Part shown: positions 1 to 64,000 of the stretch, piece by piece
How positions within the stretch are numbered: position 1 is the first letter of the stretch
Layout of the letters: every line of letters starts with the position of its first letter
NCBI RefSeq assembly: GCF_001424665.1
Contig: NZ_LMQS01000001.1
Location: forward strand, 807,225-871,224
From: Methylophilus sp. Leaf416
Lineage (GTDB): Bacteria; Pseudomonadota; Gammaproteobacteria; Burkholderiales; Methylophilaceae
DNA length: 64,000 nucleotides
Direction: 5' to 3'
The notes under the pieces: model-generated
The model's database searches: none
The model's input: the letters and a program-made list of their open reading frames with translations, nothing else
Told to the model about the DNA's origin: nothing
Translations under genes and position numbers: made by a program

Positions 1-147
1 TTTGTAGCCCATTTCGTGCGCTGCGATCACGAAAAAACGGCCCAACTGGCCGCCGCCTAACATGCCCAACATGGCGGCTGGCTGAATCACGCTGGATTCA
101 TTTGAAGGATGTAAACTTTGATTTTGAATATTTGCTTGCGAACTCAT
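1..147 (-). CDS. purK: PurK, 5-(carboxyamino)imidazole ribonucleotide synthase (N-terminal fragment, runs off window)
   Basis: Only the first 49 codons are inside the window; the gene continues beyond position 1. After a short N-terminal extension the protein reads MLGMLGGGQLGRFF and then AAHEMGY, the nucleotide-binding start of the ATP-grasp enzyme PurK, which carboxylates AIR to N5-CAIR with ATP and bicarbonate in purine synthesis. The ATG at 145-147 follows a GGGG run suitable as a ribosome site. purE lies directly upstream on the same strand (92 bases away), the usual purE-purK order. The 25-residue leader before the motif is longer than in many PurK proteins, so a later start at Met26 or Met29 is possible. 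Confidence 0.9.
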   Translation of the reverse strand, partial: MSSQANIQNQSLHPSNESSVIQPAAMLGMLGGGQLGRFFVIAAHEMGYK

Positions 148-239
148 CAACAATCCCCATCATGCCCTGACAGAATTACCTTGTACGGTTATTCTAATTA
201 TGTGTAACGCTAAGCCAGGGTATGTTTATTGAAAAAAAA

Positions 240-734
240 TTAAGGCTGCTCAGGCAAGGCCATGGCATGCACTTTTTCAGCCTGCTTCTGGCGAAACTCT
301 GCCAGTTTTTTTGCCAAAGCTGCATCCTGGTTGGCCAATACCGAGACTGCAAACAGGCCGGCATTCGCCGCGCCTGCATCGCCAATCGCGAATGTAGCTA
401 CCGGGATACCTTTAGGCATTTGCACGATAGATAGCAGTGAATCCTGACCTTGCAAATGTTTGGATGGGACCGGCACACCAAGTACCGGCAATGTGGTTTT
501 CGCCGCCACCATGCCAGGCAGATGCGCAGCCCCGCCAGCACCTGCGATAATCACTTGAAAACCTTTTGTCGCCGCTGACTCGGCAAACTCGAACATCAGG
601 TCCGGCGTCCGGTGTGCGGATACCACGCGGGCTTCATAAGCCACGCCAAAATCTGCCAGCATTTGCGCGGCATTTCTCATCACCGGCCAATCGCTGTCAG
701 ATCCCATAATGATGGCTACCAGAGGTTTACTCAT
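240..734 (-). CDS. purE: PurE, N5-carboxyaminoimidazole ribonucleotide mutase
   Basis: A 164-residue class I PurE, which moves the carboxyl group of N5-CAIR to give CAIR in purine synthesis, working after PurK. Visible family motifs are GSDSDWPVM (residues 11-19), SAHRTP with the catalytic His41, [11 protein letters not shown] and [12 protein letters not shown]. Full family length. An in-frame start three codons upstream (743) exists, but the MSKP start at 734 matches the usual N-terminus. Same strand as purK, forming the expected purEK pair. Confidence 0.96.
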
Positions 735-823
735 ATCACACAACCTTTTTAGTTAACTTTATTCAGTGCAAAACATGTTTTGATAAAACTTAAATCACCA
801 TGCAAGTGCATGAGTGGCTTGTT

Positions 824-1945
824 TTATAACACCACAAGGTTATCCCTGTGTATCAGTTCTTTTTCTTCTACATAGCCAAGTATGTTTTTAATCTCGCTAC
901 TCGGTTTGCGCATGATGCGACGGACTTCGCTGGCATGGTAATTCACAATGCCGCGCGCCCATTCTTTACCTTCGGCATCGACACAGGCCACTACATCGCC
1001 ACGCTCAAACTGGCCAATCACCTCGACTACCCCTATCGGCAGCAGGCTTTTGCCATCCTTGCATAATACATTTACTGCACCTGCATCAAGCACCAGTTTT
1101 CCACCCAGACGTAAATGATCTGCCAGCCATTGCTTTTTGGCGATGATTTTCATTTTGCCTGCTTGCAGGTGGGTACCGATCGCTTCGCCCTGACTTAATC
1201 GTACCAGCACTTGCGGCTCACGGCCGGATGCAATCACCGTATGCGCGCCACTATTGGCGGCACGTTTGGCAGCCAGTATTTTAGTGAGCATACCGCCGGT
1301 GCCGACTGCGCTGCCAGCGCCACCCGCCATTGCTTCCAAAGCAGGATTACCTGCCATTTCGAAATGCACAAATACGGCATTGGGGTCTTTGCGCGGATCA
1401 GCAGAATAAAGACCTTGCTGGTCGGTGAGTATAATCAGTGCATCGGCTTCAATCAGGTTAGCGACCAGGGCACCCAGCGTGTCATTATCACCAAAACGGA
1501 TTTCTTCAGTGACCACCGTATCATTTTCATTAATGATGGGAATCACGTTCAAATCAAGCAAGGTGCGCAAGGTAGTGCGCGCATTGAGATAGCGCTTGCG
1601 GTCGGCCAGATCGTCATGGGTCAGTAGTAATTGGGCAGTGTGCAAGCCATGTTGTGCAAAGCATTGCTCATACATTTGCACCAGCCCCATCTGCCCTACT
1701 GCCGCAGCAGCTTGCAACTCGTTGATTTCCACAGGACGTTTTTTCCAGCCCAGGCGCTGCATGCCTTCAGCCACGGCGCCACTGGATACCAGTACCACAT
1801 GCTTGCCCTGCTTAACCAGGGCACTGATTTGCTCGGCCCAAGCAGCAATCGCAGCCCTGTCCAGGCCTTGGCCATTATTGGTGACCAGGCTGGATCCGAC
1901 CTTTACAATCAGGGTTTTACTATCTTGAATAAGGGAGACACCCAT
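824..1945 (-). CDS. proB: Glutamate 5-kinase with C-terminal PUA domain
   Basis: 373 residues. The amino acid kinase domain (about 1-260) carries KVGSSLV at the N-terminus, NENDTV around residue 150, [13 protein letters not shown] and GGMLTK. A PUA domain fills the C-terminal third (about 280-365), as in long-form bacterial ProB. It phosphorylates glutamate to gamma-glutamyl phosphate, the first step of proline synthesis and normally feedback-inhibited by proline. It follows obgE closely (23 bases), the common betaproteobacterial obgE-proB arrangement, so co-transcription from upstream of obgE is likely. Confidence 0.97.
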
Positions 1946-1968
1946 ACCGATTTTTTATTATCTGTTAT

Positions 1969-3087
<1,119 letters not shown>

Positions 3088-3220
3088 TCAATATCCTTGT
3101 GTACTTTTGTACATTCCGGTTTTTGCGTGCCGTGTGCCTTGCACTGCATCTTAAAATTTCAAATTGCCTGTGCTTATTAACAGGCAATTATACAAGGCTA
3201 CAATCTGATAACTATAAAGT

Positions 3221-3250
3221 AAAAAGCCCCGTCAAGCGACAGGGCTTTTT
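3221..3250 (-). terminator. Rho-independent terminator after rplU-rpmA (symmetrical)
   Basis: Arms AAAAAGCCC and GGGCTTTTT pair perfectly; an inner GTC/GAC step continues the stem around an AAGC loop. It lies 14 bases past the rpmA stop and has a T run on both strands, so it could act in either direction. It separates the ribosomal pair from obgE. Confidence 0.9.
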
Positions 3251-3264
3251 ACATGAATCTGCGA

Positions 3265-3522
3265 TTAAACCGCTTCGATGCTCACTGTATGACGCTTTAA
3301 CGCGCCTTTGATAGCAAATTTAACTTTGCCTTCAACCAGTGCATACAGCGTGTGGTCTTTACCCATGCCAACGTTTTCGCCAGCATGCATTTTTGTACCA
3401 CGTTGACGCACGATAATGCTACCGGCGTTAACAACTGTTTCACCAAAAGCTTTTACGCCCAGGCGTTTGGCTTGTGAGTCGCGGCCGTTACGTGAACTAC
3501 CGCCTGCTTTTTTGTGTGCCAT
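3265..3522 (-). CDS. rpmA: 50S ribosomal protein L27
   Basis: 85 residues starting [16 protein letters not shown], the universal L27 N-terminus whose tail reaches the peptidyl transferase centre. The body contains GVKAFGETV and IIVRQRGTK, followed by the VGMGKDHTL stretch. Full family length. Thirty bases separate it from rplU, with which it forms a two-gene operon ending at the hairpin at 3221-3250. Confidence 0.98.
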
Positions 3523-3552
3523 GTTTGATTCCTTACTCTAGCAATCTGCCGA

Positions 3553-3864
3553 TTAAGCAGAAATAGTATCGATTTGAATTTCAGTATAGCTCTGACGATG
3601 ACCTTGAGTCTTGCGATAGTGCTTACGACGACGCATTTTAAAGATCATCACTTTGTCACCACGGCCATGTGATACCACGGTGGCATTCACTGTAGCGCCG
3701 GCTATCAAAGGTGCACCAACCGTAGTCGTTTCGCCGTTTGCAATCAACAATACTTTGTCGATCACAACAGTAGAACCCACGTCGCCAACCAATTTTTCAA
3801 CTTTTAATTTTTCACCAGCGGTAACTTTGTACTGTTTGCCACCTGTTTTAATCACTGCGTACAT
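3553..3864 (-). CDS. rplU: 50S ribosomal protein L21
   Basis: 103 residues starting [14 protein letters not shown] and containing KVEKL and [17 protein letters not shown], the RNA-binding basic stretch of L21. It binds 23S rRNA in the large subunit. First gene of the rplU-rpmA operon, with a well-formed sigma70 promoter 38 bases upstream. Confidence 0.98.
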
Positions 3865-3901
3865 AAAAATGCCTTAAACGTCGCCTTTTAAAGAACCCGC
3901 A

Positions 3902-3929
3902 ATTATACGCAATTAATTCAAGAATGCAA
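3902..3929 (-). promoter_or_regulatory. Sigma70 promoter of rplU-rpmA
   Basis: Reading the minus strand, a -35 element TTGCAT (3924-3929) and a consensus -10 TATAAT (3902-3907) are separated by 16 bases, ending 38 bases upstream of the rplU start. Predicted transcription start is near position 3895. Confidence 0.75.
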
Positions 3930-3979
3930 ATACATTTGCGTATATTCAACAGCGAATGCGGGTGGTGAATGGATGAGTG

Positions 3980-4327
3980 TCAAGCCAGCAGCGATTTAGT
4001 TGCTGGTGCCGCTCGCCAAGGCTTGATTATACCGTGTGTATAGAACGCGTACACACTTAATATGGCATTGAGAAAACCATCAGCCAATAAAGCAAAAACA
4101 CCTGCTGGCGCGCGATAGTCATTAATGCGATACAGCGGCGGCATTTCAATATTATTCAATGAGCTTAATGGCTGAAAATGCACAGAGGCAACCTCCTGAT
4201 CGGCCAGCATGACTTTGACATTGAACATATCCGTAATCGATAACTGCAAGGATTGCCCGTCGCTAAGCCAGAGTAGGTAATGTCTTTTGTTCAAGCGTTC
4301 AATATGACTGATGATTAGCTGGGGCAT
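3980..4327 (-). CDS. Small unknown protein, possible DUF2442-like N-terminus
   Basis: 115 residues from the ATG at 4327 (an in-frame TTG lies at 4342). The first half (residues 2-45, ISHIERLNKRHYLLWLSDGQ and on) has the beta-rich layout of DUF2442-type proteins, namely a strand, then L-x-L-x-F/S-DG, then a Val/Ile-rich strand. This is a by-eye resemblance only. The second half has a hydrophobic segment (about 80-105) that could be membrane associated, followed by a basic tail. No good ribosome site is seen. It is divergent from the MocR-type regulator and may be spurious. Confidence 0.4.
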   Translation of the reverse strand: MPQLIISHIERLNKRHYLLWLSDGQSLQLSITDMFNVKVMLADQEVASVHFQPLSSLNNIEMPPLYRINDYRAPAGVFALLADGFLNAILSVYAFYTHGIIKPWRAAPATKSLLA

Positions 4328-4376
4328 GAGGAAATATCTCAATCTGCAAAAAGCAGCATCCTAAACATAATGACAC

Positions 4377-5873
4377 TTGCCAAACAGCTTCAGTTTGGAT
4401 TTAATTTACCATATCAGTTGCCCGGCAACGATGTCGCAAGGTTACTACGTGAAAAAATACGAAATCATTGCCGAAGAAATTGCCAGCACCATCCAGCAAG
4501 GGTTACTCAATCGTGGCGACAAATTGCCTTCGATACGCCAGATTCAGGCCCTGAAACAGGTGAATGCCTCCACCGTGTTCCAGGCATATTATTTACTGGA
4601 AGCGCGTGGCCTGCTGGTCACGCGGCCACGTTCGGGCTATTACGTGGCCGGGCCATTGCGTAGCGAACGGTCACTCGCACCAGCAAGCCCTGCGCAAACC
4701 GGCCTGCCGACCATTTTGCAAATCAGCGATCTGGTCTTTACTGTTCTGGATCGCATTAAAGATCCTCAGCACGTGCCGTTCGGCTCGGCGTTTCCCAGCC
4801 CATTGCACTTTCCCCTTTCAAAACTGGCTGACCATATGGTGGCCTCTGTTCGCCGCATGCAACCGTCTGATACGGTAAGTGATATCGGGCAAGGCGATTT
4901 TGAGTTGCGACGCCAGATTGCATTGCGTTACCAGTTGGATGGCACGCAAACTGATGCAACAGATATCGTCGTGACAAACGGTGCACTTGAAGCGCTCAAT
5001 CTGAGCCTGGCCGCCGTAACCCAGCCTGGTGATAGCGTGATCATAGAGTCACCGAGCTTTTATGCTGCTTTGCAGGCAATTGAAAGAATGGGGCTAAAGG
5101 CGATTGAAGTACCTAGCCATCCCGAGCATGGTATTGATCTAGCTGCGCTGGAACTGGCCATCACTCAACACCAGCCCAAAGCCTGCTGGCTGATGACCAA
5201 TTTTCAAAACCCCACCGGTAGCCTGATGCCGGAAGATAAAAAGCAGGCACTCGTTGCTTTAGTGACACGACACCGATTGCCGCTGATCGAAGATGACGTC
5301 TATCGCGAATTGTATTTTGGCAAGCAGCGTCCGCTGCCAGCCAAGGCCTGGGATACGGAAGGCTGGGTCATGCATTGCAGCTCTTTTTCCAAATCGCTGG
5401 CGCCGGGTTACCGCGTCGGCTGGGTCTCGGCGGGACGGTTTACTGACAAGATCACGCGCTTGAAAATCTCGACCACCCTTGCCACGTCCATCCCGGCCCA
5501 GCATGCACTGGCAAGTTACCTGGCGAAAGGCGGTTATGATAAATACCTGCGCCAACTCAGACACCAGCTCATGTTGCAGCAACTGCAGTTTTCACAGGCC
5601 ATTCATCAGCACTTTCCCGAGCAGGTACGCTTTAACCAGCCACAAGGAGGCTATTTTTTCTGGATGCAACTGCCAGAACAGTGCGATAGCTTGCAGCTTT
5701 TTCAGCAGGCAATCACCCAAAATATCAGTCTTGCACCTGGGCATATGTTTTCGTCGCAACAACAATACGCCAACTTTATCCGCCTCAATTATGGGCACCC
5801 ATTAAACCCAGCAGGCCTGCAAGCTATCCAGACACTGGGCAAGCTCACTTTAAAAACACTCACACCAAACTGA
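4377..5873 (+). CDS. MocR-type regulator: GntR winged helix fused to aminotransferase class I fold
   Basis: 498 residues. The GntR-type winged helix lies at about residues 24-95 (EEIASTIQQGLLNRGDKLPS, ALKQVNASTVFQAYYLLEARG). The rest is a fold-type I aminotransferase domain with the PLP-lysine motif SSFSKSLAPGYRVGW (Lys339 counting from 4377). Such proteins sense PLP or a PLP-amino acid adduct and control neighbouring or amine/vitamin B6 genes. The start is uncertain: ATG at 4377 or ATG at 4431 (MSQGYYVKKYE); neither has a strong ribosome site, and the second fits GntR N-termini better. No obvious PLP-related target gene is adjacent, so its regulon cannot be read from context. Confidence 0.9.
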   Translation: MPNSFSLDLIYHISCPATMSQGYYVKKYEIIAEEIASTIQQGLLNRGDKLPSIRQIQALKQVNASTVFQAYYLLEARGLLVTRPRSGYYVAGPLRSERSLAPASPAQTGLPTILQISDLVFTVLDRIKDPQHVPFGSAFPSPLHFPLSKLADHMVASVRRMQPSDTVSDIGQGDFELRRQIALRYQLDGTQTDATDIVVTNGALEALNLSLAAVTQPGDSVIIESPSFYAALQAIERMGLKAIEVPSHPEHGIDLAALELAITQHQPKACWLMTNFQNPTGSLMPEDKKQALVALVTRHRLPLIEDDVYRELYFGKQRPLPAKAWDTEGWVMHCSSFSKSLAPGYRVGWVSAGRFTDKITRLKISTTLATSIPAQHALASYLAKGGYDKYLRQLRHQLMLQQLQFSQAIHQHFPEQVRFNQPQGGYFFWMQLPEQCDSLQLFQQAITQNISLAPGHMFSSQQQYANFIRLNYGHPLNPAGLQAIQTLGKLTLKTLTPN

Positions 5874-5961
5874 TATGGTTTTTTAATTAAAAACTGAATC
5901 TGTTTTAGTTTTTGCAAACAGCCTATAGTGCGCTCGTCTCCAGTCGTTTTCGAGTGTCATC

Positions 5962-7374
5962 ATGCAAGCCTCTCGTAGCAAAACCGTGATTCCCATTGTG
6001 GCCACCCCGGTCACGGAAAAAACCATGTCCTTGTATCAGAAAACCGCGAAGATTTATCCGCGAACGGTCAACGGCTATTTCAAAAACTGGCGCTGGCTGA
6101 TGATCTGGCTCACGCAAATCGTTTTTTATGGCTTGCCCTGGCTGCAATATGGCGAACGCCAGGCGTTTTTAATGGATATCAACGCGCAGCGGTTTTACCT
6201 GTTTGGGATGGTGATTTTTCCGCAGGATCTGTTTTACCTGGCGCTGCTATTAATCGTGTGCGCGCTGGGTTTGTTTTTGTTTACGGCTGTCGCCGGTCGC
6301 TTGTGGTGTGGCTTCTCCTGCCCGCAATCGGTGTATACAGAAATATTCTTATGGATGGAACGCCGCATTGAAGGTGACCGTATGGCGCGGCTGAAGCTGG
6401 ATGCGCAGCCCTGGGGATTAAGAAAAACAGCTATTAAATTTAGCAAGCATGGTGTCTGGCTCGGTTTTGCGATGGTGACAGGGATATCGTTTGTCGGTTA
6501 CTTCACGCCTATTCGCGAACTGACACCGGCATTGCTGAATTTTCAGCTGAGTGGCTGGGAATGGTTCTGGTTTGGTTTTTACAGTGTTGCCACTTATGGC
6601 AATGCCGGCTTTCTGCGCGAGCAGGTGTGCAAACATATGTGTCCCTATGCGCGCTTCCAGAGTGCCATGTTTGATAATCACACGCTGATTGTGGCTTACG
6701 ACAGCGAACGTGGAGAACCACGCGGCGGCCGCAGCAAAGGGCAGGATTTCAAGGCCGAGGGCCTGGGCTCTTGCATAGATTGCAACATCTGCGTGCAGGT
6801 ATGTCCGGTGGGGATTGATATCCGCCAGGGCTTGCAATATGAATGCATCAGCTGCGGCCTGTGCATTGATGCCTGCGATGAGGTAATGGATAAAATGCAA
6901 TACCCGCGCGGGTTGATCCGATTTTCTGCAGGCGGCAATACCAGCGAACATGGTTTATTAAGCCATATGTTACGCCCGCGTGTGCTGATTTATAGCGCAT
7001 TGTTTGCGCTGATATTTGGCTGGATGGCGTACAGCATGTTGCATAAACCAAACTTCAAGGTCGACATCATGCGGGACCGTAACATCATGTACCGGGAAAC
7101 CAGCCAGGGTGTAGAAAACCTTTATCAGTTACACCTGATCAATGCCACCGAGCAAGCACAGCACTACCGTATTCGTGCCAAAGGGCTGCCTGAAATCAAG
7201 GTAGAAAGTGAACAGTCACTCACTGTTAACGCTACCAAGGAAGCATTAATACCGCTAAGCCTGGCGATCCCCCATTCAGAAAGAGCGGGAAGCCAGCGCA
7301 TTACGATTGAAGTCACTGCGCAGCCTTCTGGCGAGACGGTATCGACCGACAGCACCTTTTATATACCACGTTAA
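5962..7374 (+). CDS. ccoG: CcoG/FixG/RdxA, cytochrome oxidase accessory ferredoxin-like membrane protein
   Basis: 470 residues. About five hydrophobic segments surround a GFSCPQSVYTEIF motif and a CKHMCPYARFQSAMF motif. Two 4Fe-4S motifs follow, with Cys271/274/277/281 and Cys295/298/301/305. The C-terminal periplasmic Ig-like domain begins after the last membrane helix (about residue 345). CcoG is known to reduce Cu(II) to Cu(I) for assembly of cbb3-type oxidase. The ccoNOP genes are not in this window, so it is separated from its usual partners. A TATAGT hexamer at about 5925 could be a -10 element; no clear FNR palindrome was found. Confidence 0.96.
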   Translation: MQASRSKTVIPIVATPVTEKTMSLYQKTAKIYPRTVNGYFKNWRWLMIWLTQIVFYGLPWLQYGERQAFLMDINAQRFYLFGMVIFPQDLFYLALLLIVCALGLFLFTAVAGRLWCGFSCPQSVYTEIFLWMERRIEGDRMARLKLDAQPWGLRKTAIKFSKHGVWLGFAMVTGISFVGYFTPIRELTPALLNFQLSGWEWFWFGFYSVATYGNAGFLREQVCKHMCPYARFQSAMFDNHTLIVAYDSERGEPRGGRSKGQDFKAEGLGSCIDCNICVQVCPVGIDIRQGLQYECISCGLCIDACDEVMDKMQYPRGLIRFSAGGNTSEHGLLSHMLRPRVLIYSALFALIFGWMAYSMLHKPNFKVDIMRDRNIMYRETSQGVENLYQLHLINATEQAQHYRIRAKGLPEIKVESEQSLTVNATKEALIPLSLAIPHSERAGSQRITIEVTAQPSGETVSTDSTFYIPR

Positions 7375-7388
7375 TTGACTACCTCTTC

Positions 7389-7447
7389 ACCCGCGCAAGC
7401 CGGACTGCCGTGTTAAAGCGGCAGGTTCAGCACGCGGGTCTTTTTTT
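7389..7447 (+). terminator. Compound hairpin terminator between ccoG and the convergent exonuclease gene
   Basis: Outer arms ACCCGCG (7389-7395) and CGCGGGT (7433-7439) enclose an inner hairpin CTGCCG/CGGCAG (7405-7410 and 7419-7424), followed by a run of T. It starts 15 bases after the ccoG stop and overlaps the 3' end of the opposing gene. Confidence 0.75.
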
Positions 7448-8804
7448 GCGCAAATACTTTATTCAGCAGTTTATAAGTATCCAGGTCGAATTTAAGCTTA
7501 GTGATTTGTGTGCTTAATCCTTGCAGGCTTTCATCACTATCCGCCACTCCCAGGTATACCCAATGCTCGAACACATGAATCTGCCTTATATCGTTTTCCA
7601 GACTGTACTCCTCAATACCAATTTTGCCTGCGAAAGGCCAGGCCTTGAGTTTGTGGGCTATTAACGCCTGTTGCAGCCGCAAGCCGTGCATCTCGGTTGA
7701 TTCATGACCGCAACAGGCGCCTTTGCAGTGTTTCAACTGATACGCCAGACAAGCGCTGCTGCTGTCGCTTTCCAGCCCTAATGTTTTCAGGCATAAGCGA
7801 TTTTGCTGGGCAATTTTACGCAAGGCTTCAGTTGCCTGGTGACGGCTTTTAAACGTGCCGAACATGCGATTCAACTGGCTGGAGTCCATATCCTCTTCAT
7901 CAACGAGCCTGATCATTGGTTGCGCAGACGAATCCAGTAACCAGCTGCAAAGTTGGCGCTCTTGCCGCATCTGACGGTTGTAGGCCGGTGCTCGCTCCCT
8001 GATCAGGCGCGACTCCAGTATTACAGCACTCAACTCTCCGGCGGTGGGTATCCACTCCAAGCGCTTAATCTCCAGCACCAGGCGCTTATCCTTACCGGTA
8101 GCTCGCTCATTGCTAAAATGAGAGAGTACGCGGGCACGCATATTTGTCCCTTTGCCTATATATAACAGCGAGTCGTTTTCACCATAAAACTGGTACACGC
8201 CTGGTGTTTCCGGCAATTCACCAATCAGGTTTGCATCAATATGCGGCGGCAATACAGGCGATGCCATCAGTTTTTGCGCAGCGCTCTGGATGACAGTCTC
8301 ACCCAACTGCTGCCTCGCATCAGCCAGCATTCTCAGGATGGCTTCGACGTCGCCCATTGCGCGGTGGCGGGCCAGGCCTTCGATTTTATGGCGGGCCACA
8401 ATCGCATCTATGCCGTGGCTGAAATGTTCCGGGTATAACAGACGCGATAGCTTGACCGTGCATAACACTTTTTGCTGAAAGTTGATGCCCATACGCTTGA
8501 ATTCGGTTTTGAGGAAACCATAATCAAACCTGACATTGTGAGCCGCCAGCACACTGCCTTCCAGAAAAGCCAGCAGCTGGCCTGCCACTTCAGAAAACTC
8601 GGGAGCATTTTCAACCATGGCATTGTTGATGCCGGTCAATGACTGGATAAATGGGGGAATCGCCATTTGCGGATTGACCAATGTCTGCCAGCGGGCAGTT
8701 TCGACCCCATCATCAAAACGCACCAGCGCAATTTCGGTAATGCGGTCTTTTAGCGGGGTGGCGCCTGTGGTTTCGAGATCAAGAAAAGTGATGGACGGCA
8801 GCAT
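7413..8804 (-). CDS. DnaQ-like 3'-5' exonuclease fused to a GIY-YIG/UvrC-like nuclease
   Basis: 463 residues. The DEDDh exonuclease domain (about 1-175) shows Exo I FLDLETTG (Asp9, Glu11), Exo II AHNVRFDYGFLK and Exo III HRAMGDVEAI. A GIY-YIG domain follows (about 200-290): GVYQFYGENDSLLYIGKGTN, then RARVLSHF and a Glu in AVILESRLI. A Cys-containing segment YQLKHCKGACCG resembles the UvrC region after its nuclease domain. Such fusions are often annotated as a Pol III epsilon-like protein; the best guess is a DNA-repair nuclease acting on nicked or damaged DNA. It is not the replicative DnaQ, which lacks the GIY-YIG part. Complete and apparently catalytic in both domains. Confidence 0.9.
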   Translation of the reverse strand: MLPSITFLDLETTGATPLKDRITEIALVRFDDGVETARWQTLVNPQMAIPPFIQSLTGINNAMVENAPEFSEVAGQLLAFLEGSVLAAHNVRFDYGFLKTEFKRMGINFQQKVLCTVKLSRLLYPEHFSHGIDAIVARHKIEGLARHRAMGDVEAILRMLADARQQLGETVIQSAAQKLMASPVLPPHIDANLIGELPETPGVYQFYGENDSLLYIGKGTNMRARVLSHFSNERATGKDKRLVLEIKRLEWIPTAGELSAVILESRLIRERAPAYNRQMRQERQLCSWLLDSSAQPMIRLVDEEDMDSSQLNRMFGTFKSRHQATEALRKIAQQNRLCLKTLGLESDSSSACLAYQLKHCKGACCGHESTEMHGLRLQQALIAHKLKAWPFAGKIGIEEYSLENDIRQIHVFEHWVYLGVADSDESLQGLSTQITKLKFDLDTYKLLNKVFAQKKTRVLNLPL

Positions 8805-8848
8805 AATTCCGAGGAGTCAATTCGTGGCACTAAAAGTAATGTGCGCCC

Positions 8849-8876
8849 ATATATTTTATCTTATATATTTTATCTT
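8849..8876. repeat. Perfect tandem repeat, two 14-bp units
   Basis: The unit ATATATTTTATCTT occurs twice without a gap in the AT-rich 273-base space upstream of both the exonuclease gene (minus) and ohrR (plus). It may be part of a promoter region or a slippage product. No other gene or RNA is seen in this gap. Confidence 0.7.
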
Positions 8877-9077
8877 AATTGATACGCTTATAAGGGGCTT
8901 TAAATCTATGACTCAGGCAACGCAGAGCGGTTCTTTGCCGAGATTGACAATAATTTAAGCATGCAACAGCCAATTATACTGAATTACCTTCATAACTACG
9001 TAAAACAACTCTAGACAGTGTCAGTAATTGATGCTGTAATATTCGGATTCCATTGATGACAATTTAAAGCTCCATTC

Positions 9078-9515
9078 ATGCCGAATTTATACCTAGAAAA
9101 TCAGCTATGTTTTTCACTTTACTCCGCAACGCATGCCCTACTTCGATCCTATAAGCCCGACCTTGATAAGCTGAATCTAACGTACCCTCAATATCTGGTA
9201 CTGGTCGCACTTTGGCAATACAAGCAGCTTTCAATTAAAGAAATCGCCGAAAAATTGCTGTTGGAACCGGCTACGATTACGCCTGTGGTAAAACGGCTGG
9301 AAGTGAAGAAACTGACTAAACGTACGCGCCAGAAAGATGATGAGCGGGTAGTGATTGTCAGCCTGACTGAAGAGGGTTTGAACCTGCGCAGCAAGTTGTC
9401 TGAAGTGCAAAAGCGCGTTGCCTGCGATACCGGCTTGTCTGATGCAGCCTTCCATACACTCAATAAAACCTTGAGTGAATTAACAAGAAACGTCAGCTCG
9501 AAATCTGTAGATTAA
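9078..9515 (+). CDS. ohrR: OhrR-type MarR family organic peroxide sensor
   Basis: 145 residues with a MarR winged helix (QLSIKEIAEKLLLEPATITP as recognition region). The N-terminus reads LENQLCFSLYSATHAL; Cys11 in NQLCF is the peroxide-sensing cysteine typical of OhrR. A second cysteine, Cys116 (VACDTGL), could serve as the resolving partner in two-Cys OhrR proteins. OhrR normally represses ohr, encoding a thiol peroxidase for organic hydroperoxides. No ohr gene is adjacent in this window, so the target is elsewhere. A strong hairpin terminator follows the stop. Confidence 0.88.
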   Translation: MPNLYLENQLCFSLYSATHALLRSYKPDLDKLNLTYPQYLVLVALWQYKQLSIKEIAEKLLLEPATITPVVKRLEVKKLTKRTRQKDDERVVIVSLTEEGLNLRSKLSEVQKRVACDTGLSDAAFHTLNKTLSELTRNVSSKSVD

Positions 9516-9532
9516 AATTTAATCTGAAAAAC

Positions 9533-9566
9533 AAAAGGCAGTGACGGTTAAGTCACTGCCTTTTTT
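9533..9566. terminator. Bidirectional terminator between ohrR and the Fur-controlled small-gene operon
   Basis: A 12-13 bp stem (AAAGGCAGTGAC against GTCACTGCCTTT) with a GGTTAA loop and T runs on both strands. It lies between the convergent ends of ohrR (plus) and the three-gene minus-strand operon. Confidence 0.92.
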
Positions 9567-9586
9567 AATACCATTTTCTTCTGTTA

Positions 9587-9826
9587 TCAGGCGTTTTTCA
9601 ACTGACGCATAAACGCCTCAAATGAGCCTTTGGTGGCTTGCAATGCATGTAACTTGCTCACCGATTCAGTTAAAGATTCACTCATCATTTCCAGCGCATC
9701 TTCATCCAACCTCAAACTCATGGCTCCTATTTCCAGCTCAACCGTGCGGTGGGTTTCACAGTAATGTACGCGGAAACCCGCCTGGCCTGATAACAAAATT
9801 TTCTTACACATTGAATGTTCGCTCAT
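9587..9826 (-). CDS. Small unknown protein, paralogue of the first gene in the Fur-controlled operon
   Basis: 79 residues if translation starts at the ATG at 9826. This start makes it align without gaps over the N-terminus with the 69-residue product of 10151..10360 (SGQAGFRVHYCETHRTVELE against AGKTACKVLYHKSSDTVEVE). An upstream in-frame GTG at 9865 is also possible. The shared pattern is a short beta-rich region with alternating hydrophobics, then a helix. No known family recognised. Last gene of a three-gene cluster (29 bases after the middle gene), probably expressed under iron limitation because of the Fur box upstream of the first gene. Confidence 0.75.
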   Translation of the reverse strand: MSEHSMCKKILLSGQAGFRVHYCETHRTVELEIGAMSLRLDEDALEMMSESLTESVSKLHALQATKGSFEAFMRQLKNA

Positions 9827-9855
9827 GATTAGTTTCATTGAATTAATGGATGGAA

Positions 9856-10140
9856 TTAGCGGCACTCTCGCATGGGGCTAGTGTGTAGCGCTGATTGCTC
9901 GTACTCATTCACCAGCAACGTCCACTGCACACACATGCGACGCGACACCCTGCAGATCAGATCTGAATCTGCATATTCAGGCGCGGTCAGCGTTTCTGCC
10001 AAACGCAAGGCTTGCTTGGCCAGCTCGTAAGTGGGCTTTTTAATATATAGCGTTGCGATGTATAGCAATGACGCCATGACGGACTCTGCGTCCGGCAGTG
10101 ACGGATCAAAGCGCATTGTCTCTTTTCCGATTGCCTGCAT
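9856..10140 (-). CDS. Small unknown helical protein, middle gene of Fur-controlled operon
   Basis: 94 residues, mostly predicted helix with Leu/Ala-rich stretches (ASLLYIATLYIKK, ELAKQALRLAETL) and three Cys. No signal peptide or transmembrane segment is evident. The ATG at 10140 has a good AAAGGATC ribosome site. Ten bases separate it from the stop of the first gene. I do not recognise the family. Conservation of this gene between two paralogues suggests a single functional unit with them. Confidence 0.75.
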   Translation of the reverse strand: MQAIGKETMRFDPSLPDAESVMASLLYIATLYIKKPTYELAKQALRLAETLTAPEYADSDLICRVSRRMCVQWTLLVNEYEQSALHTSPMRECR

Positions 10141-10150
10141 GATGATCCTT

Positions 10151-10360
10151 TCAAATACTCATTTCTATCTCGGTTTGCATCACAATTCTGGCGGCAGCTT
10201 TGCGCAGCATTTCGTTAATCACAATAAAACTATCCGCTTCGAACTTGAGCGTTGTGCCGCCAACTTCAACTTCTACCGTATCTGAAGATTTGTGATAAAG
10301 CACTTTACAAGCCGTTTTACCTGCCAGCATGGTCTTGCCCACTACAGTTTGACGCTTCAT
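10151..10360 (-). CDS. Small unknown protein, first gene of Fur-controlled operon
   Basis: 69 residues from the ATG at 10360, which follows an AGGAG ribosome site at seven bases; an in-frame GTG lies two codons upstream. The protein is beta-rich at first (VEVEVGGTTLKFEAD) and then helical (EMLRKAAARIV). It resembles the product of 9587..9826 along most of its length, pointing to an old duplication within the operon. It is not HemP or Bfd by motif. Expression should be repressed by Fur-Fe(II), judging from the operator over its promoter. Confidence 0.78.
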   Translation of the reverse strand: MKRQTVVGKTMLAGKTACKVLYHKSSDTVEVEVGGTTLKFEADSFIVINEMLRKAAARIVMQTEIEMSI

Positions 10361-10390
10361 TATCACTCTCCTCTTGGTTAACTTTCAAGT

Positions 10391-10421
10391 AAATGATAAT
10401 TATTATCATTTGGGAAGTCAA
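10391..10421 (-). promoter_or_regulatory. Fur box overlapping a sigma70 promoter
   Basis: Positions 10391-10411 form a perfect inverted repeat with 10-bp arms AAATGATAAT around a central T, very close to the classical Fur consensus. On the minus strand a -35 TTGACT (10416-10421) and -10 TATCAT (10393-10398), 17 bases apart, place the operator directly over the -10 region. This predicts iron-dependent repression of the three small genes at 9587-10360. Confidence 0.88.
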
Positions 10422-10461
10422 CTATTTTATTTTTGTGGTGCTTGTTGAAGCAGGTGGGAAA

Positions 10462-10493
10462 TCTAAGAAAATGCACACATTAGCATGTGCATT
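10462..10493 (-). terminator. Probable terminator of the GGDEF-EAL gene
   Basis: Arms AATGCACA (10470-10477) and TGTGCATT (10486-10493) with an 8-base loop, followed on the minus strand by TTTTCTTAG. It lies 35 bases past the stop of the upstream signalling gene. Confidence 0.6.
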
Positions 10494-10527
10494 CAGGATG
10501 GTATCAACAGAATTGCCGAATGTTTAA

Positions 10528-12780
10528 CTATTGATTTTCCGATAAGAAAGATGTTGCATCTTCGCTACGCATAGGTCGGCTTAAATAATAGCCTTGCATC
10601 TCATCGCAGCCATGCGCCAGCAGGAATGCTTTCTGCTCGGCCGTTTCCACGCCTTCAGCGATAGTTTTTAATCCCAGGCTGCGCGCCAGCTGGATAATAG
10701 CGATCACAATCGCCTTGTCCTCATCATCGGTAGAAATATCGCGAACGAACGACTGGTCGATCTTTAACTTATAGACTTTAAACTTTTTAAGGTAACTCAG
10801 CGATGAGTACCCGGTACCGAAATCATCAATCGACAACCGGATACCCAACAGATCGAGCGCATCCATCATATTGACGGCCCCTTCAGGGTTTTCCAGCGCC
10901 ACGCCTTCTGTCAACTCAAGTTCAAGCGCCTGCGGCATCACCTGGTAGCGATGCAATATTCTCTGCACCAATGCCGGCAATTCGGGATCACGGAACTGGA
11001 TGCTGGATAAATTTACCGATACACAAATATTATGAATACCCGCTTGTTGCCATTGCTGTATTTGTTGCACAGCCTGTTCAAGCACCCAGCTGCCTATCGA
11101 AATAATCAAACCACTGGTTTCTGCCAGAGGAATAAATTCGGCCGGCGACACTGCACCCAATTGCGGATGCTGCCAGCGTAATAAGGCCTCTACCCCAACC
11201 AGTTTTTTGGTAGTGAGATCCATTTGCGGTTGGTAATACACTTCCAATTGTCTCAAGGAGATTGCCTGACGCAAGGCATTTGCCATTTGCAAATGCCGGG
11301 TGGTCTGGATTTGCATCTGGTTACTGAAAAAACGGTAGCCGTTACGGCTTTCCTTTTTGGTACGGTACATGGCGACATCGGCATTGCGTTGCAGAGTTTC
11401 AATATCCAGCCCATCGTCAGGATAAATGGCAATGCCAACCGAAGCGGTCACGGTTAGCTGATATTGGTCTATCACCAAAGGTTGCTCGACCGCCACGAGC
11501 AAACGCTCCACCACCTCTTTAGCAACATCATGCCCTGAACCCGCCAATAAAAACACAAACTCATCCCCGCCCAAACGGCAAATCGTATCTTCCGGGCGAA
11601 CCAGGTTTTGAAAGCGCTTGGTCAGTTCAATCAGCAAGCTGTCGCCATAGCGGTGTCCCAGGCTGTCATTTACATCCTTGAAATGATCCAGGTCGAGGAA
11701 CATCAAGGCAAACTGGCTATCATTCGCCCAGGCATTCTCGATTTCCTTGGTAACACGCTCATTCAACAGATTACGATTGGGCAAGCTGGTCAGCGCATCA
11801 TAATTGGCTAAAAATTTTATGCGCGCTTCATAGTCTTTGCGGCGGGTAATATCGCGCAGGAAAGCGCTGTAATAGCGCTCTCCACTGCTGACTATTTCTA
11901 TAATGGTCAATTCCACCGGGAATTCAGTGCCATTGCTACGCATCGCTGTAATTTCGATAGAACGGCCCAGCAGTTTGGATTCTCGAGAATGTTGCAGCCG
12001 TTGCAGACCTTTGTTGTGCGCCTCCCTGTAGCTTTCAGGGACAATCACTTCTGCCAGACTTCTACCCACGGCATCACTACGTTTATAACCAAAAATACGC
12101 TCGGCCGCTTTATTCCACTCGATGATAAAACCGCCGGTATCCATATTGATAATCGCATCCAGCGCATTTTCCATCACCTGACGCGCACGCTGCTCGCTGG
12201 CCAGCAGGCTTTTTTGATATTGCGTGCGCTCCTGCTGCACTGCAAAACGGTCCAGTGCGAAGTCAATATTCGCCACCATGTCCATCAACAGGCGCTGGGT
12301 GTCAGGATCAAAAGCGTGTTCTTCAGAGGCATATAATGAAAGGCAAGCGACCACTTTACCTTCGGTATGTAGCGGCAAGAAGGCCGCGGCTTTCCAGGAA
12401 AACTCTGCTGCAGAAGCATGCCATAAAGACGCAACCGGGTTTGTTTGAAAATCCCGTAGCCAGTAAGGCTGGTCGGTGGAAATGGCTAGCCCACAAGGAC
12501 CTCTTCCATTAGGCTGTTCCGGATCTGCAGAAATAGACACTTTGTTGAGATATTCAAGCCCGGTACCAAAAGCTGCAGCCACATTCACTTGTTTTGTTTC
12601 TGGATTGACTTCGCCAACCCAGGCCATTTTCGCGTGACCGAAATCGACGATGATGCGGCAAATTTTCTCAAATAGCGCCTGCCGATCGTGGCTTTGCACA
12701 ATCGCCTGGCTGCATTGACTCAGTGCAAGATAAAGCTGCGTCAATTGCTGATGATGCTTTACAGTTTGCGACGTGCTCAT
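10528..12780 (-). CDS. GAF-PAS-GGDEF-EAL c-di-GMP signalling protein
   Basis: 750 residues from the MSTSQTV start at 12780; an upstream in-frame ATG at 12813 is less likely. Order: GAF domain (about 25-185), PAS (about 205-325, with IIEWNKAAERIFGYKR), GGDEF with intact RLGGDEF (about 402-408) and EAL with EALLRW (about 530) and DDFGTGYSSLSYL. Both catalytic motifs look intact, so it could make or break c-di-GMP, switching with the GAF/PAS inputs. No transmembrane segment is seen, so it is probably cytosolic. It stands alone, downstream of another GGDEF gene on the same strand but 311 bases apart. Confidence 0.94.
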   Translation of the reverse strand: MSTSQTVKHHQQLTQLYLALSQCSQAIVQSHDRQALFEKICRIIVDFGHAKMAWVGEVNPETKQVNVAAAFGTGLEYLNKVSISADPEQPNGRGPCGLAISTDQPYWLRDFQTNPVASLWHASAAEFSWKAAAFLPLHTEGKVVACLSLYASEEHAFDPDTQRLLMDMVANIDFALDRFAVQQERTQYQKSLLASEQRARQVMENALDAIINMDTGGFIIEWNKAAERIFGYKRSDAVGRSLAEVIVPESYREAHNKGLQRLQHSRESKLLGRSIEITAMRSNGTEFPVELTIIEIVSSGERYYSAFLRDITRRKDYEARIKFLANYDALTSLPNRNLLNERVTKEIENAWANDSQFALMFLDLDHFKDVNDSLGHRYGDSLLIELTKRFQNLVRPEDTICRLGGDEFVFLLAGSGHDVAKEVVERLLVAVEQPLVIDQYQLTVTASVGIAIYPDDGLDIETLQRNADVAMYRTKKESRNGYRFFSNQMQIQTTRHLQMANALRQAISLRQLEVYYQPQMDLTTKKLVGVEALLRWQHPQLGAVSPAEFIPLAETSGLIISIGSWVLEQAVQQIQQWQQAGIHNICVSVNLSSIQFRDPELPALVQRILHRYQVMPQALELELTEGVALENPEGAVNMMDALDLLGIRLSIDDFGTGYSSLSYLKKFKVYKLKIDQSFVRDISTDDEDKAIVIAIIQLARSLGLKTIAEGVETAEQKAFLLAHGCDEMQGYYLSRPMRSEDATSFLSENQ

Positions 12781-13091
12781 CAACCACTCCGCTACAGATA
12801 CATATAAACACATTCATGCGCTTGTAAAATCAAGCACATGCCTGAACCCGCTAATCACAAGTACTGGTCCTGCTATTTTATTTCTTGCTGTACATGATGA
12901 TATACATTCACAGTAATAAATAAAAACTATTCCTGAAACTGTCATCTACTTGCGAAACTGCCTTTATTTCTCAAACTGTAAGTGAAAGGATAAAAATCAA
13001 AGCATAGAATATGCAGAGGAAAGACCTGCAGTTTAACTATCAACTGAAGAATTTGGATATGGGTCTAGAAGAGCGTTAGAACAGGCAACTG

Positions 13092-14237
13092 TTAAGATGC
13101 CCAGTGTACTTTTCCACAACCTAATAATTTGGCCTGGTACATGGCTTTATCGGCCAGCGAAAGTAGCTGTTCTATCGTGTCGCCTTCTTTGCAAAGTGCC
13201 AGTCCTATGGATGCCCCTAGCTGCCGTTCAGATGCCTGAATCACGAACTCCTGCTCAAACACCATCAGGCATTTGCTGGCAACCATCTCTACCGAAGACT
13301 TGGCGTGTCCTTGCAGATCAGAAAGCACAATCACAAATTCGTCGCCACCTACCCTTGCCAGCGTGTCGCTACCACGAATGACCTTACCCAACCGGCGTGA
13401 CACTTCTATGAGTGCCAGATCGCCAGCCTCGTGTCCAAGCTGGTCATTAACCGCCTTGAATCCATTCAGGTCCAGATACAAAATCGCGGTGCTGGTTTTT
13501 TTAACTTCTGCAATTTCGATCGCTTGCTGTATGCGCACAGCCAGCAATTTACGGTTTGGCAAGCCGGTTAAGTTATCGTGGTGAGCAACGTGGTTCAGCT
13601 CCAGGTTTTGCGCGGATATTTTTTGATAAGCCTCTTTGAGTGACCCGATTAAATCCTCATTCTCGAAGCTGATGCGCTGCGCCTGCCGTAACGAATGATT
13701 AAAACGATAAGTGACGCCTACCATCAGCAAATAGAAAATCACACTGAACACCGCCATCACAGCATTCGGCGTGCTGTTGCCGGTCGCAAAAATCACTACC
13801 GTAGGCAACATCGCAGGCAGGCTGAATGCAAAAAACGCAGGAATACAGGAAGCCATGGTCACCACGCCACCCATGACCATCGCCTGGATAGCCGTAATCA
13901 CGATAATCTCCGTCATCGGCGGCGCATCAGTGATCAGAAAACCTAGCGCCCCCCACACTATCCCAGATAAAGCCAGGGTCAGACAATACTGATAAGCTAA
14001 CTTGCGATCAAACCCCTGCCTGGCTAATTTGTTTTTGCAGCGCTGCGTTAACCACCAGCGTATCGCAATCACCACATATACAAGGAAAGCCCAGGCAAAA
14101 AACAAGTGGCGGTTATCAGAATCCAGCTGTGAAATAGAGATCAGCAAACCACCGAGGGCACTACCGATTAACGGAATATGGGCGCTCGACATCAGCCGAT
14201 GAAACAGCGCTTCGTCAACACGGCCCTCTAAACTCAT
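13092..14237 (-). CDS. Membrane diguanylate cyclase (six-helix sensor plus GGDEF)
   Basis: 381 residues. The N-terminal half has about six hydrophobic helices with short loops (residues 20-195), an integral membrane sensor. A linker helix leads into a GGDEF domain with RVGGDEF near residues 294-300 and the usual HDNLTGLPNR entry. There is no EAL domain. The active-site motif is intact, so it should synthesise c-di-GMP. The sensor is not one I can name with certainty. The start is the ATG at 14237, after an in-frame TTG. Confidence 0.92.
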   Translation of the reverse strand: MSLEGRVDEALFHRLMSSAHIPLIGSALGGLLISISQLDSDNRHLFFAWAFLVYVVIAIRWWLTQRCKNKLARQGFDRKLAYQYCLTLALSGIVWGALGFLITDAPPMTEIIVITAIQAMVMGGVVTMASCIPAFFAFSLPAMLPTVVIFATGNSTPNAVMAVFSVIFYLLMVGVTYRFNHSLRQAQRISFENEDLIGSLKEAYQKISAQNLELNHVAHHDNLTGLPNRKLLAVRIQQAIEIAEVKKTSTAILYLDLNGFKAVNDQLGHEAGDLALIEVSRRLGKVIRGSDTLARVGGDEFVIVLSDLQGHAKSSVEMVASKCLMVFEQEFVIQASERQLGASIGLALCKEGDTIEQLLSLADKAMYQAKLLGCGKVHWAS

Positions 14238-14437
14238 CAAACTTTCTCACTCTTAATGCTTGTTAAAACTAAATAAATAGCCATCTTATTTAAACTCATG
14301 CTAATACAAGCCTGCAAAAATAACCAGTTTACGATCAGGGTTTTTCATTTCATTACAATCACGCATGATTGAATTAATGTGTCAAAAAACTCACTGACTT
14401 GGTGAACGAATCACCATTAAGTAATCAAACCTATGAC

Positions 14438-15460
14438 ATGCTAAACATCGAACACACCACCAGACCCAAGTTATCAGTCCTTGATCTTTCCCCTATTGCT
14501 GAAGGCAGTCATGCAGGACAATCGTTCAAGCATACGCTGGATCTTGCCCAGCATGCAGAAAAGTGGGGTTACCATCGTTATTGGTTGGCTGAGCATCATG
14601 GCATGCCTGGTATCGCCAGTGCCGCCACATCGATTCTGATAGGTCATGTCGCAGCGGGCACGAGCAGTATCCGTGTCGGCGCTGGCGGCATCATGCTGCC
14701 CAACCATTCACCATTAGTGATTGCTGAACAATTTGGCACTTTAGAATCTCTATTCCCCAAACGGATCGATCTCGGCGTTGGGCGTGCGCCAGGTTCTGAT
14801 CAATTGACTGCGCGCGCCCTGCGAAGAAATCTTGATTCGGATGCTGATGCTTTTCCTCAAGATGTAATGGAGTTACTGGATTACTTTTCTGCTGAACCCA
14901 AGCGTCCGGTAAAAGCGATTCCGGGAACGGGATTAGAAATACCGGTATGGATTCTTGGCTCCAGCTTATTTGGTGCACAGCTTGCCGCGGCTTTGGGCTT
15001 GCCTTTCGCATTCGCCTCGCACTTTGCTCCGGCCTATATGCTGCAAGCGATTGAAATTTACCGGGAAACTTTCAAGCCCTCACAATACCTGGATAAACCT
15101 TATCTGATGCTTGGATTTAATGTTTTTGCCGCAGATACTGAGGAAGAAGCCATTTTCCTGGCTTCCTCAATGCAGCAGGCATTTGTCAATTTGCGCAGTG
15201 GAAATCCAACCAGATTACCGCCGCCAGTGTTTGATCTATGGAACCAACTGGGCGGTGCTGAGCGTGCGATTCTGAACCAGGTGTTATCTTGCTCGGCAAT
15301 CGGTGACGGTAAAAAAGTTATCAGTGACATACTGGCTTTTATTGCCAAAACCGGCGCTGATGAGTTGATGATTACATCGCAGATCTTTGATCATACAGCG
15401 CGGCTCAGATCATATGAAATTACGGCGAATGTTTACAAAACCACTCTATTCGAAGCGTAG
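14438..15460 (+). CDS. Luciferase-like (LLM class) FMN-dependent oxidoreductase
   Basis: 340 residues from the ATG at 14438; in-frame TTG/GTG codons at 14399 and 14402 are possible earlier starts. It contains [37 protein letters not shown] and [13 protein letters not shown], typical of the bacterial luciferase-like family that uses reduced flavin. The substrate cannot be read from sequence. It is monocistronic, followed by a hairpin with eight T residues. Confidence 0.92.
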
Positions 15461-15613
15461 GCCTGATTAGACACGCTCATTTATGTCCAACTTGGCATCT
15501 GTTTTAAAAATTACTTTTAAATTAAAACCAACCTGCAAGCATTATGATAATATTTATCACGGCAACCATAATATTTGGTGCTTATCTACATCTAGATTTA
15601 TTTCCCTATCTAC

Positions 15614-15637
15614 CCACTCTCCGGAGTGGTTTTTTTT
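15614..15637 (+). terminator. Rho-independent terminator after the LLM oxidoreductase
   Basis: Stem CCACTC/GAGTGG with a TCCG loop followed by eight T. It lies 153 bases after the gene. The rest of the 379-base gap before the LOV kinase is AT-rich and holds no convincing gene. Confidence 0.85.
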
Positions 15638-15839
15638 GCCTGTTGATAGCAGATACAACCAATCCATGGAACTTAGCCCTTTTCAAGAGGACTTATTAAA
15701 TATCTGACAGACAAAATACGGCTATAACGGTAATATCACGCGTTGATAAATATATTGCATAAATGTACGCAAGCATTTGGTTTTATTGAGTAAATATATT
15801 TATGCCCATTAATAACAAATACAAGCATTACAAAAATTT

Positions 15840-17489
15840 ATGAGCAAACATCCCGAAAAGCCTTCCCATTCGCAAGGCTCCACAATTGAAGTCACCGAAT
15901 ACCACGATAACGCGATTGCAGAGCATAAAGACGATATCTTTTTTGCCGCGATTGAAAGTACACGCATGCCGATGCTGGTGACAGACCCGAGGCAACCGGA
16001 TAATCCTATCGTGTTTGCCAACAGGGCATTTATTTCCATGAGTGGCTACAAAGCTGAAGAAATCATCGGTCATAACTGTCGTTTTTTACAGGGGCCAGAT
16101 ACGGATTCTCATACCGTGAATTCGATACGTGAAGCAATTGCTTCGCGCACCGAAATCACTACTGAAATTCTCAATTACCGCAAGGATGGCTCTTCGTTCT
16201 GGAATGCCCTCTACATCTCGCCGGTGTACAACAAGAAAAAAGAACTTGTGTATTATTTTGCTTCGCAACTGGATGTCAGCCGACGCCGCGATGCCGAAGA
16301 TGCTTTAACGCAGGCGCAGAAAATGGAAGCGTTAGGCCAGCTTACCGGCGGTATTTCGCATGACTTTAATAATTTCCTGCAAGTGATGTCTGGCCATGTC
16401 GATATCCTCAAATTGAAGATAGACCGCCAACAAGCGGATGATGCCTCCATCCTGCGCGGGTTGGAAAGCATACGCAGTGCAGTGACCAGAGCGTCAGCAC
16501 TGACACAGCAATTGCTGGCATTTGCCCGCAAGCAACGCCTGGATGGCCGTATCGTCAATCTCAACAACGTGGCGCAAGGCATTAGTGATCTTGTTCTTAA
16601 AACGCTGGGGCCTGAAATATCACTGCAACGCGAGCTTGACCCTGACCTGCACAATTGCCAGCTCGACCCGACCCAGCTTGAAGCCTGCCTGATTAACGTG
16701 CTGGTGAATGCCCGTGATGCGATGCCTAAAGGCGGCAAAGTTACCCTGGTTACCGAAAATGTAACCGTGTCACCGGAAGACATCAGCGCCTATGCTGGAT
16801 TGCCACCTGGCCGCTATGTGTCGATTGCGATCACCGATACCGGCACCGGGATTCCACCGGAAATCTTGAATCGCGTGATGGATCCTTTCTTTACCACCAA
16901 GGAAGAAGGCAAAGGCACTGGCCTTGGCCTTTCAATGGTGTATGGTTTTGCCAAACAATCCGGTGGTACTGCGACCATTTATTCAGAGTTGAATGTGGGT
17001 ACCACCGTGCGTATCTACTTTAAAGCGACTGACCAGACCCGCCATGTTGACCTGGCTGGCACTAAAACGCAGGCAGATCGTGGCGGCAAAGAAACAGTCC
17101 TGGTGGTGGATGACCGGCCTGAAGTGTCTGAATTAGCAATGGAAATGTTGCTGACGCTTGGCTACGAAGTGATTGTGTCCAATAGCGCGATTGAAGCGAT
17201 CAATACCACCAAGAAGCTGGTTGAAAAAAAACAGCCTCCTCAATTACTGTTTTCGGACATTATTATGCCTGGCGGTATCAATGGCATTATGCTGGCGCGG
17301 GAATTGCGTAAACTGATCCCTAACCTGCCGGTTCTCCTCACCACTGGCTATGCCGGGTCACCGGATAAAGAACAGGATCAGGGTGTAGAGTTTGAAGTCC
17401 TGACCAAGCCATACAAAATGGCAGATCTGGCTAAAAAAGTGAGGTCCGTATTGGAAGGCCCTACGGTATTACAGAATCGCAGAAAATAA
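15840..17489 (+). CDS. LOV-domain blue-light hybrid histidine kinase
   Basis: 549 residues. The N-terminal PAS/LOV domain (about 33-148) has the flavin-adduct motif GHNCRFLQG with Cys80, plus FWNALYISPV, the marks of a photoactive LOV domain. A HisKA region carries GISHDFNN with phospho-accepting His174. The HATPase part has INVLVNARDAMPKGG, DTGTGIPPE and GTGLGLSMVYGF. A C-terminal receiver (about 418-540) has Asp473 in FSDIIMPGG. Light should drive Cys-FMN adduct formation and change kinase activity; the receiver may act as a phosphate sink or relay. No separate output regulator is adjacent. The ATG at 15840 has a weak ribosome site. Confidence 0.95.
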   Translation: MSKHPEKPSHSQGSTIEVTEYHDNAIAEHKDDIFFAAIESTRMPMLVTDPRQPDNPIVFANRAFISMSGYKAEEIIGHNCRFLQGPDTDSHTVNSIREAIASRTEITTEILNYRKDGSSFWNALYISPVYNKKKELVYYFASQLDVSRRRDAEDALTQAQKMEALGQLTGGISHDFNNFLQVMSGHVDILKLKIDRQQADDASILRGLESIRSAVTRASALTQQLLAFARKQRLDGRIVNLNNVAQGISDLVLKTLGPEISLQRELDPDLHNCQLDPTQLEACLINVLVNARDAMPKGGKVTLVTENVTVSPEDISAYAGLPPGRYVSIAITDTGTGIPPEILNRVMDPFFTTKEEGKGTGLGLSMVYGFAKQSGGTATIYSELNVGTTVRIYFKATDQTRHVDLAGTKTQADRGGKETVLVVDDRPEVSELAMEMLLTLGYEVIVSNSAIEAINTTKKLVEKKQPPQLLFSDIIMPGGINGIMLARELRKLIPNLPVLLTTGYAGSPDKEQDQGVEFEVLTKPYKMADLAKKVRSVLEGPTVLQNRRK

Positions 17490-17516
17490 TCCCTGCCAGC
17501 GTTTGAATCTTAGCGT

Positions 17517-17556
17517 ATCACTGGTGAAAATTGACGGAAGATCTTTCACCAGTGAT
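17517..17556. terminator. Long perfect hairpin after the LOV kinase
   Basis: A 13-bp perfect inverted repeat (ATCACTGGTGAAA against its complement) with a 14-base loop begins 28 bases after the stop. The following T run is poor, so it may be a Rho-dependent or RNA-stabilising 3' end. The remaining 280 bases to the next gene show no other gene. Confidence 0.6.
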
Positions 17557-17836
17557 TTGCTGTCTGTTTTCATGATTGGCTATTCCTTATCGCGTTTGAT
17601 ATGCGTGATCATGGCTTCACGCTTTATCACAACTCTATCATGCCGCCGACTTCACAATCCCAAAACCCGCTAGACTTCATTGCATTAGCTGGCAGACTCC
17701 GATATAAATTAGGATAAATATATTGTATGATTTAAGCGGCTATTTCTTGCGCCGTGACTCCGGAGCAAGTTGAATCAGTCATCATTTAATTCGTTAGCGG
17801 ATGAAGTAATCCTGATAAAAATAAAGGGAACATGCC

Positions 17837-18355
17837 ATGCAAATATTCACTAAAAAAGCGAGCAAAACACTGTGCCAGATAGCTCTTTTTCCTTTGCTCC
17901 TGAACCCATTGTTTGGTCATACTTCAAGCGACGGTGCCAAAGTAATATGCACTTCACCACAAGCATCTTTAAATAAAGCAGGTGTTAAACAGGATGTAAT
18001 TGCGCTGATGAGCATGGATGAGGTACTGCCGGACTGCACGCAGCATGTCACCCAGGCAAAGATTAAAAATGTTGCTTACAGCGAAAGCGGTATTTCATTA
18101 CAAAGTATGAACTTCAAATGGCATGAAACTGATACTACCGTGCTCACCAATATCGGTGAAAATGCAGCATTAACCATTGATGAGATCCGAAGTGCAAGCC
18201 AATTTATCCAGGTTGGCAAAAGTTACCTTATGCACTTCCAATTGTGTCAAGGCGCATCGCCAAGCCTTATCAGCATGTATACACTGGGCAATGTCGGACT
18301 GAATACCAAAAAAAGTAAAGTTAAAGTAACCACCAAATCATTAAAATCGGTTTAG
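17837..18355 (+). CDS. Exported protein of unknown function
   Basis: 172 residues with a Sec-type signal peptide (basic start, hydrophobic core LCQIALFPLLLNPLFG, cleavage near residue 27-30). The mature part has three or four Cys and ends in a Lys-rich tail. An AGGGAAC ribosome site precedes the ATG. No family recognised. Isolated gene with no operon partner. Confidence 0.7.
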   Translation: MQIFTKKASKTLCQIALFPLLLNPLFGHTSSDGAKVICTSPQASLNKAGVKQDVIALMSMDEVLPDCTQHVTQAKIKNVAYSESGISLQSMNFKWHETDTTVLTNIGENAALTIDEIRSASQFIQVGKSYLMHFQLCQGASPSLISMYTLGNVGLNTKKSKVKVTTKSLKSV

Positions 18356-18495
18356 TAGATGGCTGATTAATGATTTGAAAATGATCGACTTCAGCGCATC
18401 AATAGACTGATTTAGTATGGCATCTAGCCAATTGCATCAGTTCACATCCCGCAGCTGCATTTTTCAGAATTGCGGTCATCCAAACCAGAATCAAT

Positions 18496-18795
18496 TTAGT
18501 CAGGAATCCCCTCATCCGGACTAGCCAAATCAAAATCAGGTTCAATAGGATTACCAGCATCCTGATCAAGGTCAGGATCCACTTCTTCCTCTGTTAAATC
18601 ATCATCCTCAACGTCCAGCGAAGGTGCATTAATCAGTTCGGGGTCTATTGTGTCGGGGTCCGCAGGATCAGCTTCATAATCTGCAGAATTTTCTGCAGGC
18701 TCCTCCTCAGGAGTTTCTACCACATTGGTAGTAGATGGGTCCAGACTGCTTTTAAGGGAATTATCGGCGCTGCCTACTTCTGACTTCAGGTCCAT
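18496..18795 (-). CDS. Very acidic, probably disordered small protein
   Basis: 99 residues dominated by Asp, Glu, Pro, Asn and Ser, with almost no hydrophobic core (DPADPDTIDPEL, EDDDLTEEEVDPDLDQDAG). A GGAGATT ribosome site stands before the ATG. The composition predicts an intrinsically disordered soluble protein. Its end (SPDEGIPD) and the Asp-Pro-rich middle resemble the small protein at 22332..22571. No function assigned. Confidence 0.65.
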   Translation of the reverse strand: MDLKSEVGSADNSLKSSLDPSTTNVVETPEEEPAENSADYEADPADPDTIDPELINAPSLDVEDDDLTEEEVDPDLDQDAGNPIEPDFDLASPDEGIPD

Positions 18796-18923
18796 ACTAA
18801 ATCTCCAGTTTAAATGCTAAGCGGAAAGATTTGAGTTTAGTTTGGGATTTTAAGTGTGGTAAGTCAGATAGCACTGATTGTTCTGTAGGCAAGCTATTAC
18901 TGAATTTGCCAACGTTAATCTTC

Positions 18924-18956
18924 TAAAACAAAAAACTCAAGGTATTGACCTTGAGT
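18924..18956 (-). terminator. Terminator of the PilZ gene
   Basis: A 9-bp perfect stem (ACTCAAGGT/ACCTTGAGT) with an ATTG loop; on the minus strand it is followed by TTTTTTGTTTT. Its stem resembles the GACTCAAGG hairpins found repeatedly in the island at 24-41 kb. Confidence 0.85.
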
Positions 18957-18985
18957 CTAGCCAGCTTATTAAACTTTAGCCCGGA

Positions 18986-19327
18986 TTATCTTGCCATCAC
19001 CGATTGGATCAAGGTTTTATTTTCTGGCGTTACTTCAAGAAACTCCAGGTTTGTTCTAAAACCTTTCATGCCACTGAGGGATGAGAAAACAACCCGGCAA
19101 TTAAATTTGAAATGTCGAAGGGATGACCCGACAAATACAGGCACATTCACTTTGCACAATTGTCCAGCCTTATATTGCCTGTCAGCAAAAAGACTCATGC
19201 CCGTATGAGAAATATCGTGGGTGAATACTGTATATTCACCGCCCAACCCATCTACAAGTTGAGACTTCTTTTGCCAAGAACGACGGTTTGATTCTACGGA
19301 GATGCTGCGCAAACTACTGGGGGACAT
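18986..19327 (-). CDS. PilZ-domain protein
   Basis: 113 residues forming a single PilZ-like beta barrel: SNRRSWQKKSQ at the N-terminus, then HDISHTGMSLFAD matching D-x-S-x-x-G, and GFRTNLEFLEV at the end. PilZ proteins bind c-di-GMP through RxxxR plus D/NxSxxG. The second motif is clear, but the arginine motif is imperfect (Arg15-Arg16 followed by SWQK), so binding is not assured. It lies among several GGDEF genes, which fits a c-di-GMP effector or a degenerate one. Confidence 0.78.
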   Translation of the reverse strand: MSPSSLRSISVESNRRSWQKKSQLVDGLGGEYTVFTHDISHTGMSLFADRQYKAGQLCKVNVPVFVGSSLRHFKFNCRVVFSSLSGMKGFRTNLEFLEVTPENKTLIQSVMAR

Positions 19328-19546
19328 GGATTTCTGTTACTTTCTCTACTACTTTACATTATATGCCGGATAAGCTCTGATCTGAATAAATAAGTGCCCT
19401 GTTTGCAGGGGTTTACAGTTGCAGCCTTTCATTCATGATTATTCTGTACTGCTCCATTACTTTGAATAATCTAAGTCACTCATAGACATCATAGTGGTGT
19501 GTCATTTTACAAATGCCTGATAGAGGAAAGAAGCGCCAAAGAATAC

Positions 19547-20224
19547 TCAGGCATTTTCCAGTTGGTTTGCGAACCCGTGATTAACATCCCTGTGTTTGGC
19601 TTCGTCTTCTCTTACCACGACCACTACATCGCGCAAGCGGGCTTCTTTTGGCAGATCCCAATATTCAATAGCAATATCCGGCGCGGGTACGTTTTCACAT
19701 TTTCCAGCGTCTATTTCTGCAAGGTACTCACCATAGCTGTAGATGGCCTCCTCTTCCAGATACCCCACGATCCGATGAGCTACTTTTGAAGAGAATATAT
19801 ACAAAATGAAATATAAATTATAAAAAACGCCTTGAGCGATGATGACCAGCAACCGTTCGAATAAACTGGGCTTTGCAATTTGCACAAAGGTGAGCAGATG
19901 CATACGTTCATTCTCGGCTTCATCCAACAGGATATTGATCCAGCCATCATCATTTTCCATCCGCCTTAACGAACGCAAATGTTGTAAAGCACCACCCACC
20001 ATGCCTGGTACAGCTGCAATCGTTTCAAGTACAACGGCACGATGCCCGTAGCGGCCTGAAAAAAATGCATCCGCAAAAAACCGCATGAATTTGACTATGG
20101 CCAAGGCAATACGGTCGGAGACACTATTTGGTTCGTGATATGGCGCGGCAGTTTTATTTTTAATCATGTTGTACGTATATTTTTTAAGAAAGTCGGCATC
20201 GGCTTTTTGACAATAATCTGACAT
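19547..20224 (-). CDS. aox: Alternative oxidase (cyanide-insensitive ubiquinol oxidase)
   Basis: 225 residues with all diiron ligand motifs of the alternative oxidase family: [11 protein letters not shown] (Glu67), [11 protein letters not shown] (Glu106, His109), LEEEAIYSY (Glu157/158) and [12 protein letters not shown] (Glu208, His211). Two amphipathic or hydrophobic helices fit an interfacial membrane protein. It oxidises ubiquinol and reduces O2 to water without pumping protons, bypassing cytochrome oxidases. It lacks the long N-terminal extension of mitochondrial forms. A catalase-like gene lies upstream on the same strand, 209 bases away, suggesting a shared role in oxidative or respiratory-inhibitor stress. 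Confidence 0.95.
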
Positions 20225-20335
20225 GCAGGTGCCATGGCAAGATTCTCAAAAAAATCGAATAATTAATTTTGCCAGCTTTGACCATGCACAATTCGTACAG
20301 GAAAAGCATTGAGGTCGTTTCAGGCCTTATAAGTG

Positions 20336-20356
20336 CCGTATAGGCTCTTTATACGG
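20336..20356. other. Perfect hairpin between the catalase-like and AOX genes
   Basis: Arms CCGTATA and TATACGG with a 7-base loop, located 78 bases after the catalase-like stop and 112 bases before the AOX start. There is no U run on either strand; it could be an operator or a Rho-dependent terminator. Confidence 0.45.
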
Positions 20357-20433
20357 TCATGCAAAAATACTGAAAGACCGTTACAACAGCTCCAACCAAC
20401 CGCAGCCCGTTGATGCAATCAAATGCGGTTTGC

Positions 20434-21531
20434 TCATACCTCTTCCAAAGCGTTTATTTCTGCAATTGGGCAACCGTTAAATTGCTTGCGGAAGTTGCTG
20501 GAGCTTTGATAAACGTGGCGGCGTGCACGCATGACGGGCCCCAACGGACGATGATCCTGAACTCCATTCCATGGACTGAAAGTCAGCCTGTCCTCAATTT
20601 GTGGAAAGGTGGCATCATCCCAGGACACCTGCGGGGTTGCCTCTAAGGTGGCGACAGCAATGTATGGACTTTCCACTTCAGGCCACACCACTGAAGCATC
20701 TTCAATCGGCATAGTTTCGATGTTTGTACATAATTGCGCACGCAGCTCCCATTTCGCTGTATGCGTTTTGAAGAACGCTGAAACCGCTTCCCTGATTCCA
20801 TTTTCCTTACCAGCTTCCAATGGTGCATCTTTCAAGGCGGTCAATTCAGGTGCAATGGGCACTAAAGAAAACTTCGCCATGTATTTCCCATATAGCAAAG
20901 GCACTTGCGTGAAGAAAGTCTCACCTAGAATGTTGGTTTGCGGATGGCCTCCCAGACTTTTAATGGTCGGGCTTTCGCCACCTAATCTTTCTATCAATCT
21001 TTCCGTGCCACGCAAGACTGCGGAAAACACTCTTTTTAAACCCTCTGCCTTATCTGTAGTTTTCGCAAGCAATTTCAGGCCAGGCACAAAACTCTTGGCA
21101 TCGGCTTTTAAAAAGGCCGGGCCATTTACCATCAGGAAATCCTGTGTTCTGCTTGTGGGCTCTCCGGTTAAGCGTTCACCTTCAACACCCATGAGTTTGA
21201 TCGCAATACCTCGCGGAGTGGAAACACTGTCGTGCATGATATCGCCAGGACTGGTGGAAAAACGCATAATCGCCGGATATATGCCTTCAGAAGCAAAAAT
21301 GCCCTGTTTTAAAAAGTCCGGCGGATCTCTTTTAATGGTTAACTTACCGCGAATCAAACCATGTGGCTTTGCATGAACGCTACGTACCGCCCGGCCATAA
21401 TCCTTAGACGTAATGTCGGAAATTTCCTGAAGAGTTTCTACCAACTCCTGGATAGTGTCGCCTTCATCATCCTGAATCTTTTCATAATCAGGTCTATAAA
21501 TGAGGGGGTTTAAGCTGATAGTGGCGTTCAT
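20434..21531 (-). CDS. Catalase-family (heme peroxidase-like) protein
   Basis: 365 residues, shorter than classical catalases (about 480) and of the small catalase-related type. The heme-pocket entry RAVRSVHAKPHGLIRGKL holds the distal His53. RFSTSPGD and STPRGIAIKL match the catalase core. QDFLMVNGPAFLKADAK corresponds to the conserved F-L-x-N-x-P-x-F region, and RARRHVYQSSSNFR lies where the C-terminal part of the core ends. No signal peptide is seen. Activity could be catalase, peroxidase or, in some relatives, lipid peroxide chemistry. It lies upstream of the AOX gene on the same strand. Confidence 0.9.
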   Translation of the reverse strand: MNATISLNPLIYRPDYEKIQDDEGDTIQELVETLQEISDITSKDYGRAVRSVHAKPHGLIRGKLTIKRDPPDFLKQGIFASEGIYPAIMRFSTSPGDIMHDSVSTPRGIAIKLMGVEGERLTGEPTSRTQDFLMVNGPAFLKADAKSFVPGLKLLAKTTDKAEGLKRVFSAVLRGTERLIERLGGESPTIKSLGGHPQTNILGETFFTQVPLLYGKYMAKFSLVPIAPELTALKDAPLEAGKENGIREAVSAFFKTHTAKWELRAQLCTNIETMPIEDASVVWPEVESPYIAVATLEATPQVSWDDATFPQIEDRLTFSPWNGVQDHRPLGPVMRARRHVYQSSSNFRKQFNGCPIAEINALEEV

Positions 21532-21564
21532 AAAGTTCCATGATCATAATTGGGGGCTGCGAAT

Positions 21565-21597
21565 AAAAAAGAGATTGCTGCATGCAATCTCTTTTTT
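21565..21597. terminator. Strong symmetrical terminator
   Basis: A 14-bp stem (AAAAAAGAGATTGC and its complement) with a TGCAT loop, beginning two bases after the stop of the small exported-protein gene at 21599 and 34 bases before the catalase-like start. T runs on both sides. Confidence 0.92.
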
Positions 21598-21598
21598 A

Positions 21599-21886
21599 TT
21601 ACTTGGTAGCCGCTCCTGGTGCTGGTTCTGAATCGGTAGGCTGTAATGGATTCTCTTCAGCGCCATTGGCTTTGGGATGATTGTGATTGGCTTTTTTCTG
21701 CGTATGGTTACGCTTTTTGTTATGTTTGTTGGTAGTCGTCGATTTATTACTATTTTTGCTTTGATCCTGTGCTTGTGGGGTTTCCTGGGTACCCAGTTCG
21801 GCCCCATCTGTCTGGTTATCAGTATCAGCAGCATTAGTTGTCATTGCAAATGCCGAGAATAATAATGCGATCAAAAGTTTGTTCAT
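21599..21886 (-). CDS. Small exported Lys/Asn/His-rich protein
   Basis: 95 residues: a clear signal peptide (MNKLLIALLFSAFAMTTNAA, cleavage after ANA/A) followed by a hydrophilic, low-complexity mature part rich in Gln, Asn, Lys, His and Pro (KKRNHTQKKANHNHPKANG). Probably periplasmic and unstructured. An overlapping ORF in another frame (21544-21834) is basic and lacks a signal sequence, so this frame was chosen. Function unknown. Confidence 0.68.
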   Translation of the reverse strand: MNKLLIALLFSAFAMTTNAADTDNQTDGAELGTQETPQAQDQSKNSNKSTTTNKHNKKRNHTQKKANHNHPKANGAEENPLQPTDSEPAPGAATK

Positions 21887-22049
21887 ATCTATGTCCCTAT
21901 AAAATTGAAATCATTACTGGATTTAACTCTTTTCTAGACTGCTAGCCATTTAATGACATATCTGGTCTCAGGCCTATCCGTAGTGCTCTCATTTACATGT
22001 AGGACGTGACTGACTATGAATGAATTCCAGAGTCGCTTTTGGGATTGAA

Positions 22050-22286
22050 TTATTGTTGTGAGTCAGGCTTAACCGTCGGTTGAGCAAAATTTTGCGGCTC
22101 CCTGTCATTAATTGGGAGCGGATTGGCGGCTTCAGAGTTAGTGATGGATTTTACTGTTTCACTCAGAGGTTCAGCAGCAGGAGGTGTATCGGATTCATTC
22201 CAACTGATAAACACTAAACCAACAGCTATCGCGCCAGCCAAATAAAAAACTACTGTTGCAATAAGATTAAAGGTTTTATTCGTCAT
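22050..22286 (-). CDS. Small single-span membrane protein
   Basis: 78 residues from MTNKTF (ATG at 22286; an earlier in-frame start is at 22301). One hydrophobic segment (LIATVVFYLAGAIAVGLVFI) is followed by a polar, Pro/Asn/Gln-rich tail likely outside the membrane. No family recognised. It lies between other small unknown genes on the same strand. Confidence 0.6.
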   Translation of the reverse strand: MTNKTFNLIATVVFYLAGAIAVGLVFISWNESDTPPAAEPLSETVKSITNSEAANPLPINDREPQNFAQPTVKPDSQQ

Positions 22287-22331
22287 CTCTGTACTCCACA
22301 TTGAGGAAGTGCGGAAGCTATATCAAGAAAC

Positions 22332-22571
22332 TTAAATCCCGGCATCCGGATTGCTGATATCGTTCGGAAACTTCTTGTTTCGGTCATCAATATTCTGCTT
22401 ATTCAAACTTCTATCCTGATTGCCTTTGTTTGCTTCATCTTTCTCATATCCCCGTGAGTCATCAGCCGGATCTGTATTGGCTGGATCAATCGAATTCGGG
22501 TTTGAAGGGTCAAGACGGCTTTCATCAATATGATTGACGCTGTGCGGGTTAGTGTATTTATTCAAGGCCAT
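22332..22571 (-). CDS. Small acidic Asp/Asn/Pro-rich protein
   Basis: 79 residues from the ATG at 22571, which follows a GGAG ribosome site; an in-frame ATG four codons earlier is less suitable. The sequence is polar and repetitive (DPSNPNSIDPANTDPADDS), with no hydrophobic core, so likely disordered. It resembles the 99-residue acidic protein at 18496..18795 in Asp-Pro rhythm, in its ending (NPDAGI) and in its ribosome site. It lies just outside the left end of the tRNA-Lys repeat region. Confidence 0.62.
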   Translation of the reverse strand: MALNKYTNPHSVNHIDESRLDPSNPNSIDPANTDPADDSRGYEKDEANKGNQDRSLNKQNIDDRNKKFPNDISNPDAGI

Positions 22572-22740
22572 AGCAATCTCCAATTAGGTTTAGTTTTAAC
22601 TCACTCAATAATGAACTCAAAGAAAACTTTGCTACATACCTTTAAAGCTGAAATTTCTGTAGGAAAACGCGTACTTAAATCATTGAAAATATCTGATTTA
22701 ATCATCTATCAGAAATTTCACGAGTCACTTAGGTTTAACT

Positions 22741-22816
22741 AAAGAAAAACGGCTTACATTCCTGCAAGCCGCTTTTTAGTTTTGATAGGATAAGCTAATT
22801 AAACCTATGACAAACG
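22741..22816 (-). repeat. Decayed copy of the tRNA-Lys 3' part plus terminator (left scar of the island)
   Basis: Begins with AAAGAAAAACGGCT, continues as a hairpin nearly identical to the terminator of the intact tRNA-Lys (42847-42879), then a degenerate copy of the tRNA 3' half ending in GACAAACG, which matches the anticodon-stem/variable/T-arm region. The hairpin half is well conserved; the tRNA half has many substitutions. The hairpin also serves as a terminator for the adjacent minus-strand membrane protein gene. Confidence 0.7.
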
Positions 22817-22852
22817 CATCAAACGTTTAGTGTTCTCCGTGTAAAACACAAC

Positions 22853-24013
22853 TCAATGACCTTGGCCACTCTTAAGAATATCGGTGTTAAAACCAAACAC
22901 CTTACCCGCCAAAATAAACACCACCCATACCAGCACACCAAAGGGCAAATAACCTGCAAAACCCAGTAGTGGCATTTCAGCATGAATATGAATTACATTG
23001 ACATAGGGGATATCGTAAAGCCAGTAATTCGGGTTGGTGACAGGTAATGTTGGATGCGCACTGCCGTAGTTCCAAACCTCCCAAAAAAATCCATTAAACA
23101 AGGAGCTGAGTGCCATCAGAAGCACCGGGCTCCAATTTCCTTTAGCCATGTCCGTAAATGGGGTCCAGATACCGCACATCATCAATATGCCAGCAATACC
23201 TATCAAAGGCGCGATCCACATTGCCCAGAATAATGGGTAAGGCCAGAACGGCACGGCAGCAAACAATAAAAAACTCAGATACAACATCGGCTTTGCTGGC
23301 AGTGCAAGCGCGGGGCCCTGGGCATAGCGCCCGGCAATTTTAGGAAAAGCATTCAACAAGGTATACCACTCAAAAACGGCAGGCCAAACGGTGCTGTAGG
23401 CAAAAATAAATATCCACACGATCGTGGCATGGCTTAACCCGGGGATCTCGGTATTTGGGTAATACCAGTTACCTAAGGCAAAGTAATCGAAATATTCAAA
23501 GAAATACCAGCCACCAATCGATACAACCGCACTAATCAGAAATGTTTTGGGGCGACTAGCGAACAGAGAGTAACCGCCAGAATAACGGAATGTCAGGCCA
23601 TCAAGTACAAAGATAAAGCCCCACCACATCGGCGTAAACGCGTAATACACCAAATCACCAAATGGTGTCGTGCGCGTCCACATCAACCACCAGAAAAACA
23701 GTGTCACAACCGCCCCCACCCAAAACCACCAGGGCAAGGCACGCAGTGCAGGCTGCGGGGATGGGGCGACTGGCTTAAAACCAAACCATTGCGGAAAAAT
23801 CATAAAAACAGCAAATGTCGCTTCAAGCAGGGCAACCCCAATAAAAACAATCAGATTAAACCCCGGAGGTTCTTCAACAAACTGTGGTGGAAAAACACCA
23901 AAACCGGGTGGTAGATGCGTAGACGGATAAGCAAACCAGGATGCCGTTAGCGGAATTAATAACATCGCTAAAACGGTCATCACCAGCACAGAACGTGTTG
24001 AAGTTCCAAACAT
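22853..24013 (-). CDS. Polytopic membrane protein of unknown function
   Basis: 386 residues from the ATG at 24013, which has a strong AGGGGAGG ribosome site; an in-frame TTG lies two codons earlier. About nine or ten hydrophobic segments, unusually rich in Trp, Phe and Tyr (WWFWVGAVVTLFFWWLMW, FFWEVWNYGSAHPTL). No heme-binding or ion-pump motif that I recognise. It lies downstream of the molybdopterin oxidoreductase on the same strand, but a strong terminator separates them, so a membrane-anchor role is only a guess. Confidence 0.75.
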   Translation of the reverse strand: MFGTSTRSVLVMTVLAMLLIPLTASWFAYPSTHLPPGFGVFPPQFVEEPPGFNLIVFIGVALLEATFAVFMIFPQWFGFKPVAPSPQPALRALPWWFWVGAVVTLFFWWLMWTRTTPFGDLVYYAFTPMWWGFIFVLDGLTFRYSGGYSLFASRPKTFLISAVVSIGGWYFFEYFDYFALGNWYYPNTEIPGLSHATIVWIFIFAYSTVWPAVFEWYTLLNAFPKIAGRYAQGPALALPAKPMLYLSFLLFAAVPFWPYPLFWAMWIAPLIGIAGILMMCGIWTPFTDMAKGNWSPVLLMALSSLFNGFFWEVWNYGSAHPTLPVTNPNYWLYDIPYVNVIHIHAEMPLLGFAGYLPFGVLVWVVFILAGKVFGFNTDILKSGQGH

Positions 24014-24111
24014 AAACAATCCTCCCCTTGATTTACAAACGATTTATTACTCAACGATGAGCTTTTATTAATATTGGAATAATTAATTTGCAGCAATCAT
24101 TAATATACCCT

Positions 24112-24197
24112 GAAAAATAAAAGATACCCAAGGTGTTCACCTTGGGTATCTTTATAAATGTAACCCCTCTGTGAGTCAAACACAGCACCTGATAGCT
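24112..24197 (-). repeat. tRNA-3'-end-like remnant plus 16-bp terminator hairpin
   Basis: On the minus strand a T-arm-like sequence (CTGTG TTTGACT CACAG) and acceptor-like AGGGGTTACA precede a perfect 16-bp hairpin (24120-24153) followed by TTTTATTTTT. The unit resembles the one at 34108-34197. The hairpin lies just past the molybdopterin oxidoreductase stop and should terminate it. Confidence 0.65.
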
Positions 24198-24219
24198 TGA
24201 ACCCTCTGCCTCTGTTTAT

Positions 24220-26346
24220 TCAAACCAGCTCGACTTCAACCAGGTTATCGCTAAACGTATTTGAATGACCCATGTCGCCATACTCAGCGGAACTGATACA
24301 GTTCACAGTACCATTGTTGAGTTGGCGCCAATAGCCTAATGTTGCTACGACGATTCCAGGATTTACATCTGTAGTGACGCGTGCCAGACCCTCAAAAGCA
24401 CCTCTGTCATTAAATACCTTTACCACCATTCCATCCTGAACGTCTCTTGCTAATGCATCGACCGGGTTGATCATCAGGTATTGCTCTCCTTGCACGCGGA
24501 TTTTGGATTCCATATTCGCGTATGAGGAATTGATGAAGCCATGGCTTTTAGGAGAAATGATGTTCAAAGGGAACCTGGCTGCCAGCACAGCATTGGTATC
24601 AGCTGATTCTCGACTTGCAATATATGCAGGTAATGGATCCAGATCTTCCCCGGGTTGAAAACCCTCGTACATCTGCCTGAAAGGCCCGGCAACGAAATTC
24701 TTCGCGCCTTCGACCATGAACATGCATTTACCAGTTGGGGTAGGGAAATTGCCCTGACGATGGGGTGCACGGTCGTCTTTGGTACCCACATTCAATCTGG
24801 CAAACCCATGCTCACGCATATAGTTGAGATCAATCCCCTTGCAAGCGGGTGAACTCCAGTCGACATAATTCTGCAGGCACTCGCCATCAGTCCATTTGAA
24901 ATTGTCTTCTTCGAATCCCAACCGTTTGGCTAAGCGGCGGAATATCTCATTATTTGGTAATGCCTCTCCGGGGGGCTCGATACATTTGGTGTTATACGTC
25001 AGATACAAATGGCCCCAGGATAAAATCATGTCTTCCTGCTCCGCCCCCATGGCTGCCGGCAAGATGATATCTGCATAAGAAGCCGTATCGGAAATGAAGT
25101 GATCGGCCACGATGGTGAACAGGTCTTCCCGCTTCAAGCCTTCGATTACCTTGTCGGTTTCAGGAGACTGTGTGACAGGATTGGTATTCCACACCATGAT
25201 GGATTTAATGGGCGTTTCCAGAGGCGTTTCGCCAAGCAGGGCTCTGCCTAATTGCAAGATATTCACGACAGGCGTACCTTCGGGAATGAGATCCGGCCTG
25301 CAAATCACATCAAATTTGTAGGGGTGCTCCCAGACCGGGAATTGTAGCGCCCCTCCTCCCACATGACGCCAGGCACCGATGAGTGCAGGCAGACAGGTGA
25401 CTGCCCGTATCGCCTGGCTTCCACCATAATTCCGTTCCAAAGCCACGCCTATGCGGATGGCTGCCGGGGGAGTTGAAGCATATTCACGCGCGAACAACCG
25501 AATCTCGTCTGCTGGTATACCTGTTATTTCGGCAGCCCATTCCGGAGTACAGGTTTTCGCCCTTTCCGCCAGCTCTGCATACCCGACCGTATACCTTTCG
25601 ACATAGTCATGATCGACCAGATTTTCTTCAATGATTACGTTCATCATCGCCATCGCCAAAGCGCCATCGGTGCCCGGCTTGGGTGCAATATGCCAATCCG
25701 CTTCTTTCGCCGTTTTGGAAGCGAAAGAATCCACCACCACGATCTTCGCGCCTCTTTTTTGCGCCTCTTTGATGATGTGCCAGTGATGTAGATTGGTGGA
25801 GACAGAGTTACATGCCCAGATCACAATGAAATTTGCATGTATGAAACTTTCGGGGTCTACCCCGGCGGTAGGCCCAACAGTCAGTAACCAGGCGGTACAG
25901 GAGCCTTCACCACAAAAGGTCCTTTCGCATACGGTAGCACCCAATCGATTAAAAAAGGCATCCCCGCCGTTGAGTCCATGTACCAGTCCCTGATTGCCCA
26001 GATAGCTGACTGGCAGTATAGAGCGGGGACCATCCTCTTGAATAAGCGTTTTCCATCGGTCAACGATAGTATCCAGCGCTTCATCCCAGGTGATTTGCTG
26101 AAATTGTTTGCTTCCTTTTGGCCCTACCCGCTTCATCGGGTATAGAAGACGGTTTGGGTGATAATGCCGCTTTTCGTAATCCTTCAATTTTACGCACAAC
26201 CCGCCACGCGTCATCGGATGATTAGGATTACCTGAAACCGACACCAGCTCCCCGTTCTTGACATGGAATTGCATGGAACAGGTATCGGGACAATCATGAG
26301 GACACCCACCATGAAAGGTTTCAATTACATCTGCAACATCATTCAT
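24220..26346 (-). CDS. Molybdopterin-dependent oxidoreductase with N-terminal 4Fe-4S cluster
   Basis: 708 residues from the ATG at 26346, which follows AAGGAG. The N-terminal cluster motif is CPHDCPDTC plus a later Cys (Cys15, 19, 23, 51), typical of the DMSO reductase/formate dehydrogenase superfamily. Then come the large MGD-binding domains and a C-terminal molybdopterin dinucleotide domain (PLNIISPKSHGFINSSYAN). CERTFCGEGSCTA lies where the Mo-ligand loop is expected, but the ligand is not certain. There is no TAT signal, so it is probably cytosolic. It appears to belong to an uncharacterised clade of the superfamily; no small Fe-S or cytochrome subunit is adjacent, so the electron partner and substrate are unknown. 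Confidence 0.9.
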   Translation of the reverse strand: MNDVADVIETFHGGCPHDCPDTCSMQFHVKNGELVSVSGNPNHPMTRGGLCVKLKDYEKRHYHPNRLLYPMKRVGPKGSKQFQQITWDEALDTIVDRWKTLIQEDGPRSILPVSYLGNQGLVHGLNGGDAFFNRLGATVCERTFCGEGSCTAWLLTVGPTAGVDPESFIHANFIVIWACNSVSTNLHHWHIIKEAQKRGAKIVVVDSFASKTAKEADWHIAPKPGTDGALAMAMMNVIIEENLVDHDYVERYTVGYAELAERAKTCTPEWAAEITGIPADEIRLFAREYASTPPAAIRIGVALERNYGGSQAIRAVTCLPALIGAWRHVGGGALQFPVWEHPYKFDVICRPDLIPEGTPVVNILQLGRALLGETPLETPIKSIMVWNTNPVTQSPETDKVIEGLKREDLFTIVADHFISDTASYADIILPAAMGAEQEDMILSWGHLYLTYNTKCIEPPGEALPNNEIFRRLAKRLGFEEDNFKWTDGECLQNYVDWSSPACKGIDLNYMREHGFARLNVGTKDDRAPHRQGNFPTPTGKCMFMVEGAKNFVAGPFRQMYEGFQPGEDLDPLPAYIASRESADTNAVLAARFPLNIISPKSHGFINSSYANMESKIRVQGEQYLMINPVDALARDVQDGMVVKVFNDRGAFEGLARVTTDVNPGIVVATLGYWRQLNNGTVNCISSAEYGDMGHSNTFSDNLVEVELV

Positions 26347-26452
26347 CTTCCACTCCTTGAAAAGCAATCAATTGATAACAGCTAAAACAAGCAGACTAAA
26401 ACAATACGCCAGGCAATCTATTAAACATACTAACTTGTACGGGCTTAAAAAC

Positions 26453-26480
26453 AAAGACTCAAGGCATTAAGCTTGAATCC
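26453..26480. repeat. Decayed GACTCAAGG-type hairpin
   Basis: Imperfect copy of the hairpin family seen at 29694, 34112 and 41188 (GACTCAAGGC ... CTTGAATCC). It sits in the 208-base space upstream of the molybdopterin gene, with no tRNA-like part that I can make out. Confidence 0.4.
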
Positions 26481-26554
26481 TTAAATTAGTATTGCTTTTC
26501 TGTAAAATGCGAGCATGCGCTCTCCTGAACTAGAGGTATGCAAAATTGATCTTC

Positions 26555-26719
26555 ATGAATAATCCAAGCCAACATAATGGCCAACGATTGTCACCGAGAT
26601 TACCGTCGTATATTCCAATTCCTGATTTTCTGGCTATGTTTAAAGACGTGAGATTATGGGTAAGGTTTGAGGCTGCGGGCCTGAAGCTGAGTGATGTATT
26701 GGATAGTTGTGATCTTTAA
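26555..26719 (+). CDS. Small ORF encoded by the dispersed repeat (copy A)
   Basis: 54 residues beginning MNNPSQHNGQRLSP and containing PDFLAMFKDVRLWVRFEAAG. The first 35 codons coincide with a repeat that recurs at 27224-27325 and 41296-41399; the copy at 41.3 kb reads PSQHNGQR and DARLWAGFRAARK in one frame. The repeat may be a residual gene end or a mobile short element rather than a working gene. No ribosome site stands out. Confidence 0.35.
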   Translation: MNNPSQHNGQRLSPRLPSYIPIPDFLAMFKDVRLWVRFEAAGLKLSDVLDSCDL

Positions 26720-26740
26720 ATATAAGTCTCCTAATGTTAT

Positions 26741-27175
26741 GTGAATATGAATTTATTTAAGCCCTTATTTGTTACAGTATTTATCTTTCTATCAGCGATT
26801 GCGCACGCCGGCATTGACATCAAACCTATTCAACATCCAATTGATGCATGGTATGAAAACAAAATGGCTGAAGAGATAGTTTCATCAACTGCTGACATGC
26901 GTAACATTACTAATGAAGCCAGGGTTAAGTGGATTCAGAAATGAATATCGTCTACAAGCGGCTCATGAAAAGATTGAATTCGACCCAGCAAGTGGCGCTT
27001 AGGAAAGCAACAACAATGGCTGAAGTACAGAGATACCGAAGGTAAAGCTATTAGTAAAATTATCTCATCACAGCAAGGCACTATTCACCAATTAACCGGC
27101 ACAAACTTAGGCATGCAGCTAGTACGTTCCCGAGCATTGAACCTGCTCGCATATGAACAAGAGTTTGAGAAATAA
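26741..27175 (+). pseudogene. Frameshifted LprI/DUF1311-like exported protein
   Basis: The first 67 codons (26741-26944) encode a signal peptide (LFVTVFIFLSAIAHAG) and a polar region. After that stop, shifting frame gives RNEYRLQAAHEKIEFDPASG, and a further shift gives LGKQQQWLKYRDTEGKAISKI, ending at a TAA at 27173-27175. The Q-x-W-L-x-YRD pattern matches lysozyme-inhibitor LprI/DUF1311 proteins. At least two frame changes are needed, so the gene is broken. It lies between two copies of the dispersed repeat. Confidence 0.65.
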
Positions 27176-27223
27176 TATAATCAAGCTATTCATCTGCAGC
27201 CTGGATAAGTCCTGACTTCCACA

Positions 27224-27325
27224 CCAAGCCAACATAACGGCCAGCGTTTTGCCCGGGGAAGCTGGATCAGTCAGCCCCTGATTGTTTGGCTATGACTCAA
27301 AACGTGTGACTATGAGCAGGCTTTA
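27224..27325 (+). repeat. Dispersed repeat, copy B
   Basis: Starts CCAAGCCAACATAACGGCC and ends near GACTATGAGCAGGCTT; related to copy A (from 26564) and copy C (41296-41399). It ends 33 bases before the stop of the convergent aldo/keto reductase gene. Confidence 0.7.
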
Positions 27326-27358
27326 CAGTTTGTGAATGATTTTTGAGTATTAAATGGT

Positions 27359-28408
27359 TTAAGCTGGTTTTATTAGCACCTGCAAATCATTGCCGCCGGA
27401 CAGGCTTCTATAAGAAGAGTTTATTTGTTCATGCGGTACACCCAACGCTACTGCACTCGCTGCATCCAATCGCGCAACCATTTCAGGGGGCAAACTGATA
27501 TCCAAAGCACCTAAGGTGGCATCTAATTGTTCTACTGTGCGAGGTCCTAATATTGGTATGATTGAAGTTGTCGATCTAGCGGCCTTGTCTAGCAACCAGG
27601 CAATAGCAATGTGGGTTGGACTAGCCCCCAACTCATCTGCAATGGACAAAATCGTATTGAGCAATTCAGTTTCTTTTTCTGACTTTTCAGTATGGACCAG
27701 CATACCTAGCTTAGTTAAGCGAGTGTCCACATGTTGATCCCGATACTTGCCTGTCAGAAAGCCTCCACCAAGCGGTGACCAGGTGGTAACTCCCAACCCT
27801 AAAGACTCTGACATTGGGATCAGCTCTCGATCTGGCGAACGTTCTGCCAAGCTGTATTCAATCTGAATGCCGATGATGGGAGACCACCCTTTCAAATCTG
27901 CCATCAAGTCCGCCCGTGCAATCCGCCATGCAGGAAAGTTGGAAAGGCCCGCATAAATTACTTTCCCGCTGCGCACCAAATCATCTAATCCACGCAGGAT
28001 TTCTTCCATAGGCGTGACACCATCACTGATATGCACCCAGTAAAGGTCAATGCGGTCCGTTTTCAGCCGCTTTAAGCTTTCCTCAACAGCGCGCACCATG
28101 TTCTTACGGCTGTTACCGGTTCTGGAAATCCCGGCATCGGGTGCAGTTGCATTGCTATATTTGGTTGCAACGACAAATTGATCCCTATCCGAGGCAATGA
28201 AATCACCTAATAATGACTCTGACTCACCGCGTTGATATGCGTTTGCAGTATCAAAGAAATTCCCACCCGCATTTACATACTGATCAAAAATCTTTTTAGC
28301 CTCTTCAGGCGCAGCGCCATGCCCCCACCCTGTACCGAAGTTGCCCGTACCCAGTGCTAACTCAGACACCCTCAATCCAGAATTCCGGCCAAATACTTTA
28401 AATTTCAT
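27359..28408 (-). CDS. Aldo/keto reductase
   Basis: 349 residues, a TIM-barrel NADPH-dependent reductase. It has GNFFDTANAYQRGESE (catalytic Asp and Tyr), VVATKYSN (Lys), DRIDLYWVHISDGVTPMEE with the catalytic-site His, and the C-terminal cofactor region IIPILGPRTVEQLD. Close to the YghZ/Tas-type group. Third gene of an operon behind HbpS-like and TetR genes (17 bases after the TetR stop), so it should share their repressor control. The substrate is probably a reactive carbonyl, by family analogy only. Confidence 0.93.
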   Translation of the reverse strand: MKFKVFGRNSGLRVSELALGTGNFGTGWGHGAAPEEAKKIFDQYVNAGGNFFDTANAYQRGESESLLGDFIASDRDQFVVATKYSNATAPDAGISRTGNSRKNMVRAVEESLKRLKTDRIDLYWVHISDGVTPMEEILRGLDDLVRSGKVIYAGLSNFPAWRIARADLMADLKGWSPIIGIQIEYSLAERSPDRELIPMSESLGLGVTTWSPLGGGFLTGKYRDQHVDTRLTKLGMLVHTEKSEKETELLNTILSIADELGASPTHIAIAWLLDKAARSTTSIIPILGPRTVEQLDATLGALDISLPPEMVARLDAASAVALGVPHEQINSSYRSLSGGNDLQVLIKPA

Positions 28409-28425
28409 ATGCGTCTTTCTTGATA

Positions 28426-28998
28426 CTACTCATTCAAAGTCATTTTTTTCGAGGTATCCAGAATCTCTTCAGATAATTCACTCGTGCCTGCGGCTCTAGC
28501 CAATATCAATGCACCCACCCATTGAGAAAACATGGCGATAGAGTTCTCGCGCTTTTCTTGCTCAGATTCGCCAGGAACAATCTTTGATAGAAGCTTAACG
28601 ACTGACTCAATACTACCTTCGAAAACTTTTTGAACTGTTATATCATGGCGTGACACTTCAGGCGCCAATGTTGAAAACACACATGTTGTAGCTAACTCGT
28701 CTCTATTTTTGGTTGAGAGATAAGAGCTGCCGATGCGAGCAAGAGGATTCTCAATTTCAGGATTGGCTATATGCTCTTCCCATCTTTTTAGAGTTTTATC
28801 GCAAGCTCGTTGGCAAGCTTGAGCGATCAAATCCTCTTTTGACTGGAAGGTTTTATAAAACCCGCCGACAGTCAATCCAGCACTTTTCATTAAATCAGCT
28901 ACACCAATACCATCAAACCCATGCTCCTTAAATAGGGTTGACGCAGTGTCTAGCACCAGTTCACGATTCTCTACAGATTTAGCCCTACTTACTCTCAT
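28426..28998 (-). CDS. TetR/AcrR family transcriptional repressor
   Basis: 190 residues with a TetR helix-turn-helix at about residues 13-58 (LVLDTASTLFKEHGFDGIGV, KSAGLTVGGFYKTFQSKEDL), similar to the YcdC/AcrR-type group that controls oxidoreductases. Second gene of the HbpS-like/TetR/AKR operon. Two 16-bp palindromes flank the operon promoter (29585 and 29637), which suggests autorepression. Confidence 0.92.
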   Translation of the reverse strand: MRVSRAKSVENRELVLDTASTLFKEHGFDGIGVADLMKSAGLTVGGFYKTFQSKEDLIAQACQRACDKTLKRWEEHIANPEIENPLARIGSSYLSTKNRDELATTCVFSTLAPEVSRHDITVQKVFEGSIESVVKLLSKIVPGESEQEKRENSIAMFSQWVGALILARAAGTSELSEEILDTSKKMTLNE

Positions 28999-29046
28999 CA
29001 GTGTTCTTTCACATGAAATCCAACTATTTTGCTGTGACTTTCGATA

Positions 29047-29550
29047 TTACTTATTTAAAAGTGATTGAATCGCATCGATACCCGCTTGAGCACAAGCAGC
29101 ATCTTGATCAGGCATGCCACCACTGACACCTATAGCGCCTAAAAATTCTTTACCAACGCTAAAGGGAATACCCCCACCTAAAGTAACGAAACCAGGCAAG
29201 TTAGCTAGACCTGGCGCTGGCCCACCTTTTTTATCCTTACCAAAAGAAAATTCCTCAAGCGCGCTTGTTGGTAGCTGCATGCCAGCAGAATTTAACGCTT
29301 TGAGCTTTGATAATTCAGCGGAAGCAATATAAGCGCCATTCATACGTTGAAAATAGATTGGATTAGCGCCTGCATCAACGATAGTAATGCTCATTTTCCA
29401 ACCTTCTTTTGTAGCTTTGGCTTGGCAACCTGCAGCTATCTTTTGCGCTGTTTCAAGATTAAGTACAGGCTGGGTTTCAAATGCATGCGCTTGGAAACTG
29501 ACACTCGCTGCGGCAAATGCCAGATTGATGAATAAATGTTTGGGATTCAT
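29047..29550 (-). CDS. Exported HbpS/GlcG family protein
   Basis: 167 residues from the second Met (29550). A signal peptide (LFINLAFAAASVSFQAHA) is followed by the HbpS/GlcG fold: LETAQKIAAGCQAKATKEG, ITIVDAGANPIYFQRMNGA, GGGIPFSVGKEFLGAIGVSGG. Relatives include heme-degrading or heme-binding HbpS and corrinoid-associated proteins, often paired with TetR-controlled oxidoreductases. First gene of the operon; the promoter and operators lie just upstream. Confidence 0.9.
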   Translation of the reverse strand: MNPKHLFINLAFAAASVSFQAHAFETQPVLNLETAQKIAAGCQAKATKEGWKMSITIVDAGANPIYFQRMNGAYIASAELSKLKALNSAGMQLPTSALEEFSFGKDKKGGPAPGLANLPGFVTLGGGIPFSVGKEFLGAIGVSGGMPDQDAACAQAGIDAIQSLLNK

Positions 29551-29584
29551 GTCCATGTCCTTTAGTAAATAGAAACAGCCATAT

Positions 29585-29652
29585 GATTACGACCGTAATC
29601 TAATAATAAAGGGGCTTCTTGCACAAGTCAAATTTAGATTATGAATATAATC
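29585..29652 (-). promoter_or_regulatory. Promoter with paired palindromic operators for the TetR operon
   Basis: On the minus strand, -35 TTGACT (29626-29631) and -10 TATTAT (29603-29608) are 17 bases apart. Two 16-bp palindromes flank them: GATTACGACCGTAATC at 29585-29600 and GATTATGAATATAATC at 29637-29652, sharing GATTAyGA...rTAATC. Their centres are 52 bases (about five helical turns) apart, so a dimer pair could sit on one face of the DNA. Confidence 0.82.
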
Positions 29653-29693
29653 TATTTTGCATAATCCTATGAAATATTTGCGCAGCTGTAACC

Positions 29694-29740
29694 AAGACCC
29701 TAGGCGTAAACCTAGAGTCTCTCATCTATAACTGCCTATC
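29694..29740 (-). repeat. tRNA-end-like remnant with GACTCTAGG hairpin
   Basis: Minus strand: a short degenerate stretch followed by TAGATGAGAGACTC and a hairpin GACTCTAGG/CCTAGGGTC. The TAGATGAGAGACTC junction is shared with the unit at 41186-41280. It separates the TetR operon from the KaiC module. Confidence 0.5.
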
Positions 29741-29776
29741 TCACAATGGAATCTAGCCCCAAAATTCCTCACGTCT

Positions 29777-29843
29777 GGATAATCCTTAGCCCTTTTAAAC
29801 CAACAACGTGTGGGATTATCCTGATAAGGTTGTAGGATAATCT
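29777..29843. promoter_or_regulatory. Three copies of a GGATWATCC element upstream of kaiC
   Basis: GGATAATCC at 29777, GGATTATCC at 29813 and GGATAATCT at 29835. Each is a near-palindrome of nine bases; spacings are 36 and 22 bases. They lie 93-159 bases upstream of the KaiC start, a sensible place for a regulator-binding array. The regulator is unknown. Confidence 0.5.
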
Positions 29844-29873
29844 CATGTAATAAGTTATCTAGTTATCTCTGTG

Positions 29874-29902
29874 TTGACGAGGTGTTACAAGACATGTAGG
29901 TT
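29874..29902 (+). promoter_or_regulatory. Weak candidate sigma70 promoter for the KaiC-kinase pair
   Basis: TTGACG (29874-29879), 17 bases, TAGGTT (29897-29902). The -35 is good and the -10 poor, which would suit a promoter that needs an activator at the GGATWATCC array. Confidence 0.35.
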
Positions 29903-29935
29903 GTGAACTATAAATTTAATTTTTACTAATATTTA

Positions 29936-31450
29936 ATGAACACTATTTCAGAAAATATCAAAATTGCAAGAACAGGCATAGAAGGGTTAGATGCTGTGCT
30001 TAAAGGCGGATTGCCTGCCGGCCGTTTTTATCTATTAGAAGGTGCCCCTGGCTCTGGAAAAACGACAGTTGCTATACAGTTTTTGATGGAAGGTTTGTCC
30101 AATGGTGAAAAGGTACTTTATGTAACTTTGTCAGAAACTGCTGAAGAATTATATGCAGTCGGGCAATCACATGACTGGAATTTAGAAACAATGCCATTGT
30201 TCGAGTTAGCACAGGCAGATGTTGCACTAAGTTTTGATCGTGAACAAAGTATTTTGCATCCTTGGGAGGTTGAGCTTTCCGAGACTATTAAATTAATCAC
30301 TGATAAAGTTGAAGAAATAAAACCGAGTAGAGTTGTTTTTGATAGCTTGTCAGAAATGCGATTGCTAGCACAGGACTCGCTGCGCTATAGACGACAGCTA
30401 TTGATGCTTAAACAACACTTTGCCTCAAAAAAAATTACGGTTTTACTCGTTGATGATATGACGGGAAATGCTGGCGAACGTGATGTGCATCTACACAGCC
30501 TCTGTCATGGAGTGATTACGCTAGAACGAAAAACACTTGAGTTCGGTGGAGCAACTAGGAAATTACAAGTTCAAAAGCTAAGAGGTGTTGATTTCATAGC
30601 TGGCTTCCACGACTTCGCGATAAAAAAAGGTGGAGTAAATGTTTATGCAAGATTAATTGCCTCTAAATTTCATACTGAATTTTTAGAGGAGCCTGTTCAA
30701 TCTGGAATAGATGAATTAGACAAATTGCTAGATGGAGGCATGCTAAAAGGCACTACTACACTGATTACTGGCCCTGCTGGCAGCGGTAAAACGAATATTG
30801 CCCTTCAGTATGTTGCCGAAACTTGCAAGCGTGGTGAGCGGGCCGTTATCTATGAGTTTGATGAGCGTATCGGCACATTACTTACCAGATCAAAACTTTT
30901 AGGATTTGATCTACAACAATATATAGCTTCAGGTCAATTAAACATCAGGCAGATGGATCCAGCCGAGATTACACCAGGTGAATTTGCGTGTTTAGTCAAA
31001 AAGGAGGTCGAGGAATTTGATGTGAAAATGATAGTAGTGGATAGCTTGGCAGGTTACATGTCCTCTATGCCACAAGAAAAGCAACTACTTCTTCAAATGC
31101 ATGAAATGCTGTCTTATCTCAACCAACAAGGTATCGTTACCTTATTAATCAATCCGCAACAAAGCCTTGTAGGAACGATGTCGGTGACAGGTTTGAATGT
31201 TAGCTATATAGCCGATACGGTAATTTTATTACGCTTCTTTGAATTTGAAGGCAGGATCAGGAAAGCCATATCCATCATCAAAAACCGTGGTGGTTCTCAT
31301 GAAGATACCATTCGTGAACTGAGGATCGACTCTAAAGGATTACGCGTTGGTGAAGTGTTAGATGGCTTCAAGGGCGTGTTAACCGGTGTACCAGATTACA
31401 AAGGCAGTTCAGATCAACTATTAGAACCACGCACAGATGATACCCAATAG
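29936..31450 (+). CDS. KaiC-like double-domain ATPase
   Basis: 504 residues in two RecA-like KaiC domains. Walker A motifs are GAPGSGKTT (near residue 37) and GPAGSGKTN (near residue 280), with SETAEEL and YEFDERIGTL at the catalytic glutamate sites. Aligned by eye to cyanobacterial KaiC, the autophosphorylation pair Ser431-Thr432 corresponds to Ser423-Tyr424 (NVSYIADT), so the serine is kept and the threonine replaced. No kaiA or kaiB is nearby. The next gene, a hybrid histidine kinase, overlaps by 14 bases, so the two are translationally coupled, as in many non-cyanobacterial KaiC-kinase pairs that signal without a clock. Confidence 0.93.
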   Translation: MNTISENIKIARTGIEGLDAVLKGGLPAGRFYLLEGAPGSGKTTVAIQFLMEGLSNGEKVLYVTLSETAEELYAVGQSHDWNLETMPLFELAQADVALSFDREQSILHPWEVELSETIKLITDKVEEIKPSRVVFDSLSEMRLLAQDSLRYRRQLLMLKQHFASKKITVLLVDDMTGNAGERDVHLHSLCHGVITLERKTLEFGGATRKLQVQKLRGVDFIAGFHDFAIKKGGVNVYARLIASKFHTEFLEEPVQSGIDELDKLLDGGMLKGTTTLITGPAGSGKTNIALQYVAETCKRGERAVIYEFDERIGTLLTRSKLLGFDLQQYIASGQLNIRQMDPAEITPGEFACLVKKEVEEFDVKMIVVDSLAGYMSSMPQEKQLLLQMHEMLSYLNQQGIVTLLINPQQSLVGTMSVTGLNVSYIADTVILLRFFEFEGRIRKAISIIKNRGGSHEDTIRELRIDSKGLRVGEVLDGFKGVLTGVPDYKGSSDQLLEPRTDDTQ

Positions 31451-33908
31451 TTTAATGGGTAAATGCACTGTATTAATTCTCGCTTCATTTGGTAAAGATG
31501 CCGAATATTGTCTCGCATTGTTAGAAACTGCGGGTATTGAAGCTGATGTAATTCATTCAGTACATGAATTAGCGCTTGCGATAAACGATAATACAGGCTC
31601 AATTTTGTTGACCAGCGAGTCAATTGCTCGAATCAATCTCAATGAATTAGTTGAAGCGTTGAATGCGCAACCAACCTGGTCAGATATTCCCTTTATATAT
31701 TTAGCACCGGCTAGGCAAGTATCTTCTTCTACAAACAGTGTTGCAGTACGTAATCTATTGCCCGAAAGAATCTCGAATGTCATGGTTCTTGAAAGACCGT
31801 TAAGTAGAGAGTCCTTAATTAGTGCCGTTAAGTGGGCATTATCTGCAAGACTCAGACAATACGTTATTCGTGATCAACTGGAACAACTGAGGCAAACATC
31901 TGAACAATTACGCGTTTCAAATGAACGTATCGATTTAGCACTCAATTCTGGCACGGTGTTAGGGACATGGATTTGGGATGTCCAACATGATGTTTTGACA
32001 GGCGATGAACGCTTAGCTAAAAGCTTTGGATCCAGCCCGGACGTATTCATAGAGGGAGTCGCTGTTGATACGTTTGTGCAATTAGTACATCCTCAAGATC
32101 AAGCCTATCTGAATCAGATGATTGCCAAAACAGTCCAAAATGGTGGAGTCTACCGAGCTGAATATCGTGTTAAAAATGGAGACGGAAACTGGCGCTGGGT
32201 TGAAGCCAATGGATATTGCGAATTAGACGCGCAGGGTGTGGCTATACGGTTTCCTGGTGTCCTGATCGACATAGATGAGCGTAAAAATGCAGAGGAGTCT
32301 TTAAAACAGAGCGAAAGTGAGCTTCGATTAGTCACAGACTCTTTACCTGTATTAATTGCATTTATTGATATGGAACGCCGGATCAAGTTTGTGAACAATG
32401 CTTGCGAAACTTGGTTTTACAGACATGAGAGTGATCTCATTGGCAATCAGATCGATAATTTTTTAGTGGAAAGAACTAATCATGGTTCTTTAGAGCACAT
32501 CGCTAACGCTCTAGCTGGCAAAATTGTTCACTGCGAACTTGTTTGGCCACATATAGACGGCAAAAGAAGAGAAGCCGAAGTAAGGTTTTTACCTCGATTG
32601 TCTGAAAGTGCTGTAGTTGATGGTTTTCACTTATTTGTAATGGAAATTACAGATCGGAAAATTGCAGAAGAGATTTACCACCAATCCCAGATCGTTTTAG
32701 AACAGCGCGTTGCTGAACGTACTTTAGCCTTACAAAAAGCTATGGATGAGCGATTGGCTGCAGAAGATGCATTGCGACAGTCTCAAAAGATGGAATCTGT
32801 CGGCCAACTAACTGGTGGAATCGCACATGACTTTAATAACTTACTTCAAGGTATCACCGGTTCATTGAACGTCATTAAAAAAAGTCTGCAACTCGGAAAA
32901 ACTGTAGATGTTGAACGTTATATTGATAATGCCTTGAGTGCATCTTTCAGAGCGGCTGGATTGACGCATCGGTTACTAGCTTTTTCACGTAGGCAGCCCT
33001 TAGACCCTAAGCCTGTTCAAGTCAACCCTCTCATTAGGACTATGGATGATCTATTAATTCGAACGCTAGATGAAAAGATATCGTTTGTACTAGATCTGGA
33101 AGATAAGCTATGGGAAACACTTTGTGATATCAACCAATTAGAAAGTGCAATTCTCAATCTGGCCATTAATGCTCGTGATGCCATGCCTGATGGTGGTCAG
33201 TTAAAAATTTCTACACGCAATGTAGTTGAGAAGAAGTTTGCTAGCCAAGATGATGCCGAGTTTGTCAGAATCTCTGTCAGTGATACCGGTACTGGCATGT
33301 CACCTGATGTTATTGAACGTGCATTCGATCCGTTTTTCACTACCAAACCTCAAGGTCAAGGTACTGGGCTTGGTCTATCAATGATTTATGGTTTTACCAG
33401 ACAGTCCGATGGATTCAGTAAAATAGAAAGTACGCTGGGTGCCGGAACTACATTGCATCTTTATCTACCTAGACACCAAAGCCAACACGAGGCCTTGCCA
33501 GCCACTGAAGTCTCAAACTTTCCCAATTCAATTACAGCTGATGGGCAAGTCATATTGGTAGTCGAAGACGATGAAATAATCAGAGCCCTTGTTGTAGACG
33601 CCCTTGAAGATGTAGGCTTTAAAACTCTTCAAGCCAGTGATGGCCCTTCTGGTTTGGACATCTTAAAAAGCAAAGCGTCAATTAATTTACTACTCACAGA
33701 TATAGGTTTGCCCGGTTTAAATGGCAAACAAATTGCAGATGCTGCTCTAGTTGATAGGGCTGAACTAAAAGTTTTATTCATGACAGGTTATGCAGAGGCT
33801 GCAGTTGCATCCTCTGGATTTTTACGTGAGGGAATGGCATTAATCACTAAACCATTTGAAATGGAATCATTGGTTACGAAAGTAACTGAGCTAGTTAAAA
33901 TTATATAA
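31437..33908 (+). CDS. PAS hybrid histidine kinase coupled to KaiC
   Basis: 823 residues. The N-terminal part (about 8-140) looks like a degenerate receiver. A PAS/PAC domain follows (about 165-285, with YRVKNGDGNWRWVEANG), then a second PAS (about 295-410), a coiled coil, HisKA with GIAHDFNN (His464), a HATPase (DTGTGMSPD, GTGLGLSMIYGFTRQS) and a C-terminal receiver with Asp755 (LLTDIGLPGLNG). The kinase core resembles that of the LOV kinase at 15840. A TAA-separated later ATG (MGKCTVL) could also serve as the start. It probably reports KaiC state or a PAS-sensed cue; no output regulator is adjacent. Confidence 0.92.
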   Translation: MIPNSLMGKCTVLILASFGKDAEYCLALLETAGIEADVIHSVHELALAINDNTGSILLTSESIARINLNELVEALNAQPTWSDIPFIYLAPARQVSSSTNSVAVRNLLPERISNVMVLERPLSRESLISAVKWALSARLRQYVIRDQLEQLRQTSEQLRVSNERIDLALNSGTVLGTWIWDVQHDVLTGDERLAKSFGSSPDVFIEGVAVDTFVQLVHPQDQAYLNQMIAKTVQNGGVYRAEYRVKNGDGNWRWVEANGYCELDAQGVAIRFPGVLIDIDERKNAEESLKQSESELRLVTDSLPVLIAFIDMERRIKFVNNACETWFYRHESDLIGNQIDNFLVERTNHGSLEHIANALAGKIVHCELVWPHIDGKRREAEVRFLPRLSESAVVDGFHLFVMEITDRKIAEEIYHQSQIVLEQRVAERTLALQKAMDERLAAEDALRQSQKMESVGQLTGGIAHDFNNLLQGITGSLNVIKKSLQLGKTVDVERYIDNALSASFRAAGLTHRLLAFSRRQPLDPKPVQVNPLIRTMDDLLIRTLDEKISFVLDLEDKLWETLCDINQLESAILNLAINARDAMPDGGQLKISTRNVVEKKFASQDDAEFVRISVSDTGTGMSPDVIERAFDPFFTTKPQGQGTGLGLSMIYGFTRQSDGFSKIESTLGAGTTLHLYLPRHQSQHEALPATEVSNFPNSITADGQVILVVEDDEIIRALVVDALEDVGFKTLQASDGPSGLDILKSKASINLLLTDIGLPGLNGKQIADAALVDRAELKVLFMTGYAEAAVASSGFLREGMALITKPFEMESLVTKVTELVKII

Positions 33909-34107
33909 GGATTACGATTGACTCCTAACTCAGCTACTGATTCTGCTCCTAAATTAAGCGATCAACAATTTCCAGAACCTTAACCTTTAATTGTTCTTGG
34001 CCAGGACGAGGTGCTTTAGCAACAGCAAGCCGAATTAAATCCTCTCCAGACACTAAGGTCTCTTGAAATTTGATTTCGAATAATATCCAGTTTATCTCAC
34101 TTCAAAC

Positions 34108-34197
34108 AAATAAGACCCAAGCCGTTAACTTTGAGTCTTTATCATTGGTCACCCTCTGTGAGTCGAACACAGGACCAACTGATAACTTATTGAGCCG
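34108..34197 (-). repeat. tRNA-3'-end-like remnant plus terminator hairpin
   Basis: Minus strand: GGTC CTGTG TTCGACT CACAG AGGGTGACCA looks like a T-arm, acceptor and CCA end, followed by ATGATAAA and a GACTCAAAG/CTTGGGTC hairpin. The 5' two-thirds of a tRNA is missing. Related to 24112-24197. It lies in the 362-base space between the KaiC-kinase pair and xthA, which otherwise holds no gene that I can see. Confidence 0.65.
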
Positions 34198-34270
34198 ACC
34201 ATTTGATTTTTCTGTATATAAACTCATCAAATGATCGCTCAGCCGAAAGCCACTACAACATAATATCCAT

Positions 34271-35062
34271 ATGAAGATTGTCACTTACAACATTAATGGG
34301 ATCAATAATCGGATTGAGCGATTATTGGAGTGGTTAGCCGAAACAGAGCCTGATGCAGTGTGTCTCCAGGAGCTTAAGTCAGAAACGAATAAGTTTCCAG
34401 TCAAGGCTATTGAGAAAGCGGGTTATGGTGCTTTATGGCAAGGTCAAAAAGCCTGGAACGGTGTCGCTATACTTAGTAGAGATAGTGAGCCACTTTTAAT
34501 ACGCCGCAGCTTACCCGGAGACCCCGCTGACAAACAAGCAAGGTATATTGAAGCGGCTGTAAATGGATTGATTCTGGCCAGTTTATATTTGCCTAACGGC
34601 AATCCCCAACCGGGCCCAAAATTTGACTATAAATTAGCATGGTTTCAGCGGTTGAACGTTCATGCTAAAGAGCTTTTAGATACCGGTTTGCCTGTGGTTC
34701 TCGCTGGCGACTATAACGTTGTTCCAACCGATCTAGATATATACAAAACCACTTCATGGGACGACGATGCCCTTTTACAGCCTGAAAGTCGTACAGCATT
34801 CGCAGATCTGGTTAAGCAAGGCTGGACAGATGCATTGAGGTCATGTCATCCCAATGAAAGCATTTACACATATTGGGACTACAAACGAAATCGCTGGTCT
34901 CGAAATGCCGGATTGAGAATCGACCACTTGTTACTGAGCCCGGTATTGGCCGCAGGTCTCCGAAATGCAAATGTGGATAAGGATTATAGAGGCATAGAAG
35001 GTGCCAGTGACCACGCGCCAACATGGGTGGAGTTTGATTGGGAGCCTGTGATTACAAACTAA
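34271..35062 (+). CDS. xthA: Exodeoxyribonuclease III (XthA family)
   Basis: 263 residues of the EEP endonuclease/exonuclease fold: MKIVTYNINGI, DAVCLQELKSE (metal-binding Glu), LAGDYNVVPTDLDI (Asp, Asn), RIDHLLLSP and GASDHAPTWVEF (catalytic Asp-His). It cleaves at abasic sites and degrades duplex DNA from 3' ends in base-excision repair. Full family length. It lies in the accessory region, directly after a tRNA-like scar, so it may be a second, transferred xth copy; the AT-leaning codon use fits. Convergent with cheY. Confidence 0.95.
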   Translation: MKIVTYNINGINNRIERLLEWLAETEPDAVCLQELKSETNKFPVKAIEKAGYGALWQGQKAWNGVAILSRDSEPLLIRRSLPGDPADKQARYIEAAVNGLILASLYLPNGNPQPGPKFDYKLAWFQRLNVHAKELLDTGLPVVLAGDYNVVPTDLDIYKTTSWDDDALLQPESRTAFADLVKQGWTDALRSCHPNESIYTYWDYKRNRWSRNAGLRIDHLLLSPVLAAGLRNANVDKDYRGIEGASDHAPTWVEFDWEPVITN

Positions 35063-35108
35063 TTTTTTTCATGAACTCCATTTGAGTTGAGATTCATGCA
35101 AATCAAGC

Positions 35109-35501
35109 TTAGCCTTTATCAATTTTCTCAAAAATTTTAGTTAATTTGTCTTCCAAAGTTGCTGAGGTGAATGGCTTCACTACATAACCACTGGCTTTGG
35201 CTTGGGCGGCGGCAATAATATTTTCTTTTTTTGCTTCCGCCGTCACCATAAGAACAGGCAAATTACACAATTTAGGGTCGGCACGAATGTTTTGAAGCAT
35301 AGTAAGACCATCCATATTAGGCATATTCCAATCAGACACTACAAACTCGAAATTACCGTCGCGAAGCTTTTCTAGCGCTTCAACACCATCTTCAGCTTCC
35401 TCTACATTGTTATAGCCGAGTTCCTTCAGTAAATTACGTACAATTCTTCGCATTGTAGAGAAATCGTCTACCACCAGAAATTTAGTATTTGGGTTACCCA
35501 C
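35109..35501 (-). CDS. cheY: CheY-type chemotaxis response regulator
   Basis: 130 residues, a single receiver domain. Residues Asp12, Asp13, Asp57 (phosphorylation), Thr87, Tyr106 and Lys109 fall at the same numbers as in E. coli CheY, and [14 protein letters not shown] and [12 protein letters not shown] are near-identical to CheY. Phosphorylated CheY binds FliM and switches motor direction. No chemotaxis or flagellar gene is adjacent, so it is an orphan copy here. Confidence 0.94.
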
Positions 35502-36116
35502 TGTTACTCCACTGTTCTAAAAAGGTTTGATACTGGTTGATTCAAAATTGAGCTATTGGCAGCTTACTTGGGTGGAACTGTTGAAAAATAAATAGTGGGA
35601 TTGTGCAGACTTTGAAAATTAGTCATGAAAAGTAGATATGTATGCTAAATCAGTTTAACAGCACAGGCATTGTTAAAACATCCAATTTCATAATATGAGC
35701 GGTAATACAACTAAAGAGTTTTCCGACGGTGGGCACAAGAATGAATCGATGTAATCATTCATCGGTGCTACAAGGTAAGGAACTCCGGAAGAGTGTTCAG
35801 GTTTGATAGGTTGTTATTAGATAACATCGTAATATAGGCACTAATGAAATGAGGACTACATCGGTGCGATTTTTGCTAATTTAGATGTTTCAATAGTGAT
35901 ATTATTTCCTACACTTTCTGCATGAAAGTCTAGTTGTGACTGCATAATCGTGGGCCATCTTTTGATGGCTTTTTTTCATTCATTGATGAGCAACCACATA
36001 TTTAAATTGGGTTGGTACAAGAAAGCATTTTTCACAGCCATTATTTCTCGATATTGAGAGTAACAGAATGGCTGATTTTTTACTGAAGATTTATTTAATA
36101 AAGCCGTTAAACGTGA
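35502..36116. other. 615-base non-coding stretch between cheY and the TonB receptor
   Basis: AT-rich, with no convincing ORF. It holds a bulged hairpin at 35741-35762 (ATGAAT/ATTCAT arms) and two copies of ATCGGTGC about 100 bases apart, and ends with the terminator at 35954-35976. A short plus-strand transcript ending at that terminator is possible. Confidence 0.4.
35954..35976 (+). terminator. Compact terminator with no assigned gene
   Basis: Stem GCCATC/GATGGC, TTTT loop, then seven T. It is 141 bases upstream of the TonB receptor gene and on the same strand, with no ORF in front of it, so it may end a small RNA or attenuate a leader transcript. Confidence 0.75.
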
Positions 36117-38078
36117 ATGAAGTTCAGATCTCAAAATCGAGTTATTTATGCCTACGTCGCAATAATTGTTATACAGGGATGCACCAGTGTTTTTGCCGCA
36201 TCCACCGATGTCACTGACATTCCTTTTGAACACCTTATACAGACAGACATTATCACCGCATCGAGGATCGGCCAGCAGATTAGTAACGCGCCCTCTGCAG
36301 TCAGCACAGTCACTGCGGAAGATATTCGCAAATTTGGTTATCGAACTTTGGCTGACATTATCGGCAGCATGCGCGGGTTATATACCACCAATGACCGCAC
36401 CTACACCTATATGGGGGGGCGCGGATTTGGCCGGACCGGCGATTATGCTGGCAGGGTGATGTTGTTAATCGATGGCTACCAGGCCAATGACAATCTCTAC
36501 AACGCTGCCTACCTGGGCAATGACGGGCTACTGGATGCCGAGCTGATAGACAGGGTCGAATATGTTTCTGGCCCCGGTGGCGTCACTTATGGAAACGGCG
36601 CATTTTACGGCATCATTAATGTCATCACTAAAAAAGGCAGTGATATCAATGGAGTGCAAACTGCTCTGGATGCCGGCAGTTTTGGCAGCCAGAAGGAACG
36701 GGTGACCTATGGCAAGACGTTGGCCAATGGCTTAAATATATTACTGTCAGCCTCACGGTTCGCCAGTGATGGCCAGACACATTATTATCCTGAATTTGAT
36801 TCGCCTGCCACCAATAATGGCCGAGCAGAAAACCTGGATGATGAGCGCAACCGACGTTTTTTTGGCAAGCTAATTTTTGATAAATGGACCTTAATAGGTG
36901 CATTTGTTAGCCGCCGTAAAAGTGATCCGACTGCACAGTTTGGTGCGGACTTTAATGTCAGCCCTAATTGGATCCAGGATAGCAACGGCTTTATCGATCT
37001 CAAATACGACGCTGATTTCAACGCGCAGCATAAGGCTTCTTACCGAACCTATTATGGCCAGTATCAGTACCGTAGCCGTGCAGTGTTCACCGGGGAATTT
37101 TATTCGGAAAAAAATATGGGTCGCTGGTGGGGGGCAGAAGCAAAATTCACCAATACCAGCATCGCCAATCACAAGCTGCTCTATGGTGTCGAATATCGAA
37201 ATGATTACCAGCAGGACTTTTACTTGCCAGATGCTTCGCTGGAGCACAGCCAGTACCTGATAAGTGGTTATACGCAAGATGAATATCAGTGGCTGCGTAA
37301 CGTGCGCTTGAATATGGGGGCTCGTTATGACTACGGTGGAAAAAATGCCACTTTTGTCAGCCCGCGTGTGGCCGCTATTTATTCGGCAACCGAAGAAACG
37401 GATGTGAAGGTTTCGTATGCTTCGGCATTCAGGAGACCGAATGTCTATGAGAAATACTATTCCGACCCCAGTTTTCTGCTACCGAACAGGAACCTGAGGA
37501 AAGAAACAGTGGATGCGACGGAATTGGTGATTGAAAGTCGTCCGGATAGCCAGACCAAAATACAGAATTCATTTTTCTATTACACAACGCAAAACCTTAT
37601 ATCCGCCAGCGAAGTAGGGGGACCAGGCATCATTCAGTATGGCAACTGGGATAAGGCCATCACCAGGGGGGCGGATATCGAGCTGGACCATTTCTGGAAA
37701 TCTGGTATGCATCTGAAAACCAGTTATGCCTGGCAACTGGTTGAAGATGGCAATGGACAGTGGATGGTCAATTCACCCAGACATTTGTTCAAGTCCAACT
37801 TTTCCATGCCATTACTCAGCAACCAGCTCTACCTCGGCGTGGAATTGCAATCGTTTGGCAAGCGTTTAAGCGAGCAGCGAAACGACATAGCTGGCTACAG
37901 CTTAGTCAATGTCAGTCTGTCTTCCACCCACCTGATTCCGCATGTGAATGTCAGTGCGACGGTGCGCAACCTGTTTGACCGCGATTATGCGATTGCCGCG
38001 TCGGGTTTCAATGCGCAGGAAACCATTCTTCAAGATGGCAGGAATATTTGGCTACAAATGGTGTATCAATGGCCATGA
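36117..38078 (+). CDS. TonB-dependent outer membrane receptor
   Basis: 653 residues: signal peptide (cleavage near residue 27), a plug domain (about 45-170: ITASRIGQQISNAPSAVSTV, ADIIGSMRGLYTTNDRTYTY, RVEYVSGPGGVTYGNGAFYG) and a long beta-barrel ending QMVYQWP with a C-terminal aromatic. It is of the size and type used for siderophores or other small ligands, but the ligand is not readable. It overlaps the YfiR-like gene by four bases (ATGA), placing it at the head of a receptor-YfiR-cyclase operon; the ligand or periplasmic state may thus feed c-di-GMP signalling. Confidence 0.94.
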   Translation: MKFRSQNRVIYAYVAIIVIQGCTSVFAASTDVTDIPFEHLIQTDIITASRIGQQISNAPSAVSTVTAEDIRKFGYRTLADIIGSMRGLYTTNDRTYTYMGGRGFGRTGDYAGRVMLLIDGYQANDNLYNAAYLGNDGLLDAELIDRVEYVSGPGGVTYGNGAFYGIINVITKKGSDINGVQTALDAGSFGSQKERVTYGKTLANGLNILLSASRFASDGQTHYYPEFDSPATNNGRAENLDDERNRRFFGKLIFDKWTLIGAFVSRRKSDPTAQFGADFNVSPNWIQDSNGFIDLKYDADFNAQHKASYRTYYGQYQYRSRAVFTGEFYSEKNMGRWWGAEAKFTNTSIANHKLLYGVEYRNDYQQDFYLPDASLEHSQYLISGYTQDEYQWLRNVRLNMGARYDYGGKNATFVSPRVAAIYSATEETDVKVSYASAFRRPNVYEKYYSDPSFLLPNRNLRKETVDATELVIESRPDSQTKIQNSFFYYTTQNLISASEVGGPGIIQYGNWDKAITRGADIELDHFWKSGMHLKTSYAWQLVEDGNGQWMVNSPRHLFKSNFSMPLLSNQLYLGVELQSFGKRLSEQRNDIAGYSLVNVSLSSTHLIPHVNVSATVRNLFDRDYAIAASGFNAQETILQDGRNIWLQMVYQWP

Positions 38079-38584
38079 AGAAACCTCTGCTGTTGATGAT
38101 GGGCCTGCTGTGCCATCATGGCCATGCTCTTGCAGCGGCAATCCCCGAATTGGATATGCGCTCTGCCTACCTATATAACTTTGCTCAATTTACAGACTGG
38201 CCAGTCAATGATCAGCCGACCTTCAATATCTGTACCTTGGAAAAAGTTAGCGATAGTATCAGCCCGGAAGTGCTGGCTAATAAAACGGTCCATGGAAAGA
38301 AAATCCGGCTTGCACGTTTTTCGGAATCGACGGATGCCACCGAGTGCCAGTTGGTTTACCTAAATTCCTCAGACGCCGCCTATGTCGCAAAAATTGCCAA
38401 GATGCTGAGCACCGAGCATGTGCTGACCGTAGGGGAAGAATTTAACGGCAGCGGTCCAGGGATAATCAACTTGTCGATCAAGAACAACCGTCTAGTGTTT
38501 GATCTTGACCTCGCACGTGCGCGCAAAGCCAATATTTCTCTGAGTTCAAAATTGATTCCGCTTGCCCAGAAAGTGCATGAATAA
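38075..38584 (+). CDS. YfiR-like periplasmic regulator (DUF4154)
   Basis: 169 residues from the ATG that overlaps the receptor stop. A signal peptide (MKKPLLLMMGLLCHHGHALA) precedes a DUF4154 domain: RSAYLYNFAQFTDWP, FNICTLEKV, EFNGSGPGIINLSIKNNRLVFD and LIPLAQKV. YfiR proteins sit in the periplasm and hold a membrane diguanylate cyclase (YfiN/TpbB) inactive until stress releases them. The next gene starts inside its stop codon (TAATG) and encodes such a cyclase. Confidence 0.9.
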   Translation: MKKPLLLMMGLLCHHGHALAAAIPELDMRSAYLYNFAQFTDWPVNDQPTFNICTLEKVSDSISPEVLANKTVHGKKIRLARFSESTDATECQLVYLNSSDAAYVAKIAKMLSTEHVLTVGEEFNGSGPGIINLSIKNNRLVFDLDLARARKANISLSSKLIPLAQKVHE

Positions 38585-40704
38585 TGTTTTCTGCCAGATT
38601 GAATAATCTGTCTATCCAGATTAAATTATTGTTGGCCCAGGGAGTAGTGACGATTTCTGCCCTATTTGTGTTGTTGGCCATCGTTCTCGGCTACGGCTAC
38701 ACCAGTTTCAGGAATGACTTGTACAATGACTTGGACACCCAGGCCACCATCATTGAACATAGCAGCACTGCCGCGCTGCTCTTTGATGACAAAAATGCAG
38801 CAAATGAAATATTGTCCACGTTGAATCTAATGGGCAGCATCAACCGCGCTTATCTCTTTCACGAGACTGGTCATTTGCTGGCCACCTATGACAAAAATCA
38901 ACAAACCGTGCGCGCCTCCGAAATCCGCTTGCCCGCGTTACGCAAATTGAAATCCAGTTTCAAAACGCATATCCTGACCCGGGATATCGTGTTTGATCAC
39001 CGTGTAATCGGCACTATTTTTATAGAAGCCAACCTGGATAAATTGAATACCCGGCTCGGCCTGCTGGTCCTGGCGGTCATGATTGCTGCCTTCATAGGAT
39101 TGATCATCTCACTGCTAGTCTCAATTAGGATCAACAAATTTTTGACGCAACCCATTCTGGCCTTAACCAACCTGGTAGATAAAGTCTCCAGCAGTCATGA
39201 CTACACCGTACGTAGCCACCTGTTAACTAAAGATGAGATAGGCAGCCTGTCAGTGGGGATCAACGCCATGCTGCGCAGCATTGAGCAAAGGGATGAGCTG
39301 CTGGAAGCTGAGCTGGCCAAACAGAAGCAGGCGGAGAAAGCCCTTGACCGGCTGGCCTATTTTGACACCGTTACCCAGCTGCCTAACCGACACTATTTCA
39401 ACCAGCAATTGCAAAAGAAAATTATAGAGGCTGAGCGCCTCAACAAAGTCTGCTGCCTGATGTTCATTGATCTTGATGACTTCAAGGTCATCAATGATAC
39501 CTATGGGCACCGGGTTGGCGACGAGTTGCTGGCGGATGTAGGGCATCGCCTTAAGGAAAACCTCAGGCCTGGCGATGAAGTATTCCGTATAGGCGGCGAT
39601 GAGTTCGCTATCCTGATTTCTGATAATAACCAGTTTTCCCATGCGCGGGAATTAGCCGCTAAAGTCATCCACAACTGTGCTGAAAAATTCATCATCAATA
39701 ACAATGACCTATATATCGGCGTCAGCATAGGTATTAGCGGTTCAACCCAGCCTGGCATACAGGCTACAGATTTGCTGCGCTCAGCCGACAGCGCAATGTA
39801 TAGGGCAAAAAATGAGGGCAAGAATAATTTCAAACTCTTTTCCAAGGAAATTGATGATGAATCTCATTTCAGGAACTATCTGGAAACCGCGCTTAGAAGT
39901 GCACTGGGACGCAATGAATTTGAAGTGTATTACCAACCCATCATCAACCTGAAGTCCGAGCAGATCGTCGGTTTTGAGGCTTTGCTAAGGTGGCATGAAC
40001 CCATTTATGGAGATATCAGCCCCGGCATTTTCATTCCATGCGCGGAGCGTATCGGTGTAATTATCCCGATAGGTGAATGGGTGTTACGTCAAGCCTGCCT
40101 GCAACAGAAAAAGTTGCGAGATGAGTTTGGTATCGATTTCATGATGAACGTGAATCTTTCAGGGAGACAGCTGCGAGAGTTTGATGTGGTGCATAAAATC
40201 CTGGATGTTGTGTCGGAAACCGGCATCAACCCGACCGCCTTGAATATTGAGCTGACTGAAAGCGTGCTGATGGATAACTCCCAGTCTACGATCAATAAAT
40301 TCCATGTCTTGCGCGCTGCAGGGGTAAGCATTTCCATTGATGATTTTGGTACCGGCTATTCATCATTAAGCTACCTGAAGCGGTTCCCAATCAATACAAT
40401 CAAGATTGATCGCAGTTTTATCATGGATATCTCGCACGATTCAGAGGACCAGGCCATTACGCTGGCAATCATTGCCCTGGCAAACACGCTCAAACTCACC
40501 GTTGTGGCTGAAGGTGTTGAGACGACTGAACAAAAGAGGATTTTAAGGCAAAATAATTGCGAGAAGGCTCAAGGCTATTTATTTAGTAAACCATTACCAT
40601 CGCCTGCACTAGAAAGTGTGGTTAAAGCTAATTTCTCACTAAATACTCTTGAAGAGCATAATCAAAACTTGATTAATTATGTGGACTCATCAAATTTGGA
40701 TTAA
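38584..40704 (+). CDS. Membrane GGDEF-EAL protein of the YfiN type
   Basis: 706 residues. The first transmembrane helix is at about 20-40, followed by a periplasmic CHASE8-like region (DLDTQATIIEHSSTAALLFD), a second helix (about 155-180) and HAMP (about 185-235). GGDEF carries RIGGDEF (near residue 340) and EAL carries EALLRW (near 465) and DDFGTGYSSLSYLKRF. Both active sites look intact, whereas P. aeruginosa YfiN has no EAL, so this copy may be bifunctional. Translationally coupled to the YfiR-like gene, which should repress it from the periplasm. Confidence 0.93.
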   Translation: MFSARLNNLSIQIKLLLAQGVVTISALFVLLAIVLGYGYTSFRNDLYNDLDTQATIIEHSSTAALLFDDKNAANEILSTLNLMGSINRAYLFHETGHLLATYDKNQQTVRASEIRLPALRKLKSSFKTHILTRDIVFDHRVIGTIFIEANLDKLNTRLGLLVLAVMIAAFIGLIISLLVSIRINKFLTQPILALTNLVDKVSSSHDYTVRSHLLTKDEIGSLSVGINAMLRSIEQRDELLEAELAKQKQAEKALDRLAYFDTVTQLPNRHYFNQQLQKKIIEAERLNKVCCLMFIDLDDFKVINDTYGHRVGDELLADVGHRLKENLRPGDEVFRIGGDEFAILISDNNQFSHARELAAKVIHNCAEKFIINNNDLYIGVSIGISGSTQPGIQATDLLRSADSAMYRAKNEGKNNFKLFSKEIDDESHFRNYLETALRSALGRNEFEVYYQPIINLKSEQIVGFEALLRWHEPIYGDISPGIFIPCAERIGVIIPIGEWVLRQACLQQKKLRDEFGIDFMMNVNLSGRQLREFDVVHKILDVVSETGINPTALNIELTESVLMDNSQSTINKFHVLRAAGVSISIDDFGTGYSSLSYLKRFPINTIKIDRSFIMDISHDSEDQAITLAIIALANTLKLTVVAEGVETTEQKRILRQNNCEKAQGYLFSKPLPSPALESVVKANFSLNTLEEHNQNLINYVDSSNLD

Positions 40705-40706
40705 AG

Positions 40707-41078
40707 AATATCCCGAAAAATGGGCCCGTTGAGAAGCTTAACAATACGGTAGGTCAATTCATCGCTTGGAGGAAAACAACGGGGCTGTCCCCCAAAAACA
40801 AAAGCAGAACTTTTGGGATCGCTTATAACAATCCAGATACAGCTGAACCTTCACAATTTCGCTTTGACATTGCTGGCGAAGTTAAAAGTGATGTCCCAGA
40901 AAATACGCATGGAATCGTTATGAAAACTATTCCTGATGGCCGTTGCGCAGTAGTAAGGCATTTGGGATCACATAACCGCTTGGGAGAGTCAATCTATCCC
41001 TTATACCGGGAACGGCTGCCTAATAGTGGCGAAGAATTACGTGACTACCCACTTTACTTTCAATTTATTTTTTCCTAA
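40707..41078 (+). pseudogene. 3' fragment of an AraC-type regulator (GyrI-like domain)
   Basis: An open frame without start codon reads NGPVEKLNNTVGQFIAWRKT, then SRTFGIAYNNPDT, then RFDIAGEV, VVRHLGSHNRLGES, LYRERLPNSGEELRDYP. This is the GyrI-like/SbmC effector-binding domain found at the C-terminus of many AraC regulators. The DNA-binding half and any start are gone; the fragment abuts the end of the GGDEF-EAL gene. The break probably marks the edge of a module that moved in. Confidence 0.7.
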
Positions 41079-41185
41079 CGTTGAGCTAAAGGGCTGGCTT
41101 TGGCCAGTTCCGCTTGAATGAGGGTTAGGTTATCTTCCTTTTTAAGCTCTGCTATTCAACTATTAATTGCACTATACCAAACAAA

Positions 41186-41280
41186 AAAGACCCGAGGCGT
41201 TAACCCTGAGTCTCTCATCTAGTACGGCCCACCTAAAGATCGAACTTTGTACTCACGCTAAGCCACTTCCGCTTGGGCAA
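41186..41280 (-). repeat. tRNA-like remnant with GACTCAGGG hairpin
   Basis: Minus strand: a T-arm-like AAAG TTCGATC TTTAG and acceptor-like GTGGGCCGTA lead into TAGATGAGAGACTC and a hairpin GACTCAGGG/CCTCGGGTC (41188-41212) with a T run. The junction matches the unit at 29694-29740. Overall too degenerate for a functional tRNA. Confidence 0.5.
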
Positions 41281-41295
41281 ACTCGAACTCCCACG

Positions 41296-41399
41296 CCAAG
41301 CCAACATAATGGTCAACGATCTCAGCGGGGATTACCGTCGTATCAGTCAGTCCCTGATTGCTTGCCTGTGACTCAAGACGCACGACTATGGGCAGGCTT
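41296..41399 (+). repeat. Dispersed repeat, copy C
   Basis: Starts CCAAGCCAACATAATGG and ends GACTATGGGCAGGCTT; closely similar to copies A and B. Read in one frame it encodes PSQHNGQR followed by DARLWAGFRAARK, like the small ORF at 26555. It lies between two tRNA-like scars. Confidence 0.72.
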
Positions 41400-41455
41400 C
41401 AGGGCGGCAAGGAAGTTAGTTTTGGGAAAAAGCTGACTGGTCAATCAAAAAAATC

Positions 41456-41527
41456 CTGAAACGCCGAAATTCTGAAAAACTGAACCTGTTGGAAAATAGT
41501 GAAAAACTGAATTCTGAAACGCTGAAA
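41456..41527. repeat. Short direct repeats next to the tRNA-Lys half copy
   Basis: CTGAAACGCyGAAA occurs at 41456 and 41514, and GAAAAACTGAA at 41474 and 41501. The cluster directly adjoins the duplicated tRNA-Lys segment. Its layout is reminiscent of recombinase arm sites, but could be simple sequence drift. Confidence 0.5.
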
Positions 41528-41602
41528 AGAAAAACGGCTCACATTTCTGCAAGCCATCTTTATATTTTGGTAGGTGTGCGGGAATCAAACTCACGACAAA
41601 GG
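41513..41602 (-). repeat. Partial tRNA-Lys duplicate plus terminator (att-like)
   Basis: Identical over 43 bases to 42835-42877 (tRNA-Lys terminator), then closely matching the tRNA 3' half through GGTAGGTGTGCGGG and CACGACAAA, with a few substitutions and short gaps. The 5' half of the tRNA is absent. It lies 1322 bases from the intact copy with the PEP-CTERM gene between, the layout expected of attL/attR at a tRNA 3' end. Confidence 0.85.
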
Positions 41603-41605
41603 TTG

Positions 41606-42805
41606 CTAATTAACCTTTCGACGTCTTTGCATAAAAACTACCACCCCTAAACCAGCTAGCAACATGCCCAAATTTTCAGGTTCTGGAACTGACAAAACTG
41701 GACTAAGAATATATACTTTTCCAGCTACGGGAGATGAAATTAATATTTGCCCCATATCATTTATATCTAAAGGTACAACAACACCAGCCATGCCAAAATC
41801 TGAAGGTTTATTAATTAGATCTGTAATTGAACTCAGTAATCGAAAACCATTTGTGATGTCCCAAATGAAACCTTGAACTTGGTTACCAGCAATCGTGCCT
41901 AGAACACTTCCTGAATTATTTATCGCTGTTGCTGATATTTGACTTCCATTGAATTCCTCAGGGATATTTATATTAATCAATCCTTGTACGGGGTCCCAGA
42001 AGAACGGTCGACTCTGATAATAAAATTCACTTGAATCTAAAGTAAAAGACCCTACAACTTGCCCTAAGTCATTAACTGCTGCCGCTGAGCTGCCAACAAG
42101 ATGGGGTAAATCAAATAAACGGGTTAAGCCATCTTGCTGAGTGCCAATCGCAGCAAAAGATCTAGCTTCGGTCAAACTTGATATTGAACCAACGACTACA
42201 CCATTGTTATTGATGGAACTAATATTTACTGAAGTATTTTCTGCAAGGTTATTTGTATTTAATAACTTATGTCCACTAACAGTATCCCAAAAATAGTATT
42301 GATTAGTATCGTTATGACCAACAACCGTACCATTATTGTTAATCGCAATAGCTTTCGAGGAACCATCAGTAGCATTTATAAATTCAATCTCCTTGATACC
42401 GTTTGTTTGATTCCAAATGAATGCTCTATTCCCAGATTGACCAACTACAACCCCGCCATCATTGATGGCAGTTGCTGTACCGCTCACACCAAACATTGAG
42501 TATTCTGTTTTCACAAATCCAAGCTTTTGAAAATTGCCATTGCTATCCCATTTAAGCGGAATGAGTCCCAAATGTGGCCACGACTCTGCATCATCATAAA
42601 AATCAATTCCAAGACTCTCTCCAACAACTTCTCCAGAATTATTAATGGCATATGCATAGCTATAATTCAATCCGTTGACAGACGAGTAATCATTAAGCTG
42701 CACAAGGCTGTAGAGATCAACAGAATATGCGTTAGTCAAATGATGAAAAAAAAGAAACGATGAAAAAAATATACCGCGTGTAATTGTTTTTATTCTTTTC
42801 GACAC
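41606..42805 (-). CDS. PEP-CTERM exported protein with HAF repeats
   Basis: 399 residues from a GTG at 42805 with an AAAAGG ribosome site; an earlier in-frame start at 42874 would lie inside the tRNA-Lys terminator repeat and is rejected. Signal region: ITRGIFFSSFLFFHHLTNAYS. The body has about seven HAF-type repeats (AINNSGEVVGES, AINDGGVVVGQS, AINNNGTVVGHN, SINNNGVVVGSI, AVNDLGQVVGSF, AINNSGSVLGTI). The C-terminus is VPEPENLGMLLAGLGVVVF followed by MQRRRKVN, the PEP-CTERM sorting signal removed by exosortase. Probably exported to the exopolysaccharide layer. Clearly more AT-rich than flanking core genes and sandwiched between tRNA-Lys repeats, so recently acquired. Confidence 0.88.
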   Translation of the reverse strand: MSKRIKTITRGIFFSSFLFFHHLTNAYSVDLYSLVQLNDYSSVNGLNYSYAYAINNSGEVVGESLGIDFYDDAESWPHLGLIPLKWDSNGNFQKLGFVKTEYSMFGVSGTATAINDGGVVVGQSGNRAFIWNQTNGIKEIEFINATDGSSKAIAINNNGTVVGHNDTNQYYFWDTVSGHKLLNTNNLAENTSVNISSINNNGVVVGSISSLTEARSFAAIGTQQDGLTRLFDLPHLVGSSAAAVNDLGQVVGSFTLDSSEFYYQSRPFFWDPVQGLININIPEEFNGSQISATAINNSGSVLGTIAGNQVQGFIWDITNGFRLLSSITDLINKPSDFGMAGVVVPLDINDMGQILISSPVAGKVYILSPVLSVPEPENLGMLLAGLGVVVFMQRRRKVN

Positions 42806-42846
42806 TTTATTAATACCTTTTAATTTAATTGAACTCTGAAACGCTG

Positions 42847-42879
42847 AAAAGAAAAACGGCTCACATTTCTGCAAGCCGT
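42847..42879 (-). terminator. Terminator of the tRNA-Lys gene
   Basis: Stem ACGGCT/AGCCGT with a 12-base loop, followed on the minus strand by TTTTTCTTTT. Begins 12 bases past the tRNA CCA end. The same hairpin is duplicated at 41.5 and 22.75 kb. Confidence 0.85.
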
Positions 42880-42890
42880 CTTTTGTGTTT

Positions 42891-42966
42891 TGGTAGGGTG
42901 TGCGGGGATCGAACCCACGACAAACGGATTAAAAGTCCGCTGCTCTACCAGCTGAGCTAACACCCC
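42891..42966 (-). tRNA. tRNA-Lys (anticodon TTT)
   Basis: 76 nt with encoded CCA. Acceptor GGGGTGT pairs with ACACCCT (one G-T at the end), D-arm AGCTCAGCTGGTAGAGC, anticodon loop CTTTTAA with anticodon TTT at 42931-42933, T-arm GTGGG TTCGATC CCCGC. Intact and presumably functional. Its 3' half is duplicated twice upstream in the window, marking it as an integration site. Confidence 0.97.
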
Positions 42967-43104
42967 ATTGTTTTCTAGCTTGCTGCGCTGTTTTGCGTCA
43001 AATTTGAAAGAACGCGATTATGGGGGATTTACGGGAATTGGTCAATGCTGTTTTTGCTTTTTTGTATAAAAAGTTTATTTTGACAGAATCCCGTTTTCAT
43101 GACC

Positions 43105-44466
43105 TCACATGCCCGGGAATTTACCGCCCATCATGCCGCCCATGCCGCGCATCATCTTGGCCATGCCGCCTTTGCTGAACATCTTCATCATTTTTTGCGT
43201 TTCTTCAAACTGGTTGAGCAGGCGGTTCACATCTTGAACCTGCACGCCACTACCGGCCGCAATACGTTTTTTACGTGTCGCTTTGATCAGTTCGGGTTTA
43301 CTGCGCTCTTCCGGGGTCATGCTATTGATAATGCCTTCAATGCGGCGCAGGGATTTATCAACGTCGTCAGTATTGATTTTTTGCGCCATGCCGGCAATTT
43401 GCGAAGGCATTTTATCCATCAGCGATGCCATGCCGCCCATTTTGCGCATTTGCAGCATTTGCGACTTAAAGTCGTTGAGGTCAAACTTGGCGCCGGACTT
43501 GATTTTGTCGGCGACTTTTTTCGCCTCGTCGAGGTCGACTTTTTTATGCGCTTCTTCAATCAGGCTCAGTACATCGCCCATGCCGAGGATACGGCCTGCC
43601 ATACGGTCTGGATGGAAAGGTTCCAGGCCATCGATTTTTTCACTGACGCCGATAAACTTGATTGGCTGACCTGTGACATGGCGCACAGATAAGGCGGCAC
43701 CGCCACGCGAGTCACCATCCAGCTTGGTGACAATCACGCCTGTCAGTGGCAAGGCTTCGCCAAAGGCTTTAGCGGTATTAACGGCATCCTGGCCTTGCAT
43801 GGCGTCGACTACAAACAGGGTTTCGGTCGGTTTGAGTAACGCGTGCAAGTCTTTGATTTCTGCCATCATGGCTTCATCAATCGCCAGGCGGCCTGCGGTA
43901 TCGAAAATCACCACATCGTAGTAATTCTTTTTCGCCTGCTCCATCACCTGTGCAGCGATTTCGAGCGGCTTTTGCTGCGGATTGCTGTCGAAGCAATCAA
44001 TGTCCAGTTGTTTCGCCAGCGTCTGCAACTGGGTAATCGCAGCCGGACGGTACACATCGGCACTGGCCAGCAATACTTTTTTCTTTTGTTCTTTGAGTAA
44101 CTTGGCCAATTTGCCGGAAGTGGTGGTTTTACCGGCACCCTGCAAACCTGCCATCAGGATCACCACCGGAGGTACTGCCGCCAGGTTGAGGCCAACGTTG
44201 GCTTTACCCATCAATTCAGTCAATTCGTCATTGACGACTTCAATCACGGCTTGCCCTGGTGTCAGGCTTTGCAGCACTTCGCGGCCATTGGCGCGCTCTT
44301 TGACACGAGCGATAAAGTCTTTGACTACCGGCAAGGCCACATCTGCTTCGAGCAGCGCCATCCGCACTTCACGCATCGCATCGGCAATGTTGTCTTCAGT
44401 TAAACGTGCTTGGCCTCGCAGGTTTTTAATCACGCCCTGCAAACGGCCGGTCAGGTTTTCCAGCAT
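43105..44466 (-). CDS. ffh: Signal recognition particle protein Ffh
   Basis: 453 residues: N domain (about 1-85), G domain with GLQGAGKTT (about 106), DTAGRLAID and TKLDGD, and a Met-rich M domain that ends MRGMGGMMGGKFPGM. It binds 4.5S RNA and signal sequences for co-translational targeting with FtsY. Divergent from the CcsA-like gene, the usual neighbour in beta- and gammaproteobacteria. Confidence 0.98.
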   Translation of the reverse strand: MLENLTGRLQGVIKNLRGQARLTEDNIADAMREVRMALLEADVALPVVKDFIARVKERANGREVLQSLTPGQAVIEVVNDELTELMGKANVGLNLAAVPPVVILMAGLQGAGKTTTSGKLAKLLKEQKKKVLLASADVYRPAAITQLQTLAKQLDIDCFDSNPQQKPLEIAAQVMEQAKKNYYDVVIFDTAGRLAIDEAMMAEIKDLHALLKPTETLFVVDAMQGQDAVNTAKAFGEALPLTGVIVTKLDGDSRGGAALSVRHVTGQPIKFIGVSEKIDGLEPFHPDRMAGRILGMGDVLSLIEEAHKKVDLDEAKKVADKIKSGAKFDLNDFKSQMLQMRKMGGMASLMDKMPSQIAGMAQKINTDDVDKSLRRIEGIINSMTPEERSKPELIKATRKKRIAAGSGVQVQDVNRLLNQFEETQKMMKMFSKGGMAKMMRGMGGMMGGKFPGM

Positions 44467-44548
44467 GGGTAAACTCTCTTTAAAACAGGTCTTTGAATAA
44501 GCTAGGGATTTTACATCATGCTAGGCGAATACGCCGAGTTTTGCCATA

Positions 44549-45382
44549 ATGCAACCCATGATTCAGCATCTTATTCCCTATCTGGTCGTCGCGTTTATCT
44601 ATATGGCAGTGGCGATGGATTACTGGCGTATTGCCAGGCAAAACAAGCCTGCCAGTGAAACGCAGGCATCGTTCCAGCTTCATAGTGCCATGGTGGCATT
44701 AGGCGTGATTTTGCATGGCTGGCTGCTTTACCGCGACATGTTTGCAGTGGGTGGATTCAACCTTGGCGTCTACTTCGCCCTTTCGGCTATCCTCTGGCTG
44801 ACGGTGCTGATTTACTGGATAGCTGACCTGAAGCACGCACTTCACAGCCTGCAGGCTTTTGTATTACCACCAGCCGCCTTGTTTGTACTGATGCCAGCGT
44901 TTGCCATCAAAGATTACTACGTGAATACCGCAGGCCTGTCACTGTTTAGCCTGCATATCGTTATCGCCATCTTGGCCTACAGCCTGTTTACGTTCGCTGC
45001 GCTGCATGCCTGCCTGATGCGCATGGCCGAGCGCGCCTTGCACCAGAAAAACAGCTGGCTGGCGTTGCCCGGCTTCCCGCCGTTGATGGTGATGGACGCC
45101 TTGCTGTTCAGGGTGTTACATATCGGTTTTGTATTGCTGACGATTACCTTGGTTAGTGGCATGCTGTTTAGCGAAGAAATTTTCGACCAGCCATTACAGT
45201 TCAACCATAAAACTATATTTTCGATAGCCTCCTGGCTGATTTATGCGTGGTTGCTATTTGGCCGCTTTAAATATGGCTGGCGTGGCAAAACCGCTACCCG
45301 CTGGACGCTGTTTGGTTTTGTGCTGCTGCTGTTGGCTTATATAGGTAGCCGTTTCGTGTTGCACGTGGTGTTGAATCGCTAG
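44549..45382 (+). CDS. CcsA/YpjD-like cytochrome c assembly family membrane protein
   Basis: 277 residues with about eight transmembrane helices and the CcsA/HemX-type conserved region. There is a His at the end of LHGWL and another in SLHIVIAILAYSLFTFAALHA; both are typical candidate heme ligands. Members next to ffh are usually called YpjD and have no firmly known role; heme handling is the family inference. Alternative start at the second Met, three codons on. Confidence 0.88.
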   Translation: MQPMIQHLIPYLVVAFIYMAVAMDYWRIARQNKPASETQASFQLHSAMVALGVILHGWLLYRDMFAVGGFNLGVYFALSAILWLTVLIYWIADLKHALHSLQAFVLPPAALFVLMPAFAIKDYYVNTAGLSLFSLHIVIAILAYSLFTFAALHACLMRMAERALHQKNSWLALPGFPPLMVMDALLFRVLHIGFVLLTITLVSGMLFSEEIFDQPLQFNHKTIFSIASWLIYAWLLFGRFKYGWRGKTATRWTLFGFVLLLLAYIGSRFVLHVVLNR

Positions 45383-45400
45383 AAATCAGAATTCAATATT

Positions 45401-45428
45401 AAACGCACCTTCTTTGGTGCGTTTTTTT
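45401..45428 (+). terminator. Terminator after the CcsA-like gene
   Basis: AACGCACC/GGTGCGTT stem with a short loop and seven T, 19 bases after the stop. Confidence 0.92.
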
Positions 45429-45566
45429 ATTCCTGACATGATTGGAAATGCAGTTATTTTCTAACGCTCATCTGACCAATTAATTCAGTGAACATACATT
45501 ATGTTTACGTAATTGATACATGGCTTATTACATACTGCCATTACCCAATCCGAGTGAATATTGCTG

Positions 45567-46676
45567 ATGTCTATTTTACCGTTGCTGCTTGGCTTATTGA
45601 TTAGTTATACCGCTTTTGCGCATGAGCCAAGCAATCTCGCCGAGCCTGCGTCTAAAGATACCTCTAGCCCTGTACTTCAATTCAGTGGTTACCTGGAAAC
45701 TTATTACATTCACGATTTCAACGACCCAGGCAACCATCGCCGTCCAGAGTTCGTTTACAGCCATCATGTGACTGATAGCCCAAGTGTTAATTTGGCCATG
45801 TTAAAAGCTGCTTTAAGCACAGAGCGACTCCGCAGCAATCTGACTTTGGGATCAGGCACCTATATGCGGGCTAACTATGCGGCAGAACCTCGTGGTTTAC
45901 GCAACATCTATGAAGCGAATATCGGCATTAAGCTTTCAGCAGAAAACAACTTGTGGCTGGATATGGGGGTGATGCCTTCGCATATCGGTTTTGAAAGCGC
46001 GGTGGGCCAGGATAACTGGACACTCACACGTAGCCTGATGGCGGATAACTCGCCATACTTTGAGACCGGTGCAAAACTAAGTTATATCACCAAGGATAAC
46101 AAATGGCAGATCAGCGGCTTATTACTCACTGGCTGGCAGCGCATAAATCGCCCTGACGGCAACACCACGCCTGCGATCGGGCACCAGCTGGTCTATAAAC
46201 CAAACGACAGGCTTACTGTTAATAGCAGCTCATTTATCGGCAACGATAAATCGGATGCCCAACGTCAGATGCGCTACTTTCACGATTTTTATGTGCAATG
46301 GCAGCTGGATGAACATTGGGGATTGATCACCGCGTTTGATATCGGCGCAGACCAAGCTGCTCCCGGCAGTGGGCGCTATCATGTGTGGTACAGCCCAAAC
46401 CTTGTATTGCGCTACAGCTATTCAGACCGCCTGCAATTTGCCGCGCGGCTGGAACACTATTACGACAAACACGGCGTGATTATCAACACTGGCACTGATG
46501 ATGGTTTTCAAACCACCGGTTATTCAGTCAATATGGATTACCGCCTTAACCAGCGCATGGTATGGCGGAATGAATTACGCAAACTGACTAGCCGCGATGC
46601 CATTTTTGATAAAGATGGCACTCGCAGCGTAGACAATAACTTAATGGCAGTGACAGCGCTGACGCTGAGTTTTTAA
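45567..46676 (+). CDS. Outer membrane beta-barrel porin (BBP2/OmpL-like)
   Basis: 369 residues from the ATG at 45567 (an in-frame TTG lies two codons before). A signal peptide (ILPLLLGLLISYTAFA) is followed by a barrel of alternating hydrophobic strands ending ALTLSF with a C-terminal Phe. FSGYLETYYIHDFNDPGN and DMGVMPSHIGFESAVGQDNW match the putative beta-barrel porin-2 family. The transported solute is unknown. Single gene, far from metal or phosphate systems. Confidence 0.85.
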   Translation: MSILPLLLGLLISYTAFAHEPSNLAEPASKDTSSPVLQFSGYLETYYIHDFNDPGNHRRPEFVYSHHVTDSPSVNLAMLKAALSTERLRSNLTLGSGTYMRANYAAEPRGLRNIYEANIGIKLSAENNLWLDMGVMPSHIGFESAVGQDNWTLTRSLMADNSPYFETGAKLSYITKDNKWQISGLLLTGWQRINRPDGNTTPAIGHQLVYKPNDRLTVNSSSFIGNDKSDAQRQMRYFHDFYVQWQLDEHWGLITAFDIGADQAAPGSGRYHVWYSPNLVLRYSYSDRLQFAARLEHYYDKHGVIINTGTDDGFQTTGYSVNMDYRLNQRMVWRNELRKLTSRDAIFDKDGTRSVDNNLMAVTALTLSF

Positions 46677-46728
46677 AGCACTGTCCAATTTAAGCTTAAC
46701 AATTACAGATTTGTATAGCGCAAGACCC

Positions 46729-47397
46729 CTAGCGCAGGCTGATCATTGGCCACTGATGCGCATTGGCATAAGCCGTTAATGTAGGGTCAGCATCCACCGC
46801 AACAGGATTAGTCACCAGCTTCATCAACGGTAAATCGTTGTGCGAGTCACTGTAGAAATAACTGGTTTCAAAATCGGCCAGTGTTTGCCCTTTGGCGGCC
46901 AGCCACTCGTTCAACCGCGTCACTTTACCTTGCTGGAAGCTGGGGGTGCCGCTTACGCCACCTGTAAATTCGCCATTCACCATTTCAGGATCAGTACCAA
47001 TCAGGTGTTCAATACCATAAGCGGTGGCAATCGGTTTGGTCACAAAACTGTTCGTAGCAGTAATCACCATGCACAGGTCGCCATTCGCCTTATGCTTGTT
47101 CACCAGCGCCTGCGCTTTTTGCGTCATCATCGGGCGGATCACGTTAGTCATATATTTTTTGTGCAGTTCATCCAGAAACGCCTTCGGGTGCTGCGCCAAT
47201 GGTTGTAACTGAAACGCGAGAAAGGCAAAAATATCCAGGTTGCCATTTTTGTAATCGAGATAGAACTGCTCGTTACGCGCTTTATGCGTTTTCTCGTCGA
47301 GCAAACCTTCCCCAATCAAGAAAATACTCCAGTTATAGTCACTATCCCCCGCCAGCAGGGTGTTATCCAAGTCAAACAAGGCCAGGTTTTGCTTCAT
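46729..47397 (-). CDS. HAD-IB family phosphatase (SerB-like)
   Basis: 222 residues from the second Met at 47397. HAD motif I is FDLDNTLLAGDSD (Asp nucleophile and Asp+2), motif II ITATNS, motif III with the Lys in QQGKVTRL, and motif IV YFYSDSHNDLPLM. The cap and size match the HAD-IB group that includes SerB-like and CicA-like phosphatases. The precise substrate cannot be assigned. It lies 25 bases after the EamA exporter gene, so the two are probably co-transcribed. Confidence 0.92.
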   Translation of the reverse strand: MKQNLALFDLDNTLLAGDSDYNWSIFLIGEGLLDEKTHKARNEQFYLDYKNGNLDIFAFLAFQLQPLAQHPKAFLDELHKKYMTNVIRPMMTQKAQALVNKHKANGDLCMVITATNSFVTKPIATAYGIEHLIGTDPEMVNGEFTGGVSGTPSFQQGKVTRLNEWLAAKGQTLADFETSYFYSDSHNDLPLMKLVTNPVAVDADPTLTAYANAHQWPMISLR

Positions 47398-47421
47398 AAA
47401 ACAACGGTCCAATCCAATTAA

Positions 47422-48315
47422 TTAAACGATCTTTTCTTCCGGTATGGCTTCAGTTGTCGAAGTCAGCACCAGAAACACACCAACCAGAATCACAGCCAGC
47501 GCAATATATTCCATCGCATGAATCTGCTCATCGGCAAACCAGACGCCGACGACAAATGCCACTACCGGATTCACGAAAGTATTACTGCTCGCCACCATGG
47601 GACGCACATTGTGCAGCAACCAATGGTAAGCAGAAAACGCCACGATAGAGCCGAACACAATCATGAATACAATCGCAGCCCATGAGCGTGTGCTGATTTC
47701 TACCGGCCATTGCTCACCAAACGCGGCGCTGAAAACAAATGCAATCAGGCCACCGCACAACATCTGGCTGGCTGCGCCTATCAGGCCTTGTGGCATCGCC
47801 ATATGTTTACTCCACACAGATCCCAGCGACCAAGAGGCTGCAGCAAACATTAGCAGAAATGCACTCAGCCAATCACCCTGCAAACTGCCGCGGGTATTCA
47901 ATAGCAAAATCCCGATCAGCCCGATGGCAATACCCAGCCATTCACGACGGCTGATTCTGTGTCCCCACAGGCTGGAAAAAATCGCCATCCAGATTGGTGC
48001 AGTGGCAATCGCCAGCGCTGCGACACTGGATGAGACATGCAACTGCACATGCGAAACGGTGCCATTGCCCAACACCGGCAGTAGCAAGCCCACTAACGCG
48101 GCACCACGCCATTGAATCAAACTGGGAGCGGCGTAACCCATGCCTCGCAGGATGGCGTAAAGCAGTGCCCCGGCAACTGTGAAACGAATGCCGACCATGA
48201 TAAATGGCGGAAAACTCTCAATCGCATATTTGATCGCGAGATAGGTCGAGCCCCATATGAGGTAAGTGCAGGCCAGTGCACTGATGATTAACAGCCATTT
48301 TTGCCTAGAAGACAT
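47422..48315 (-). CDS. EamA/DMT superfamily exporter (YedA-like)
   Basis: 297 residues with ten predicted helices in two EamA repeats (LIWGSTYLAIKYAIESFPPF at the start and SIVAFSAYHWLLHNVRP later). The tail EAIPEEKIV is cytosolic. Family members export amino acids or other small metabolites. The start is well placed behind AAGGGA. First gene of a two-gene unit with the HAD phosphatase. Confidence 0.9.
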   Translation of the reverse strand: MSSRQKWLLIISALACTYLIWGSTYLAIKYAIESFPPFIMVGIRFTVAGALLYAILRGMGYAAPSLIQWRGAALVGLLLPVLGNGTVSHVQLHVSSSVAALAIATAPIWMAIFSSLWGHRISRREWLGIAIGLIGILLLNTRGSLQGDWLSAFLLMFAAASWSLGSVWSKHMAMPQGLIGAASQMLCGGLIAFVFSAAFGEQWPVEISTRSWAAIVFMIVFGSIVAFSAYHWLLHNVRPMVASSNTFVNPVVAFVVGVWFADEQIHAMEYIALAVILVGVFLVLTSTTEAIPEEKIV

Positions 48316-48478
48316 TCAAATCCCTTACAACCTGGACCACTGTATGGAACATTTCATTTATTGATGACTTAGGGTTGAGGGCCATTTAAAAAGTGAGGGG
48401 TCTACTGAATAAACCTTCAAGCGGTTAAAACATTCATTCAAACTTTATTTCATGAAAAACCATGATGAATGTTCAATC

Positions 48479-48509
48479 GTTAAAGCGCACCAATCAAATG
48501 CGCTTTAAC
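48479..48509. terminator. Possible terminator after leuA
   Basis: 10-bp perfect arms GTTAAAGCGC/GCGCTTTAAC with an 11-base loop, 14 bases past the leuA stop. No real U tract, so efficiency is uncertain. Confidence 0.5.
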
Positions 48510-48522
48510 TGATTGGGTGCAA

Positions 48523-50058
48523 TTAATCGACTTGAGGATTTAGCTTCTCAGCTTTGGCATATAGCTTGTTTAACGCATTCAGATAGGCTTTGGCTGATGC
48601 CACCACGATGTCAGTATCTGCGCCCTGCCCGTTAACCACGCGGCCACCTTTTGCCAAACGCACCGTCACTTCGCCTTGCGCATCGGTGCCGCTAGTGATG
48701 TTATTCACTGAATAAAGCAGCAATTCTGTCTCGCTATTGACCACATTTTCAATCGCTTTAAAGGTGGCATCCACCGGACCGCCGCCAGTGGCTTCGGTCC
48801 GTTGCTCGGTGCCATCACGGTTGATGGTCAATACTGCATGCGGGATTTCGCCGGTTTGCGAAGCGACTTGCAGATAAGCCAGCTTGAATAATTCAGCAGT
48901 ATCCTGCACGACTTCGTCATTCACCAGCGCATGCAAATCTTCGTCAAAGATTTCCGATTTTTTATCGGCCAGTTCCTTAAAGCGTGCAAAGGCGGCATTC
49001 AGGGCGTCATCACTTTCCAGCTCAATCCCCAGCTCTTTCAAGCGGGTACGGAAAGCGTTGCGGCCAGACAATTTGCCCAGAGTCAGTTTATTCGCGCCCC
49101 AGCCCACATCTTCGGCGCGCATGATTTCGTAGGTTTCACGGTGCTTGAGCACACCATCCTGGTGGATGCCGGATTCATGCGCAAACGCATTGGCACCAAC
49201 AATCGCCTTGTTTGGCTGTACTGGGTAACCGGTAATGGTGGAGACCAGTTTGGAGGCAGGCACGATTTGCGTAGTATCAATCCGCGTGGTGAGGTTAAAA
49301 ATATCGCTGCGGGTTTTAATCGCCATCACGATTTCCTCCAGGCTGGCGTTACCCGCACGCTCACCGAGGCCGTTAATCGTGCATTCGACCTGGCGGGCAC
49401 CATTCATCACGGCAGACAGGGAGTTTGCAACCGCCATGCCCAAATCATTATGGCAGTGGGTAGACCAAACCACTTTGTCCGCCCCTCTGACACGCTTGAT
49501 CAGTTCAGCCATGCGCTCGCCCCACACCGAAGGAATACTGTAGCCGACGGTGTCCGGCACGTTGATGGTTTTGGCCCCGGCATCAATCACGGCTTCAAAT
49601 ACACGCACAAGAAAATCAATCTCGGAACGTACGGCATCTTCGGCAGAGAATTCAACGTCTTCGGTATACTCGAGTGCCCACTTCACTGCCTGTACCGCAC
49701 GCTCGACCACTTGGTCTTCGGTCATGCGCAGCTTGTTTTCCATATGGATTTTGCTGGTGGCAATAAAGGTATGGATACGGCCTTTGACGGCATGCCTGAT
49801 GGCTTCACCGGCACGGCGCACATCATTTTCACTGGCACGGGCCAGCGAGCACACGGTAGAAGTTTTAATCACCTTGGCGATTTCTGAAATCGCATCAAAG
49901 TCTCCGGGGCTGGCAGCTGCAAATCCGGCCTCAATCACATCCACACCCAGCTTTTCCAGCTGGCGCGCAATGCGGATTTTTTCTTCTTTGGTCATTGCAG
50001 CGCCGGGGCTTTGCTCCCCGTCGCGCAATGTGGTATCAAAAATAATAATTTGTTCCAT
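48523..50058 (-). CDS. leuA: 2-isopropylmalate synthase
   Basis: 511 residues. The catalytic TIM barrel starts with [14 protein letters not shown] and has [12 protein letters not shown] (metal ligands) and [15 protein letters not shown]. The C-terminal regulatory domain (about 390-505) binds leucine. It condenses acetyl-CoA with 2-oxoisovalerate, the first committed leucine step. Full long-form length. Followed by pssA upstream on the same strand, a neighbour seen in many betaproteobacteria. Confidence 0.98.
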
Positions 50059-50164
50059 GAATGTATCCTAACCTGGTAGGCGGAATTTTACCTGCTTGGC
50101 AATCAATTGACCATCAAAGTCCCGCAGGATTCGCGGACTTACATAAGTACTTTCATCACGACCA

Positions 50165-50190
50165 ACAAAAAACGCGCCAGGTTGGCGCGT
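50165..50190 (-). terminator. Terminator after pssA
   Basis: 8-bp stem ACGCGCCA/TGGCGCGT with a 3-base loop, followed on the minus strand by six T, 18 bases past the pssA stop. Confidence 0.88.
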
Positions 50191-50207
50191 CTCAGTTTCT
50201 ACATGAC

Positions 50208-50996
50208 TCAGGTTTTATTTTTTGCGGCCATTCTGTCGCGTGTCCATAAATAGTATCCGGATAATGCATACACAAACACCACACTGAATAACACTTCCGG
50301 CGGGCTATACGAAATCAGTACAAAGGCCAGCATCACTGCCAGAATCGCGACGAAAGGCACAGAGTGTCGCAGGTTGATATCCTTACCGCTGTAAAACTTG
50401 AGATCAGATACCATGGAACCGGCAGCAAAAATAGTCAGGCACCAGGCAATCCATTTCACCTGCACCGCACCAAAAAAGATTTCGCGACCATCAATATTAT
50501 ATTCGTATGAAACCCAGACAAACCCAGCCAGCAATGCTGCCGCTGCCGGGCTAGGCAACCCCTGGAAATAGCGTTTATCCTGGAAAGGGTCATCAATCTT
50601 GGTATTGAAACGCGCCAGTCGCAAGGCAGCACAGGCACAATAAATAAATGCTGCGATCCAGCCCAGTTTATTCATTGGTTGCAACGCCCACACATACACA
50701 ATCAGTGCCGGTGCTACGCCAAACGAAACCATATCCGCCAGGCTGTCATATTCGGCGCCGAAGGCACTCTGCGTATTCGTCATCCGCGCAACACGGCCAT
50801 CCAGGCCATCTAGTACCATGGCGATAAAAATCGCTATCGCAGACTGCTCAAAATGCTGGTTCATCGCCTGCACAATGGCATAGAAACCGCCAAACAAAGA
50901 GGCAGAGGTAAACAAATTGGGCAGCAAATAAATGCCACGTTGACGCAGAGTGGTGTGTTCTTCACGTCGGGACAGGCGGGTTTGTGGGTCAGCCAT
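50208..50996 (-). CDS. pssA: CDP-diacylglycerol-serine O-phosphatidyltransferase
   Basis: 262 residues from the MADPQTRL start at 50996; 14 upstream in-frame residues exist but look atypical. About seven transmembrane helices. The CDP-alcohol phosphotransferase motif is DGLDGRVAR, followed by EYDSLAD, with all the Asp residues in place. It makes phosphatidylserine, the precursor of phosphatidylethanolamine, in the inner membrane. Confidence 0.95.
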   Translation of the reverse strand: MADPQTRLSRREEHTTLRQRGIYLLPNLFTSASLFGGFYAIVQAMNQHFEQSAIAIFIAMVLDGLDGRVARMTNTQSAFGAEYDSLADMVSFGVAPALIVYVWALQPMNKLGWIAAFIYCACAALRLARFNTKIDDPFQDKRYFQGLPSPAAAALLAGFVWVSYEYNIDGREIFFGAVQVKWIAWCLTIFAAGSMVSDLKFYSGKDINLRHSVPFVAILAVMLAFVLISYSPPEVLFSVVFVYALSGYYLWTRDRMAAKNKT

Positions 50997-51115
50997 AAGA
51001 GAATTCAAGAATGCAGATATGCGCATTGTTGCGGGCAATCACAAAAAATGCAAGCTCAGCCAAGCGTTAAAACGGCCCTATCAAGCAAACGGGAAGCGCA
51101 CCCTCGCTGTGATAA

Positions 51116-52375
<1,260 letters not shown>

Positions 52376-52854
52376 ACACAGAATACAAATACTCTTGGAT
52401 AATTCAGCTATATATTTTTAATTAACATACGTCCCTTTTCGCCCCTTGGTGAGCAACGCAGGATACAAGGGGAAGCCAGCGTGTCCAGTTCTTTGCCCTA
52501 TTACTTATGGACAAGCATCAGAAAGAAGGTCGACTAGGGGCGAATAGAAAAGATTAGGGGCCAAAGAAATACCTGTTAAAACTACGAGTAAGCGCGATAC
52601 TAGCTTTTCTATTGCAGCCAAGCTTAAGCAAGCACCCTCTCAGAATTCATGCCTACGCCGGAATGACGAACTGAAAATTACGCTTCAAGTCTGACAAATA
52701 ACAAGCGAAGCGCCCTATCACGAATATCTGCAAATCACCGCCCAAGCGTCCTTTTAACTTGCATACCCACCCCTCTTCTCCCCGCTCGTTCATTCTTCAC
52801 CTGCCTGTGCTAAAATCGCGTGTTATTTAGTAGATTGATTCAGGAAGAAAAAAT
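52376..52854. other. 479-base intergenic stretch between tgt and yajC
   Basis: No convincing gene. Contains a GC-rich tract with CGCCCCTTGG and later CTAGGGGCGAATAG, a TACGCCGGAATGACG motif common in betaproteobacterial repeats, and an AT-rich part before the yajC ribosome site (AGGAAG). It interrupts the usually tight tgt-yajC spacing and looks like a decayed insert or dispersed repeat. Confidence 0.45.
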
Positions 52855-53169
52855 ATGTTGATTAGTAATGCCTATGCAGCCACTGCAACAACCAGCGATA
52901 TCATGAGCTTCGTGCCTATGATTGTTATTTTCGTGCTGTTCTACTTCATGCTGATCCGTCCGCAAGTGAAACAGGCAAAACAACACAAATCCATGCTGGA
53001 AACACTTAAAGCTGGTGACGAAGTCGCGACTACCGGTGGTATCGTCGGCAAAGTAACTAAAGTAGGCGAAAGCTTTATCAGCGTTGAGATCGCCGCAAAC
53101 ACTGTGGTCAATGTACAAAAGCACACCGTACAGACCTTGCTGCCACCTGGCACCATAAAATCCATTTAA
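52855..53169 (+). CDS. yajC: YajC, Sec translocase accessory subunit
   Basis: 104 residues with one transmembrane helix (FVPMIVIFVLFYFMLIRPQ) and the conserved KQHKSMLETLKAGDEVATTGGIVGKV and VSVEIA-like cytosolic part. It joins SecD and SecF in the holotranslocon. The start has an AGGAAG ribosome site. First gene of yajC-secD-secF. Confidence 0.97.
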   Translation: MLISNAYAATATTSDIMSFVPMIVIFVLFYFMLIRPQVKQAKQHKSMLETLKAGDEVATTGGIVGKVTKVGESFISVEIAANTVVNVQKHTVQTLLPPGTIKSI

Positions 53170-53215
53170 TTCAAGTGGCCACTTTCCAGTCCTTTATTCC
53201 GTATAAGAGTTTTTT

Positions 53216-55045
53216 ATGAACCGTTATCCATTATGGAAATACGTGCTGATTGGCACAGTCATCGTCATTGGCTTGCTATACACCATCCCCAACTTTTTTG
53301 GTGAATCGCCAGCGGTGCAAATCAGCCCGGCGAAAACCTCGCTCAAAGTAGACGAAAGCCTGTTGCAAAAAGTGGAAAGCGCTTTAAAACTGGCGAATAT
53401 TCCATTTGATGGGGTGTTTCTGGATGCAAGTGGCGTGAAAGTCCGCTTTGCCAATACAGATACCCAGTTATTAGCCAAAGATAAGCTGGTATCCACTTTG
53501 GGCAAAGATTACACCGTGGCACTCAACCTGGTGCCGCAAACGCCAAACTGGCTGCAAAGCATAGGCGCCAAGCCTATGTATTTGGGCCTGGATTTACGTG
53601 GTGGTGTGCATTTCCTGTTGCAGGTGGACATGAAAGCGGCTTTGGATAAAGCTGCGGAAAGCACCGTTGGCGATTTCCGCATGTCATTGCGTAAAGAAAA
53701 AATCAATTATTACGGGATTGAGCGCCAGGGCCAGGTGGTAGTGATTAAATTTGAATCTGAAGCGGAAGCGACTAAAGCGCGCAATCTGCTGGCAAAAGAT
53801 TTTTCAGACCTGACATATAAAGTCAGCGGTAGCGACAAAGACTATAGCGTGACCGCCAGCATGAGCACCATGGCACAAAAACGCATTCAGGAGTTTGCAC
53901 TGAAGCAGAACCTACAAACCTTGCATAACCGGATCAATGAACTGGGTGTGGCCGAGCCGATTGTGCAGCAGCAAGGCATAGACAGGATTGTGGTGCAATT
54001 ACCTGGCGTGCAGGATACCGCGAAAGCCAAAGAAATTCTGGGTCGTACAGCGACACTGGAAATTCGCATGGTTGACGAAGAGAAAGCCGATATGGCGACT
54101 TTGCAAAAAGCGCAAAACGGCCAGGTACCCTTTGGCGATGAATTATATTTTGACCGTGACAGCCGTCCGGTATTGGTCAAGAAAAGTGTCGTGCTCACTG
54201 GTGACCGCATCACAGATGCAGGCCCTGGCGTAAATGGCCAGAATGGTTCTTCTGTTGTTAATGTCACACTGGATGGTCGTGGGGCTGGCATCTTCAAAAA
54301 CGTTACCCGCGAAAATGTCGGCAAGCGCATGGCGATTTTGCTGATTGAAAAAGGTAGCACCGAAGTGGTGACAGCGCCTGTGATCAATGAAGAAATCGGT
54401 GGCGGCCGTGTGCAGATCTCCGGCATGGCGAATGCGCAGGAAGCGACTGACATTTCATTGCTGCTGCGTGCCGGTGCATTAGCTGCGCCTATGGAAATCA
54501 TTGAAGAACGTACCGTTGGTCCAAGCATGGGTGAAGAAAATATCAAGCGGGGCGTGCACTCTACGTTATGGGGTTTTGCAGCCATTGCGGTGATGATGAT
54601 CATCTACTACATGGTGTTCGGTGGCGTTTCCGTCATGGCATTGGGTGTCAACCTGTTGCTGCTGGTGGCGATTCTTTCCATGCTGCAAGCAACGCTGACC
54701 TTGCCAGGCCTGGCTGCGATTGCGCTGGCGCTGGGGATGGCGATTGATGCCAACGTGCTGATCAACGAGCGTATCCGTGAAGAGTTGCGCAATGGCAATA
54801 CGCCGCAAGCCAGCATCCACGCTGGTTATGACCGTGCGTTTGACACGATTCTCGATTCCAACGTGACTACCTTGATTGCCGGTCTGGCGCTGTTTATGTT
54901 TGGTACCGGCCCGATCAAAGGCTTTGCCGTTGTACACGTATTGGGGATTATGACTTCGATGTTCAGCGCTGTGCTGGTATCCCGTGCGATGGTCAATCTG
55001 TTGTACGGCTATCGCCGCAAAATCGAGCGTCTACCGATCGGCTAA
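53216..55045 (+). CDS. secD: SecD, protein-export membrane protein
   Basis: 609 residues. One N-terminal helix, the large periplasmic P1/P4 region (LGLDLRGGVHFLLQVD, ITDAGPGVNG) and five C-terminal helices ending the RND-like domain (GLAAIALALGMAIDANVLIN, IRE). With SecF it uses the proton gradient to pull substrates across the inner membrane. Spacing of 46 bases after yajC. Confidence 0.98.
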   Translation: MNRYPLWKYVLIGTVIVIGLLYTIPNFFGESPAVQISPAKTSLKVDESLLQKVESALKLANIPFDGVFLDASGVKVRFANTDTQLLAKDKLVSTLGKDYTVALNLVPQTPNWLQSIGAKPMYLGLDLRGGVHFLLQVDMKAALDKAAESTVGDFRMSLRKEKINYYGIERQGQVVVIKFESEAEATKARNLLAKDFSDLTYKVSGSDKDYSVTASMSTMAQKRIQEFALKQNLQTLHNRINELGVAEPIVQQQGIDRIVVQLPGVQDTAKAKEILGRTATLEIRMVDEEKADMATLQKAQNGQVPFGDELYFDRDSRPVLVKKSVVLTGDRITDAGPGVNGQNGSSVVNVTLDGRGAGIFKNVTRENVGKRMAILLIEKGSTEVVTAPVINEEIGGGRVQISGMANAQEATDISLLLRAGALAAPMEIIEERTVGPSMGEENIKRGVHSTLWGFAAIAVMMIIYYMVFGGVSVMALGVNLLLLVAILSMLQATLTLPGLAAIALALGMAIDANVLINERIREELRNGNTPQASIHAGYDRAFDTILDSNVTTLIAGLALFMFGTGPIKGFAVVHVLGIMTSMFSAVLVSRAMVNLLYGYRRKIERLPIG

Positions 55046-55092
55046 CCGATTCGGTGCAGTGATTGCTGTCACAACCTATTTGAGAACAGATT

Positions 55093-56037
55093 ATGGAATT
55101 ATTCAGAATTAAAAAAGATATCCCGTTTATGAGTTACGGGCGTCTGACCACTTCAATATCGCTGATTACCTTTATATTGGCGGTGTTTTTCCTGATGCAT
55201 CGCGGCTTGCATTACGGTGTGGATTTTACAGGCGGCACAGTGATGGAAGTGCATTACCCGACCACTGCCAATATCGGCAAAATCCGTGAAGTGATCGATA
55301 ACACCGGCCTCAAAGATGTGACGGTACAAAATTTTGGCTCAAGCCAGGACGTACTGATCCGGTTGCCAGTCAAAAAAGAATTATCGATTGCGCAATTGTC
55401 GGAAAAAATCTCCTCATCCCTGAAAGATGCTGATAGCGGCGCAGAAATTCGCCGGGTAGAGTCTGTCGGTTCGCAGGTCGGCGAAGAGCTTTATGAAAAT
55501 GGCGCACTGGCCTTATTGCTGGTATGTGCAGGGATTATGGGCTATCTGGCCTTACGTTTTGAGTGGCGTTTTGCTGTGGCCGCGATTATCGCCAACATGC
55601 ATGACGTCATCATAATTCTCGGCTTTTTCGCTTTCTTCCAATGGGAGTTCAACCTGACAGTGCTCGCTGCCATTCTGGCGGTGCTTGGCTATTCAGTGAA
55701 TGAATCAGTAGTGGTGTTTGACCGGGTACGTGAAAACTTCAAAAAAATGCGCAAGGCATCTGCAGTGCATGTGATTGATAATGCGATTACCCGCACGATG
55801 TCGCGCACTATCATCACCCACTTGATGACACAAACCATGGTTTGCTCCATGTTGTTTTTTGGCGGTGAAACCCTGCACAACTTCTCGCTGGCGCTGACCA
55901 TTGGTATTTTGTTCGGTATTTATTCTTCAGTATTGGTTGCCTGCCCAATCGCCATGTGGCTGGGTGTAAGCCGTGCCAATCTGATTGGCGACGCCGAGAA
56001 AAAACCTAAAGAAGACGAAGCCGCACTCGCACCTTAA
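55093..56037 (+). CDS. secF: SecF, protein-export membrane protein
   Basis: 314 residues: N-terminal helix, VDFTGGTVMEV in the periplasmic part, and five C-terminal helices (GYSVNESVVVFDRVREN is the conserved D4 region). Complete. A terminator with a long stem follows 112 bases after the stop. Confidence 0.98.
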   Translation: MELFRIKKDIPFMSYGRLTTSISLITFILAVFFLMHRGLHYGVDFTGGTVMEVHYPTTANIGKIREVIDNTGLKDVTVQNFGSSQDVLIRLPVKKELSIAQLSEKISSSLKDADSGAEIRRVESVGSQVGEELYENGALALLLVCAGIMGYLALRFEWRFAVAAIIANMHDVIIILGFFAFFQWEFNLTVLAAILAVLGYSVNESVVVFDRVRENFKKMRKASAVHVIDNAITRTMSRTIITHLMTQTMVCSMLFFGGETLHNFSLALTIGILFGIYSSVLVACPIAMWLGVSRANLIGDAEKKPKEDEAALAP

Positions 56038-56149
56038 ATATTGATTAACGTATGGCACATTAATGATGCGCCATAAAACTCCCACAATATGTGAGCAAAC
56101 GGTTTTGCTAGGGACATGCGTTGATTAGTCTGTGTTTTTCTTGATTTTT

Positions 56150-56186
56150 AGCCACTGGTGGGTACACTAGTGGCTTCTTGTTTTTT
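56150..56186 (+). terminator. Terminator after secF
   Basis: 11-bp stem AGCCACTGGTG against CACTAGTGGCT (one G-T wobble) with a GGTA loop and TCTTGTTTTTT, ending 11 bases before the next gene's start. Confidence 0.82.
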
Positions 56187-56197
56187 ACCCCACTCCC

Positions 56198-57466
56198 TTG
56201 GACAATATTCCTTTAAGTTGGCAGATCGGCTTATTAATTCTGCTACTGTCATTCACGGCTTTTTTCTCTGTTGCTGAAACCAGCCTGATGTCCGTCAACC
56301 GCTACCGCATGCGGCATATGGCGAAACAGGGTCACCGCGGTGCAAAACTGGCCAGCCGGCTCATCGCTCAAACCGATAAAACCCTGGGTGCCATCTTATT
56401 GGGCAATACCTTTTGTATCGTCGGCTCATCTACGCTGGAAGTGATTATTGCAGAGCGCCTATTTGGTGAAGGCGATTATGTGCTGATGCTGGGCTCTTTA
56501 GCCATTACCTTTGCCATTCTGGTATTCAGTGAAATTTCCCCAAAGGTGATTGCGGCGGCACATGCGGAAAAACTGGCATTTGCCACCAGCTACCTGCTGT
56601 ATCCGCTGATCTGGCTTTTCAACCCGATTGTCTGGTTTGTTAACCTGTTTGTTAAAGGCTTCGTCAAACTTTTAGGCGTAAAAGTCAATTTTGACCAGGC
56701 GCACTCTGTCACCACCGATGAATTACGCAGTATTGTCAGTGACGCCGGGCAATATATCCCTTCGCAAAGCCGCATGATTTTACTTAACCTGCTCGATCTG
56801 GAAGACATCATTGTCGACCATGTGATGACAGCGCACACACAGGTTGAGTTTGTTGATCTGGACCATCCGATTGAACAGATCATGGAACAGCTGGCGAATA
56901 GCCATCATTCCCGATTGCCGGTCAGGCAAGGCGATCATGAAGATATTGTCGGCATCGTGCATGTACGCAAAGTACTGCCATTATTACGTGACTTCCATAT
57001 CGGCAAAGCGCCGAGCAAAGGCTTGTTGCAGGCTGCGATTAGCCCTCCCTACTATATTCCGTCCGGTACGCCTCTATATACTCAGTTGCAACAGTTCCAG
57101 AAACACCATGAGCGGATTGCCCTGGTGGTGGATGAGTATGGTGAGTTCAGGGGCCTGCTGACGCTGGAAGATATTCTGGAGGAAGTAGTGGGTGAATTTA
57201 CTACTCAATCGCCAGAGCGCACCAAGGATTTCCACCAAAATGAAGATGGTAGCTGGCTGGTGGATGGTAGCAGTCAGTTACGCGACATCAACCGTAAACT
57301 GAAACTCTTGCTGCCAATCGATGGTCCACGTACCTTGAACGGTCTGATTCTCGAACATTTCGAAGATATCCCGGAACCAGGCACCAGCTTTAAACTGGGC
57401 GAACATCGCCTGGAGATTGTTGACGTGCAGGACCGCATCGTCAAACTTGTCAAAATTTATCTTTAA
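56198..57466 (+). CDS. CorC/HlyC-type CNNM-CBS transporter-associated protein
   Basis: 422 residues: CNNM/DUF21 domain with four hydrophobic segments (about 8-160), a CBS pair (about 205-330: VDHVMTAHTQVEFVDLDHP, VDEYGEFRGLLTLEDILEE) and a C-terminal CorC_HlyC domain. It is often called a hemolysin-like protein; the family is now linked to magnesium or divalent cation export. The start codon is TTG at 56198; no ATG fits the N-terminal helix. The short distance to the secF terminator means it needs its own promoter, or one inside that spacer. Confidence 0.9.
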   Translation: MDNIPLSWQIGLLILLLSFTAFFSVAETSLMSVNRYRMRHMAKQGHRGAKLASRLIAQTDKTLGAILLGNTFCIVGSSTLEVIIAERLFGEGDYVLMLGSLAITFAILVFSEISPKVIAAAHAEKLAFATSYLLYPLIWLFNPIVWFVNLFVKGFVKLLGVKVNFDQAHSVTTDELRSIVSDAGQYIPSQSRMILLNLLDLEDIIVDHVMTAHTQVEFVDLDHPIEQIMEQLANSHHSRLPVRQGDHEDIVGIVHVRKVLPLLRDFHIGKAPSKGLLQAAISPPYYIPSGTPLYTQLQQFQKHHERIALVVDEYGEFRGLLTLEDILEEVVGEFTTQSPERTKDFHQNEDGSWLVDGSSQLRDINRKLKLLLPIDGPRTLNGLILEHFEDIPEPGTSFKLGEHRLEIVDVQDRIVKLVKIYL

Positions 57467-57565
57467 AAGCCACAGTTATTATTTTTTAAACTGTAGTTAC
57501 ATAGCCAGCACTTGAATTTTTTCATACAAGGCGCACAATAAACTTAAGATCAGGTATGCAAAATT

Positions 57566-57877
57566 ATGGTACGACCCAAGCGTGATGGCGATTTGGCACT
57601 GGATCCACAAACCGCCAAACCAAAACCTCCAGAGCTATATAAAGTGTTGTTATTAAACGACGATTACACTCCTATGGAGTTTGTTGTCGCCGTGATTGAG
57701 CAGTTTTTTTCTAAAACCCGCGAACAAGCCACGCAAATCATGCTCAAAGTGCATACTGAAGGCGCCGGAGTGTGCGGTGTCTACCCGCAGGATATCGCTG
57801 AAACCAAAATGCATCAGGTGATGGAATCAGCACAAGAAGCGCAGCATCCTTTGCAATGTGTGATTGAAGCAGCTTAA
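57566..57877 (+). CDS. clpS: ClpS, ClpA adaptor for N-end rule substrates
   Basis: 103 residues: a flexible N-terminal tail, then [46 protein letters not shown], with the substrate-binding Asn-Asp-Asp region and Met/His positions of the family. It binds ClpA and delivers proteins with destabilising N-terminal residues. It precedes clpA by 316 bases, a wider gap than usual. Confidence 0.97.
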
Positions 57878-58193
57878 GTTCGATCATGCTTTCTCAAAAT
57901 ACCAAGGCATTCTGAGAATATCGAGGGAATATGGCGACATTCCCGCGCTTCAAGTTTACCCGGCAGGTGTTAGGATAAGGGTGTTATATTTTAATGCGGG
58001 ATGCAGAACAAATTAATTAATAAGCAGCTTCACAAATTATTACTTAATAGCTCATACGAACCATTGAAATTTTCATCATCTAGCACGATATTAGTAAACA
58101 TACAGAGGCTTGTAGGTGTACATTAATAGCGTGTGTGAACATTGCGTTTTTCCTAGTGTATTTTTGTAGTGTAGTGGATTAAGGAAAGTCATC
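57878..58193. other. 316-base clpS-clpA intergenic region
   Basis: AT-rich with no ORF. ATTGAAATTTTC around 58062 loosely resembles a heat-shock -35 but lacks a matching CCCCAT box, so no sigma32 promoter is claimed. clpA has its own GGAAAG ribosome site near 58180. Confidence 0.5.
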
Positions 58194-60449
58194 ATGATTG
58201 CTCAAGAACTTGAAGTTAGCCTGCACATGGCTTTTATGGACGCCAGACAAAAGCGTCACGAATTGATTACAGTTGAGCATCTGTTGCTGGCAATGTTGGA
58301 TAACCCGACTGCCGCAGAAGTGTTACGCGCATGCGGAGCAAAATTCGATACCCTGCGTAGCGAGCTTACCCAATACATTGAAGAACACACTCCCACTGTC
58401 GCTGGTACTGATGAGGTTGATACGCAGCCTACACTTGGTTTTCAGCGTGTGATTCAGCGTGCCATGTTGCACGTGCAATCCTCCGGCAAAAAAGAAGTCA
58501 CCGGCGCCAATGTACTGGTCGCTATTTATGGTGAGAAAGATTCTCATGCGGTGTTTTTCCTGCATCAGCAAGGCGTGACCCGCCTGGATGTAGTGAATTT
58601 CATCTCTCATGGCGTCGCCAAAATACAGGAAAGCGAGCCGAAAGCGAGCAATACCGAACAGGAAACTGAAGGTGAAAGTGTATCTACCGGTGCGCTGGAA
58701 AGCTTTACGCTAAACCTGAATGCGCAAGTCATTGCAGGCAAAATTGATCCGCTGATTGGCCGTGGACTTGAACTGGAACGCGTAATTCAAACTTTATGCC
58801 GCCGCCGCAAGAACAACCCGCTATTAGTGGGTGAAGCTGGCGTAGGTAAAACGGCGATTGCAGAGGGGCTGGCTTCACGTATCGTGAACCAGGAAATCCC
58901 TGAGGTATTGCAAGATGCCACCGTCTATTCTTTAGATATGGGTGCGTTGCTGGCCGGTACCAAATACCGTGGTGACTTTGAGCAACGTTTGAAGGCCGTG
59001 ATGAAACAGTTGGCTGAGAAACCTGAAGCCATCCTGTTCATCGACGAGATCCATACACTCATTGGCGCGGGCTCCGCCAGCGGCGGTACCTTGGATGCCA
59101 GCAATCTGCTGAAACCGGCTTTATCTAACGGTTCGCTCAAATGCATAGGTGCCACTACCTATCAGGAATACCGCGGTATTTTTGAGAAAGATCACGCCCT
59201 GTCACGCCGCTTCCAGAAAATTGATGTAGCTGAACCTAGTGTGGCTGAAACGATTGAGATTCTTAAAGGGCTGAAAACACGTTTTGAAGAACATCATAGC
59301 GTGAAATACAGCGCCAGTGCATTGACTGTGGCAGCTGAATTATCTGCGAAATATATCAATGACCGTCACTTGCCAGATAAAGCGATTGATGTGATTGATG
59401 AGGCTGGTGCTGCGCAACGCATTCTGCCGAAAAGCAAGCAGAAGAAAATCATTGGCAATAAAGAGATTGAAGAAATCATTGCCAAGATTGCACGCATTCC
59501 GCCAAAAAATATTTCTACCGATGACCGCAATGCATTGAAAACGCTGGAACGCGATTTGAAAGCAGTGGTATTCGGCCAGGATAAAGCGATTGATGTATTG
59601 GCTTCAGCCGTGAAAATGGCGCGTAGTGGCCTGGGGAATGGTAACAAACCTATTGGTAGCTTCCTGTTTGCCGGCCCTACAGGTGTCGGTAAAACAGAAG
59701 TCGCGAAACAGCTGGCATATGTCTTGGGCATTGAGTTACTGCGGTTTGATATGTCTGAGTATATGGAGCGCCACGCCGTATCGCGTCTGATCGGTGCGCC
59801 TCCGGGCTATGTTGGTTTTGACCAGGGTGGGTTATTGACTGAAGCCGTGACCAAACAGCCATATTGCGTCCTACTGTTAGACGAAATTGAAAAAGCACAT
59901 CCGGATATTTTCAATATCCTGCTGCAAGTAATGGATCATGGTACGTTGACTGATAATAATGGCCGCAAAGCAGATTTCCGCAATGTGACCATTATCATGA
60001 CCACTAATGCGGGTGCGGAAAACCTGTCCAAGGCCAGCATCGGCTTTACCAACAGTAAAGACGTCACTGACGAGGCGGCGGATCTGAAGCGCTTGTTCAG
60101 CCCTGAGTTCCGTAACCGCCTGGATGCGACAGTGTCATTTGGAGCGCTGAACCAGGAAATCATTCTGCGTGTGGTCGATAAATTCCTCATGCAACTGGAA
60201 GATCAGTTGCACGAGAAAAAAGTCGATGTCACTTTCAGTGATGAGCTTAAAGCTTACCTGGGTAGAAAAGGCTTTGATCCACTGATGGGCGCGCGACCAA
60301 TGGCTCGCCTAATTCAGGACACTATCCGTAAAGCATTGGCCGATGAGTTGTTATTCGGCAGGTTGAATGATGGTGGTCAGGTTCATATCGACATTGACGA
60401 AAACGACCAGATCAAGTTGATTTTCAAAGAAGAAACCATTTCGGCCTAA
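58194..60449 (+). CDS. clpA: ClpA, AAA+ unfoldase of ClpAP
   Basis: 751 residues. An N-terminal Clp repeat domain (about 1-140) binds ClpS. AAA-1 has [10 protein letters not shown] and [23 protein letters not shown]-2 has [21 protein letters not shown] and the C-terminal IGL-containing region for ClpP docking. Intact. A strong terminator follows 34 bases after the stop. Confidence 0.97.
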
Positions 60450-60482
60450 ATCAGCCTTACTGGTCCGATTGTAACTAGGCAC

Positions 60483-60519
60483 CCACAGCGACATCTACTA
60501 TAATGTCGCTGTGGTTTTT
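60483..60519 (+). terminator. Terminator after clpA
   Basis: 12-bp perfect stem CCACAGCGACAT/ATGTCGCTGTGG with an 8-base loop and five T. Confidence 0.94.
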
Positions 60520-60665
60520 GCACATTAACAGTGCATTCGCCATCCCGACTGAGGTTGAATCCAAAAATAAGTCATCTCAGATATGTATTAAATCAATAGG
60601 TTAAGCACGCATTCATCATTGGTACGGTACTTGCTCATTTCCATGAAAAGACGCGATACCTCCCG

Positions 60666-61016
60666 GTGCTGATTTTGTACATGCAAAAAATTTTTTATTT
60701 TCTACATTTGTTGTGCCTAGTGTTCGCATTGCAGACAACTGCTGCTGAGCCGGTAGTCACAACCACGCTGCTACAAACAGGTACTTCCGCAATCGTTATG
60801 TCCAACGCACTAGATGATACGTTGTCCGCGGACTTTGGCGATATAAGCAGTTGTATCGATATGCTTGAAGTGGCTGAGGTTGATGTAGATAAAATCACCC
60901 TGCCCGCTTTCAGCTACCCCCTGCATATAAGCTCCCATCAAGCACCCGAGCATCATTTACCTGATTATCATCCCCTCTTCGCTTTCTGGCTGGACCGGCC
61001 TCCCCAACTCGCTTAG
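60666..61016 (+). CDS. CzcI-like small exported protein at the head of the metal efflux operon
   Basis: 116 residues from a GTG at 60666 or 111 from the ATG at 60681 (MQKIFYF). A signal peptide (FLHLLCLVFALQTTAAE) precedes a polar mature part with His near the end (SSHQAPEHHLPDYHPLF) and a C-terminus LDRPPQLA. CzcI-type regulators upstream of czcCBA are likewise short exported proteins with a His-containing tail ending in D-R-P-x-W/x-L-A. The match is by layout and short motif only. It lies 102 bases upstream of czcC. Confidence 0.6.
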   Translation: MLILYMQKIFYFLHLLCLVFALQTTAAEPVVTTTLLQTGTSAIVMSNALDDTLSADFGDISSCIDMLEVAEVDVDKITLPAFSYPLHISSHQAPEHHLPDYHPLFAFWLDRPPQLA

Positions 61017-61118
61017 CACTATCCTCCCTCTATCAACATTGTTGTTTTAGAGTGCAATATTAATTATTAATTAAGGTGACTATGTCATGATAGGCAAAGT
61101 CATCTGAGAAGGATTGTT

Positions 61119-62369
61119 ATGTTAAGTCATACCCGCTGGCGGAAAGCGTGCAGACTCCTGTGGTTGTCTTGCCTGATCTCACCAATAGCCTTTGCTGAAC
61201 CAACGTTTGACCTGAAAACCCTGCTGGATAAAGCCATCGCCGAAAACCCGACAATGGCGGTCAGCAAGGCCCAGATTGAAGCTGCTGCGGCAGGCATCAC
61301 CGTTGCAAGATCTTTTTCTAACCCTGATCTCGAAATCATGGCAGGCCCGGCAAGATACCGTGGTGTCCCAACACCAGGCGCAAGCGAAAGAAACTATGGT
61401 GTCACCCTTTCGCAACCGCTGGAATTTCCTGGCACTCGTGCTTCACGCAGGGAGCTTGCTGAGCAGCAACTCACCTATGCTGAGAAGGGCATACAAACAA
61501 CCGGTTTTGATCTTCGCAACCTGATCAAGCAAGCATATTTAACAGTACAGCTTCGCCAGCAAGTACTTGAGATGTTTGGTGCCAACCTGAATGTATTGCG
61601 GGAGATTCAAAGCAAGATCAAACGCAAAGTAGATGTTGGCGAAGCGGCCAGATACGAATTGATCAAGGCAGATACCGAATTACTGGTAGCTGAACGGGAC
61701 TATGCCAGTGCACAAACACGCATCGATGAAGCGAAAGCCATCTTACGCGGCATGATAGGGAATATGCCGGATGACTTTGACATCAAACCTCAATCTCCCG
61801 TCATTGCCCCCTTGCCAGACATCGTAACTTTACGCCAGTCTGCAGAAAACAATCCTTATCTACAGCAACTGATCACCGCCAAGGATGGCGCAGAAGCCAG
61901 GTTAAAACTCGAGAAGGATTTACGCTTTCCCGGGCTGACATTAAAGTCTGACTTCACCCAGGATCCCGACCTGAATACGTTCAGGGTAGGTGTTGTGGTG
62001 CCATTGCCGGTATGGAACCGGCGTGAAGGCCAGATCGCCCAAGCTGCTGCCGGCATCGATGAAGCAGACGCCAATATCAAATTGCAAAAGCAAGTGCTAC
62101 GCAAGGAAATCGACAGTGCTTACCAGCGGAATGTCATTGCCAGCAACCAGCTCAAAGTGTTTGAAAATGGTTTATTGCAACAATCGGAAGCCACGCTCAG
62201 CCGTGCTGAAGCCGCCTATAAATTTGGAGAACGCGGTATCCTGGAATATCTGGATGCGCAACGCGTCAATCGTGATGTCAGACGTGACTATCTGATTGCC
62301 AAATTCGATTATTTTTTCAGTGTATTGCAAATCGAACGTTTCATCGGTTCTGATTTGGTCCAACCATAA
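61119..62369 (+). CDS. czcC: CzcC-type outer membrane efflux factor (TolC family)
   Basis: 416 residues: a signal peptide (ACRLLWLSCLISPIAFAEP), then paired TolC-type OEP repeats rich in Ala, Glu and Leu with coiled-coil hairpins (about 30-215 and 230-405). It forms the outer membrane tunnel of the tripartite divalent metal pump with CzcB and CzcA. An AAGGA ribosome site precedes the ATG. It ends 10 bases before czcB. Confidence 0.9.
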   Translation: MLSHTRWRKACRLLWLSCLISPIAFAEPTFDLKTLLDKAIAENPTMAVSKAQIEAAAAGITVARSFSNPDLEIMAGPARYRGVPTPGASERNYGVTLSQPLEFPGTRASRRELAEQQLTYAEKGIQTTGFDLRNLIKQAYLTVQLRQQVLEMFGANLNVLREIQSKIKRKVDVGEAARYELIKADTELLVAERDYASAQTRIDEAKAILRGMIGNMPDDFDIKPQSPVIAPLPDIVTLRQSAENNPYLQQLITAKDGAEARLKLEKDLRFPGLTLKSDFTQDPDLNTFRVGVVVPLPVWNRREGQIAQAAAGIDEADANIKLQKQVLRKEIDSAYQRNVIASNQLKVFENGLLQQSEATLSRAEAAYKFGERGILEYLDAQRVNRDVRRDYLIAKFDYFFSVLQIERFIGSDLVQP

Positions 62370-62379
62370 GGGAATGGTC

Positions 62380-63531
62380 ATGTCTCGTATTTTAATTTCA
62401 ACTTTGTTCACCGCCGCACTGGCGGTGATGTCCACCGCGTGCTCAGAAAAACCGGCACCGGCTCCTGAAACCAAAGCAGTGGTAGACCCTAACCTGGTGA
62501 CACTCACCCCTGAACTGGAAGCCAATATCAAGATTGGGGCCGTCGACGAAGTGCAGTTTATCGATACCTTACGCATCCCGGGCCGCATTCAGGTAGATGA
62601 GCAATATGAGTCCAGGGCTGGCGCTTCCATCACTGGCCGTATCAGTACACTGGATGTAAATCTAGGCGACGAGGTCAAAGCCGGTCAGCGTCTGGCCACT
62701 ATAAAAAGTACTGAACTCGCCCAATATCAATTGAATTACATCAAAGCCAGCCAGCAGGTGCAATTGCAGACCAAAGCGGTTGACCGTGCCAGACAATTGC
62801 TGGAAGCCGATGTCATCAGCCAGGCAGAGCTGCAACGCCGTGAAGGTGAATTGCATGCGGCTAATGCCGAAGTGAATGCCGCGCGTGACCAGTTAGTGGT
62901 GCTGGGCATGGCACCTGGCAGCATTTCGAAACTGGGTTTGCAAAACAGCGGCATGTCTACCAGCCAGGTAAATTCGAAAATCAGCGGTACCGTGATTGCA
63001 CGTAAAGCACGGCTGGGACAAGTCGTGGCCCCAGCTGAAGAGTTGTTTGTGATTGCTGACCTGTCGCACGTCTGGGCGGTAGCAGAAATTCCTGAGCAGC
63101 AGATTGCCCATATCAGGGAAGGCCAGTCCCTGAACATAGAAGTGCCTGCACTGGATGATGTTGAACTGACCGGCACCCTGGCTTTTGTCGGCGATATCGT
63201 GAACCCTGCCACACGCACGGTGATGGCACGTGCCAATATCAGCAATAACAAGATGCTGTTGAAACCTGACATGCTGATCACGATACTGCTGGAGGCCAAA
63301 CCGGAAAAAGTCATTGCGATTCCTTCCACTGCAATCGTGCGTGAAAACAATGCTGACCATGTATTTTCACAAACGCTTAAATCCAAACAGTTCAAATTGT
63401 TACCTGTCACATTGGGTAGAACTTATGATGACAAAAGAGAAGTATTACAAGGACTGCAACCTGGTGATCAAATCGTGCTGGACGGCGCTTTTCACGTGAA
63501 CAACGAGCGTAAGCGCAAGGAAATGGAGTAA
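62380..63531 (+). CDS. czcB: CzcB-type periplasmic adaptor (membrane fusion protein)
   Basis: 383 residues from the ATG at 62380 behind AAGGGA; earlier in-frame starts overlap czcC and are rejected. A lipoprotein-like signal ends MSTACSEK. Adaptor features follow: a lipoyl half (RISTLDVNLGDEVKAGQRL), an alpha-hairpin (about 110-185), the second lipoyl half (GTVIARKARLGQVV) and beta-barrel parts. It links CzcA to CzcC in a proton-driven heavy-metal efflux pump. Confidence 0.92.
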   Translation: MSRILISTLFTAALAVMSTACSEKPAPAPETKAVVDPNLVTLTPELEANIKIGAVDEVQFIDTLRIPGRIQVDEQYESRAGASITGRISTLDVNLGDEVKAGQRLATIKSTELAQYQLNYIKASQQVQLQTKAVDRARQLLEADVISQAELQRREGELHAANAEVNAARDQLVVLGMAPGSISKLGLQNSGMSTSQVNSKISGTVIARKARLGQVVAPAEELFVIADLSHVWAVAEIPEQQIAHIREGQSLNIEVPALDDVELTGTLAFVGDIVNPATRTVMARANISNNKMLLKPDMLITILLEAKPEKVIAIPSTAIVRENNADHVFSQTLKSKQFKLLPVTLGRTYDDKREVLQGLQPGDQIVLDGAFHVNNERKRKEME

Positions 63532-63534
63532 AGC

Positions 63535-64000
63535 ATGATTGAATCGATGATTAGGGGCGCTCTAAAACAGCGCCTGATTGTGCTGGTAATTGCCATCGCA
63601 CTGATTGGAGCCGGCTTATTTGCAGTACAGAAACTGTCTGTGGATGCTTTTCCTGATGTGACCAATGTGCAGGTGATGATTGCTACGCAAGCCACAGGAA
63701 AATCACCGGAAGAAGTTGAGCGTTTTATCACGGTACCTCTGGAAATCGCAATGACCGGCCTGCCCGGTCTGACAGAAATGCGTTCGGTCAACAAGAATGC
63801 TCTGTCACTGATTACCCTGGTATTCACGGACAGCACCGATGTGTATTTTGCCCGGCAACTGGTGATGGAACGCCTGATGGAAGTCATGGAACGCATGCCT
63901 GTCGGGGTCACACCTATTCTTGGGCCAGTCTCCACCGGCTTGGGTGAAGTTTACCAATTCACGCTGGACAAACCGAGTGATGGCAAAAAGGAGCTGACGC
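63535..64000 (+). CDS. czcA: CzcA-type heavy-metal RND transporter (N-terminal fragment, runs off window)
   Basis: About 155 codons of the start are present: an N-terminal helix (LKQRLIVLVIAIALIGAGLF), DAFPDVTNVQVMIATQATGKS, EEVERFITVPLE and GLPGLTEMRS, all typical of the heavy-metal efflux (HME) RND group. The metal-relay motif lies beyond the window, so Zn/Co/Cd versus Cu/Ag specificity cannot be judged from this part. Three bases after the czcB stop, same operon. Confidence 0.95.
   Translation, partial: MIESMIRGALKQRLIVLVIAIALIGAGLFAVQKLSVDAFPDVTNVQVMIATQATGKSPEEVERFITVPLEIAMTGLPGLTEMRSVNKNALSLITLVFTDSTDVYFARQLVMERLMEVMERMPVGVTPILGPVSTGLGEVYQFTLDKPSDGKKELT

Follow-up and report, generated by a model that had tools for sequence, protein, structure and literature searches.

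Our analysis indicated that the variable DNA downstream of tRNA-Lys(UUU) in Methylophilus sp. Leaf416 is probably an integrase-built accretion island, and we infer that its units were exchanged with a second tRNA gene, tRNA(CAU), and that genes were recruited into it. In the 64,000-nucleotide stretch analyzed (the window), the island lies 3' of the intact tRNA-Lys(TTT) gene, the only tRNA found there by ARAGORN and the only Rfam match at the gathering threshold (69 bits). The same site carries different content in relatives, and its units are ended by a partial tRNA repeat, which places the window island among additive tRNA-anchored flexible genomic islands (fGIs). An island of this kind is known; new would be the sharing of units between two tRNAs, together with stops taken from the scar and a gene with a traceable home. 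The features of the window are listed in Table 1.

Table 1. Positions of island units, scars, repeats and conserved flanks in the window
Feature	Position	Strand	Basis or remark
Conserved left block, rplU (3556-3864) to 14240	3556..14240	mixed	tblastn, gene maps, L21 family
PilZ gene, then weak CAU-like terminator	18925..19327	-	Pfam, profile
Weak CAU-like terminator after PilZ gene	18925-18962	-	profile E 2.2e-3
Lys-type scar 2, most decayed	22741..22826	-	alignment, profile
Gene C20, 388 aa	22853..24019	-	near mraZ in five relatives
CAU-type scar	24112..24189	-	86% identity; profile E 1.9e-17
Molybdopterin oxidoreductase gene	24220..26367	-	Pfam; genus search
Weak CAU-type terminator	26448-26503	-	profile E 0.018
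Remnant unit flanked by two R repeats	26448..27323	-	profile search; R repeats 27176-27323 and 26448-26666
Aldo/keto reductase, TetR and HbpS-like genes	27359..29556	-	Pfam
CAU-type scar, decayed	29694..29733	-	profile E 8.7e-4
KaiC-like ATPase + PAS-histidine kinase-receiver module	29936..33908	+	Pfam
CAU-type scar	34104..34185	-	86% identity; profile E 3.8e-19
Exodeoxyribonuclease III family gene (+), response regulator gene (-)	34271..35501	both	Pfam, NCBIfam
TonB receptor, YfiR, CHASE8/HAMP/GGDEF/EAL operon	36117..40704	+	Pfam
CAU-type scar, decayed 3' end + terminator, overlaps end of repeat R	41178..41256	-	profile E 4.6e-9
Repeat R, non-coding block	41179..41399	-	3' end holds decayed CAU-type tail
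Lys-type scar 1, tRNA 3' half + terminator; repeat reaches 41505	41524..41602	-	sequence alignment, profile
PEP-CTERM/HAF-repeat protein gene, one-gene unit	41606..42790	-	Pfam, NCBIfam, stop position
tRNA-Lys terminator, part of repeated att block	42847..42890	-	sequence; profile match 42936-42847
Intact tRNA-Lys(UUU), proposed attB	42891..42966	-	ARAGORN; Rfam
ffh, conserved right flank	43105..44466	-	Pfam

A preliminary description had reported two partial duplications of tRNA-Lys and its terminator, and pairwise alignment placed both far above chance. Scar 1 shares 43 identical bases in a row with the tRNA-Lys region (starting at 41513 and 42835) and 90% identity across query bases 1-94 (E 3.8e-29), and scar 2, the copy at 22.75 kb, still aligns at 78% identity (E 8.8e-12; profile 49.9 bits, E 2.1e-13). 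Both have the orientation of tRNA-Lys and lack its 5' half. In Markov-resampled controls (one version of each of 61 sequences), the att profiles gave zero matches at E<=1. The count of two proved too low, since the window holds at least six displaced att copies from two tRNA genes: a second att block, present in four clear and two weak copies, comes from tRNA(CAU), whose anticodon stem is that of tRNA-Lys, and its copies split the variable zone into one-gene or one-operon units. Repeat R is concentrated in the Lys and CAU islands of the genus; it was considered as the end of a coding gene with a possible shared peptide, but the frames are broken in many copies.

The zone without a conserved gene block spans about 14.3 to 42.9 kb. 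The flank beyond 22.74 kb had been regarded as core, but the conserved block of relatives starts only at 14240 and below (tblastn, gene maps), so 22.74 kb is not the island edge. Gene content differs among maps of 20 other Methylophilus tRNA-Lys loci (one of which, L132, reaches just 0.7 kb beyond the tRNA), and the distance from rplU to tRNA-Lys ranges from 2.8 to 17.1 kb in the seven loci where rplU was reached. Among the matches listed, none of the 21 other genomes in our set of 22 matched the entire segment, so the refuting case of relatives having it in identical order and free of repeats did not arise; no plasmid match for the island was found. The earlier view of a composite, tRNA-anchored island formed in several integration rounds and carrying accessory cargo was borne out. 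The PEP-CTERM/HAF-repeat gene beside tRNA-Lys has no match at E<=1e-10 in the 21 other Methylophilus genomes, the genus search yielded nothing for the KaiC-like/PAS-histidine kinase stretch among the matches listed, and the C20 protein has no Pfam or NCBIfam match.

Displaced att blocks were present in 15 of the 21 other genomes, and those with a preserved start begin in the anticodon arm. Because the att profiles were built to begin at the loop, starts were taken from BLAST: 29 displaced Lys-like copies reaching the terminator, one of which (in L146) derives from another tRNA, start at tRNA positions 26-36 in 21 cases, later in eight and earlier in none. Several copies (e.g., L139 10163 and L143 8994) begin on the 5' side of the anticodon stem, outside the loop. 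The strand of the displaced blocks equals that of the intact tRNA in 50 of 50 cases at loci also holding an intact tRNA, and identity at the tRNA-Lys of G002 drops with distance (97, 92, 92 and 86% among the matches listed). These scar starts led us to reject an origin of the copies as tandem tRNA genes that had decayed, rather than as attachment scars. One CAU copy (L130 6064) still has a decayed 5' half, which speaks for that origin, but the window copies are separated by distances of 0.3 to 19 kb and by unrelated cargo, and we consider it highly improbable.

The terminator pattern was absent in eight of the 22 genomes, its 33 sites including the terminators of intact tRNA-Lys genes, and several genomes (e.g., G004) have no Lys scar in the stretch examined. 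The scar counts rest on 61 sequences chosen for lying at or near att sites and hence give no genome-wide rate. A supposed fourth Lys remnant, G000:C1:698464, is actually the 3' half of a tRNA-Met(cat); it is still counted among the 28 'Lys' blocks, the 75 gene-stop sites and the 29 displaced Lys-like copies. The evidence did not support reading the string TTGGCGAG.. before some scars as an integrase C-terminus; its appearance is that of a distal att arm.

The anatomy and polarity of the scars suggest a reaction in which tyrosine integrases would cut the anticodon loop of tRNA-Lys(UUU) and insert circular DNA. The incoming att site would bring a tRNA 3' half and terminator, restoring an intact tRNA, while those previously in place would end up at the distal border of the insert, forming a scar. 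Since tRNA(CAU) and tRNA-Lys have the same anticodon stem and the same integrase families, units would accumulate at both and be exchanged between them. Many units without an integrase may have been moved in trans, or by RecA via the repeats. A unit, often a single gene or operon with its stop at the crossover, may have arisen when an att molecule inserted just 3' of a chromosomal gene, yielding gene, tRNA half and terminator, and the tagged gene could later have recombined into a tRNA island. The window array would then record several events of this kind, mostly in decayed form and with no remaining integrase.

Consistent with the preliminary description, the window has no integrase, as the five PF00589 matches of this genome, among the matches listed, all lie elsewhere. 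That description had also considered the island possibly immobile or mobilized in trans; immobility is not the sole option, because the genus has two tyrosine-integrase families that are each found at both tRNA-Lys and tRNA(CAU). The integrase beside the tRNA-Lys of G010 and one beside the tRNA(CAU) of G015 share 44% identity, and the one encoded in the tRNA(CAU) array of this genome itself shares 48% identity with an integrase of the G006 tRNA-Lys island and 64.5% with one of the G017 tRNA(CAU) array. We scanned 20 window proteins with Pfam and obtained no match to the relaxase or conjugation genes of an integrative and conjugative or mobilizable element, apart from a P-loop cross-match of the KaiC-like protein to TrwB_AAD_bind (23.9 bits).

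Integron cassettes are one-gene units with a recombination site at the gene's 3' end, and the one-gene units of Methylophilus resemble them in both respects. This genome encodes an IntI (TIGR02249, 431 bits, G000:C1:182706-183689) and has an attC-like array in its own tRNA(CAU) island, so that true cassettes moved by IntI might be envisaged. However, the window scars are tRNA halves with terminators, anchored at a tRNA, repeat R is unlike attC by eye, and no attC was noticed by eye at unit borders. The IntI lies more than 600 kb from the window's tRNA-Lys, and no intI stands beside the window array. We give this explanation very little credence.

Cargo genes often stop at a scar, as observed at 28 of 75 sites against 12.1 ± 3.2 at random intergenic sites (maximum 21 in 300 draws). 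In several PEP-CTERM genes, the tRNA loop supplies the stop codon, and one PEP-CTERM orthologue has the same junction in two genomes, although its tail is of Lys type in the first and of CAU type in the second; in both, the stop codon is within the loop. The molybdopterin oxidoreductase gene of the window, which has relatives in 13 genomes, stops 30 bp from the scar match (12 bp by extrapolation). Tails also follow ordinary genes away from the arrays: directly after a TSCPD-domain gene in G010 and 42 bp past the stop of a molybdopterin/flavodoxin reductase gene in G007. In G021, where the Mo gene lies outside any island, a fragment of repeat R lies 177 bp after it. As the scar contains a terminator, selection could keep it behind genes without a special capture step.

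The C20 gene lies near mraZ in five genomes and in tRNA islands in four others, whose mraZ sites lack it. In G002 and G013, the island copy is still accompanied by a stub of its mraZ-site neighbor, the diguanylate cyclase gene located before C20 there, and in G002 and G007, as in the window, decayed Lys scars follow C20. C20 probably originated at a chromosomal site and moved from there into a tRNA island. No C20 with a tRNA-half tail was found at the mraZ site in the five genomes. In the ffh tree, the genomes with island C20 do not form one group (three changes), and support for the mraZ group is low (53/60). Transfer in the reverse direction, from an island to the mraZ site, or two recruitments may therefore have taken place instead. 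The PilZ gene, a single copy in 12 of the 22 genomes, lies near tRNA(CAU) in six and near tRNA-Lys in three and is unplaced in three; it is thus in one or other tRNA island in all nine genomes where it could be placed.

The G002 Lys-island copy of C20 joins the G013 CAU-island copy in the C20 tree (98/97), whereas G002 groups with G007 in the ffh tree (95/97). This conflict, and the repeats of about 90-220 bp present in both islands, would fit homologous recombination among the terminator, tRNA-half and R repeats that shuffles units within and between islands, with an integrase needed only for the first insertions. Such shuffling leaves the anticodon-arm starts of the scars and the first recruitment of a chromosomal gene unexplained, and we view it as a doubtful, if reasonable, account. 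Ordinary accretion comes close to an even chance: classical integrase islands at both tRNAs would have lost their integrases and most of their cargo by deletion, the apparent cassettes being residue and genes ending at scars because the scar is a ready terminator. Full-size elements do exist, such as that of G010, which spans about 21.6 kb from tRNA-Lys to scar, has an integrase adjoining the tRNA and also carries a relaxase-like gene (205 bits with the MbeA model, under its cut-off of 500); units in this genome's tRNA(CAU) array measure about 8.5-18.3 kb, and Dehalococcoides offers a precedent without special capture. Simple loss fits poorly with the PEP-CTERM junction shared between Lys and CAU tails, with C20 accompanied by the stub of its mraZ-site neighbor and with the tails behind ordinary genes. 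Beyond integrase-built accretion with exchange and recruitment, we tentatively raise a more specific scheme, in which Methylophilus might possess a tRNA-anchored analogue of the integron: integrases would tag the 3' ends of resident genes with a tRNA half and terminator, lift out single-gene cassettes, bank them behind tRNA-Lys(UUU) or tRNA(CAU) and exchange them between the banks, with PEP-CTERM surface proteins favored.

Additive fGIs at tRNAs have been described in Alteromonas (PMC4119200) and Ca. Actinomarinales (PMC7771536), the latter with five tRNAs within one island as targets. As in the window, gene cassettes are targeted to a conserved tRNA, and the length varies among strains; in contrast to the descriptions in the portions of these sources available to us, Methylophilus has units common to two tRNAs that lie far apart but have the same anticodon stem, a terminator and repeat R in the repeated block, single genes whose stop is provided by the scar and one gene with a traceable chromosomal home. 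In Ca. Methylopumilus/OM43 of the same family, the available part of PMC10872708 describes fGI-2, with recurring 20-nt tRNA-Lys repeats and 1-63 genes, and fGI-3, termed a tycheposon, at tRNA-Met(cat) with xerD, which is possibly the same tRNA(CAU) as in Methylophilus. The fGI-2 target is tRNA-Lys(ctt) rather than (ttt), and its 20-mer looks like the reverse complement of the tRNA 5' end, whereas Methylophilus scars are 3' halves; the text of that article mentions neither PEP-CTERM nor Methylophilus. The comparison with tycheposons, described there as tRNA-anchored and cargo-rich in Prochlorococcus, is a loose one: a tRNA lies at one border, but the window island has no tyrosine recombinase of its own (among the matches listed), and its units are small and common to two tRNAs. 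Closer are the additive fGIs and the ssrA islands of Dehalococcoides, numerous tandem islands recognizable by repeated copies of the 3' end of the RNA gene; an integration module is present in 16 and absent from 15 (PMC3146451, from the part available). Those islands use a tmRNA target and serine recombinases, unlike tRNA-Lys and integrases matching PF00589, and that part describes no recruitment of chromosomal genes.

The origin of single-gene mobile cassettes is a long-standing gap, above all for integrons. In Methylophilus, the supposed stages can be compared across relatives: a gene near mraZ, ordinary genes with a tRNA-half tail and genes banked at two tRNAs. If true, our interpretation would account for the strong within-genus variation of these tRNA flanks and would provide a tractable system for watching gene recruitment in bacteria that use methanol and are harmless.

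The only tRNA gene in the window was tRNA-Lys(TTT), and the two displaced copies of its 3' half and terminator claimed by the preliminary description, the weaker one included, were both recovered by an att-block profile. As this profile found nothing at E ≤ 1 in one Markov resampling of the sequence, both scars were considered confirmed. Repeats at 24.15 and 34.14 kb matched a second tRNA over its 3' half and terminator; the intact gene of this tRNA lay in the same genome (G000) at G000:C2:494076-494154. ARAGORN labels such genes tRNA-Met(CAT); from the acceptor stem we take this one to be tRNA-Ile2(CAU). The anticodon arms of tRNA(CAU) (GCGGACTCATAATCCGT) and tRNA-Lys (GCGGACTTTTAATCCGT) differed solely in the loop. 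A weak plus-strand CAU match at 24121-24153 (E 0.035) was rejected as the palindrome of one terminator.

Features of the tRNA-Lys island and its left flank in the window
Feature	Position	Strand	Identity	Evidence
tRNA-Lys(TTT)	42891-42966	minus		ARAGORN, Rfam
tRNA-Lys 3' half + terminator copy	41524-41602 (repeat to 41505)		90%	profile, E 2.3e-18
tRNA-Lys 3' half + terminator copy	22741-22826		78%	profile, E 2.1e-13
CAU trace	41178-41256	strand of tRNA		profile
CAU trace	34104-34185	strand of tRNA		profile
CAU trace	29694-29733	strand of tRNA		profile
CAU trace	24112-24189	strand of tRNA		profile
CAU trace, weaker	26448-26503	strand of tRNA		profile
CAU trace, weaker	18925-18962	strand of tRNA		profile
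Repeat R	41179-41399			
Repeat R	27176-27323			
Repeat R	26448-26666			
Molybdopterin oxidoreductase (Mo) gene	24220-26367			
Gene C20	22853-24019			
Catalase-like protein	20434-21531			Pfam, 28 bits (cut-off 25)
rplU	3556-3864			tblastn with relatives' proteins; L21 family confirmed
Conserved genes after rplU	to 14240			tblastn with relatives' proteins

Outward from tRNA-Lys, with gene families assigned by Pfam and NCBIfam, the island comprised a PEP-CTERM/HAF gene and a Lys scar; repeat R with a CAU scar; a TonB-YfiR-GGDEF/EAL operon, a response regulator and an exodeoxyribonuclease III family gene, then a CAU scar; a histidine kinase and KaiC-like pair, then a CAU scar; HbpS-like, TetR and aldo/keto reductase genes, followed by a remnant between R repeats; the Mo gene and a CAU scar; and gene C20 and a Lys scar, past which lay further genes including alternative oxidase and PilZ. 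The catalase-like protein adjoining the alternative oxidase gene had a short, weak Pfam match and no NCBIfam match. The distance from rplU to the tRNA-Lys 5' end was 2.8, 7.1, 10.1, 13.2, 14.9, 15.7 and 17.1 kb in G016, G011, G017, G014, G021, G004 and G003, respectively, and 39 kb in the window, where about 14.3-42.9 kb lacked the conserved block. The left island edge previously placed at 22.74 kb is thus an internal, old border.

Repeat R, a non-coding element of about 220 bp, lay about 100-155 bp past many Lys terminators. Its first 144 bases matched 52 times in the genus, spread over 14 of the 22 genomes. Of these matches, 43 lay within 65 kb of either tRNA, a zone making up about 9% of a genome; four others were on a contig without either tRNA, and five were farther off, including three close to tails outside the arrays. 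Our guess is that R represents an att arm.

The tRNA block matched in all 61 genomes searched, as expected of a tRNA gene, the displaced copies being the informative part. At E ≤ 1e-5, a set of 61 sequences chosen for lying at or near att sites held 28 Lys-like displaced blocks (including one from tRNA-Met and two in G027) and 47 CAU traces, and displaced blocks were present in 15 of the 21 other Methylophilus genomes. Past tRNA-Lys, G002 carried five displaced copies, one consisting of the terminator only, and the identity of the others dropped from 97 to 86% with distance from the tRNA; two or more copies also occurred in G021, G007 and G006, and in G027, which belongs to another genus. By BLAST, Lys-like copies reaching the terminator started at tRNA positions 26-36 in 21 of 29 cases, later in eight and earlier in none, and at loci with an intact tRNA all displaced blocks (50/50) shared its strand. 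In G003, G004, G008 and G009, the sequence retrieved at the tRNA-Lys locus showed no Lys scar, though G003, G008 and G009 had CAU or R traces there. The content of the units varied. One at tRNA-Lys of G007 (L124 3629-4634) held a nucleotidyltransferase-domain gene and a small partner without a Pfam match, possibly a toxin-antitoxin pair. A decayed, near full-length tRNA(CAU) copy with its 5' half lay within the tRNA-Lys island of G013 (L130 6064-6162). The 3' half of a third tRNA, tRNA-Met(cat), was displaced by about 10.4 kb in G000 (G000:C1:687997-698547, L146), forming another small island.

In agreement with the preliminary description, no integrase was visible in the window, all five PF00589 matches listed for G000 falling outside it. 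One of them (400 aa, G000:C2:474632-475834) sits within the tRNA(CAU) array and was 48% identical to an integrase of the G006 tRNA-Lys island and 64.5% to one of the G017 tRNA(CAU) array. In a second family, the G010 copy adjoining tRNA-Lys was 44% identical to the G015 copy adjoining tRNA(CAU). Two integrase families thus each occur at both tRNAs, an association drawn from location and identity; broken integrase pieces also adjoined tRNA-Lys in G027. The data directly show the anatomy and polarity of the scars, the decay gradient of G002, sharing between the two tRNAs, varying content and the alternative addresses of C20; integrase action, mobilisation in trans and gene recruitment are inferred from them, and a plain history of accretion and deletion is a serious rival. 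A relaxase-like gene in the 21.6-kb tRNA-Lys element of G010 (L127 6049-7161; MbeA model, 205 bits, under the model cut-off) suggests that this element may be mobilizable. The G000 tRNA(CAU) array (G000:C2:448-494 kb) had four units, carrying a copper-type P-type ATPase gene; the integrase with a DUF1156/methyltransferase-like gene; flavohaemoprotein and Rrf2/NsrR-like genes; and, at G000:C2:448748-458564 (L160/L161), small same-strand ORFs, many separated by attC-like repeats, far from the integron integrase gene (G000:C1:182706-183689).

Published papers describe gene-cassette addition at tRNAs with tRNA repeats (PMC4119200, PMC7771536), islands with many repeats of which some have integration genes and others lack them (PMC3146451), and, within the bacterial family to which Methylophilus belongs, tRNA-Lys(ctt) and tRNA-Met(cat) islands (PMC10872708). 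Our literature search found no paper joining tRNA, cassette, PEP-CTERM and integrase, and no title or abstract opening on both tRNAs with integrase and islands described such a system.

C20 occupied alternative addresses. In G003, G004, G006, G014 and G021, it had a diguanylate cyclase gene on one side and mraZ-rsmH on the other, with ordinary 3' flanks (broken C20 copies in G003 and G021; mraZ, rsmH and pyrC assigned by family models in G004). It lay in the tRNA-Lys island of G000, G002 and G007, and in the tRNA(CAU) island of G013. The mraZ site lacked both cyclase and C20 in G000, G007, G013, G008 and G012, and had the cyclase without C20 in G002, G009 and G020; C20 was found nowhere else in G008, G009, G012 and G020 at E ≤ 1e-10. 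Decayed stubs of the cyclase 3' end adjoined island C20 in G002 (tblastn E 9e-5; DNA E 7e-13) and G013 (0.21; 8e-6), and none in G000 or G007. These addresses and stubs favour movement from the mraZ site to the island. Two results count against a simple story: on the tree of ffh, a conserved right-flank gene, the island-C20 group needs three changes, with the mraZ group weakly supported, and the C20 tree, unlike the ffh tree, pairs G002 with G013 (98/97).

Genes also tended to end at scars: for 28 of 75 traces, a same-strand ORF (≥90 aa) had its stop between -45 and +25 relative to the inferred crossover, compared with 12.1 ± 3.2 (maximum 21, 300 draws) for random intergenic positions of the same loci and 3.3 ± 1.7 for random positions. 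These ORFs included three PEP-CTERM genes in G002 and single ones in G021, G009, G008 and the window, with a decayed case in G010; those in G021 and G010 were missed by the motif test and counted by eye. Motif matches totalled at least 487 among the matches listed for 22 genomes, about 22 per genome, and the excess at scars is an apparent one. In five PEP-CTERM genes (three in G002, and those of G021 and G009), the stop was the anticodon-loop TAA at the same model position. Orthologues in G002 and G008 (72%), both adjoining tRNA-Lys, shared the junction TCATAA|TCCGTT and differed in their tails, one Lys and one CAU; other fetched members of this family, about half identical, had no such tail.

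Among the matches listed, counterparts of the Mo gene with 70-83% DNA identity occurred in at least 13 other genomes, and the island copy was the only one within G000. No Lys or CAU scar was found at the nine other Mo loci read. In G021, an R fragment (E 4.4e-11) lay 177 bp past the Mo gene stop, a single case that could be a tagging trace or a chance association. Outside the arrays, a Lys-type tail started 14 bp past the stop of a TSCPD-domain gene in G010 (L150), which from its ending is presumably ribonucleotide-reductase-like and lies on a contig distinct from those of the two tRNAs. In G007 (L264), a CAU-type tail lay 42 bp past the gene for a molybdopterin/flavodoxin reductase of 1378 aa, at a distance of more than 570 kb from both tRNAs. 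In G013 (L139), Lys tails followed an intact tRNA-Arg. Such tails may be secondary-site insertions, which would constitute the first step of gene recruitment.
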